Shown here: piece by piece, positions 1 to 36,591 of the stretch | Numbering within the stretch: position 1 is the first letter of the stretch | Layout: every line of letters starts with the position of its first letter | Assembly: GCA_031292145.1 (NCBI GenBank) | Contig: JARLHR010000256.1 | Span: 1-36,591, forward strand | Direction of reading: 5' to 3' | DNA from: Clostridium sp. | GTDB taxonomy: Bacteria > Bacillota > Clostridia > Clostridiales > Clostridiaceae | DNA: 36,591 nt | The notes under the pieces: generated by a model | Seen by the model: only the letters and a program-made list of their open reading frames with translations | The model's database searches: none | Told to the model about the DNA's origin: nothing | Translations under genes and position numbers: made by a program

Positions 1-72
1 ATATGTAACTTATATGTTATCCACATTTTACTATTTTTTCAATACATTTTAAAAATTTATTATTTAAAATAA

Positions 73-101
73 TTGTATGTACAACACTCTTGTATTATAA
101 T
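73..101 (+). promoter_or_regulatory. galM promoter with AraR-like operator palindrome
   Basis: A sigma-A type promoter can be read: -35 TTGTAT at 73-78, a 17-bp spacer and a perfect -10 TATAAT at 96-101. The -35 box is the left half of the palindrome TTGTATGTACAA (73-84). This resembles the Bacillus/Clostridium AraR operator core (TTGTACGTACAA), so a repressor bound here would block RNA polymerase. The link to AraR is inferred from similarity and from the facing arabinan-type GH43 gene; no araR gene is in the window. Confidence 0.55.
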
Positions 102-187
102 ATACTTGTCCATACATTTGTTAATATATAACTTATGTAAATGTATACTTAAAATAAATGATTATTTATTAATTTGGAGGTGTTCAC

Positions 188-1246
188 ATGGGAATTGAAA
201 AAAAATTATTTGGAACAATGCCTAATGGAAAAGAAGTCGATATTTATACATTTGAAAATGCTACGGGAATGAAAGTAGAAATTTGTACTTATGGTGGTAC
301 AATTGTCTCCGCGCTAGTTCCAGATAAAAATGATCAATTTCATGATGTAATATTAGGTTATGATACTTTAGAAGATTATTTAAATGGAGATAAATATTTT
401 GGAGCTATAATCGGACGTTTTGGAAACAGAATACAATATGGCAAATTCACCCTTAATGGTAAAGAATACAAATTAGCACAAAACAACGGAGACAATCACC
501 TTCATGGTGGTATTAAAGGCTTTGATAAAGTAATCTGGGATGCTAAGATAATTGAAGATGAAGCTAATACATTAGAACTTTCCTATTTTAGTGCTGATGG
601 TGAAGAAGGATATCCTGGAAATCTTCATGTGAAAGTCAAATATGTTCTTACTGAAGATAATGCTTTAGAAATAAATTACTTTGCGACTACTGATAAAGAT
701 ACTGTTGTAAATCTCACAAATCATGCTTATTTTAACTTGTCAGGACATGCCTCTGGTGATGTTCTTAAGCAAAAGTTAATGATAAATGCAGGTAAGTTTA
801 CAACGAATGATAAATATTCAATTCCTACTGGTGAAATTGTGGATGTTGAAAATACACCTATGGATTTTAGAACTTTAACACCTATAGGTAAAAATATAGA
901 TTCTGATTACGAACAAATTATCTTCGGAAAAGGCTATGATCATAATTGGGTATTAAATACTGATGGTTCAGCTGACATTAAAGCTGCTCAAGCTGTTGAT
1001 GAAAATACTGGTATAGTAATGGATGTTTACACAACTACCCCTGGGGTTCAATTTTATAGTTCAAATTTCCTTGATGGGTCTGATATAGGTAAGAATAATT
1101 CAGTTTATAACATTAGAAACGGTTTCTGTCTTGAAACTCAATACTTCCCCAATTCTATAAACTGCAGTAATTTCAAATCACCAATCCTTAAAGTTGGCGA
1201 AACATATAAACATAAAACAATTTATAAATTCTCCACTTTATTATAA
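188..1246 (+). CDS. galM: Aldose 1-epimerase (galactose mutarotase family)
   Basis: Interconverts alpha and beta anomers of aldoses such as galactose, glucose or pentoses in the cytoplasm, so that kinases and isomerases receive the right form. The 352-residue length is normal for GalM. Family signatures are visible: NNGDNHLHGG around residues 99-108 (His104/His106), NHAYFNLSGH with His179 as the likely general acid, and LETQ near the C-terminus with Glu316 as the likely general base. There is no signal peptide. The ATG at 188 follows a GGAGG at 176-180, so the start is secure. It is the only + strand gene in the window and converges on a large secreted GH43 enzyme. Together with the AraR-like box in its promoter, this suggests a role in using released arabinose or xylose rather than only galactose; that substrate assignment is inference. 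Confidence 0.93.
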   Translation: MGIEKKLFGTMPNGKEVDIYTFENATGMKVEICTYGGTIVSALVPDKNDQFHDVILGYDTLEDYLNGDKYFGAIIGRFGNRIQYGKFTLNGKEYKLAQNNGDNHLHGGIKGFDKVIWDAKIIEDEANTLELSYFSADGEEGYPGNLHVKVKYVLTEDNALEINYFATTDKDTVVNLTNHAYFNLSGHASGDVLKQKLMINAGKFTTNDKYSIPTGEIVDVENTPMDFRTLTPIGKNIDSDYEQIIFGKGYDHNWVLNTDGSADIKAAQAVDENTGIVMDVYTTTPGVQFYSSNFLDGSDIGKNNSVYNIRNGFCLETQYFPNSINCSNFKSPILKVGETYKHKTIYKFSTLL

Positions 1247-1290
1247 TAACTACATGATAATGCCCCTGAGAAAATTTTTCATTTTTATAT

Positions 1291-1326
1291 AATAGATAGT
1301 TTTGCTTTTGCGCAAAACTATCTATT
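1291..1326. terminator. Bidirectional rho-independent terminator
   Basis: A 15-bp perfect stem (AATAGATAGTTTTGC at 1291-1305 with GCAAAACTATCTATT at 1312-1326) encloses a 6-nt loop. A T-rich run follows on the + strand, and an A/T-rich stretch lies on the other side. It sits between the convergent galM and GH43 genes and probably ends both transcripts. Confidence 0.85.
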
Positions 1327-1384
1327 CTTTTAGAAATACCCAACGATTTCTAGTTCTATAACATTTTATTAATATATCGTTTGT

Positions 1385-4300
1385 CTAAATCCAAGCTCCA
1401 CTTTCATCTAATGTATATCCATCAATTACAGTATTGCTTGCCATAGATCCATCAACATATAAATAGTACCACTTACCATTTACTTGCTGCCAACCTATTG
1501 CCATTGCCCCGTCATTTTCCAACAGATACCAAGTACCATTTACCTGTTGCCATCCTGTCGACATTACCCCATCATCTTTTAATAGATACCAAGTATTATT
1601 TACTTGCTTCCAACCTGTTTGCATAACGCCTTTTTCATCCATTAAATACCAGCTGTTGTTTACTTGTTTCCATCCAGTAATAGGTACATTGTTTTCGATA
1701 TATTTCCAGCCTTGTTCACTCTTTTCCCAAATTCCTGTTCTAACTGCTTCTTGTTTTGTATCTGTGGCTGGCTTATTACTGTTACTTCCTGTAGAGTCTG
1801 TTATTGGTGTAGCTGAACTACTGCTTGATGAATGATGATGCGAACTACTGCTTGATGTTATTTGTGTAATCTTTGAAGTTATATCTTCAAAAACTTCATC
1901 TACAAATTTCACCACTAGTTTAATATATTTTCCTGCATCACTGCTAACTAATTTATAATTATCATCGTCTCCAATTAATTCTTTATTTTTAAAATCCGAA
2001 TCAGATGATCTATACCATTCATACGTTACTGCTGCAGATGTAGTAACTATATTTCCATTCTTATCTATTAAATCTGCTATTAAAGTATTTCCCACTTCTT
2101 CTGTTCCTTTAATCTTTACTCCTGTTGGAACTCTGGATGATGGCTCATTATCATCATAATATGTGAATTGAACCGCACTGTCTGTAGTTTTCCCTACTTT
2201 TGTTGTTACTATAACGTTTACTACTCCGGCATCTCCTACTGGAGTAACTGCTGTTATTTCATCTTCACTATTTACATTGTAACTTTTAGCATCATTATCT
2301 CCAAATTTAACTCCTGTTGCTCCTATAAAGTTTTCTCCTTTTATTGTTACACTTGTTCCGCCCGACTTTGGTCCTGATTTGGGATTTATTTCTGTAACCA
2401 TTGGTGCTTTATTACTTGGAGTTATTACTGTAACAATACATGTATCAGTAAAGTTTCCATCTTCTGTTGTTACTGTGATAGTTGTTGTTCCATCAGCTAC
2501 TGCTGTTATCTTACCATTACTATCTACTGTAGCTACCTTTTCATCGCTTGATGTCCATTTCACATTCTTATTAACTGCATCTGATGGTTCTACTGTTGCA
2601 GTTAATTGGGCAGTATTTCCTGGTGCAAGACTAAGAGTCTTACTATCAAGTGTTACACCTGCTCCTGTTGTACTTTCAGTAGAAAACTGCCAATAATCAA
2701 AGTTAAATAAGTTATCGCTTCCATCTCCAGTAAACTTAAAGAAAATGCTATGAACTCCTTGAACAAATTTATCTAGATTACATTGAACTATTTTCCAATC
2801 TTGATTACCACCTGTAGAATCTACATTAAGGGTACCAACAAGTTGGCCATCTACACTATCTAGATGTATTTCTATTTTGCCACCTTTATCTGATGCAACA
2901 TTTGCTTTAAATGTTCTAGCTCCATCACTTCCAAAGTCAGCATTTGATACAGCAAGCCAATCTCCATTATTTATACTTGTAACATCAAGGTTAACTCCTG
3001 CTTCTTGAGCTGATACATCACTACGTAATGCTGTACAGTCCTCAGTAGTGATACCTTTTTGCCAGCCAATGGTTTCAGCTTCCACTCTATTATATGGGTC
3101 AAGGTTTTTAAGCTGAGATATACCTAAATAGTCTCCTTGAACAGGTTTCATTTGCCCATTAGAATAATACTCAACTTTGTTAATATGTGGTGAACGATAT
3201 CCATCTGATTTTGGATCAATAAGCTTTGCCACAGTTTGAGCATGATATACTACATACCATTGACCATTAAATTCAAAAACAGCATGATGGTTATTTCCAC
3301 CAACTCCGAAGAACGCAGATGGATTTTTAAGGAAACTTCCCTGCCAAGTAAATGGTCCCATTGGATTATCACTTGTCATATAAGCAATTTCACCTGCTGT
3401 CTTATCTTCTGGATGTGAACCACTAAAATTCATACAATAAGAATAATAATATTTGCCATTATATTTATGAATTCCATTATCTTCAAACATAAAAGGTGCA
3501 TCAATTACAGCTGCACTTCCATCAATAGATGTCATGTCTGCTCCTAATTTTATTACCCTTGAAGTTTTTGGATTTGCAATCTGATCTTGTGATGAATTAC
3601 CATTAGTACTTGGTATACCTCCACCGAAGTATAGATATCCAGTTCCATAATCATCTACCAATACTGCTGGGTCAAAAAGCCATACAACTCCATTAACTCC
3701 AGGTGTACTCATTGTAACTAGAGCGTGTCCTATAGGATCAGTCCATGGTCCAGTTGGACTATCTGCTGTAAGCACTCCTATGCCACCTGCTCCATTAGCA
3801 AAATAAAGGAAAAATTTATCTTTACCATTTATAACTTTATGAGCAGCTGCTGGAGCCCAAGAAGCTCCTGCCCATTTTGCAATACCTTTTCCATTATTTA
3901 CGCCATCCTTTCCAGCTACTGGAATTACGCCTTCATCTGTCCAATTCACCATATCGCTAGATGACATGACAAATACTCTATTAAGATTTGCAAAGTCATT
4001 AGATTTAAGACTTCCATCACTATTATATTGAAGTTCATCACTTGACATAAATACGTACACTCTTCCATTATAAGTTATAGCATAAGGATCTGCTCCTAAT
4101 TTATAATCTCTAAGAGGATTAGAATATCCTGGAATCTTTGCAAGTGCACCTGATTTATCCATTGCCTTTAGTCCAATATTTGCTACAGCATTCTGAACAT
4201 TATAAACAACACTTCCACCATCAGCATTTATATAATCTGTAGTGATTTGTGTAGTTGTATCAGATGGCACATAGCTGTTAACCTTTAGATTAATAGTTGC

Positions 4301-7294
4301 AAACAACTTATCTGAATTATTGTTAACAAAATTTACGTTGCTGCCAGATACACTTAATTTTAGTTGATCATCTGAATAATTATATGAAGTGGTTCCAGTA
4401 ATATTTCCAGCATTGAAATCTACACCAGTTACAGTAAAATATTTTGGTATTGTAAATGAAGCATTAATTGATGTATATTGTCCTGTTGGCAATGCATCCA
4501 TTTTTACCGGGATTTGTAACACTGTATTTGGAACTCCCATAACGCTGGATACGTCCTGTAAATTAGCATTTAATTGACTTGATTCTGTAGTTCCAGTCAT
4601 TTGATTATTTACTCTGAAGTAATCAAAATCTACATAACCACCTGTTGATTTTGTTGCGTAATTAAATAATCCAAAACGAACCCCCATAAAATAAATTGTA
4701 TCATAACTCAACTGAACCGGAGTATCACTTGCCTTAATCCAATTAGAGCCATCAAGACTATAATAAAAATATGCTTTATCAGTCTGGTTTTTAAAATCAA
4801 AATCGAGTTTAAAGTATACTTTATCCTGGGTAACAGGAGCAATTACTGTTTCAGTAGGTGTTGGTCCATCTGTTGAAGCACTTGCAAGAGAAGTACCACT
4901 TACTAATACAATGGATTTGGTTGTGCCAGACATTTTTACGCCTATAAATCCATATTTATTTTCAAATGCGGCAAGACCTGCATAATCCCCATCTTTCATC
5001 TTACTAATATCTATTGAAGTATTTCCTGAGCACTCTGGCCCAAAAGTTCTTTGAGTAAGAGTATTTTTAGCATAATTAATATTTTTAGCTATTCTTCCAT
5101 TTTTAAGCCTTAAATATCCTGGACGATCTAAAAGAGACCAATTGTTGTTGTCAGGATTATGATTCCACTGCCATACTAATCCAAGATTAGATCCATTGTC
5201 ATCATTTTCACCAGTTTTAGCTGCATCTGTTGGAGTAACATCAACCATTGAAACATCATCCACATAGAAATTCATCAAATCATTTGTTGGATCTTGTGCT
5301 GATGTCCATGATGTTTCAAGAAAAACAAGTGGATTATTAAGTAACGCATCTGATGGAACTGTATAAGTTCCTGTAATTGTTGCCCATTGACCTTTTTTTG
5401 CTGATACAGATGCTATATTCTTTATAGTCGTCCAATCTCCATCTTGGTAATCAATAATAAATTGTCTTGTATCTGGACCTGAATCATATCGAACTTTTGC
5501 AGAGAACTGATATTTTCTACCTGCTTGTACTTTATCTTTAATAGATTGCTGTGGACCTGATCCTGTAGTTTTTCTGTCAGTAATAAGCAAACTGCTTGAA
5601 CCACTAACAGCTGCGCTACTTGTTACTGAAACAGTACAATTTTCATGAGCTGTCCACGGACTTTGTCCATCTTCAATATTGCCATTTGTGAGAATATTAC
5701 CATCTGATGTGATATCTTTAAATGAAACATCATCTGCATAAAAGTCCATTAAATCATTTGTTGGATCTTGTGCTGATGTCCATGATGTCTCGAGAAAAAC
5801 AAGTGGTTGATTAAGTGTTGCAGTTGTTGAAACTGTATAGGTTCCTTGAATTGTCGCCCATTGACCCTTGGTTGCATTTACTGTTCCCATAATCTTTATA
5901 GTCTGCCAATCTCCATCTTGATAATCCATATTAAATGCTCTTGTATCAAGGCCAGCATCATATTTAACTTTTGCTGAAAAATAATATGTGTGGCCAGCTG
6001 TCAATTTTCCAGTAAGTGATTGTTGTGGACCAGTACCTGTAGTCTTTCTGCCTGTGGTAAGTATACTGCTTGAACCACTTACAGCCGCTGTGTTAGATAC
6101 TGCAATCGTTCCATTCTCATGTACTGTCCATGGATTTTGTCCATTTTCAAATCCACCGTTTACAAGAAGTTCTGTACCTTGACTTGGATCAAGAAGTGTT
6201 GTTGTTGTAGTTGAAGTTGTAGTACTTGAATAATTTGTTACTGTATGGTAAGATCCAGCTGTTGGTGACACTGATTTCTGATTAAATTCATCAGATTGAA
6301 CAATATTAAATTTCAAACCATCTGCTGAAATACCTGTATCTGAAGTACTAGTAAATGATGGCCATCCATCACTACTCCATGTTGCTGGACAAAGATAAGG
6401 ACAACGTCCAACTGCTCCAGAATCTTTAAATAATAAACCATACCATTTTCCATCAGGTGTATCAACCATTCCACCCTGCGCTACACCATTATCATTAATA
6501 GTTTTTCCATCGTACGTACCATCTATTGTATCTGCTCTATGCACTATTTCAGTACGTTTATAACCCGTTGGCCATGAAATATTGAATATATAATACTTAC
6601 CATTAATTTTTTGTATATGAGAACCTTCAGCTGGAAGTCCTCCTTTGCTATTATCCCAACCTGTAGATACAGCACTTGCATTTGAAATGATTGTTTTATC
6701 AAGACCACCTTGTTTGAATCTGAATGGTGATTCTTGATCTGATGTAGTGTGTTCAAGTTCTTTAATTTTAATATCACCAGTACCATAAACTAAATACGTA
6801 CGATTATCATCATCAATAAAAAACGACTGATCATGATAAACACCAGAAAGTTCTGATTTTATCCATGGACCGTTTTCTATATCTTTAGTTTGAAAAATAT
6901 ATGTTTTTCCTGCACTATTAGAAGCAAAAGTAACATAAAAATATGTTCCATCATATTTAATACTGCTTGCCCAAGAGCCTTTTCCATATTCATATTCACC
7001 ATTCCTAAGCGATTGATTGTCTCCATCACCAAGTATATCATATACGTAATTAACTATTTCCCAATTTACCAAATCCTTAGATTTCATTATAGGAACCCCT
7101 GGATTCATATGCATTGTAGTACTTGTCATATAATAACTGTCTTCTACTCTTATGACATCAACATCTGGGACATCAGCCCACATAACTGGGTTCTGAACAG
7201 TACTTTTGGTATCCGTAGCATATACTGGTGTTATTGGCAATAAACTAGTTAGAAATGTAAAAACTAACAAAAGTACTCCTAATTTTTTATGCAT
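1385..7294 (-). CDS. Secreted multimodular double-GH43 arabinan/arabinoxylan-degrading enzyme
   Basis: A 1969-residue exported enzyme predicted to remove arabinofuranosyl or xylosyl units from plant hemicellulose. Modules in order (approximate residues): signal peptide 1-26 ending VYA; first GH43 propeller about 35-340, resembling the GH43_12 group, with likely base Asp44, Asp155 in HDQSFF and general acid Glu223 in PAEGSH; two near-identical CBM4_9-like jelly-roll modules about 372-530 and 531-681; a concanavalin-like beta-xylosidase C-terminal domain 695-898; a cohesin-like beta-sandwich 908-1040; second GH43 1053-1395 (GADPYAI, WLFDPAVL, FEDNGIHKYNGKYY); CBM6-like 1400-1538; Big2 1545-1625; IPT/TIG 1628-1712; another Ig-like domain 1720-1810; Ser/His linker; and four to five 20-residue GWxQVNxxWY cell-wall (choline-type) binding repeats from 1853. 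An AGGAGG lies just upstream of the ATG. Module calls come from reading motifs; substrate and GH43 subfamilies are inference. Confidence 0.9.
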   Translation of the reverse strand: MHKKLGVLLLVFTFLTSLLPITPVYATDTKSTVQNPVMWADVPDVDVIRVEDSYYMTSTTMHMNPGVPIMKSKDLVNWEIVNYVYDILGDGDNQSLRNGEYEYGKGSWASSIKYDGTYFYVTFASNSAGKTYIFQTKDIENGPWIKSELSGVYHDQSFFIDDDNRTYLVYGTGDIKIKELEHTTSDQESPFRFKQGGLDKTIISNASAVSTGWDNSKGGLPAEGSHIQKINGKYYIFNISWPTGYKRTEIVHRADTIDGTYDGKTINDNGVAQGGMVDTPDGKWYGLLFKDSGAVGRCPYLCPATWSSDGWPSFTSTSDTGISADGLKFNIVQSDEFNQKSVSPTAGSYHTVTNYSSTTTSTTTTTLLDPSQGTELLVNGGFENGQNPWTVHENGTIAVSNTAAVSGSSSILTTGRKTTGTGPQQSLTGKLTAGHTYYFSAKVKYDAGLDTRAFNMDYQDGDWQTIKIMGTVNATKGQWATIQGTYTVSTTATLNQPLVFLETSWTSAQDPTNDLMDFYADDVSFKDITSDGNILTNGNIEDGQSPWTAHENCTVSVTSSAAVSGSSSLLITDRKTTGSGPQQSIKDKVQAGRKYQFSAKVRYDSGPDTRQFIIDYQDGDWTTIKNIASVSAKKGQWATITGTYTVPSDALLNNPLVFLETSWTSAQDPTNDLMNFYVDDVSMVDVTPTDAAKTGENDDNGSNLGLVWQWNHNPDNNNWSLLDRPGYLRLKNGRIAKNINYAKNTLTQRTFGPECSGNTSIDISKMKDGDYAGLAAFENKYGFIGVKMSGTTKSIVLVSGTSLASASTDGPTPTETVIAPVTQDKVYFKLDFDFKNQTDKAYFYYSLDGSNWIKASDTPVQLSYDTIYFMGVRFGLFNYATKSTGGYVDFDYFRVNNQMTGTTESSQLNANLQDVSSVMGVPNTVLQIPVKMDALPTGQYTSINASFTIPKYFTVTGVDFNAGNITGTTSYNYSDDQLKLSVSGSNVNFVNNNSDKLFATINLKVNSYVPSDTTTQITTDYINADGGSVVYNVQNAVANIGLKAMDKSGALAKIPGYSNPLRDYKLGADPYAITYNGRVYVFMSSDELQYNSDGSLKSNDFANLNRVFVMSSSDMVNWTDEGVIPVAGKDGVNNGKGIAKWAGASWAPAAAHKVINGKDKFFLYFANGAGGIGVLTADSPTGPWTDPIGHALVTMSTPGVNGVVWLFDPAVLVDDYGTGYLYFGGGIPSTNGNSSQDQIANPKTSRVIKLGADMTSIDGSAAVIDAPFMFEDNGIHKYNGKYYYSYCMNFSGSHPEDKTAGEIAYMTSDNPMGPFTWQGSFLKNPSAFFGVGGNNHHAVFEFNGQWYVVYHAQTVAKLIDPKSDGYRSPHINKVEYYSNGQMKPVQGDYLGISQLKNLDPYNRVEAETIGWQKGITTEDCTALRSDVSAQEAGVNLDVTSINNGDWLAVSNADFGSDGARTFKANVASDKGGKIEIHLDSVDGQLVGTLNVDSTGGNQDWKIVQCNLDKFVQGVHSIFFKFTGDGSDNLFNFDYWQFSTESTTGAGVTLDSKTLSLAPGNTAQLTATVEPSDAVNKNVKWTSSDEKVATVDSNGKITAVADGTTTITVTTEDGNFTDTCIVTVITPSNKAPMVTEINPKSGPKSGGTSVTIKGENFIGATGVKFGDNDAKSYNVNSEDEITAVTPVGDAGVVNVIVTTKVGKTTDSAVQFTYYDDNEPSSRVPTGVKIKGTEEVGNTLIADLIDKNGNIVTTSAAVTYEWYRSSDSDFKNKELIGDDDNYKLVSSDAGKYIKLVVKFVDEVFEDITSKITQITSSSSSHHHSSSSSSATPITDSTGSNSNKPATDTKQEAVRTGIWEKSEQGWKYIENNVPITGWKQVNNSWYLMDEKGVMQTGWKQVNNTWYLLKDDGVMSTGWQQVNGTWYLLENDGAMAIGWQQVNGKWYYLYVDGSMASNTVIDGYTLDESGAWI

Positions 7295-7345
7295 TATATC
7301 AACCTCCTCCTATTTTACTATTGCACCTCATTATCTGTTCCTATC

Positions 7346-7419
7346 TAAGGCACACTCAAAAAGTATATCGGAACTTATATTTGCAACTTTGGAATTGTTA
7401 TTTATTTTCGTGTGCCTAA
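7346..7419. repeat. Inverted-repeat element, TAAGGCACA family (divergent copy)
   Basis: The ends TAAGGCACACTCAAAAAG (left) and the complement TTAGGCACACGAAAATAA (right) form terminal inverted repeats of a 74-bp element. They match the ends of the copies at 9108-9272 and 35369-35432. It lies in the predicted 5' untranslated leader of the GH43 gene, about 50 bp before its start codon. The interior shows little pairing, so this may be a decayed copy. Confidence 0.5.
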
Positions 7420-7483
7420 CTGGATTTCAAACTTAGTATTTTAGGGATCAAGATATAACGTCAAACTATACTTTATGGTATGA

Positions 7484-7520
7484 ATTCTAAGTTACAAAGC
7501 CGCCTTGTCAAACGTTTACA
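7484..7520 (-). promoter_or_regulatory. GH43 gene promoter overlapped by a cre-like site
   Basis: Read on the - strand, there is a perfect -35 TTGACA (7506-7511), a 16-bp spacer and -10 TAGAAT (7484-7489). The -35 box is embedded in TGTAAACGTTTGACA (7506-7520), which keeps the AAACGTTT core of a CcpA catabolite-response element but is one base longer than the classic consensus. This predicts repression by glucose through CcpA; it is an inference from sequence. The predicted leader is about 180 nt. Confidence 0.5.
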
Positions 7521-7769
7521 TTGATTATAAAAAATACTCTAATATATTTAACTATTCCTAATTATTGATTTATTATTGAAATCATTGATATTACCTTTAG
7601 TAACCTTAAAAATCATTTATCCTTAAATACATTATTATCCTCCCCCTTCATTATTCAATTTCGTTTCCACTTAATCCCTTTTTGATTATATAATACAAAG
7701 GCGAAAAATTATTTGTACTTTTCAGAAATTTTGTATACTATTAAGGACTTTGCTTACTTTTTAAATATT

Positions 7770-7821
7770 ATATAGATATCTACGTAAACTAGACTTATGA
7801 CGCAATCTACCAAAATCATAT
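7770..7821. repeat. Short dispersed repeat, pair of 15994-16046
   Basis: About 50 bp here shares the blocks ATATAGATATC, CTAGACTTATGA and ACC-AAATCA, in the same order and similar spacing, with 15994-16046. There the same sequence leads into a long hairpin element. Here no hairpin follows, so this may be a remnant of such an element. The rest of 7521-7899 is AT-rich with no gene that I can support. Confidence 0.4.
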
Positions 7822-7899
7822 GGATATCCAATTTATATATTTGACTTATGTTATGTTTAAATAGGAACCATAACTAAATTTAAGTAACTAGATACAACA

Positions 7900-8084
7900 G
7901 AAATAAGTAACATGTTATTTGCAGCGTTTCATTAGGAATTTAGATGGTGTGTTTCTTGAACGTAAGTTATTCCAAAAGCTTGTTCACAACTCGTTTTTGA
8001 GGCAAGCTTTTTGAGTACAACTTATGTTCTTAGAATCACCCAGCTAAATTCCTTAGAAACCGAAAACAACATGTTACTTATTTC
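7900..8084. repeat. Long-hairpin intergenic repeat, copy A
   Basis: A 185-bp near-palindrome bounded by perfect 17-bp inverted repeats (GAAATAAGTAACATGTT at 7900-7916; its complement at 8068-8084). The arms pair almost throughout, with an inner stem AAGTTATTCCAAAAGCTTG opposite CAAGCTTTTTGAGTACAACT and a loop near 7990. Similarity to copy B (20247-20432) continues through a further 20 bp on the right, up to the stop codon of the HAD gene at 8105. No protein is encoded. It could be a miniature inverted-repeat mobile element, a structured 3' RNA, or both. Confidence 0.75.
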
Positions 8085-8104
8085 AGTAAGCTATTACATA
8101 ATTT

Positions 8105-8971
8105 TTATTTTTGTTCTTCTAGTACTCTATAAATTGCTTTTGCAACTCCTAAATTGTTGTTAGTATCAGTTATGTATTTTGCTATTTCTTTTATTTCAGG
8201 AATGGCATTTCCCATGGCAACCGATTCTGAGAATTCTGTGAACATAGAGTAATCATTAAAACTATCCCCTAATACCAAAACTTCTTCTTTTTGAAATCCC
8301 ATTTTTTGAGCTACTTTTGCAAGGATAATTCCTTTTTGTGCAGTTATATGCGTAACTTCTATATTATCAATGAAAGAAGATGAAACTGCAATATCTTGTA
8401 TTCCACCTATAACTTTTTTCATTTTATTTATGATTTCTATATTATTATGAAATGCCACAAACTTCCTAACTTCTATATCAGAATCAAAAAATTCTTCTAA
8501 ATTTGTTATATATTTAAGTTGTGTAAAATATGGTTGAAGCTTAGCTAATTCTACGGCTTCTTCATATGTTAATTCAGGATCAAATGATAAAGTTCTATAT
8601 GTCATTTCCTTAAGAGCTTCTTCTTTAGTATCTGTAGTAAATATACCTTTATTAGTAAATATTCTCGCAGATACTTTTTCTTTTTGTAATATATTTATAA
8701 TCTTAAATGCAACCTTTTGATCTATATTAATTTCTTCTAATATATTCCCTTTCTCATCTCTATATTCTGCACCATTCATAAGGACACATTGACATCTTAT
8801 ATCATTTTCATCTAAAAGAGGTTTGACAGTATCATACTCTCTCCCTGTTGATATAGCAAAGATTATCCCAGCCCCTTCTGCTTTCTTAATAGCAATTACA
8901 GTTTCTTTATCTATTTTATGTTTTTCATTTAACAATGTCCCATCCATATCTGATGCAATGAGTTTTATCAT
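8105..8971 (-). CDS. Cof-type HAD-IIB family sugar-phosphate phosphatase
   Basis: A cytoplasmic Mg-dependent phosphatase of the Cof/YidA type, which removes phosphate from small metabolites such as sugar phosphates or flavin precursors; the true substrate cannot be read from sequence. All HAD motifs are present: motif I DMDGT with nucleophile Asp8 and acid/base Asp10, motif II at Ser41-Thr42, Lys213 as motif III, and GDSFND (Asp236, Asn239, Asp240) as motif IV. The long insertion between motifs II and III is the C2 cap of subclass IIB. I start at the ATG at 8971, giving 288 residues, because AGGAGATG precedes it at 8980-8987. The upstream in-frame ATG at 9025 has no good ribosome site and would add an unconserved 18-residue tail. 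The stop codon abuts hairpin repeat A. Confidence 0.88.
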   Translation of the reverse strand: MIKLIASDMDGTLLNEKHKIDKETVIAIKKAEGAGIIFAISTGREYDTVKPLLDENDIRCQCVLMNGAEYRDEKGNILEEINIDQKVAFKIINILQKEKVSARIFTNKGIFTTDTKEEALKEMTYRTLSFDPELTYEEAVELAKLQPYFTQLKYITNLEEFFDSDIEVRKFVAFHNNIEIINKMKKVIGGIQDIAVSSSFIDNIEVTHITAQKGIILAKVAQKMGFQKEEVLVLGDSFNDYSMFTEFSESVAMGNAIPEIKEIAKYITDTNNNLGVAKAIYRVLEEQK

Positions 8972-9004
8972 TATGAAATCATCTCCTGTTCTATAGTTAT
9001 ATTC

Positions 9005-9041
9005 AAGAAAATAACTGGTCAGCATGCTAGTCTATTTTCTT
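9005..9041. repeat. Short palindrome related to the repeats at 9108-9329
   Basis: AAGAAAATA at 9005-9013 is matched by TATTTTCTT at 9033-9041, with a central AGCATGCT palindrome. The arm motif GTCTATTTTCTT recurs in the right arm of the 9269-9329 element, and a close variant (GGTCTATTATTTTTTT) occurs in the 9108-9272 element. It lies just upstream of the HAD gene and could be an operator or a minimal repeat copy. Confidence 0.4.
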
Positions 9042-9107
9042 TTATACGCCATATTACTTTTCTCTTAGTATATTATAACAACTATTGGATTTTAGTTAAA
9101 CCTATAA

Positions 9108-9272
9108 TTAGGCACATGAAAAAAAATAATAGACCAAAGATGTGCCAAATATTTTGTGCCAGACAAGGAAGTGAATTCTGCTCATAGTGGGCCTATTAGT
9201 AGAATTTACTGACGCAGTATGGCGCAAAATAGGCAAGCATACTGGTCTATTATTTTTTTGATTGTGCCTTAA
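9108..9272. repeat. Inverted-repeat element, TAAGGCACA family (longest copy)
   Basis: A 165-bp element bounded by TTAGGCACATG plus an A-run and AATAGACCA on the left, and TGGTCTATTA plus a T-run and GATTGTGCCTTAA on the right. Inside, a second stem pairs GTGCCAAATATTTTGTGCC with GGCGCAAAATAGGCA and GAATTCTG with TAGAATTTAC, so the whole element can fold as one long hairpin. It lies between the HAD gene and an L,D-transpeptidase gene. No coding capacity was seen. Shorter relatives are at 7346-7419 and 35369-35432. Confidence 0.7.
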
Positions 9273-9330
9273 GGGATCTTCAATAAAATAACTAATCAGA
9301 TTCTGGTCTATTTTCTTTCAGATCCCTAAT
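9269..9330. repeat. Inverted repeat with AGGGATCT ends, just 3' of an L,D-transpeptidase gene
   Basis: TTAAGGGATCT (9269-9279) pairs with AGATCCCTAAT (9320-9330). Inner parts AAAATAACTAATCAG and TTCTGGTCTATTTT pair partially. The element overlaps the TTAA end of the 9108-9272 element and begins about 10 nt after the stop codon of the gene ending at 9340. It could act as that gene's 3' hairpin, but no clear U-tract follows. Confidence 0.5.
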
Positions 9331-9339
9331 TTTATAACT

Positions 9340-10725
9340 TTACGAGTAGCAAATAATTGGAGTTCCCTCTTCAATATTATTGAAAATTGTATTCGCTAAA
9401 TAATATGGTGCATTCACACAACCATGGGAGCCATTTGTCATATATATCTTTCCTCCAAAAGAACCTCGCCAATTAGCATCATGAATTCCAATTCCTCCAT
9501 TAAAAGGCATCCAAAAATCAACTTTTGTAGAATAGCCTTGTCCCTTTAGTGTTGCATTCTTTTCTTTAAATTTTAAGGTATAAATGCCTACCGGTGTTGA
9601 ATTACCATTGCTTACATTACCAGTAACAACGTCTCCCTCTACTATAAGAGTACCTTTTTTATAATACCATAAGTGTTGTTTGTTTAAATTAATTTCTACA
9701 TAAGTATTTCCTATATCGTTAATATCCCTCGATATTGCTGTTTGCATATATGCCGGTTCTTTTGTTATAGATTGTCCTTCTTTAATAATTTCAATCAAGT
9801 CTTTTGTTTCCTTTGAAATATCAATTATCCAACCATAATCACCGCCACTAACTTTTGTCTTGGTGCCTAATGATGTAGTAAATTCTCTTATTGCACCATC
9901 GGTATTATAAGTATTAGCTAATTTTTTCACATAATCTTTAACCTTTTTCTCATCCAATAAAATTGTATAATTGTCATCAATATTAAGCCAATTGTGTATT
10001 GTTGAACCATCTAATACTTCCTGCTTTTCTCCAAAAGAATAGGTAATTTTTGATGCTGCATATTTATTAAGTATATTTTTAGCATTTATAGTTTCTGTAG
10101 ACTTTGTTGTATATTGGGGATTTTCATAACAACCGGTTGCATTTAAATTTAATGTCTTTTCCCCATTAACAATTGCATTTACAATTTGTTTATATAAACA
10201 ATCTGTATTGAGCTTATTTCCATATACTTCATCAGCAACAACATATCCATTTTCCGTATATTCAAAACTAGGGTTTTTAGGTTCAATGATATTATCATTT
10301 TGAAAACAAGAAAGTTTATTATACTTTTCCTTTAATAAATTTTCATCATATGTTGTAATTTCAGCAGCTTTATATTCCTTTGAAATAAAAAGTGCATAAA
10401 TCCATCCAAATGGGTTCTGGTTATTCTTTAATTCTTCAACTTTTGTGCCTAAATTATATTGTAAATTAATATCAATACCATTAATTTTATCTTTCACATT
10501 ATCTCTTTCTTCTAATTCCAATGAATATCCATTTGCCTCCGCTAATATTTTTGCTTCAGCGTCCTTTACAGATTTTCCCGAAACATTAATACAATTTATA
10601 GATGATCCAAAATAAAAATGATTAATAAAGTATATTGACATGCCTAAATACATACATAAAAGGACACATACAAATATAATTACCCCTTTCCAAAATTTTT
10701 CTCGACCTTTTATTATTCTTTCCAT
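9340..10725 (-). CDS. L,D-transpeptidase (YkuD/ErfK family) with PG-binding_4 domains, membrane-anchored
   Basis: Predicted to form 3-3 cross-links in peptidoglycan, or to attach proteins to it, at the outer face of the membrane. Of 461 residues, a single membrane-spanning segment lies at about 13-32, followed by a long PG_binding_4-type region and a C-terminal YkuD catalytic domain of about 125 residues. The active-site signature SHGCVNAP carries the catalytic Cys436 with His434, and an upstream GIHDANWR matches the family's conserved HD/W motif. The ATG at 10725 is chosen because GGGAGG lies 4 nt before it; an in-frame GTG at 10737 overlaps that ribosome site. A paralogue follows the same plan at 10978-12216, so this is a tandem duplication. 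This copy keeps an extra segment of about 30 residues between the first two blocks that the other has lost. Confidence 0.88.
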   Translation of the reverse strand: MERIIKGREKFWKGVIIFVCVLLCMYLGMSIYFINHFYFGSSINCINVSGKSVKDAEAKILAEANGYSLELEERDNVKDKINGIDINLQYNLGTKVEELKNNQNPFGWIYALFISKEYKAAEITTYDENLLKEKYNKLSCFQNDNIIEPKNPSFEYTENGYVVADEVYGNKLNTDCLYKQIVNAIVNGEKTLNLNATGCYENPQYTTKSTETINAKNILNKYAASKITYSFGEKQEVLDGSTIHNWLNIDDNYTILLDEKKVKDYVKKLANTYNTDGAIREFTTSLGTKTKVSGGDYGWIIDISKETKDLIEIIKEGQSITKEPAYMQTAISRDINDIGNTYVEINLNKQHLWYYKKGTLIVEGDVVTGNVSNGNSTPVGIYTLKFKEKNATLKGQGYSTKVDFWMPFNGGIGIHDANWRGSFGGKIYMTNGSHGCVNAPYYLANTIFNNIEEGTPIICYS

Positions 10726-10907
10726 AATGCCTCCCACTCTGTTCTCTACCCCTATAATACTTGCTTATTATTTTTATTGCTAATATCATAAATACAATCA
10801 TTATCTTTAGTTTAATTTAATCTATTTAAATAGTTATGTACTAACATTTATATTTAGAACATTTTATGATGACGCTCATATTTTGTCTTATAGTATCTTT
10901 TTACCCA

Positions 10908-10950
10908 ACAAAAAAAGAAAGCTCCAATAAAAAATATTGAAACTTTCTTT
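10908..10950 (-). terminator. Rho-independent terminator of the upstream L,D-transpeptidase gene
   Basis: A 16-bp stem with two mismatches (AAAGAAAGCTCCAATA at 10914-10929 with TATTGAAACTTTCTTT at 10935-10950) is followed on the - strand by a run of U encoded at 10908-10916. It starts 27 nt after the stop codon at 10978, so the two transpeptidase genes probably have separate transcripts. Confidence 0.85.
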
Positions 10951-10977
10951 CATGTGTCTTAATAATTTATTCGATTA

Positions 10978-12216
10978 TTAATAATGACAAATAACTGTTT
11001 CCCCTACATAAGTATTATCATATATTTGACTTGCTACACTATAAGGTAAATTTACACATCCATGAGAGCCATTTGTCTTGTAAATTTCGCCTCCAAACTC
11101 TGACCTCCAATTTGCATCATGAAGACCTATGTTTTTGTTAAATGGCATCCAAAAACTAACTGGCGAAGCATAATCAGGGCCAATTAATACAGTATTCTTT
11201 TGCTTAGAATATAAACTGTAAACTCCGTCAGGTGTTGCATTTCCATTACTTTCATTACCTGAAACAATATCGCCATCTACAGCTAAGTATCCATCCTTAT
11301 AGCACCATACATGCTGATTTGTCAAATCAACTTCTACGAAATTTTCTCCGGCATTACTAAAATAACTGGCTGCTGCTGTTTGGGCATATATTGGACCCTT
11401 TGTTATAATTTGTCCACTTTTTATATTATCAATTAATGCTTGTGTCTCTTGATCAACATCAATTACCCAACTATGATTATTACCATCATATCCACCAGAA
11501 ACCGGTATGCTTGTCCCTAATGATGAGGTATAAGTATCTGCCATATTATTCACGTAATTTCTTACCATTTCCTCATAAAGTACAATTTGATAATTTTCAT
11601 CAAGGCTAATCCAATCCTTTATTGTAGAACCATCTAAAACTTGTGTTAAACCTGCAATACAATATGTTATCCTAGAAGATATATATTTATTAGCAGTATT
11701 CCTAGCATTAACAATTTGTGGTGAGCTGTCTAAAACCTCAGGATTTTCATAACAATTAGCTGAGTCTAAATCTAATACAGCATCACCTTTTTTAAGTGCT
11801 GCCACGATGTTTTTATACAAAATATCTCTATTAACTTTATTTCCATATTCCTCTTTTAATATAACATGACTATTGTTTTGATATGTTAATCTAGCATTTT
11901 TGGGTTCAATTGTCTTGGTAGTATCAAGACATGATAATTTATTTACACATTCTTGCAATAGTTTTTCATCAAAAGAAATATTGTTATTATCTTGAGACTT
12001 TAACTGAATATCAGATCCATTAATTTTCTCTTTCACTTCTCCTCTTTCAACTAATGTTAATGCATACGCGTTTATTGAAGTATCTTTATTATTTGCAGTT
12101 TCAGCCGAAACCTTTATTGGACTAACAAAAAACATACAAAATACCATTGTTAATACTCCAAAGATATTTATAATATCTTTTATAACTTTATTTGTCCCTC
12201 TTTTTTCCCTCTCCAT
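10978..12216 (-). CDS. L,D-transpeptidase (YkuD/ErfK family), exported paralogue
   Basis: Paralogue of the neighbouring transpeptidase and predicted to act on the same peptidoglycan substrates outside the cell. It is 412 residues from the chosen ATG. The N-terminus has a hydrophobic stretch ending PIKVSAETA, which looks like a cleavable signal peptide rather than a retained anchor, unlike its neighbour. PG_binding_4-type repeats follow, then the YkuD domain with GLHDANWR and SHGCVNLP; the catalytic Cys is residue 387 and the His 385. The start at 12216 is chosen by homology with the paralogue (MEREK versus MERII), with a G-rich stretch upstream; an in-frame ATG at 12228 is possible. It lacks the segment of about 30 residues, including the NPFGWIYALF block, found in the other copy, and so may differ in binding or location. 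Confidence 0.87.
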   Translation of the reverse strand: MEREKRGTNKVIKDIINIFGVLTMVFCMFFVSPIKVSAETANNKDTSINAYALTLVERGEVKEKINGSDIQLKSQDNNNISFDEKLLQECVNKLSCLDTTKTIEPKNARLTYQNNSHVILKEEYGNKVNRDILYKNIVAALKKGDAVLDLDSANCYENPEVLDSSPQIVNARNTANKYISSRITYCIAGLTQVLDGSTIKDWISLDENYQIVLYEEMVRNYVNNMADTYTSSLGTSIPVSGGYDGNNHSWVIDVDQETQALIDNIKSGQIITKGPIYAQTAAASYFSNAGENFVEVDLTNQHVWCYKDGYLAVDGDIVSGNESNGNATPDGVYSLYSKQKNTVLIGPDYASPVSFWMPFNKNIGLHDANWRSEFGGEIYKTNGSHGCVNLPYSVASQIYDNTYVGETVICHY

Positions 12217-12442
12217 AAAAACCCCCATTGCTCATCCATATTAAGTTTTGATATATACATTAGAAAATCATCTTACCATTTTTAGCTTATTTATCATCAA
12301 TTCCTCCTTTTAAATTTCTATGAAAATAAAAAGATTCCCTAATTGTAATATTTTAACTTATGTTATCTCTTAAATATTATACAATATTTCCCAAACAAAA
12401 TCCAATTAATATATACATTTTAATTTTTTATTGGAATCTAAG
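12217..12442. other. Intergenic stretch, no gene seen
   Basis: AT-rich spacer upstream of the second transpeptidase gene. The only signal seen is a TATAAT on the - strand at 12376-12381, without a convincing -35 box. Confidence 0.5.
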
Positions 12443-12443
12443 C

Positions 12444-12476
12444 AAAAAAGGCATGCATTTTATATATCCATACCTT
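12444..12476 (-). terminator. Rho-independent terminator of cheV
   Basis: On the - strand, AAGGTATG pairs with CATGCCTT (12448-12476), and a U-run encoded by 12444-12449 follows. It lies about 70 nt after the cheV stop codon. Confidence 0.75.
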
Positions 12477-12546
12477 CTATCTAACTTCCTACTATTTAAC
12501 TAATTTGCACCTTCTAATAATATCTACTCTACTAACTACATAAATT

Positions 12547-13449
12547 TTACATGTTTAACAACTTATCTATAGTACTAATAAGTTCACTTACTTCTGGTTT
12601 GCTTAATTGAGCATCTGCCTTAACAGATTCTCCTTTATGCCTTAATTCCTCTGTTATTAATGAGGAAAATATTATAACTGGCAACTTCTTCAAGATTACA
12701 TCTTCTTTAATCTTTCTCGTAAGTGTGAGACCATCTAATTGTGGCATTTCTATATCTGTAATAAGTAGTTGCACCTCTTTAGTGAAATTTTCTCCCTTAT
12801 CTTCCGCTAACTTTTGCAGATAATCTAACGCTTGCTGGCCATCATCAAAAACTATCATGTTTGTAAATCCTGCTTTTGTAAGAGTATCCTTCAAAAGTCT
12901 TCTAATTAAAGCAGAATCATCAGCTAAAATTATCTTTATGTCTGATCTATCTTTGTAATTTACTTTAATAAGTCTATCCTCACTTATACCAACGCTAGGA
13001 GAAATATCAGTAACTATCTTTTCAAAGTCTAGCATAATTAATACTTTACCATTTAAAAGTATATTACCAACAGATAATGAATTTTCTGACAAATCGTCTG
13101 GTTTTCTTATATCACTCCATTTAATACGATGAACTCCTAATATATCATCAATGTTAAATGAAACTTTTATTTTATTAAATTCACAAATTATTACTTTAGA
13201 TCCAAGGTTTAAAGGCGATCTTTTTGATAAAATGTATTTTAAATCAATTAATGTAATGATTTCATCCCTGCATAAAATAAGTCCAGCAATTTCAGGTTTA
13301 GGATCTGGTAATTTAGTTAAACCGTTCTTAGGCATTTCTATTACTTCTTTAACTTTTACAACATTAATTGCATAGTGGTTTCCATTTGCAATAAATTCAA
13401 TTATTTCTAATTCTCCAGTACCTGATTCTAGCAATATGTTATTATTCAT
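12547..13449 (-). CDS. cheV: CheV: CheW-like coupling domain fused to a response-regulator receiver
   Basis: Couples chemoreceptors to the CheA kinase and adapts signalling through its own phosphorylation. Of 300 residues, 1-150 form a CheW-type domain (FIANGNHYAINVVKVKEVIE start; LILCRDEIITLIDL in the middle). Residues 171-298 form a receiver with the acidic pair Asp177-Asp178, phospho-acceptor Asp232 in TDIEMP, Ser262/Ser263 and Lys284 in SKPE. All residues needed for phosphorylation are present. The length is typical for CheV. No other chemotaxis gene is nearby, so it is an orphan here. A GGGG-containing ribosome site precedes the ATG, and a promoter with a possible short leader ORF lies about 100 nt upstream. 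Confidence 0.93.
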   Translation of the reverse strand: MNNNILLESGTGELEIIEFIANGNHYAINVVKVKEVIEMPKNGLTKLPDPKPEIAGLILCRDEIITLIDLKYILSKRSPLNLGSKVIICEFNKIKVSFNIDDILGVHRIKWSDIRKPDDLSENSLSVGNILLNGKVLIMLDFEKIVTDISPSVGISEDRLIKVNYKDRSDIKIILADDSALIRRLLKDTLTKAGFTNMIVFDDGQQALDYLQKLAEDKGENFTKEVQLLITDIEMPQLDGLTLTRKIKEDVILKKLPVIIFSSLITEELRHKGESVKADAQLSKPEVSELISTIDKLLNM

Positions 13450-13463
13450 ATTATCTCTACCCC

Positions 13464-13544
13464 TTACTCAAAGTTTGTAATATTTTTTCTTTTTTCTACA
13501 ATTTCTTTAAAACTCTTTACTCTATTATCGATAATATTCATCAT
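13464..13544 (-). CDS. Possible 26-residue leader ORF upstream of cheV
   Basis: An ATG-ATG pair opens a 26-codon frame (MMNIIDNRVKSFKEIVEKR and seven more residues) whose TAA touches the G-rich ribosome site of cheV. The predicted promoter puts the transcript start only a few nucleotides before the ATG, so translation would be almost leaderless; the only purine stretch is AAAGAA. The peptide is basic and could form a helix. It may be a regulatory leader peptide, a small protein or chance; I recognise no family. Confidence 0.3.
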   Translation of the reverse strand: MMNIIDNRVKSFKEIVEKRKNITNFE

Positions 13545-13557
13545 TTCTTTATAATTG

Positions 13558-13587
13558 ATTATACCATCTATGTACTTAAAATGGTAA
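13558..13587 (-). promoter_or_regulatory. Likely cheV promoter
   Basis: On the - strand: -35 TTACCA (13582-13587), an 18-bp spacer and a perfect -10 TATAAT (13558-13563). The predicted transcript start near 13551 gives a leader of about 100 nt to cheV. It looks like a housekeeping promoter rather than a sigma-D motility promoter. Confidence 0.5.
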
Positions 13588-13836
13588 CTTTATTAATAAT
13601 TAATTAAGCATCTTTTTGTATGATTAATATAAATTATAATAAATATTTATCCAAATACTGAAAACTTAATATATATGAAAATAAAGTATAACACCTGTTC
13701 ATTAGTACTATAGATAAACAGATTTTATACTAGACTTTTTACTGCTAAAACATCCCAATTGAAATTGTACTTAAAATTATATACAATTAGAAAAATTATA
13801 TCATCGGCTATAATTAATTATTTTCTTTTATGTACC
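13588..13836. other. Intergenic stretch, no gene seen
   Basis: AT-rich spacer between the LysR gene and the cheV promoter. I saw no convincing hairpin terminator for the LysR gene and no ORF worth calling. Confidence 0.5.
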
Positions 13837-14784
13837 TTAATCAATTTTTTCATATTTTTCCTTTGAAATTTTAATAAATTCTCTAGCAGCCTGTGATAAA
13901 TATCTATTTTTTTGATATCCAATAGCTAAAGTTCCATGGGTTTTGTTATATTTTAAATGATAAATATTTGTGCCTGGAAAAGTATTCTTATCAAATACCA
14001 AACTTTTATTATACATTAAAGTTTTAGGATAAAAAGTAATTCCCATACCCTTAACTGAAAGAGCTAATACGGTTTCAATACTTTCTGTTTCTAAAATAAT
14101 ATTTGGCTTTATCTGCTTTTCATTAAACATTTCATCAGCAATAATTCTAACTCTATTCCGTGCATTAACCATTAAAAATGGACAATCTTTTAGTAATGTA
14201 ATGTTTACATTGTTATCAAGATTATTTTTAATATCCTCATAATTGTTTGGAAAATACTTAATTAATATATTATCAGGTACAATCATAAGAACTTCTTCAT
14301 TACAAAGAGGTACCGTTTCTACATTTTCAACATTAAAAGGTAGCATTCCAACAATTAAATCTACATCGCCATTAAATAATGCCATATCTAATTCCTTTGA
14401 ATTTCCTTCAAGTAAATGCAAATTAATATTAGGAAACTTTTCACTGTAATATGGTAATACTTCTGGAAGAAATGCTCTTCCTCTTGTATGAGATACACCA
14501 ATATGTAGGTCTCCTCGCTTAAAATCCTTAATATCTGCTAATTCTTTTACAGATTGTTCTTTTAAATCTAATATTTTAGTAGCGTTTTTCACTAAACTTT
14601 TTCCTGCTGGCGTTAATGTTAAAGGAAAGGTACGATTAAATAATTCCACACCTAAATCATGCTCTAATTTTGAAATATGAGAACTTAACGATTGCTGAGA
14701 AATAAACAATCGTTTTGCTGCTTTAGTAAAATTCACTTCTTCTGCTGCTACTAAGAAATATTGTAAATTAAGAAAATTTATCAT
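13837..14784 (-). CDS. LysR-family transcriptional regulator
   Basis: A 315-residue DNA-binding regulator. The N-terminal winged helix-turn-helix (residues 1-60; LQYFLVAAEEVNFTKAAKRL with SQQSLSSHISKLE as recognition region) is followed by the type-2 periplasmic-binding-protein-like effector domain from about residue 90. It begins 24 nt after the stop codon of the 4-hydroxybutyrate dehydrogenase gene on the same strand, so the two are probably co-transcribed; many LysR genes instead face their target. The ribosome site is weak (no clear GGAGG), consistent with low expression or translational coupling. Likely to control the dehydrogenase and perhaps alsS, but the effector cannot be inferred. 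Confidence 0.92.
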   Translation of the reverse strand: MINFLNLQYFLVAAEEVNFTKAAKRLFISQQSLSSHISKLEHDLGVELFNRTFPLTLTPAGKSLVKNATKILDLKEQSVKELADIKDFKRGDLHIGVSHTRGRAFLPEVLPYYSEKFPNINLHLLEGNSKELDMALFNGDVDLIVGMLPFNVENVETVPLCNEEVLMIVPDNILIKYFPNNYEDIKNNLDNNVNITLLKDCPFLMVNARNRVRIIADEMFNEKQIKPNIILETESIETVLALSVKGMGITFYPKTLMYNKSLVFDKNTFPGTNIYHLKYNKTHGTLAIGYQKNRYLSQAAREFIKISKEKYEKID

Positions 14785-14808
14785 AATTAAACACTACTTT
14801 ACTTTATA

Positions 14809-15924
14809 TTAGTACAATGACTTATATATATCATATACAGTTTTTTCGTTTAATTCAACGTAATTATTTGCCATTAAACGACCTTGTTTTGTCATAACAC
14901 TTTCAGTAAAAGCCTTTAATTCGTCCTCTTTTAAACCATACTCTCTTAATTGCTTTTTAGGAATTAACACATTTAATAATTCTTCTATCTGAACATAAAC
15001 TTCATCTTCTTTGCATTCTAAAATTTCTGCTAAAAATCCATTTAATTTTTTGATTTTTCCATCTGGACTTAGACGTTCATAGGTTTTAAATACACCAATA
15101 AACATTTGATAATTTGCTTCACCATGAGGAACATGATAATTGGCACCTAACGGATAACTCATAGCATGTACAGCTCCACATCCTGCATTTCCAAATGCTA
15201 TACCTGCATAATTACTCGCAAGTAAAAAGTCCTTTAATAATGTACTTCTTGCTTCTTCTCCACTTTTTGCAATTTTCTTGTATCCTTTTAAAATCATTTC
15301 CATTGCTTTATAAGAAAACATTTCTGTGTAGCTTGTAGCCTTTGGTGATACGCTTGATTCAATTGCATGTATTAATGCATCAATAGAGCTTGTTGCAAAA
15401 AATTTGAATGGTAAGTCTTTTAGAAGTTCTGGAATCATCACAGCATAATCTGCATATAATTCATTTACTGCAAGGCCCATCTTTGTTTGTCTTGTCTTTA
15501 ATTCAAGAATAGAAATATTAGTTACTTCACTACCTGTTCCGCAAGTGGTAGGGATTAAAATTAATTCCTTATCTTTTATAAATTCTAGCTTGTGATCAAA
15601 CAAATCAAGCACAGGTGAAATTGTTTTTAATGCAAATAACTTTGAAACATCTAGAACACTTCCGCCACCAATTGCAATAACTCTATTATAAGTTATATCT
15701 TTTGTGTCCTTATACATTGCTTCTACCATTTCATCACTAGGTTCACCACTACCATATTTTCTTATGAAAATTACATTGGTATCCAAGTCATACTTTTCTA
15801 AATATGAAACATATGTATGTTCACTTGTTATAACTAAATCTTTTTTTCCTATTTTAAAATTTTCTATAAATTCTTTGCATGTATCAAAAGTATAAATTTC
15901 TGGTTTAACAGACAATTCTTTCAT
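14809..15924 (-). CDS. 4hbD: 4-Hydroxybutyrate dehydrogenase (iron-dependent alcohol dehydrogenase family)
   Basis: NAD(P)-dependent, metal-containing dehydrogenase that most probably interconverts succinate semialdehyde and 4-hydroxybutyrate. From the chosen ATG it is 371 residues, the length I recall for C. kluyveri 4HbD, and it shares long stretches with what I remember of that protein (IYTFDTCKEF, KYGSGEPSDEM, PTTCGTGSEVTN, NYHVPHGEANY). The nucleotide-binding GGGS is at 86-89; metal ligands are Asp182, His186, His253 and His267. I chose 15924 over the ATG at 15942 because GAGGGGG lies 9 nt before it and the upstream ATG overlaps that ribosome site. No succinyl-CoA reductase or CoA transferase gene is next to it, so the partner steps must be elsewhere. 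A LysR gene follows in the probable operon, and acetolactate synthase lies upstream. Confidence 0.85.
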   Translation of the reverse strand: MKELSVKPEIYTFDTCKEFIENFKIGKKDLVITSEHTYVSYLEKYDLDTNVIFIRKYGSGEPSDEMVEAMYKDTKDITYNRVIAIGGGSVLDVSKLFALKTISPVLDLFDHKLEFIKDKELILIPTTCGTGSEVTNISILELKTRQTKMGLAVNELYADYAVMIPELLKDLPFKFFATSSIDALIHAIESSVSPKATSYTEMFSYKAMEMILKGYKKIAKSGEEARSTLLKDFLLASNYAGIAFGNAGCGAVHAMSYPLGANYHVPHGEANYQMFIGVFKTYERLSPDGKIKKLNGFLAEILECKEDEVYVQIEELLNVLIPKKQLREYGLKEDELKAFTESVMTKQGRLMANNYVELNEKTVYDIYKSLY

Positions 15925-15993
15925 AAGATATAGCCCCCTCATTTCTTGCTTAACAATATATTAATGAAATAATTTACTTATTATTTTCTTTCA

Positions 15994-16046
15994 CATATAG
16001 ATATCCAACACATATTCTAGACTTATGAGCTAACTTACCGAAATCA
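15994..16046. repeat. Short dispersed repeat, pair of 7770-7821
   Basis: Shares ATATAGATATC, CTAGACTTATGA and ACC-AAATCA blocks with 7770-7821. Here it runs directly into hairpin element C, so it may be the element's outer left border. Confidence 0.4.
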
Positions 16047-16284
16047 GAAATATTTTTGTTTCGCAGGACTATGAAAATGTCGCTGAAGGTTCTAAGTTGG
16101 AGGTTGTGCCCACTTTAGCTTGCTCCCACTTTCAGTGTGACAAGCTAAAGTGGAACAACCATAGAGGAAACTCGACTCACTTCGTTCGCTGAGTAAGCGA
16201 TTCACACCAAATCATAGATTTGGGTTCACTGCTTAAGAACCTTGGACAGCTCATTTTCAAATGCCTGCTGCACAAAAATATTTC
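16047..16284. repeat. Long-hairpin intergenic repeat, copy C (branched form)
   Basis: An outer stem pairs GAAATATTTTTGT and GTTCT (16047-16096) with AGAAC and ACAAAAATATTTC (16232-16284). Inside lie three hairpins: GGTTGTGCCCACTTTAGCTTG (shown here as 16102-16122) with 16141-16160; ACTCA/TGAGT at 16175-16194; and CCAAATC-ATA-GATTTGG at 16207-16223. The first inner stem has the same pattern as the inner stem of copies A, B and E but in reverse orientation. It lies between the alsS stop codon and the 4hbD start. No protein is encoded; 16285-16376 shows nothing else. Confidence 0.65.
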
Positions 16285-16376
16285 TAATTTCTGGTGCAGA
16301 TGTATATTAAAATTCTAGTAAATATGAGGATATATTACACTAATAAATCTAGTTCTTAAATTGTTTATCTATATAC

Positions 16377-18047
16377 CTAAAGATTTTCATATACTTCCTT
16401 TAAGTGTTTTGTTAATTTTACATTTTCACCATAATCTACTTGACAATCAATAATTACTGGTACATTTTGTTTAAACGCCTCTTCTAAAGCTGGAACTAAA
16501 TCTTCTGCATTCTCTACACGATATCCCTTTGCATACATGCTTTCAGCAAATTTTACAAAATCAGGATTAGTAAAATCTATATAACAGCTCTTTCCATATT
16601 GGTCTTCTTGTTTCCATTTTATTAATCCATAATTACTATCATTAAATATTAAAACTACAATTGGAGTTCCTATACGTAATGCTGTTTCTAACTCTTGATT
16701 ATTCATCATAAAGCCACCATCACCAACAATTGCTAATACCTTTTTATCTGGATTAATTAATTTTGCTGCAACTGCACCCGGAAGTCCTATACCCATTGAA
16801 GCAAATCCATTTGAAATTATGCAAGTATTAGGTTCATAACAGTTATAATGTCTAGCTATCCACATTTTATGTGCGCCAACATCTGAGATAAGAATGTCCT
16901 CTCTATTCATAACTTTTCTTACATCATTTAAAATTTTCTGTGGTTTCATCGGAAAAGAATTGTCATTTTCATAACTTTCATGTTCTTCTACCATCTTTTC
17001 CTTAATTTCTAACGCTTTTAATGGTTCATCTTTTCTCGACGTCCTTCTCATTATATTATAAAGGGCATCCGAAATATCTCCAACTACTTCTACTATTGGT
17101 TGATAAAGCTTATTAATATGAGCTGGACTTTGATCAATATGAACAATTTGAATATCTCCATTTACATTCCATTTTGCTGGAGCATATTCTACAATATCAT
17201 ATCCAATCGTTATTACTAAATCGGCATCTTCAATGATTCTATTTACATAATCCTTTTGAGGTATACCAATTGTCCACATTGCATATTTATTATCAAATGG
17301 AATAATTCCCTTTGCCATCATTGTATTAATTACTGGAATTTTTAATTTATTAGCAAATTCTGTAACCGCTTTTGCAGCCTTATTACGGATAGCTCCACTT
17401 CCTGCTAAAATAACTGGATTTTTTGCTTTGAAGATTTCACCTGCTGCTTCTTCAATAGTTGTTAAATCTGCATGTTCTTTAGGTTGTATTTTCTTTTGCA
17501 AAGGCTTTTCTCCTAAGCTTACTGGCATTTTAGCAATATTCACAGGTAAATCTATGTGACATGCCCCTTGTTTTTCACTTTCAGCATATTTAAAAGCAAG
17601 CCTTACAATTTCATTTACAGTATCAGGGCGAACGATTTGTTTGCTCCTCTTAGTAATTGGTTCAAACATTTTACAAATATCTAAAAATTGATGTGATGTA
17701 ATATGCATTCTTTCAGTACCAACTTGTCCAGTAATTGCAACAACTGGAGCACCGTCACTATCAGCATCTGCAACACCAGTTACTAGATTAGTTGCACCAG
17801 GCCCTAGAGTTGAAAGACAAACTCCAGCTTTTCCTGTTAATCTTCCATAAACATCTGCCATAAATGCAGCTCCTTGTTCATGACGGGTTGTAATAAATTT
17901 AATATTTGAATCTAGAATTGCATTCATTACCTCAAGATTTTCTTCACCCGGAATACCAAAAATATATTCTACTTCTTCAGCTTCTAAACATTTTACTAAC
18001 ATCTGTGCTGTATTTAATTGAACTTCTTGTTTTTTTTCTGTACCCAT
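16377..18047 (-). CDS. alsS: Acetolactate synthase, catabolic type
   Basis: ThDP- and Mg-dependent enzyme that condenses two pyruvates to 2-acetolactate with CO2 release, in the cytoplasm. At 556 residues in a single chain it fits the catabolic AlsS group. The N-terminal Pyr domain carries the catalytic Glu57 in RHEQGAAFMADVYGR. The C-terminal PP domain carries the ThDP motif GDGG from residue 442 to NDSNYG at 468-473, followed by GLIKWKQ. No regulatory small subunit gene and no acetolactate decarboxylase gene is adjacent, so the product may feed acetoin by spontaneous or distant steps, or branched-chain amino acids. The ribosome site is modest (AAGG). Upstream lie a promoter and two palindromes that may be operators; downstream lies hairpin element C. 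Confidence 0.92.
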   Translation of the reverse strand: MGTEKKQEVQLNTAQMLVKCLEAEEVEYIFGIPGEENLEVMNAILDSNIKFITTRHEQGAAFMADVYGRLTGKAGVCLSTLGPGATNLVTGVADADSDGAPVVAITGQVGTERMHITSHQFLDICKMFEPITKRSKQIVRPDTVNEIVRLAFKYAESEKQGACHIDLPVNIAKMPVSLGEKPLQKKIQPKEHADLTTIEEAAGEIFKAKNPVILAGSGAIRNKAAKAVTEFANKLKIPVINTMMAKGIIPFDNKYAMWTIGIPQKDYVNRIIEDADLVITIGYDIVEYAPAKWNVNGDIQIVHIDQSPAHINKLYQPIVEVVGDISDALYNIMRRTSRKDEPLKALEIKEKMVEEHESYENDNSFPMKPQKILNDVRKVMNREDILISDVGAHKMWIARHYNCYEPNTCIISNGFASMGIGLPGAVAAKLINPDKKVLAIVGDGGFMMNNQELETALRIGTPIVVLIFNDSNYGLIKWKQEDQYGKSCYIDFTNPDFVKFAESMYAKGYRVENAEDLVPALEEAFKQNVPVIIDCQVDYGENVKLTKHLKEVYENL

Positions 18048-18089
18048 AACCCAATTCCTTTACTAATATATTTTTTTAATATTTTCAAT

Positions 18090-18110
18090 CATTAGCTAAA
18101 TTTACTAATG
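18090..18110. promoter_or_regulatory. Palindrome in the alsS leader, possible operator
   Basis: CATTAG and CTAATG form a perfect 6-bp inverted repeat around CTAAATTTA, between the predicted alsS promoter and its start codon. It could bind a repressor or form a leader hairpin. No specific regulator is recognised. Confidence 0.35.
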
Positions 18111-18134
18111 CATTATCATTATTTACCTTATTTT

Positions 18135-18164
18135 ATTATCACTTTCTCAAACATCATACTTCAA
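18135..18164 (-). promoter_or_regulatory. Likely alsS promoter
   Basis: On the - strand: -35 TTGAAG (18159-18164), an 18-bp spacer and -10 GATAAT (18135-18140). The predicted leader is about 80 nt. Confidence 0.45.
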
Positions 18165-18200
18165 TTAATTACATTTTTCCAACACTTTTTTCCTTATATA

Positions 18201-18222
18201 ATCACAACATAAAGGTTGTGAT
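18201..18222. promoter_or_regulatory. Perfect palindrome upstream of the alsS promoter
   Basis: ATCACAAC-ATAAAG-GTTGTGAT is an 8-bp perfect inverted repeat with a 6-nt centre, about 40 bp upstream of the alsS -35 box. The position suits an activator site; the sequence alone does not name the regulator. It lies just beyond the terminator of the preceding gene. Confidence 0.4.
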
Positions 18223-18223
18223 T

Positions 18224-18260
18224 AATAAAAAATTACTGCCTTCTTGTAAGACAGTAATTT
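18224..18260 (-). terminator. Rho-independent terminator of the LURP-one-like gene
   Basis: AAATTACTG (18230-18238) pairs with CAGTAATTT (18252-18260), with further inner pairing of CTT and AAG. On the - strand the hairpin is followed by a U-rich run. It lies about 45 nt after the stop codon at 18307. Confidence 0.8.
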
Positions 18261-18306
18261 AAATCATATTAATAATAAACCAATATATTTGTTCATATTG
18301 ATGCAC

Positions 18307-18795
18307 TTAGTTCCTTCTTTCTTGATCGTCCATAACTTTATCTAAAATTATAACCAAAGAAAGTATAAACGCATGGTCTTCTTTTTCACTAACATCAATT
18401 CCATAAGTACATGATAAAGAAAACCACCTTTTACTAATAACCGCACAAACAGCATTATTCTTGATAATTTCAAAGTCATGATCTAGTATATTTCCATTTA
18501 ACTCATAATATCCATAATCACTTTCTATTTGAAATTTAGGTTTGAAAAATGTAAATTGTTTTTTAACTTTAGCTACTTGTTTGCCATTTGAATCATATAT
18601 ATAATATTCTGGAAGAAACCTAAGAACCTTTTGTTCTATATAATAAAGAGAATTACCATTCAAATCTTCAAGATTAAGCTTGTGACCTATTGATAAAAAT
18701 TTTCCTCTTACATAAAATGAGTCCTCATCATATTCATTTTTAATAGTAAAATCATCAGTTAATGAAAATAGTTTTTCTCGAACTTTATATTTCAT
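18307..18795 (-). CDS. LURP-one-related/YxjI-like protein (tubby-like fold)
   Basis: A 162-residue protein with the all-beta pattern of the LURP-one-related family (MKYKVREKLFSLTDDFTIKN start, then repeated strands such as LYYIEQKVLRFLPEYYIYD and a final helix). These proteins share a fold with phospholipid scramblases and tubby C-terminal domains; their role in bacteria is not established, and membrane-lipid association is only suggested by the fold. AGAGGTGA lies at a good distance from the ATG. It is alone between its own terminator and an APH-type kinase gene upstream. Confidence 0.75.
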   Translation of the reverse strand: MKYKVREKLFSLTDDFTIKNEYDEDSFYVRGKFLSIGHKLNLEDLNGNSLYYIEQKVLRFLPEYYIYDSNGKQVAKVKKQFTFFKPKFQIESDYGYYELNGNILDHDFEIIKNNAVCAVISKRWFSLSCTYGIDVSEKEDHAFILSLVIILDKVMDDQERRN

Positions 18796-18934
18796 ACTTC
18801 ACCTCTTCTTATTTATTTTTTATATACAAACATAAAATTTAATAAAACTTCTTTTTGATTAAAGCATATTACCTACCTATTAAGATTATAACAAATTAAT
18901 ATAAAGCAAATAATTTAAAAACTATTTTCTGCAA

Positions 18935-19966
18935 TCAAAGTTTTAAATAGCAAAAATCTGTTACTAATTTATTTGATAGTTCTTCGATATTTTCCTCAAA
19001 CCACTTACAAAGCATGGTTGACCAATGAGCATAATGACTAAGAACCTTTTTATTTGAATTATTTGATTCATAATACTGACTAAAATAATCACATACTGCA
19101 AGTTGATAATAATATAAATATGCCATCATTTTTATATCATATTTATTTAGTTCACTATATTTCATATAATCCTCTATATATTTTTTTAGATTGTAGTAAT
19201 CTATACTTCCATCAATACATTTAGGATCCGCATAAGAATACGATCTTATCAACTCCCAGCAGGCAGGATGAACACAAGCAGATGTAAAATCAATTACAGC
19301 ATTAATAGAATTTTCACCACATAAAATCTGACTAACAAAGTAATCGCCGTGAGTATTTTTATATGTGAATTTATCCATTTCAAACTCAATATGCTTTATC
19401 TTGTCCAATAATTGAATTCTAAATTGTAAATCACTAATATTCTGTTTCTCATTGTATTTTAATGCCATTGCCAGAGATTTTTCATATGATATTCTAGCGC
19501 TTTCAGTATTTACGAATTTAAAGAAATCTCCATCTATTCCTTTGCTTAATAAAGGCAATTCCTCCAAGGCTTTATGAATTTTACCCAACATAAAAGCACT
19601 TTCCTCCATAAACCATTCAGGTGCTGTATTAGGTTCAAATATTTTCCCATTTATGAAGTCTTGCAAATGAAAAGTATGTCCAAACCACTCTAATAAATAT
19701 TTATCTTCTTTGGTTTTATGGAATTTTGATACTGGCACTCCTCTTTCTGATAAAACCTTGTTAACTAATGGTTCTTTATCAGGATGATTCATAAAAATCA
19801 TTTCTATATCCTTAAACAAGTATTGTGCCTCTTCAGTAATAATGTGAAAACACTCAGATGAAGCACCTTCTAAAATTGGATTTATCTCTTTAACATGACC
19901 AATATCATAACTTTCTTCAATTATTCTCTTTAATTCTTCCATACTTAATATTTCCTTATTCATCAT
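18935..19966 (-). CDS. APH/choline-kinase-fold phosphotransferase, substrate unknown
   Basis: A 343-residue predicted cytoplasmic small-molecule kinase of the aminoglycoside phosphotransferase superfamily. The catalytic loop reads THGDYFVSQ (His206, Asp208) and the metal-binding AVIDF contains Asp226. The usual loop Asn (HGDxxxxN) is replaced by Gln213, so metal binding may be altered. The N-terminal lobe contains ILEGASSECFHI in place of a glycine loop. Nothing nearby points to antibiotic resistance; homoserine, choline or spore-coat (CotS-like) relatives are equally possible. The ATG at 19966 is used because GGGAGAGG precedes it; the longer frame would start at a TTG inside that region. Confidence 0.75.
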   Translation of the reverse strand: MMNKEILSMEELKRIIEESYDIGHVKEINPILEGASSECFHIITEEAQYLFKDIEMIFMNHPDKEPLVNKVLSERGVPVSKFHKTKEDKYLLEWFGHTFHLQDFINGKIFEPNTAPEWFMEESAFMLGKIHKALEELPLLSKGIDGDFFKFVNTESARISYEKSLAMALKYNEKQNISDLQFRIQLLDKIKHIEFEMDKFTYKNTHGDYFVSQILCGENSINAVIDFTSACVHPACWELIRSYSYADPKCIDGSIDYYNLKKYIEDYMKYSELNKYDIKMMAYLYYYQLAVCDYFSQYYESNNSNKKVLSHYAHWSTMLCKWFEENIEELSNKLVTDFCYLKL

Positions 19967-20108
19967 AACCTCTCCCAAACCTCACACAACAAAACTTTAT
20001 TCATTATAATCTATAAATATATAAACATTTTATCATAAAGTTTACCAATGTTCATCTATAATTATGAATTTTCTTGTTTTATATCTATTCAAAATGTTTA
20101 TAAATATA

Positions 20109-20151
20109 AAATCCATAACAATGCTTCAAATCCTTGCATTGTTATGGATTT
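20109..20151 (-). terminator. Strong rho-independent terminator
   Basis: A perfect 16-bp stem (AAATCCATAACAATGC at 20109-20124 with its complement at 20136-20151) is followed on the - strand by TTTTATATTTAT. It ends transcription from the telA direction beyond hairpin element B. Between here and the kinase start at 19966 I saw nothing else. Confidence 0.8.
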
Positions 20152-20246
20152 CTTAGCAAAACTATATGGCATAAATAAGCTTTTTCTTTATTTCTTATAT
20201 ACATATTAATGATATTATTAAATTATCTAAGTTAATCGCTATACTA

Positions 20247-20432
20247 GAAATAAGTAACATGTTGTGTGGAGTGTTTCATTGGAATTTTGATGGTAATGAT
20301 TCTTGACAAGAAGTTGTTCCAAAATGCTTGTTCAACGCTTGTCGTTGAGGCAAGCATTTTGGGTACAACTTCTAGTCTTAGAATCATCCATCTAAATTCC
20401 TGGAAACCGGAACACAATATGTTACTTATTTC
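20247..20432. repeat. Long-hairpin intergenic repeat, copy B
   Basis: A 186-bp near-palindrome. The outer ends GAAATAAGTAACATGTTGTG (20247-20266) and ACACAATATGTTACTTATTTC (20412-20432) pair with one mismatch. Next, GGAATTTTGATGG pairs with CCATCTAAATTCC, and AAGTTGTTCCAAAATGCTTG pairs with CAAGCATTTTGGGTACAACT around a loop near 20336-20344. A 20-bp right extension, similar to that of copy A, runs to the telA stop codon at 20453. This is the best-preserved copy. Confidence 0.8.
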
Positions 20433-20452
20433 GGTTATCTATTACCAAATTT

Positions 20453-21598
20453 TTATTGTCTAAGGCTTAAAAGCTTATTTTTTAATTGTTCTTCAATATT
20501 TTGTAATTCTGCTTCAGCAGCTTTACGTTTTTGACGTCCTTCTGTTTGTATGCGAAGCACTTCATCTAGGGTTGAAATTAATGATTCATTCGTGTTACGA
20601 AGAGTCTCAATATCAACAATTCCTCTTTCAGATTCCTTAGCTGTTTCTATCGTTGACATTTTAAGTGTTTCTGCATTCTTGCGTAAAAGTTCGTTAGTCA
20701 TATTAGTTACTTCATTTTGAACTTTAGCTGCATTATTAGAATGAGCAACCCCAAGAGCCAATACGATTTGACTTTTCCAAAGGGGAATGGTATTTACAAT
20801 AGTCGATTGTATTTTCTCTGACATTAAAGAATCATTATTTTGAACTAAACGAATTTGAGGAGCCATTTGAAGTGAAATCATTCTAGTTAACTCTAAATCA
20901 TGAATTTTTTTCTCAAAGCGATTGCAAAGAGCTACAAAATCATTTGTTGCTTGTGCATCCTCAGGAAGCCCACTAATCTTTGCTTTTTCTACTAAAGCTG
21001 GAAGCTCTTCTTTTTCTAATTTTGAAAGTTTCTTTTTCCCTGCTAATATGTACATAGACAGTTCTTTAAAATATACTTTGTTTATTTCATACATTTTATC
21101 CAACATAGCAACATCTTTTAAAAGTTGTATCTGATGTGTTTCAAGCATATTACAAATTTTATTGATATTGCCTTCAACTTTTTCATATTTTGCTTTCATT
21201 TGAGAAATTTTCTCTGTAGTTTTCTTAAAAAACCCCAAAAATCCTTTCTTCTCTTCTGGATTTTCGAAATTCTTTAACTCACATACTACATTAGAGAGCA
21301 TTTCTCCAACTTCGCCTAAATCTTTAGTTTTTACATTATTTAGAGCATTTTCAGAAAAGTCTGCTATTTTCTTCTGAGCACCTACTCCATATTGTAGAAT
21401 CGAATTTGAGTTAGTTACATCAATTTTCTCTACAAATTCATCTACCATCTTTTTTTCTTCTTCTGTTAAATAGCTGTCATCAAAAATTTCTGCTTGCTTA
21501 GTTTCCTCAGCTACTTTAGTAACAGAAGCCTCTTCTTGGAACAGCTCAAAGGTTAAGCTTGGGGCAACATTTATATCTTCTTTAAATGGATCGTTCAC
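20453..21598 (-). CDS. TelA-like toxic anion resistance family protein
   Basis: A 381-residue, largely alpha-helical soluble protein of the TelA family, named for tellurite resistance; its molecular action is not known, and roles in cell-envelope stress have been suggested. Family features include the EEEKKMVDEFVEKIDVTNSN region near the N-terminus, the FFKKTTEKI segment and the long helical C-terminal half. I start at the GTG at 21598 because AGGAGG lies 9 nt before it, inside the longer frame; the ATG at 21616 has no ribosome site of its own. The gene is 62 nt downstream of an XpaC-like gene on the same strand, a pairing common in Firmicutes, so they are likely one operon and one functional unit. 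Confidence 0.85.
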   Translation of the reverse strand: MNDPFKEDINVAPSLTFELFQEEASVTKVAEETKQAEIFDDSYLTEEEKKMVDEFVEKIDVTNSNSILQYGVGAQKKIADFSENALNNVKTKDLGEVGEMLSNVVCELKNFENPEEKKGFLGFFKKTTEKISQMKAKYEKVEGNINKICNMLETHQIQLLKDVAMLDKMYEINKVYFKELSMYILAGKKKLSKLEKEELPALVEKAKISGLPEDAQATNDFVALCNRFEKKIHDLELTRMISLQMAPQIRLVQNNDSLMSEKIQSTIVNTIPLWKSQIVLALGVAHSNNAAKVQNEVTNMTNELLRKNAETLKMSTIETAKESERGIVDIETLRNTNESLISTLDEVLRIQTEGRQKRKAAEAELQNIEEQLKNKLLSLRQ

Positions 21599-21624
21599 TT
21601 TTCTATTCCTCCTCATGTAATCTT

Positions 21625-21648
21625 AATTATTTTTTTGAATGTGCCTTA
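21625..21648. repeat. Solo end of the TAAGGCACA repeat family
   Basis: AATTATTTTTTTGAATGTGCC followed by TTA matches the right end of the 9108-9272 and 35369-35432 elements. No left partner is visible, so this is a single end or remnant lying between xpaC and telA. Confidence 0.4.
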
Positions 21649-21660
21649 TTTCCTATTATG

Positions 21661-22860
21661 TTATTTTTCAAAATCTTTTTTAGTTAAGCCTTCTTGTGTA
21701 AACAGTGTTTCAAGGACAGAGATATCTGTTGAAATATCTAAAGCTACTTCTTCAAATAAATCATCTAATAAATTTTCAAAGGCAGTATTTATACTATCTA
21801 CAGCTTTTTCAATTTCATTTTTTGCATTTCTTATATTCTCTCCTTGAACTGGCTGATTATTTAAATCTTTATATGAGTTTACTAATTTCAAAGTCATAGG
21901 AAGATAATGGTTAACAAATTTATTAACATCTGATAACTTTTTAGGATTTTTTACAACATAATTAAGTATATGTGTTACAATACTTTGAAGTTTATCTAGT
22001 TTTATTGATATTTCCTCTTCTGGTATAGCATCATTTGCACTTTTTATTTGTTCAATATAGTTCCTTCCAATTTCAATTACATTTAGTAATTCTTTCTTTT
22101 CTGGATCATTCATTTCTTTTTCAAATTGTTCCTGTTTTCTTAATTGTTCTTCCTTGCGCTCTTTAAAAGCCCTTTCTGAATTTAAATAATTTTCATAAAC
22201 CTCACGATTTAACATAAAGTAAGTTTGCTTATCATCAAATCGTCCTTCCGGAAACATATTTAATTCAACCATTTTCTTTAAATCTTTGACAACAAATTTA
22301 TTTTTCATTCCAATTGATGAAGCTAATTCTTCAATTGTGCAATAATATTTACCTTCAAGACAAGCTACATATCTCCTAAATCGCTTTACCCTTCTTCTTA
22401 AACTTTTTCCATTTAAACTCAAAGCTAGGCTCCCTATGAAAAAGCAAAATAAAACTCCAAAGTCAACATACGTCTCTGTTGAAAACGCTTTAGAAATAGC
22501 TACAGTTATTAAATAACCAATTAACGAAATTCCAAATACTCCACTTCCAATAGCTCCGAATATGGTATAAATTATACCGGATATTCTCCCAACTGGCCTT
22601 TTAGCAATATACATTTGTAATTGTTGTTCGCCTTTTCTAGCCCCTTTGTTAATATCTCCATATTTATCATATATTTTACTTCTCATTTTATCATTAAAGC
22701 ATTGTGATTTATTTTTCAAATTACTTTTTACTTCATTTAAAGTACTCTCAGCTTTATCTTCAATATCCTTCTTTATATTAACAAAATCTATGGCATCAAA
22801 TGCATTTTTCACTGTATCCTTAATTTGATCTTCCAAATCAGAAAAATCTCTTTTGCCCAT
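21661..22860 (-). CDS. xpaC: XpaC-like membrane protein (5-bromo-4-chloroindolyl phosphate hydrolysis family)
   Basis: A 399-residue protein with two membrane segments at about residues 94-124 and 132-150, flanked by a charged N-terminal helical region and a long cytoplasmic helical C-terminus. This is the layout of the XpaC family. The name comes from an old phenotype and no enzyme activity is established; it is usually found with TelA, as here. A GGAGG lies before the ATG. The C-terminal half is rich in Lys/Glu (for example ERAFKERKEEQLRKQEQ) and likely forms coiled coils that could contact TelA; that contact is inference. Confidence 0.8.
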   Translation of the reverse strand: MGKRDFSDLEDQIKDTVKNAFDAIDFVNIKKDIEDKAESTLNEVKSNLKNKSQCFNDKMRSKIYDKYGDINKGARKGEQQLQMYIAKRPVGRISGIIYTIFGAIGSGVFGISLIGYLITVAISKAFSTETYVDFGVLFCFFIGSLALSLNGKSLRRRVKRFRRYVACLEGKYYCTIEELASSIGMKNKFVVKDLKKMVELNMFPEGRFDDKQTYFMLNREVYENYLNSERAFKERKEEQLRKQEQFEKEMNDPEKKELLNVIEIGRNYIEQIKSANDAIPEEEISIKLDKLQSIVTHILNYVVKNPKKLSDVNKFVNHYLPMTLKLVNSYKDLNNQPVQGENIRNAKNEIEKAVDSINTAFENLLDDLFEEVALDISTDISVLETLFTQEGLTKKDFEK

Positions 22861-23011
22861 GCCTATTCCTCCAATTTTTTTCTTAGGACAATTCCATATT
22901 TTTATATAATTATAATAATATTTTGGCTTTATTATATCTCATTACTGCACAAATTACAATTTGTAACAACTTTATAGTTTCCTAAATTTTTCATTAAATT
23001 ATATAAACTAA

Positions 23012-23073
23012 ATAAAAAAACAAGTTAATTTTATTTGCTTTACAATCCTCATAAAGTAAATAGAATCAACTTG
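23012..23073 (-). terminator. Rho-independent terminator of the esterase gene
   Basis: A stem of about 20 bp (CAAGTTAATTTTATTTGCTT from 23021 with AGTAAATAGAATCAACTTG ending 23073) is followed on the - strand by seven U encoded at 23014-23020. It lies about 50 nt after the stop codon at 23122. Confidence 0.88.
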
Positions 23074-23121
23074 CTATAGCTTATTCCTAAAATGTAATTA
23101 TCTTATTTATAACATATATCC

Positions 23122-24156
23122 TTACTTTTCAAATTCATTTTGAATATATGAATAAACTTCATTTAATGCTTCATCTGCCTTATCTGTAGCCTTATCCATT
23201 GTAATAAAACCATGAGTAACACCGTCAACTCTCGTAACTCGAACATTATTTCCTGCTTCCTTCAGTTTATTACCATAATCTTCTCCTTCATCCCTTAGAG
23301 GATCTATTTCTGCTGTTACTACAAGTGCATCCGGCAAATTTCTAAAATCTTTAGCTAAAAGAGGAGATGCATATGGGCTTTTTCTGTCTTCTTTTTTAGG
23401 TATATATAATGAAATGTATTGTTCCATTTCCTCAGCTGAAATATTAAAGTCATTAGCAAAATAAGACCAAGATGCGGTATTTAATTCATAAATATTGGTG
23501 GACGGATATATTAATACCTGACATGCTATACGAGGACCATTTTTATCCCGTGACATTTGTGAAATTACAGCTGAAATATTTCCACCCGCACTATCTCCCA
23601 CAACAGAAATTAATTCTTCATTTCCATTTATGCTTTTTGCATTTTTACTAGCCCATTCTAGTACATTATATACATCATTAACCCCAGCTGGAAAAGGATT
23701 TTCTGGAGCAAGGCGATAATCTACAGATATAACTATTGCTTTTGTATTATTAGAAAGCTTTCTACATACCTTATCATGAGTATCAAGATTTCCAGCAATC
23801 CAGCTGCCGCCATGTGAATAAATAATTACTGGCAAACTTTCCCCCTTCTCTGGAGTATATATACGTACCGGTATCTTGTCTGAATTTACTTCCACATTAG
23901 TATCTTTAATATTTAGAAATGGTATTGCTTCTTTTGATAACTTTGTAGACTCCCTATTTATTTTTTCTCTATTTTCTTCAATTGATTTACTATTGATTGC
24001 TCCTGAGTTAAAAATCCTATCTATTTGCAAGTTCATCGCAATACCTGGATTTATTTCCCCATATTTTGTTACAGTTAAATTTTTTATAATAAAAAAAGCT
24101 GCTATAATAAACGCTAATATAACAACTCCTACAATAATCTTTCTATTCCTTTTCAT
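23122..24156 (-). CDS. Membrane-anchored alpha/beta hydrolase, hormone-sensitive-lipase (HSL) type esterase
   Basis: A 344-residue esterase/lipase-like enzyme with an N-terminal membrane anchor (about residues 7-25), so the catalytic domain probably faces outside. The oxyanion-hole motif HGG is at 115-117, the nucleophile Ser189 lies in GDSAGG, and Asp285 (EIDPLRDEG) and His315 (THGF) complete the triad. The pattern YRLAPENPFPAGVND is typical of the HSL family. Substrates are likely short acyl esters, for example acetylated sugars, but this cannot be read. The ATG at 24156 has GGAGG 8 nt upstream; the longer frame at 24171 starts within that site. It has its own terminator and appears to be a single-gene unit. 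Confidence 0.87.
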   Translation of the reverse strand: MKRNRKIIVGVVILAFIIAAFFIIKNLTVTKYGEINPGIAMNLQIDRIFNSGAINSKSIEENREKINRESTKLSKEAIPFLNIKDTNVEVNSDKIPVRIYTPEKGESLPVIIYSHGGSWIAGNLDTHDKVCRKLSNNTKAIVISVDYRLAPENPFPAGVNDVYNVLEWASKNAKSINGNEELISVVGDSAGGNISAVISQMSRDKNGPRIACQVLIYPSTNIYELNTASWSYFANDFNISAEEMEQYISLYIPKKEDRKSPYASPLLAKDFRNLPDALVVTAEIDPLRDEGEDYGNKLKEAGNNVRVTRVDGVTHGFITMDKATDKADEALNEVYSYIQNEFEK

Positions 24157-24281
24157 ATTATTTGCCTCCATTAATATAATAATAACTTCATTGTATGTTT
24201 ATTTTATACATAAAACATTAATCTATACGTTATTAAAAAAGTGGCTAGGCACATTTCATTTTTCACTTTCTATCGTAAATA

Positions 24282-24310
24282 AAGAGCATCCATAAGATAC
24301 AGATACTCTT
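24282..24310 (-). terminator. Probable terminator of the coat-protein operon
   Basis: AAGAGCATC (24282-24290) pairs with GATACTCTT (24302-24310) with one G-U pair; a short U-rich tail follows on the - strand. It lies 40 nt after the stop codon at 24351. Confidence 0.55.
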
Positions 24311-24350
24311 CAACTTAAAATCTATAGTCATTTACAAATGATTTATTTTA

Positions 24351-24896
24351 TCATTTTACTTCATTGTAAATTGAGCCTGTTTTATTTATTTCTTCTTGCG
24401 GTGCTGGACATAAAGGATAAAATCCGTGATTAACCATCCACTGCCACACTTCATAGGCATGATTACAACTCATTGTAAATGCATCCTTTAAAAACTCTCT
24501 TAATTGTGGATTACTTGCTTCCATAGCACTCCATGCATATTCTCTACCAGCTCTTTTTAGAGTTAAAAGATAACCTGTTGCTATTTCTCTATCATTTAAT
24601 TGAGTTATATCTGTTCTAGGTGTAACTGGGCTTGTTGAAACTGGTGATTTTGTGAAATCTTGTAGGATTTTCTTTAACTCTGGTACATTTAACTTTTCTG
24701 CTGGTGCAGTCGCTTCTTTAACAAATTTAACTTTCATATTATAATCTTGGACATGTATTGGAAAATGATTTTCTATCATAGCTTTTAATTCTGGATCAGT
24801 GACTTGATTTTTAAACATTGCCATATTAGTTATAGAATTTACGCAACTTAGAATTAACTCGTGTAAATTACATAATTCAGCTGTAGTTATTTGCAT
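24351..24896 (-). CDS. CotF-like spore coat protein
   Basis: A 181-residue helical protein with the coat-F type ferritin-like layout. An N-terminal helix (TAELCNLHELILSCVNSITN) is followed later by ATGYLLTLKRAGREYAWSAM and a C-terminal helix ending AYEVWQWMVNHGFYP, a hallmark ending of the family. It is likely to be deposited in the spore coat. It begins 22 nt after a Mn-catalase/CotJC-like gene with its own AGGAGGAG site, so the two form an operon. A metal site was not obvious. Confidence is high for family membership and lower for the exact role. Confidence 0.82.
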   Translation of the reverse strand: MQITTAELCNLHELILSCVNSITNMAMFKNQVTDPELKAMIENHFPIHVQDYNMKVKFVKEATAPAEKLNVPELKKILQDFTKSPVSTSPVTPRTDITQLNDREIATGYLLTLKRAGREYAWSAMEASNPQLREFLKDAFTMSCNHAYEVWQWMVNHGFYPLCPAPQEEINKTGSIYNEVK

Positions 24897-24918
24897 ATGT
24901 GCTCCTCCTAGTAATTTA

Positions 24919-25614
24919 TTATTTATGAACTAACACTCTTTCTTCTTTGTTTGGATTTCCAAAAGTGACAGGCGTTGGATCTGGAGTCTTATGAGCAGGT
25001 CCAGGTGTAGATAAATCAAAATAAAGTTTAGAGTCTTGGGTAACCCCAAAATCTTTGTTTGATCCACTGTTTTGAACTTTATTTAAAGCTTCTCTAAATA
25101 GTGCATTGTGTGCTTCTTCTCTATTTAGTAAGAAATCAATTGTTGCTCTAACTTCTTCATCTTGAATTTGACGATATAAATATTCATATACAACTTTAGC
25201 TCTCTGTTCAGATGCTATATTAGATAATAAATCTGCAACTAAATCCCCAGTAACAGTTACATAGTTAGCTGTCCATGGCTCTCCAGACGAATTAATTAAT
25301 ACAGGTGATAATCCGCATTGCACATGAGTTTGAATTTCTCCACTAGTAACTTTTTGATTATCCACATCATGACCATTTAGCAAGTTGATTGTTTGCGCCA
25401 CCATTTCCATATGGCTAAGTTCTTCCGCTCCAATATCCAAAAACAAATCTTTTATCTCAGGATCTTTTATTCTAAAGCTTTGGGAAATATATTGCATTGC
25501 TGCTTTAAGTTCCCCATTACCTCCTCCTAATTGCTCTTGCATTAGCACTGCATACTGTGGATTTGGTCTTTCGACTTTTACATCATGTAATAATTGTTTT
25601 TTATGTTCAAACAC
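24919..25614 (-). CDS. Manganese-catalase-family (CotJC-like) protein
   Basis: A 231-residue four-helix-bundle protein with a predicted dinuclear Mn site: Glu35, Glu65, His68, Glu136 and His169 match the spacing known for Mn catalases (EELSHME and REEAHN are visible). It may break down hydrogen peroxide, or, as in CotJC, form part of the inner spore coat. I use the GTG at 25614 as start, because AAAGGAGG lies 7 nt before it and MFEHKKQLLHDVKVERPNP is the conserved family N-terminus; the frame open to 25707 would add a non-conserved 31-residue tail. It is longer than classic CotJC, with a Pro-rich C-terminal tail. The upstream neighbours are thiol peroxidase and thioredoxin reductase, and a coat protein follows. 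Confidence 0.87.
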   Translation of the reverse strand: MFEHKKQLLHDVKVERPNPQYAVLMQEQLGGGNGELKAAMQYISQSFRIKDPEIKDLFLDIGAEELSHMEMVAQTINLLNGHDVDNQKVTSGEIQTHVQCGLSPVLINSSGEPWTANYVTVTGDLVADLLSNIASEQRAKVVYEYLYRQIQDEEVRATIDFLLNREEAHNALFREALNKVQNSGSNKDFGVTQDSKLYFDLSTPGPAHKTPDPTPVTFGNPNKEERVLVHK

Positions 25615-25726
25615 AAATACTCCTCCTTTGTATAATATAAATTTTACTTTTGTAGTATTTGTGTTTTTATTATTAATATTCATGTCAAATTTATCACTGT
25701 TTTTCACTTAATAATTTATCTAATAT

Positions 25727-25777
25727 AATAGGCTATCCAAAATATAAATTAAAATTTATATTTTGAGATAGCCTATT
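25727..25777. terminator. Long hairpin terminator after tpx
   Basis: AATAGGCTATC and CAAAATATAAATT pair with AATTTATATTTTG and GATAGCCTATT (25727-25777), a stem of about 24 bp with one bulge. It starts 14 nt after the tpx stop codon and separates the trxB-tpx unit from the coat operon. Confidence 0.75.
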
Positions 25778-25791
25778 TATGATTTATTCAG

Positions 25792-26277
25792 TTATTTTAA
25801 TGCATCTAAAGCCGCATCATAATTTGGTTCTGATGTTACTTCATCACAGTATTCAACGTGACTTACTTTGTTATTTTCATCTATTACAAATACTGCTCTT
25901 GCTAAAAGACCAAGTTCCTTAATGTAAGTCCCAAATTCTTTTCCAAAGTTTCTATCTTTATAGTCTGATAAGGTTTGAACAGCTTCAATCCCTGCATTAC
26001 CGCACCATCTACCTTGGGCAAAAGGTAGATCCATAGATATTACATAAATCTTTACATCTTTTAACTTTGCAGCTTCTTGATTAAATTTTCTTACTTCTAC
26101 ATCACATACTGGTGTATCTATTGATGGAACACTGATATATGCTCTCTTTCCTTTAAACTCTTTTGAATCTGCTGCATTAAGACCATTATCTATTGCCACA
26201 AAATTTGGCGCAACATCTCCGACTTTAACTATATTTCCTTCTAATGTTATTGGGTTTCCTTGAAATTTAACGTTCAT
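25792..26277 (-). CDS. tpx: Thiol peroxidase (atypical 2-Cys peroxiredoxin)
   Basis: Reduces hydrogen peroxide and small organic peroxides using thioredoxin. The 161-residue length is normal. The peroxidatic Cys58 lies in PSIDTPVCDVEV with Thr55, and the resolving Cys92 in GRWCGNAG; both are intact. It follows thioredoxin reductase by 45 nt on the same strand, and the pair is probably an operon supplying both enzyme and reductant recycling; no thioredoxin gene is in the window. An AGGAGG precedes the ATG, and a long hairpin follows the stop. Confidence 0.95.
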   Translation of the reverse strand: MNVKFQGNPITLEGNIVKVGDVAPNFVAIDNGLNAADSKEFKGKRAYISVPSIDTPVCDVEVRKFNQEAAKLKDVKIYVISMDLPFAQGRWCGNAGIEAVQTLSDYKDRNFGKEFGTYIKELGLLARAVFVIDENNKVSHVEYCDEVTSEPNYDAALDALK

Positions 26278-26322
26278 ATTCTTTCCTCCTAAATTTTATA
26301 TCTTAATTAATAATTATTGCTT

Positions 26323-27231
26323 TTAATGATTTATTAAATATTTTTCTGCTTCATATATACTAACAGCTCCATCAGCTGATGCTGTTAATACTTGCCTAAC
26401 TGCTTTAGTTCTAATATCCCCTATTGCAAATACTCCATCTACACTTGTCCTGCAGCTTTCATCAGCTATAATATATCCTTGTTTATCTAAGTCAACTAAT
26501 CCCTTAACAAGTTCTGTAGATGGCTTGCTTCCAACAGCTACAAAAAGACCATTGATTTGTAAATCCATTACTTTATTATTTTTAGTGTTTTCAATTTGTA
26601 TTCCATCTAAAAATTGATTACCATTAAGCTTTTTAACTATAGTATCCCAAATTATCTCTACATTTTTTGTTTCAAATAATCTTTTTTGAGCTGCCTTATT
26701 AGCTGTTAGTTCATTTCCTCTAACAATTAAATACACCTTTTCTGCTATTCTTGAAAGATGAAGGGCGTCCTCTACTGCTGTGTCACCGCCTCCCACAACT
26801 GCTACTACTTTATTTCTATAAAACCCGCCATCACAAATGGCGCAATATGAAATTCCTCTTCCAATCAATTCATCTTCTCTATCAATTTCTAATTTTCTAG
26901 GCTTTGCACCCATTGATAAAATAACTACTTTAGTTTCATAAGTTTCAGTACTAGTTATAACCTTTTTTATATCTCCATCAATCTGTATATCCATAACTTC
27001 CTTATATTCCATAGTTCCACCAAATTTTTTTGCATGTTCATACATGATACTTGCAAGATCTGATCCTGTTATATCCATAAAGCCAGGATAATTCTCAATT
27101 TCATTGGTTGTAACAATTTGACCTCCTTCAAATTGTTTTTCAATCATTAATGCATCTAGTTCTGCTCTTCCTGCATATAATGCTGCTACTAATCCAGCTG
27201 GTCCTCCGCCAATTATAATAATATCCTTCAT
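26323..27231 (-). CDS. trxB: Thioredoxin reductase
   Basis: FAD flavoenzyme that passes electrons from NADPH to thioredoxin. From the chosen ATG it has 302 residues. FAD-binding GGGPAG is at 8-13, the redox-active pair is Cys130/Cys133 in CAICDGGFY, the pyridine-nucleotide site GGGDTA is at 148-153, and the C-terminal DGVFAIGDIR FAD motif is present. CAIC rather than CATC is a small variation seen in clostridia. The start at 27231 has GGAGG 7 nt upstream; the frame open to 27249 begins at a TTG. The promoter 100 nt upstream contains a perfect palindrome in its spacer, which suggests redox control of the trxB-tpx unit. Confidence 0.94.
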   Translation of the reverse strand: MKDIIIIGGGPAGLVAALYAGRAELDALMIEKQFEGGQIVTTNEIENYPGFMDITGSDLASIMYEHAKKFGGTMEYKEVMDIQIDGDIKKVITSTETYETKVVILSMGAKPRKLEIDREDELIGRGISYCAICDGGFYRNKVVAVVGGGDTAVEDALHLSRIAEKVYLIVRGNELTANKAAQKRLFETKNVEIIWDTIVKKLNGNQFLDGIQIENTKNNKVMDLQINGLFVAVGSKPSTELVKGLVDLDKQGYIIADESCRTSVDGVFAIGDIRTKAVRQVLTASADGAVSIYEAEKYLINH

Positions 27232-27334
27232 ATTCTTCCCTCCCACCAAATAATAAATTTGTTCATAACTATATATTCAAATTTTATCAATCTTATTTCA
27301 AATTAAATTGTATTCAATATTATTTTATACTCTT

Positions 27335-27363
27335 ATATTATTACTAACAATATTGTTTGTCAA
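27335..27363 (-). promoter_or_regulatory. trxB promoter with palindromic operator in the spacer
   Basis: On the - strand: perfect -35 TTGACA (27358-27363), a 17-bp spacer and -10 TAATAT (27335-27340). The spacer starts with the perfect 12-bp palindrome AACAATATTGTT (27346-27357). A protein bound there would block the polymerase. The regulator is not identifiable; a peroxide- or redox-sensing repressor is a reasonable guess. Confidence 0.6.
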
Positions 27364-27468
27364 CTAATTTATTTTATTTATTGATAATTACTTTCCGATA
27401 TTTAAAAGTAATATATACCATAAAATTGCATTTGACTTCTCCAAAGGAAAAACTACGGCAAAATAGAT

Positions 27469-27535
27469 ATGTTGAAATTTTTTCAACATAAAAAACCATA
27501 CATAATAAGAGATTTTTCACTCCTTATGTATGGTT
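27469..27535 (-). terminator. Terminator of the aminopeptidase gene plus adjacent palindrome
   Basis: AACCATACATAA (27494-27505) pairs with TTATGTATGGTT (27524-27535), and on the - strand a run of U encoded at 27490-27495 follows. Immediately beyond, ATGTTGAAA-TTT-TTTCAACAT (27469-27489) is a perfect 9-bp inverted repeat. The hairpin lies about 130 nt after the stop codon at 27668. The remaining spacer to the trxB promoter shows no gene. Confidence 0.7.
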
Positions 27536-27667
27536 ATTTATTTTATAATAAGCTTTTATAACTTTTAAAACAACTTACTTCAGATTATAACTTTTACGCC
27601 ACTGATAAAAAATTACTACTTTTAAAACTTATTTCATTATCAAATTTACAATTACAATCCTGAACGT

Positions 27668-28894
27668 TTATATTGCCCAATCGCCATTTTTAAATATTTG
27701 AATCTTTTCGCCTGCAGCAGTTTCTCCCATAATTTCAAGTTCTGCTGATCCTATCATAAAATCTATATGAGTTAATGAATCATTAACTCCATTTTCTATA
27801 AGTTCTTTTTCTGACATATTATCACTATTTTTTAGGCAACTTGGGTATGCTTTACCAAAAGCAAAATGGCAAGATGCATTTTCATCAAATAATGTATTAA
27901 AAAATATTAATCCTGAGTTTGATATAGGTGAATTATACCCAACTAAAGCAACTTCCCCTAAATATCTTGCACCTTCATCAGTATCTAAAAGCCCTTTTAG
28001 TATCTCTTCTCCCTTTCCTGCAGTAAAATCAACTATCTCTCCATCTTTAAAAGTTAATTTAAAATTATCTATTAGATTTCCACCATAGTTTAATGGCTTT
28101 TTGCTTGTAACATAACCATTCACTCCATCTCTCTTTGGAAGGGTGAATACTTCTTCTGTTGGCATATTAGCTACAAACTTAATGCCATCTTTAGTGTATT
28201 CTTCTCCACCTAACCATTCATGTCCTTGTGGAAGTTCTACAACTAGATCAGTTCCTTCTGATTTATAATAAAGATATTTAAAGTTCTTTTCATTTAAATA
28301 CTCTCTTCTATTCTTTAATTTTGATAAATGTTCTTCCCATGCAGAAACTGGTGATTCCTTATCTACTCTCACTATGTTAAATATTGATTCCCAAAGCTTT
28401 TCTACTGCCTCAGACTCTGATAAATCTGGGAATACTTTTTTTGCCCATCCTTTTGTTGGTATTGAAACAACACACCATGGCACTTCATTACTCATCATAG
28501 CCGCACTGGCATTTTTCAAAGTTCTACTTACAGTCTTAGCCTGAGCAGATATTTTATTAGGTTCTACTCCGCTTAAAAGTTCTGGATCTGAAGCAGCAAT
28601 GCTTATAAATCCAGTCTTCTCCTTTATAAGTTGTTCTCTTGCCAATGCAAGGTAGTTTGGTTCCTTTTCAAAACTTTCCATGGTTGCCTTGTTGAATTTT
28701 ATTAAAGAAAGCTTTTCATCATTGTAATCTACAATGACATTTATGGCACCCGCTTCATACGCTTTTTCTGCTATAATTCTAGCAAAATCCGCACACTCTA
28801 TTGGTGAATTTATAAATAATTGCTGCTTTTCTTGTAAGTTAATACCAGTTCTAACTACAAGTTCTGCATATTTTTTTAACATTTCTGTATTCAT
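27668..28894 (-). CDS. M29-family aminopeptidase (AmpS/PepS type)
   Basis: Metal-dependent exopeptidase that removes N-terminal amino acids in the cytoplasm. At 408 residues it is the usual length. The family signature regions are visible: EGTDLVVELPQGHEW, then GGEEYTKDGIKFVANMPTEE with likely metal ligands, KRDGVNGYVTSKKPLNYGG, and GYNSPISNSGLIFFNTLFDE, HFAFGKAYP and THIDFMIG towards the C-terminus. The ATG has AGGAGAAG upstream. It stands alone between a terminator and a 159-bp gap. Peptide turnover is a likely role; the preferred residue cannot be read from sequence. Confidence 0.93.
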   Translation of the reverse strand: MNTEMLKKYAELVVRTGINLQEKQQLFINSPIECADFARIIAEKAYEAGAINVIVDYNDEKLSLIKFNKATMESFEKEPNYLALAREQLIKEKTGFISIAASDPELLSGVEPNKISAQAKTVSRTLKNASAAMMSNEVPWCVVSIPTKGWAKKVFPDLSESEAVEKLWESIFNIVRVDKESPVSAWEEHLSKLKNRREYLNEKNFKYLYYKSEGTDLVVELPQGHEWLGGEEYTKDGIKFVANMPTEEVFTLPKRDGVNGYVTSKKPLNYGGNLIDNFKLTFKDGEIVDFTAGKGEEILKGLLDTDEGARYLGEVALVGYNSPISNSGLIFFNTLFDENASCHFAFGKAYPSCLKNSDNMSEKELIENGVNDSLTHIDFMIGSAELEIMGETAAGEKIQIFKNGDWAI

Positions 28895-29053
28895 TTTCTC
28901 TTCTCCTATATTTTCATGTTATTTACAGTATAATTATACCATAGATTCCAATTATAATTTCTTAATTTTAGTTTATTTTTATACCAGCAAGTTTAATTTA
29001 TTTATGCTTAATCATTAAAACTAGTTATTTTTTTATTCTTCTATTGGTATAAT

Positions 29054-29767
29054 CTACATCATACTCAAATCTATATATTTTAATTTAGGTAGCTTTTCAG
29101 AAACAATATCATATGCAAGATTTATCCAACTTTCACATTTATTCAGAATAATAGCATCGCTCGTTACTACATAACTCTTAGTTTCCAAAATAATATCTGC
29201 ATTATACACTAGTTCTACTTCTACATTATAAGTATATTTAGTTAATAATTCTAATATCCTCATCTTTAATCTTCCTGTATTTGACACAGGTGAATCCAAA
29301 TAAAAAATAACTTTACCTATTTTCATTTCTTCTAATTTTTCACCAATGATATGGAGTGCCATATCTGTCTTGTCAATAAGTTTATATGTGCCTCTAAGTC
29401 CTGCTAAATCTCTTATAGTTCCATCCATACACTTAATTACAGTTGATTCTGATAATGCAACCTCTAATGTAATAATAAGATTTAAGCCATCAATATAAAT
29501 TGTTTTTCCCTTAAAATTATTTTTAATTAATTTATTTTCACGTTTTTCAATATCTTTTGATAAAGATGTTGCCCTCATAATCGCTAATCGCGGCCTCTCA
29601 GACAACAAATGATGATTACCTACAAATGTAGAAACACCTTTTATTGGATATCCCCTTTCTATCATCATAAATATATCTTCTTGTGCCCTTTTTATCAATT
29701 CTAAATTTTTATCATTAAATTCTTTTGCATCTGTAAGCACATATCCCCTTTTTGTTTCTTTAGTCAT
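29054..29767 (-). CDS. DUF434/DUF5616-type protein of unknown function
   Basis: A 237-residue soluble protein. The N-terminal part (about 1-55: RGYVLTDAKEFNDKNLELIK, then RGYPIKGVSTFVG and RLAIMRATS) matches what I recall of DUF434. The rest (TIYIDGLNLIITLEVAL, CMDGTIRDLAGLRGTY, YLDSPVSNTGRLK, VTSDAIIL) matches the DUF5616-type C-terminal domain. The Asp-rich IDGLN and YLDSPVSN motifs resemble NYN/PIN-type metal-dependent nuclease sites, which is my inference and untested. The ATG at 29767 has GAGGTG upstream; the frame open to 29779 begins at a TTG. It lies 14 nt after a MalT-like regulator gene, so the two are almost certainly co-transcribed. Confidence 0.72.
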   Translation of the reverse strand: MTKETKRGYVLTDAKEFNDKNLELIKRAQEDIFMMIERGYPIKGVSTFVGNHHLLSERPRLAIMRATSLSKDIEKRENKLIKNNFKGKTIYIDGLNLIITLEVALSESTVIKCMDGTIRDLAGLRGTYKLIDKTDMALHIIGEKLEEMKIGKVIFYLDSPVSNTGRLKMRILELLTKYTYNVEVELVYNADIILETKSYVVTSDAIILNKCESWINLAYDIVSEKLPKLKYIDLSMM

Positions 29768-29781
29768 AATACACCTCAAAA

Positions 29782-32337
29782 TCAGATTATTTTTCTCCCC
29801 TCATTGACTGCTTCTACTCTATTTTTGACGCCAAGTTTAGAATATATATTTATAATGTGAGTTTTTACAGTTGAGATAGAAATAAAGAGCTTCTCTCCTA
29901 TTTCCTTATTGCTTAATCCATCTATTAAAGCCTGAAGAACTTCCATTTCTCTTGGGCTTAAAACTTCATTTTCATCTTTTATACCTACTAAATCACAAAG
30001 CTTTTTCACAAATTCTTTATTATCTGGATCTTCTAATAATTGCACCTTAAACTTTTGAATTATTTCTTTTAGATATTTTCTGTTTTTATAATAAGGAAAT
30101 AATATATCTTCATCTCTAGAATAAAATATTGCTTCCTTTATAATATTTATACATTCTCTTGTATTATCAGATTCAAGTTTATTTAATAATATCACTTTCC
30201 AAACTAATGAATATACAAGTAAATATCCTATTCCATTCTTTCTGCATGCAAATGCAATTTTATTAAACTCATTTAAGCTCTCTTCGTATTGTCCTTTCTC
30301 GAAAAGAACCATTCCATACGTTATCCCTAAAATATCAGAATAAGGTGATTTTCCATATTTCTTTTTATAAATCTCCATAAACTCATCAAACTCTTCTGTT
30401 TTTATCCTATTCTCAAAAAATAGCAATCTAATTTTAAGCGCTAACATTTGAATATATGCGTAATTATCTTTATTATCCTTATTAATATGATTCAGCAATT
30501 CCTCACATTCGTCAATATTACCTTGAATATATTTAACTTCTGCTAAATTATAATTAATGCCTACCTCTAATGTACTAAAAGCAGCTTTACCTTTATATTC
30601 CTTAATCATTTTCTGCGCCTCTAATAATAGTTCTTCTGCCTCTTTATCTCTAAGCATCTTTATATAAACTCCCGGAAGTCCCACTGTTCTAAAAATAGTG
30701 AAACAGGATTTATAATTTTTCGTGCTAAATTGCTCAATCAATTCTGTATAACCATTTAAACACTCATTTAACTTTCCCATATTCTCTAATAAAGAAACTT
30801 TATTATATTTATACATTATATCCACATAACTATTATTCAATTCCGTATTAATTTTTTTAATTAACTCCATCATTTCAAATGATTTTGTATATTCACCTAT
30901 AAAACCTAGCGCCCATGAAGCTAAAATATAGTAAATTATTTTAGTAAGTATATTCAAACTATCATCAATTTCCTTTGGAAAATCAAAGTAACACTCTTCC
31001 ACATAAGAATTATTTAATATAAGCCCAAGCAATTTGAGTGAATTTCTAACCTTGTTACCCTTATCGTAATCTATAGAATTAATTATTATGCTGCATCTTT
31101 CATAATCTAAACTTAAATAATTAGAAAATCCAGCTATAAAAACCAAATCTGTACTTTTATTATAATATTCCAACGGAAATTCATTTAAGATTTTAGTTGA
31201 TACAATATTATGAGCATTCTTTTCTATTATCCTCAGAGCCTCATTATATCTATTGTAATTCACAAAAATTCTTAGCGCCTCATCATAATTTTTATCTTTT
31301 ATTAATGATGCCGCAAGTTTATCTATAATTTCATTCTTAACACTTGCTTCATATTTATCAAAAAGTTCTATAAGATACTGTCTTAAAATATTATGATATC
31401 TAAATATCTTCTTGTCTTCATCTATTGTAATTATAAGCATATTTTTTCCTATCAAATTATCTATTATTTCAAAACCATCTTTATTATCTATATTTTTATA
31501 AATACTTGGATTTACATAACTTAAAGGTGAAGTTTTAATTAAAAAGTCTATTTCTCCTTGTGATAAACTGTTTATAATTTCATTATTCATATAGTCAATG
31601 AACAATTTATTTCCTTTTGGTATATTTTTTATAGTTTTTTTACTCCCCACCACTGTTAATAAAAGCTTAATTGCTCCTATCCAGCCTTCAGAAATTAAAA
31701 ATATTTCTTTAATCACATCGTCATCAATATTCTTTTTAGTAGTATTTTTTATAAACTCTTCTGTCTCTTCTAAAGTTAAATTAAAATCTTCTGAATTTAT
31801 ATCAACTATTCCACCCTTCATAAGAATATTTCCTAAATAAAGCTTAATATCATACCTTGAAATTAATACAAAATGTATATTATCTGAGGAATTTGATATA
31901 AAATATTCAATAGATTCTAGAAGAAATTTATCTTCTAGATAATGAAAATCATCAAATACTATAATTAATTCTTCTTCATTTATAAGTTCATTAATTAAAG
32001 ATGATATTAACTCAAAAATATCTTCTCTCTTTACCAATGGATTTATCATATCAATATAAAAGTTTAAGTCTTCTATATTACCTTTTAATCCATGTAAAAC
32101 ATAAGTCCAAAAATAAGATAAATCATCGCTGTTTTCATCTAAAGAAAGCCACATGCATTTATCCTTTTCTCCAATATAATTAGAAATAAGAGTACTTTTG
32201 CCAACAGCAGCACCGCCTTTTACTACTGTCAATTTATTTTCCAAAATACCATCAAGCTTATCTTGTATATCTTTATTTCTATGGAGCATATTTTCACTTT
32301 TGGGTCTTATTAATCTTGTATAAAGAATATTTTTCAT
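29782..32337 (-). CDS. MalT-like LuxR-family ATP-dependent transcriptional regulator
   Basis: An 851-residue signal-transduction ATPase (STAND type). The P-loop KGGAAVGKST is at 40-49, Walker B LIIVFDDFHY at about 124-133, and a winged-helix region follows. A long helical TPR-like repeat region from about residue 340 to 780 probably binds an inducer or partner. The C-terminal LuxR-type helix-turn-helix (792-851; LSPREMEVLQALIDG and SISTVKTHIINIYSKLGV) binds DNA. ATP-dependent oligomerisation upon inducer binding is known for MalT; the inducer here is unknown. No maltose genes are nearby. The downstream DUF434-type gene and the ABC-2 exporter operon upstream are candidate targets. An AGGGTGAT precedes the ATG. 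Confidence 0.88.
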   Translation of the reverse strand: MKNILYTRLIRPKSENMLHRNKDIQDKLDGILENKLTVVKGGAAVGKSTLISNYIGEKDKCMWLSLDENSDDLSYFWTYVLHGLKGNIEDLNFYIDMINPLVKREDIFELISSLINELINEEELIIVFDDFHYLEDKFLLESIEYFISNSSDNIHFVLISRYDIKLYLGNILMKGGIVDINSEDFNLTLEETEEFIKNTTKKNIDDDVIKEIFLISEGWIGAIKLLLTVVGSKKTIKNIPKGNKLFIDYMNNEIINSLSQGEIDFLIKTSPLSYVNPSIYKNIDNKDGFEIIDNLIGKNMLIITIDEDKKIFRYHNILRQYLIELFDKYEASVKNEIIDKLAASLIKDKNYDEALRIFVNYNRYNEALRIIEKNAHNIVSTKILNEFPLEYYNKSTDLVFIAGFSNYLSLDYERCSIIINSIDYDKGNKVRNSLKLLGLILNNSYVEECYFDFPKEIDDSLNILTKIIYYILASWALGFIGEYTKSFEMMELIKKINTELNNSYVDIMYKYNKVSLLENMGKLNECLNGYTELIEQFSTKNYKSCFTIFRTVGLPGVYIKMLRDKEAEELLLEAQKMIKEYKGKAAFSTLEVGINYNLAEVKYIQGNIDECEELLNHINKDNKDNYAYIQMLALKIRLLFFENRIKTEEFDEFMEIYKKKYGKSPYSDILGITYGMVLFEKGQYEESLNEFNKIAFACRKNGIGYLLVYSLVWKVILLNKLESDNTRECINIIKEAIFYSRDEDILFPYYKNRKYLKEIIQKFKVQLLEDPDNKEFVKKLCDLVGIKDENEVLSPREMEVLQALIDGLSNKEIGEKLFISISTVKTHIINIYSKLGVKNRVEAVNEGRKII

Positions 32338-32473
32338 TCTATCACCCTAATAACTTATTTCGCTGTATATATTTTACCATATTACGGATAAACCACCCAC
32401 AAATTAAATCTATTCCTTCAAATATTTTCTTAATCAGAAATATAAGATTTATTTCCCTTTTATCACTACACTA

Positions 32474-32531
32474 GAAATAAGTAACCTGGTATGTGAAGTG
32501 TTTCATTAGAACATAACATGCTACTTATTTC
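32474..32531. repeat. Long-hairpin repeat, minimal copy D (interior deleted)
   Basis: A 58-bp element keeps only the ends: GAAATAAGTAACCTGGTATG at 32474, then AAGTGTTTCATTAGAA, then AACATGCTACTTATTTC ending at 32531. The left 40 bp align with copies A and B up to TTTCATT-GAA, and the right end matches their terminal repeat. The whole inner stem is missing. It lies 39 nt after the stop codon at 32571. The flanking CTAG and GCTG sequences also resemble those of the other copies. Confidence 0.7.
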
Positions 32532-32570
32532 AGCGAGCTGCCACATAAATCTAGATTACACCTTGTTTAA

Positions 32571-33530
32571 CTATGCAAAATTATACTTTCTAATCTTATA
32601 TTTAATTATTAGATATGCAAAAATTATCATTATTAAAGAGACTAAAATAACATTACCCATATCTGCATAATTTATGCCATTACCTTTTTCTAAAGAAATT
32701 GTAAAGTCTAAAATGTGCTTTTGAGGCAATATATTTGCCACTATGCTTATTAAATTATTATCAGATATAGTGAAAAAGCTTCCTGCAATCAAGGTAGTTA
32801 TTATATTAATCATAACACCTAACATACTTGCACTCTCCTCTTCTTTTACAATTGAAGAAATTAATAATCCAAAAGCTGAAGCTAATAACGATAAAGCTAA
32901 CACTATAAAAGCTAACTGGAGCGCAGTTACCCTTGTTTCTAGATTAAGCACTTCCTTTACTAGTATTGTTACTAGCACTGTTGGAACAAAAATCATAATA
33001 AATACTGAAATAAAATGACTTAATACATATTGTTCATAAGATATATTTGCACTTATCACTCTCTTTGCTATACCTTTTTTCTCATCAAAGAAGAATCTAT
33101 AAAGCATTACTCCTAGTAGTATTAGAAACATACTTATATACCCAACTATATTTGCAGTTACTCCTCTTTTTTCACCATCTTTCACAGCGACATTTTCCCC
33201 ATTGACCATTTTTTCCAACTTACTTTTAAAATCATTCCCTTTTATAGTGTCTATTTGAGCTTTTCCATTTTCAAAAGATATAACTGCGTCATACTTGTTT
33301 TTTACTAAATCTGAAAGAGGCACTTTATTTTCAAGCTTTATAATGTTAACCTCATCACTATTAAAATAAACCTTATAATTACCTACAATCCCAATATTAG
33401 CTTTTTCAGCAAAGCTGCTTGAAAAATAAATTGCAGCCGCGATAACTACTGGAGTTATTATCAAAGGCATTATCAAATAGGTTTTACTATTTATCATTCT
33501 ATATAAAATTCCTTTTATTACATTTATCAT
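32571..33530 (-). CDS. ABC-2 type transporter permease
   Basis: A 319-residue integral membrane subunit of an ABC exporter. An N-terminal membrane helix (about 18-38) is followed by an extracytoplasmic region of about 100 residues. Five further membrane segments then occupy the C-terminal half (for example ANIVGYISMFLILLGVML and ISVFIMIFVPTVLVTILV). This is the YhgE/NatB-like ABC-2 layout. It is the last gene of a three-gene operon behind a second permease and the ATPase. GGGAG lies 7 nt before the ATG. The substrate is unknown; such systems often export antimicrobial peptides, drugs or sodium. Minimal repeat D lies downstream. Confidence 0.87.
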   Translation of the reverse strand: MINVIKGILYRMINSKTYLIMPLIITPVVIAAAIYFSSSFAEKANIGIVGNYKVYFNSDEVNIIKLENKVPLSDLVKNKYDAVISFENGKAQIDTIKGNDFKSKLEKMVNGENVAVKDGEKRGVTANIVGYISMFLILLGVMLYRFFFDEKKGIAKRVISANISYEQYVLSHFISVFIMIFVPTVLVTILVKEVLNLETRVTALQLAFIVLALSLLASAFGLLISSIVKEEESASMLGVMINIITTLIAGSFFTISDNNLISIVANILPQKHILDFTISLEKGNGINYADMGNVILVSLIMIIFAYLIIKYKIRKYNFA

Positions 33531-33546
33531 CTTTATTCTCCCTTCT

Positions 33547-33571
33547 CATCATTAATGAATAGTTAATGATG
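33547..33571 (-). other. Intercistronic hairpin between the two permease genes
   Basis: CATCATTAA (33547-33555) pairs perfectly with TTAATGATG (33563-33571) around a 7-nt loop. No U-run follows, so it is more likely an RNA-stability or processing element that tunes the two permease genes than a terminator. Confidence 0.45.
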
Positions 33572-33584
33572 AATAATTATGATT

Positions 33585-34328
33585 CTATATATAATCTTCC
33601 GGCTTATAATTAAGATGCATAACAATTAAACTTACTATCGATAACAAAATCAAAGAAAAAATTATAAGTGTATAATTTTGAAAATTGTTATCATATATAA
33701 CACTAAAGCTCAAATCCAATATCCATTTTATAGGTGATAAATTTGCTATCTTGCTCACCACTTTCCCTAAGCTGTCTACAGGAAAAAACATTCCTGAAAG
33801 CAATGCAAAAACAGTTGCTATATTAGAAAGAATCATGTTAGTCAGCTCTTCTTCCTTTATAATCACACAAACTGCACCACCAATTGCCACTGTAAATAAT
33901 AAAAATGCCCAAAACAATCCAAGCACATATATAAAGTTTTCCCCACCAAAATTAACAAGCCCAAAGTAATTCATTAATGTCATATTTATAGAAACAGTAC
34001 TTATCATAAATAAATATGAACTTAGTATTTTAGACATATAAATTAATACTTTTGAAACTGGTGCATAAGCTATTCTAATATTTCCTTGCCTTAATTTCTT
34101 CTCTAGAAAAGTATTTGGTGTTATCGTAATTGATGTAATTATTATATATATCATCATAGTTACGCCATAATAATCATATGATGTAACTCCTTCTCCACCA
34201 TAAAGACTAGAAAAAATAAAACCAAACAAACCAACTAATAGCCATGGATAAAAAACACAGGCTGTTACAACAACTGGAGTTGTAATTAGATTTCTAAAAT
34301 CTTGTTTAATAAGTTTCCATAATATCAT
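33585..34328 (-). CDS. ABC-2 type transporter permease
   Basis: A 247-residue, six-helix membrane subunit with a short cytoplasmic N-terminus (MILWKLIKQDFRNLITTP), the typical start of ABC-2 permeases. Helices include VVTACVFYPWLLVGLFGFIF and the C-terminal LIIFSLILLSIVSLIVMHL. Its start is 12 nt after the ATPase stop with GTGAGGGAAA as ribosome site, so translation is probably coupled. It has no large outside domain, unlike the second permease, so the exporter is likely a heterodimer of two different permeases plus an ATPase dimer. Confidence 0.87.
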   Translation of the reverse strand: MILWKLIKQDFRNLITTPVVVTACVFYPWLLVGLFGFIFSSLYGGEGVTSYDYYGVTMMIYIIITSITITPNTFLEKKLRQGNIRIAYAPVSKVLIYMSKILSSYLFMISTVSINMTLMNYFGLVNFGGENFIYVLGLFWAFLLFTVAIGGAVCVIIKEEELTNMILSNIATVFALLSGMFFPVDSLGKVVSKIANLSPIKWILDLSFSVIYDNNFQNYTLIIFSLILLSIVSLIVMHLNYKPEDYI

Positions 34329-34340
34329 TTTCCCTCACCT

Positions 34341-35285
34341 CTAATCTCTTAATTTTCTTCCTGTAAGCTTTAGAAATACCATTTCTAAGTTGCCTTCTTC
34401 GCTTGTTATATGGCTTATCTTTATTTTTCTCTCAATTAAGCTTAAAATAATCTTATCCAAATTTTCTATTTCCTTAATTGTGGTTATTCTAAAACAATTA
34501 TCTATAAGCTCTACTTTTTGAATTCCTTCTACTTCATATAAATAATCATATTTAAAGTTATCATTCTTGATAGGATCTATAGATATTTTATAAGTTCTTG
34601 TATTTCTATGGCTTTCCATAAGCTCTGGTATTGTTCCTTCTGCTATCTTATTACCTTTATCCATTATTACTACTCTATCTGCTATTTCTTCAACTTCTTC
34701 CATATAATGAGTTGTATAAATTATAGTTGTTCCATTATCTCTTAAATTCTTAATTGATTCTAATATGTGATTCCTAGATTGAGGGTCAATCCCAACAGTA
34801 GGTTCGTCTAATATTAATATCTTAGGCTTATGAGCTATTGCACAAGCAATATTAAGTCTTCGTTTCATTCCTCCAGAAAAAGTTATTGGTTTGCTATCTT
34901 TTTTATCCTCTAGTCCTACCATTTTTAATGCTTCTAATACAGCATTTCTTAGATTCTTTCCACTTAATCCATATAAAGATGTGAAAAATTCAACATTTTT
35001 ATATGCTGGTATCTCTTCAAATATGGCAAGTTCTTGGGGTACTATGCCAAGCTGTGACTTAATCCATTTTTTATTATCCTTTATATCGGTACCGAAAAAT
35101 TTTATTTCCCCTTCATCATGCTTTAATATAGTTGAAAGTATATTTATTGTAGTGCTCTTTCCTGCACCATTAGGACCTAAAAAGCCTAATATCTCTCCAT
35201 TATATAAATTAAAACTTAATCCATTGACAGCCTTATTTTCCTTATAATACTTTTTTAAATCTTTTACTTCTAATATTGATTCCAT
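34341..35285 (-). CDS. ABC-2 exporter ATP-binding protein (DrrA-like)
   Basis: A 314-residue ATPase that powers the two permeases encoded downstream. Walker A GPNGAGKST is at 37-45, the Q-loop follows at VPQE, the signature FSGGM is at 136-140, Walker B LILDE at 157-161 and the switch His193 in TTHYMEE. The C-terminal extension of about 90 residues after the ATPase core is typical of DrrA-type proteins. I start at the ATG at 35285 because AGAGG lies 8 nt upstream; the frame open to 35294 begins at a GTG overlapping that site. A GAAA-loop palindrome and an inverted-repeat element lie upstream and may control the operon. Confidence 0.93.
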   Translation of the reverse strand: MESILEVKDLKKYYKENKAVNGLSFNLYNGEILGFLGPNGAGKSTTINILSTILKHDEGEIKFFGTDIKDNKKWIKSQLGIVPQELAIFEEIPAYKNVEFFTSLYGLSGKNLRNAVLEALKMVGLEDKKDSKPITFSGGMKRRLNIACAIAHKPKILILDEPTVGIDPQSRNHILESIKNLRDNGTTIIYTTHYMEEVEEIADRVVIMDKGNKIAEGTIPELMESHRNTRTYKISIDPIKNDNFKYDYLYEVEGIQKVELIDNCFRITTIKEIENLDKIILSLIERKIKISHITSEEGNLEMVFLKLTGRKLRD

Positions 35286-35331
35286 AATCATCACCTCTGA
35301 GATTATCGTACTCTCTAGACCTACGCATTGT

Positions 35332-35351
35332 AATCAACCGAAAGGTTGATT
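35332..35351. promoter_or_regulatory. Perfect palindrome upstream of the ABC operon
   Basis: AATCAACC-GAAA-GGTTGATT forms an 8-bp perfect stem; as + strand RNA it would have a GNRA tetraloop. It lies about 47-66 bp before the ATPase start codon, a suitable place for an operator. The -35/-10 boxes around it are not clear. Confidence 0.45.
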
Positions 35352-35368
35352 TCTATAGATGAACAACA

Positions 35369-35432
35369 TAAGGCACGATCAAAAAAATAACAAACAAGCA
35401 TACTTGTCTATTATTTTTTTGATCGCACCTTA
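35369..35432. repeat. Inverted-repeat element, TAAGGCACA family (short copy)
   Basis: A 64-bp near-perfect hairpin. TAAGGCACGATC plus an A-run and AATAACAAACAAG pair with CTTGTCTATTA plus a T-run and GATCGCACCTTA around a 4-nt loop. The ends and the AATAGAC segment match the 9108-9272 copy, but the interior of that copy is absent. Confidence 0.65.
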
Positions 35433-35587
35433 ATAAGCTTACATGTGATTATATTAACTAAGTAACTAATTATCTATATACCCTAAGTACTATCTGAAAT
35501 ACCATATTAAAACTATTTATATACAACTTAAAGACAAAAAGAGCAGTTCAGCTTTGTACAGGAAAGTTTGAAATATAGACAATATTA

Positions 35588-35777
35588 GAAAGGTAGCGAA
35601 CTCTTTTGTGCAGTGTTGCATTTAGAATATTGCGGTAGGTATTTCGTCATTAGAAGTTGTTCCAAAATGCTAGTTCAAAGTTTACCTTTGAGGCTAGCAT
35701 TTTGGGCACAACTTCTAATGTTAGAAATCCACCGCAATATTCTATAGCAACCGAAACAACAGAATCCACTACCTTTC
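35588..35777. repeat. Long-hairpin intergenic repeat, copy E (divergent outer arms)
   Basis: A 190-bp near-palindrome with ends GAAAGGTAG (35588) and CTACCTTTC (35777). Middle arms TAGAATATTGCGGT and ACCGCAATATTCTA pair. The inner stem AGAAGTTGTTCCAAAATGCT pairs with AGCATTTTGGGCACAACTTC and is nearly identical to copy B, while the outer arms belong to a different subfamily. The right flank TTTCGGTTA continues as in copy B, and the argS stop codon follows at 35791. Positions 35433-35587 show nothing else. Confidence 0.75.
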
Positions 35778-35790
35778 GGTTAGTTCTTTA

Positions 35791-36591
35791 TTACATTTTT
35801 TCAGGCACTTCCATACCTAATAAGTCTAGTGCAGTTTCTAAAATATTTACAGTTAATGATAATAAATTAAGCCAAGAAATCTTCTTTTCTTTATTTTCTT
35901 CTGTTAATATTCTATTTTCATGATAGAATCTATTGAATAAATTTGAAATCTCATAAATATATTCACATAATCTGTTAGGTGCTTTATCCCTAAATGCGCC
36001 TTCAACTATTTCAGTGAATCTTACAAACGCAAGCATTAAATCTCTTTCAACATCAGTAGCTGGTAACTCTATAGCACTTGCAAAATCTCCAAGTTCCTCC
36101 TTAGCTTTATTAAGGACAGACTTAATTCTAACTGCAGTATATAAAATATATGGTCCTGTATTTCCTTCAAATGAAGAGAATTTATCAATATCAAATATAT
36201 AATCTTTTGTAGGTATATTAGATAAATCTCCGTATTTTAATGCAGCTAAGCCAACTATTCTTGCAATTTCATCGCCTTCTTCAGCTGATATTCTATCGTT
36301 GTTCTCAAATCTTTCTTCAACATTCTCTTTTATTATAGAGATAAGGTCTTGAAGTCTCATAACTCCACCTTCTCTCGTTTTAAAAGGCTTTCCATCCTTA
36401 CCATTCATAGTTCCAAAACCAACAAATTCAAATTTCAATTCATCTGAAACTATTTTAGTCTTCCTTGCACATCTGAAAACTTGCTCAATATGTAATCCTT
36501 GACGTTTATCAATTACATATATTATTTCATTTGGGTTATAATCTTTAACTCTTTCAATTATAGTCGCTAAATCAGTTGTTCCATATAGTGA
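35791..36591 (-). CDS. argS: Arginyl-tRNA synthetase, C-terminal part (runs off the window)
   Basis: Charges tRNA-Arg with arginine. The last 266 residues are visible and the frame stays open to the right edge, so the N-terminal part (with the HIGH-type motif) is outside. The first residues in the window read SLYGTTDLATIIERVKDYN, followed by YVIDKRQGLHIEQVFR and FVGFGTMNGKDGKPFKTREG, the class I ArgRS region around the KMSKS-equivalent, which normally has a poor match in ArgRS. Then follows the DALR-type anticodon-binding helical domain ending LDLLGMEVPEKM, the usual ArgRS C-terminus. The internal TTG near 36438 is not a start. Hairpin repeat E begins 13 nt after the stop codon. Confidence 0.96.
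   Translation of the reverse strand, partial: SLYGTTDLATIIERVKDYNPNEIIYVIDKRQGLHIEQVFRCARKTKIVSDELKFEFVGFGTMNGKDGKPFKTREGGVMRLQDLISIIKENVEERFENNDRISAEEGDEIARIVGLAALKYGDLSNIPTKDYIFDIDKFSSFEGNTGPYILYTAVRIKSVLNKAKEELGDFASAIELPATDVERDLMLAFVRFTEIVEGAFRDKAPNRLCEYIYEISNLFNRFYHENRILTEENKEKKISWLNLLSLTVNILETALDLLGMEVPEKM

Follow-up and report, generated by a model that had tools for sequence, protein, structure and literature searches.

The RUP of Streptococcus pneumoniae is a repeat of 107 bp with ends like those of the insertion sequence IS630-Spn1 (PMC3049150). Other small repeats have been connected with the fate of messages: ERIC has an orientation-dependent effect on mRNA, and the Correia elements (CE) are targets of RNase III once they are transcribed (PMC3049150). 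About half of the repeats bcr1-bcr18 of Bacillus cereus are transcribed in UTRs or operons, and bcr3 was correlated with a longer mRNA half-life (PMC3446304). For the Nezha MITE of cyanobacteria, mobilisation by ISNpu3-like elements has been proposed (PMC3049150).

The DNA studied here, called the window, is a stretch of 36,591 nucleotides from a Clostridium sp., in which an earlier note had described four long hairpins that share an asymmetric inner stem. We consider it probable that these hairpins belong to an IS630 (Tc1/mariner)-type MITE superfamily of Clostridium, which inserts at TA and is then selectively retained, according to its orientation, as a transcribed 3'-end hairpin.

Hairpin copies and the link to IS630

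Palindromes across the region were located by a BLAST palindrome scan. The features of the window are the following:

7819 to 8104, plus strand: element A, with a left terminal repeat near 7819-7831 (TATGGATATCCAA) and the hairpin at 7900-8084
15996 to 16373, minus strand: element B, complete, with terminal repeats at both ends, 378 nt
20109 to 20151, minus strand: intrinsic-terminator-like hairpin of the telA-like gene, located beyond element E
20247 to 20432, plus strand: element E, a hairpin of 186 nt
20313 to 20321, plus strand: conserved inner stem of element E, 5' side, GTTGTTCCA
20360 to 20369, plus strand: conserved inner stem of element E, 3' side, TGGGTACAAC
20378 to 20383, plus strand: TTAGAA of element E, whose unpaired TA is invariant in 45 aligned hairpins and is adjoined by covarying pairs
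32474 to 32531, plus strand: deletion remnant, with the outer arms retained and the hairpin mostly gone
35588 to 35777, plus strand: element F, a hairpin of a second family

The right arm of element A is truncated where the gene at 8105-9025 (minus strand) has its stop codon. For three further minus-strand genes, the distance between the stop codon and the neighbouring copy is 20 nt (telA-like gene, 20453-21616; element E), 39 nt (gene at 32571-33530; deletion remnant) and 13 nt (argS-like gene, 35791-36591; element F). Element B has its left end 3 nt away from the stop codon of the gene at 16377-18047 and its right end directed towards the start of the gene at 14809-15942 (both minus strand). 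Element B is an exception to the orientation rule described in the next section.

The hairpins that the earlier note placed at 7900-8084, 20247-20432 and 35588-35777 are homologous to one another and about 186 nt long, with RNA folding z-scores of -11.2, -13.8 and -13.6, respectively, and none of 200 shuffles folded equally well. The remaining copy of that note, at 16047, also folds (z -10.6), but it is a member of a diverged family in the opposite orientation, namely a complete 378-nt element with an extra loop module; the hairpin spans approximately 16040-16291, and the module is made of small hairpins. The remnant at 32474-32531 and the conserved sequence that flanks the hairpin on both sides had been overlooked.

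In the window's own genome, one query matched at least 40 copies, which are up to 96% identical among the matches listed. A search of related clostridial genomes gave further copies, with matches in 19 of the 225 genomes of the order, all 19 in one genus. The full element measures about 283-315 nt, or up to 400 with loop modules, contains no gene, exists in many copies and ends in TATAGATATCCAA inverted repeats, for which the genome has 67 exact matches versus 1 for the reversed control. The fetched sequence held 43 end-to-end stretches (including three alternative ends of one same place), 32 of which fall in the length classes 283-291, 300-301 and 311-315. Among 153 matches, a few of which are double counts of elements divided by a loop module (e.g., window 16040-16291), 106 are without one or both ends. 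Hairpin-deleted copies are also present, and hairpin-driven deletion was seen between close genomes.

The claim that the hairpin matches no described family stands with respect to Rfam, which gave no family at its gathering score; at a lax threshold, the best match was a plant microRNA precursor family (23.8 bits, E 0.0044, with 180 as the gathering score). A described kind does fit, however: judged by its sequence, the hairpin forms the inner part of a non-autonomous transposable element of the IS630 (Tc1/mariner) type. In a pair of genomes that are 95-97% identical, an orthologous site is filled in one and empty in the other, with the TA duplicated. This was the one clean site, the others being unclean, and the insertion sits before a gene start, not behind a stop codon. 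The orthologous telA gene ends of 13 genomes of the genus and 27 named loci yielded no clean empty-site junction, the relatives being too diverged or carrying other hairpins.

A relative, G002, possesses a 1200-bp IS630-family insertion sequence whose ends match those of the elements, with hairpin elements abutting both sides. Of its two overlapping frames, one falls short of the NCBIfam IS630 cut-off of 100 with 80 bits and the other exceeds it with 109.6, and they also match Pfam HTH_33/HTH_29 and DDE_3. Another genome, G003, has three DDE_3 fragments at contig ends, each 117 nt from a matching end. DDE_3 was found in 10 of the 19 genomes with elements and in 4 of the other 49 of the genus (P 1.7e-4). 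The window's own genome, a draft that is 95.9% complete, gave 0 matches to the IS630 transposase (PF13358) in spite of its closely similar copies, which counts against the explanation; an autonomous partner in the same genome is not strictly required of a MITE. An IS630 transposase may move the elements in trans.

Siting and orientation at gene ends

A convergent stop codon lies at most 80 nt from the right end in 45 of 63 elements (27/38 in the window's own genome and 18/25 in other genomes), where 8% would be expected; the distance cut-offs for closeness were chosen after the data had been seen, and the count left out four of five near-identical transaldolase-hairpin copies. Stop contacts among the 153 matches occur 79 times at the right end versus 16 at the left (P 3e-11), and gaps between co-directional genes show the same kind of bias (60 versus 26, P 3e-4). 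Orientation is more strongly biased among damaged elements (80:22) than among those that have both ends (28:17; P 0.045), and the two groups are alike in how close they lie to a stop (P 0.48).

Under the preferred explanation, fresh copies would insert at many TA sites, and those that abut the 3' end of a gene with their right end would be preferentially retained, because the hairpin, transcribed there as a 3' untranslated end, would be either harmless or useful for 3'-end protection, processing or termination. The opposite orientation would be lost more often. The strongest rival, a serious contender although somewhat short of probable, is a plain parasitic MITE, for which the flank of a stop codon is the least harmful place and whose hairpin is useless to the host, its structure being kept for transposition alone. 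The TA duplication, terminal repeats and IS630-matched ends are MITE features, many copies are damaged or hairpin-deleted, and pneumococcal repeats are enriched between convergent genes, which has been read as tolerance (PMC3049150). Tolerance alone, however, leaves unexplained the bias in orientation, both at stop contacts and in co-directional gaps.

The hairpin seems unlikely to be a plain intrinsic terminator, because the copies inspected have no clear T run behind it. A canonical terminator was found beyond the hairpin at 19 of 69 element-bearing gene ends versus 220 of 384 controls, with a home-made detector that scanned some element-bearing gaps over a shorter stretch, which lowered their count. 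Insertion into terminators is unsupported, because a first scan found few of them just beyond the elements.

Two other readings of the siting were set aside. The five transaldolase-hairpin copies, which could be taken as a gene-plus-hairpin cassette, are an ordinary duplicated transaldolase-transketolase operon. An integron attC was dropped without a formal test, because the elements are scattered next to genes of housekeeping type and end as IS630 does.

Covariation, conserved core and strand

Orientation was impossible for 6 of 74 hairpins, which were dropped. The alignment comprised 45 hairpins, i.e., 49 of clean length minus five (four paralogues of transaldolase and another near-copy) plus the window copy at 7900-8084. 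Both-sided change was seen in 45 of 60 pairs, around a nearly invariant asymmetric core. Paired cells amounted to 96.6% versus 76.4% in shuffled and at most 43.3% in slid controls; the hairpins were chosen for strong pairing, which inflates the paired percentage and leaves the covariation controls unaffected. Two proposals of the earlier note are borne out by this alignment: the asymmetric inner stem (GTTGTTCCA versus TGGGTRCAAC) is conserved, as is the unpaired TA of TTAGAA, and the arms covary around these kept asymmetries far above both controls.

The further proposal was that the structure is under selection or recognised by a protein. The conserved mismatched core argues for selection on the folded strand, whereas the covariation may partly be templated correction; covariation alone is no proof of RNA, because arm-to-arm correction in a DNA palindrome could contribute. 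In its full form, that one arm is copied from the other at replication and the arms change together without selection, this mutational explanation is unlikely. The arms are all palindromic DNA, and the hairpin-driven deletion between close genomes is in keeping with it, but correction would erase the mismatched core and the internal loop, both of which are nearly invariant across families with differing arms. In the explanation that we prefer, it is through this core that the folded strand would be recognised, be it by the transposase, by a nuclease of the host or by some other protein.

A regulatory or small structured RNA made from the plus strand of the element, antisense to the neighbouring gene and riding on the transposon by chance, would also produce covariation, and it is improbable. 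In 49 hairpins, G-T pairs on the plus strand outnumber A-C pairs by 179 to 50, and the plus strand folds more strongly in 24/30, 30/39 and 26/29 copies. However, 88 of the 179 G-T pairs come from four fixed pair columns; counted by column, the excess is only 43 versus 24, or 36 versus 29 for the rare ones. The wobble on one strand reported earlier is thus true for a few fixed positions and weak elsewhere; for element B the wobble strand is the minus strand of the window, because this element is in the opposite orientation. Furthermore, it is the opposite strand that is carried in the transcript of the neighbouring gene, and Rfam offers no match at its gathering score.

Replication in one of the two orientations can make long palindromes unstable, but that replication direction or another mobility system (Y1/REPIN-like or reverse transcriptase) sets the orientation is very improbable, since orientation changes with the strand of the genes along one stretch of G002 (11:1 versus 0:3), the only PF01797 match for a Y1 transposase (REPIN/RAYT-type) in the genome is a broken fragment of 126 bp with two stops, the 12 Y1/reverse-transcriptase loci contain no element or terminal-repeat pair, and the TA duplication and ends are those of IS630.

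Implications and comparison with described repeats

A bolder version of the preferred explanation, which we put forward tentatively and regard as doubtful, is that of a mobile gene end, i.e., an IS630-spread element with a selected 3'-untranslated hairpin as cargo that is retained behind stop codons in a single orientation and replaces ordinary terminators at host transcript ends, so that an mRNA tail derived from a transposon, and recognised via the asymmetric core, may be common to hundreds of genes per genome. Should the orientation rule have a functional basis, a selfish element would now be a common means to end or protect messages in industrial solvent-producing clostridia, and the old question of whether hosts use intergenic repeats would become directly testable. 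Even as a parasite, the element accounts for repeat-broken assemblies, rapid spacer turnover and hairpin polymorphism between close strains.

To our knowledge, no covarying hairpin superfamily is known for Nezha. By description, Nezha is like the Clostridium elements in being a MITE partnered by an insertion sequence (PMC3049150). The repeats bcr1-bcr18 are likewise MITE-like, but differ in that the sections of the source concerned with them show no common sequence and describe no stop-codon or orientation rule (PMC3446304). ERIC and the Correia elements are small mobile palindromes in transcribed spacers, a functional resemblance only; they belong to other bacteria, are shorter, and are given no IS630-matched partner in the relevant parts of their source (PMC3049150). 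RUP is a short non-coding repeat with IS630-type-matched ends, presumed mobilisation in trans and enrichment between convergent genes, as in the Clostridium elements (PMC3049150). Compared by description, the latter are about three times longer than RUP and are distinguished by a hairpin of about 186 nt with an asymmetric core and by their orientation-specific siting at stop codons.

Hairpins of the window and their relatives

Hairpin elements occupy the following places in the window:

7819..8104 (+): element A, with its hairpin at 7900-8084
15996..16373 (-): element B, complete, with terminal repeats at both ends
20247..20432 (+): element E, a 186-nt hairpin 20 nt from the stop of a telA-like gene (20453-21616, -)
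32474-32531: a fifth copy, with outer arms present and most of the hairpin gone
35588..35777 (+): hairpin of element F

Of the four copies named in the earlier note, the hairpins at 7900-8084, 20247-20432 and 35588-35777 fold far better than shuffled sequence and are homologous to one another; the remaining one, 16047-16284, contained in element B, folds too but belongs to a diverged family and has the opposite orientation. In the best-matching copies, conservation reaches past the hairpin into flanking arms, about 90 nt long on the left and about 45 nt on the right.

Within the genome that contains the window, a first query matched at least 40 distinct places (40 of 144 candidates scored) and a second gave at least 50 matches (40 of 113 candidates scored). 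A DNA search recovered the family in 18 of the 68 genomes of the genus. The further copies expected in related clostridial genomes were also found when a covariance model was built on the inner 106 positions: of 225 genomes in the order, 19 matched, and every one of these belongs to a single genus out of 56. For the telA-like gene beside element E, identity to the closest named relatives is 82-89%; among the first ten listed, all except one bear the name Clostridium, so the window's genome is probably that of a Clostridium. Two named relatives and one further (loci L063, L064, L076) have other long hairpins directly behind this gene, compared by eye.

Covariation of the arms around the core

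An alignment of 45 oriented hairpins (203 columns), chosen for clear pairing, agrees with the earlier claim that the arms covary around a kept asymmetric inner stem: 45 of the 60 consensus pairs changed on both sides, while the core hardly changed. Paired cells made up 96.6%, versus 76.4% in shuffled alignments and no more than 43.3% when the partners were slid, and the covariation score was 0.561, versus 0.179 and at most 0.110, respectively. The arm sequences vary widely from family to family, whereas the GAAA...TTTC ends of the stem, the inner stem GTTGTTCCA/TGGGTRCAAC and the TA of TTAGAA, which stays unpaired, are near-constant. Copying of one arm from the other by templated correction may contribute to the covariation, but it would not preserve the mismatched core.

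Strand-neutral pairing of 49 hairpins gave 179 G-T against 50 A-C on the element's + strand. Because four fixed columns supply 88 of the 179, and the excess is small when counted by column (43 vs 24) or among rare cases only (36 vs 29), the core is under selection as a folded strand, and the evidence that strand matters elsewhere is weak. The strand-limited wobble noted earlier holds for a few fixed positions and not clearly beyond them.

Elements of different families (L190, L191, L192, window 16143-16240, and the L198/G013 stretches) have in their loops a recurrent module of small hairpins (GAGGAAACTCGACT...CCAAATC...GATTTGG), whose gain or loss is seen between closely related genomes.

Terminal repeats, TA insertion and a probable IS630 partner

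Exact matches to the terminal 13-mer TATAGATATCCAA number 67 in the genome, versus one for its reversed control. Fetched sequence held 43 end-to-end stretches, 32 of which measured 283-291, 300-301 or 311-315 nt. In ten contigs of the window's genome (C22, C46, C90, C153, C154, C169, C177, C250, C272, C276), a terminal repeat is found no more than about 310 nt from the contig start, so these repeats probably break the assembly.

Two relatives, G002 and G013, share 95-97% identity across long blocks of their genomes. At one place G013 has the empty site ...CTTACA-TA-CTTTATG..., and the orthologous G002 site has the same flanks with a 312-nt element and TA on both sides, and this duplication is indicative of the IS630 (Tc1/mariner) group. 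A second place holds two abutting inverted elements in G002 and one damaged element in G013; at others the two genomes have members of different families following the same gene, a copy from which the hairpin is deleted, or a copy that differs by the presence of a 64-nt loop module.

A search for the DDE_3 domain gave no match in the window's own genome and matches in 14 of the 68 genomes of the genus. One in G002 lies within a 1200-bp insertion sequence that starts with TATAGATATCCAA, ends with TTTGTTTATCTATA, has the ACTTAT motif in common with the arms of the hairpin elements, and has hairpin elements directly adjoining it on either side. Its gene consists of two overlapping frames which, searched separately, matched an IS630 transposase model and the HTH and DDE_3 domains. 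Genome G003 has three DDE_3 fragments at contig ends, with a matching end at the same distance. As domain matches, with matching ends known for G002 and G003, DDE_3 occurs in 10 of the 19 element-bearing genomes versus 4 of the 49 others. The element ends and the TA duplication suggest an IS630 transposase, acting in trans, as the probable mover of the element, with TA as the target site.

A second, unrelated MITE-like family (ends like AGGCACA.../...TGTGCCT) lies at 9110-9269 and 35369-35432. A similar G002 insert, at about C1:4833826-4834024, is missing from G013 and has TAAG repeated at its edges. Two more inserts of about 110-120 nt (A2 35601-35722 and 38365-38477), also missing from G013, resemble the right ends of IS200/IS605-type elements. 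The window further encodes a secreted-type protein of 1969 aa (1385-7294, -) that combines GH43, CBM, Ig-like and choline-binding domains and whose gene has an internal 300-nt repeat at 5249 and 5723.

Siting at stop codons and relation to known repeats

An opposite-strand gene lies to the right of 28 of the 30 best copies, with its stop 17-73 nt from the hairpin in 27. In a 430-kb genome sample, whose contigs were picked because they had hits, the 3' end faced the element in 37 of 48 right and 26 of 49 left neighbours. Among oriented hairpins from seven genomes, the right neighbour's 3' end faces the hairpin in 56 of 67 and lies within 80 nt in 49. Closeness to a convergent stop was found in 27 of 38 cases in the window's own genome and, with duplicated operons collapsed, in 18 of 25 cases in other genomes, versus 8% expected from random placement and orientation inside the same spacers. 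Stop contacts among 153 hits numbered 79 at the right end and 16 at the left, and the orientation ratio in co-directional gene gaps was 60 to 26. Orientation follows gene strand within one G002 stretch, presumably one replication arm. Right arms are often cut off exactly at the stop codon, and some reading frames extend into the element and terminate there. Within the window, four elements follow this orientation and element B breaks it.

The transaldolase-transketolase operon has three near-identical copies in fetched G002 stretches (L194, L195, L196) and two in G013 (L198, L199), each with a hairpin between the two genes.

The sole clean fresh insertion sits before a gene start, and the 3' bias is lower in elements with both ends (28:17) than in damaged ones (80:22; P 0.045), so retention of copies after insertion at gene 3' ends would fit better than insertion targeted there; closeness to the stop did not differ between the two classes. 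A retained element would be transcribed as the 3' end of the gene. By a home-made detector, and with some element-bearing gaps giving less sequence than controls, a canonical terminator was detectable beyond the hairpin at 19 of 69 element-bearing gene ends versus 220 of 384 controls; the telA-like gene has one beyond element E (20109-20151). No clear T run follows the hairpin in the copies read. The hairpin may end the transcript, protect it or be cut within it.

The earlier note knew of no matching family, yet the kind is a known one: the hairpin element works like, and by its tested features is, an IS630-type MITE. Open-access literature on clostridial repeats, MITEs and IS630 yielded no description of this particular family, which is not proof of its absence. 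The nearest described case is RUP of pneumococcus (PMC3049150), and ERIC and Correia repeats (PMC3049150) and bcr repeats (PMC3446304) are the nearest for effects on mRNA. What sets the hairpin element apart is a hairpin of fixed length whose frame covaries, together with its orientation rule, the right end lying beside the stop codon of a convergent gene.
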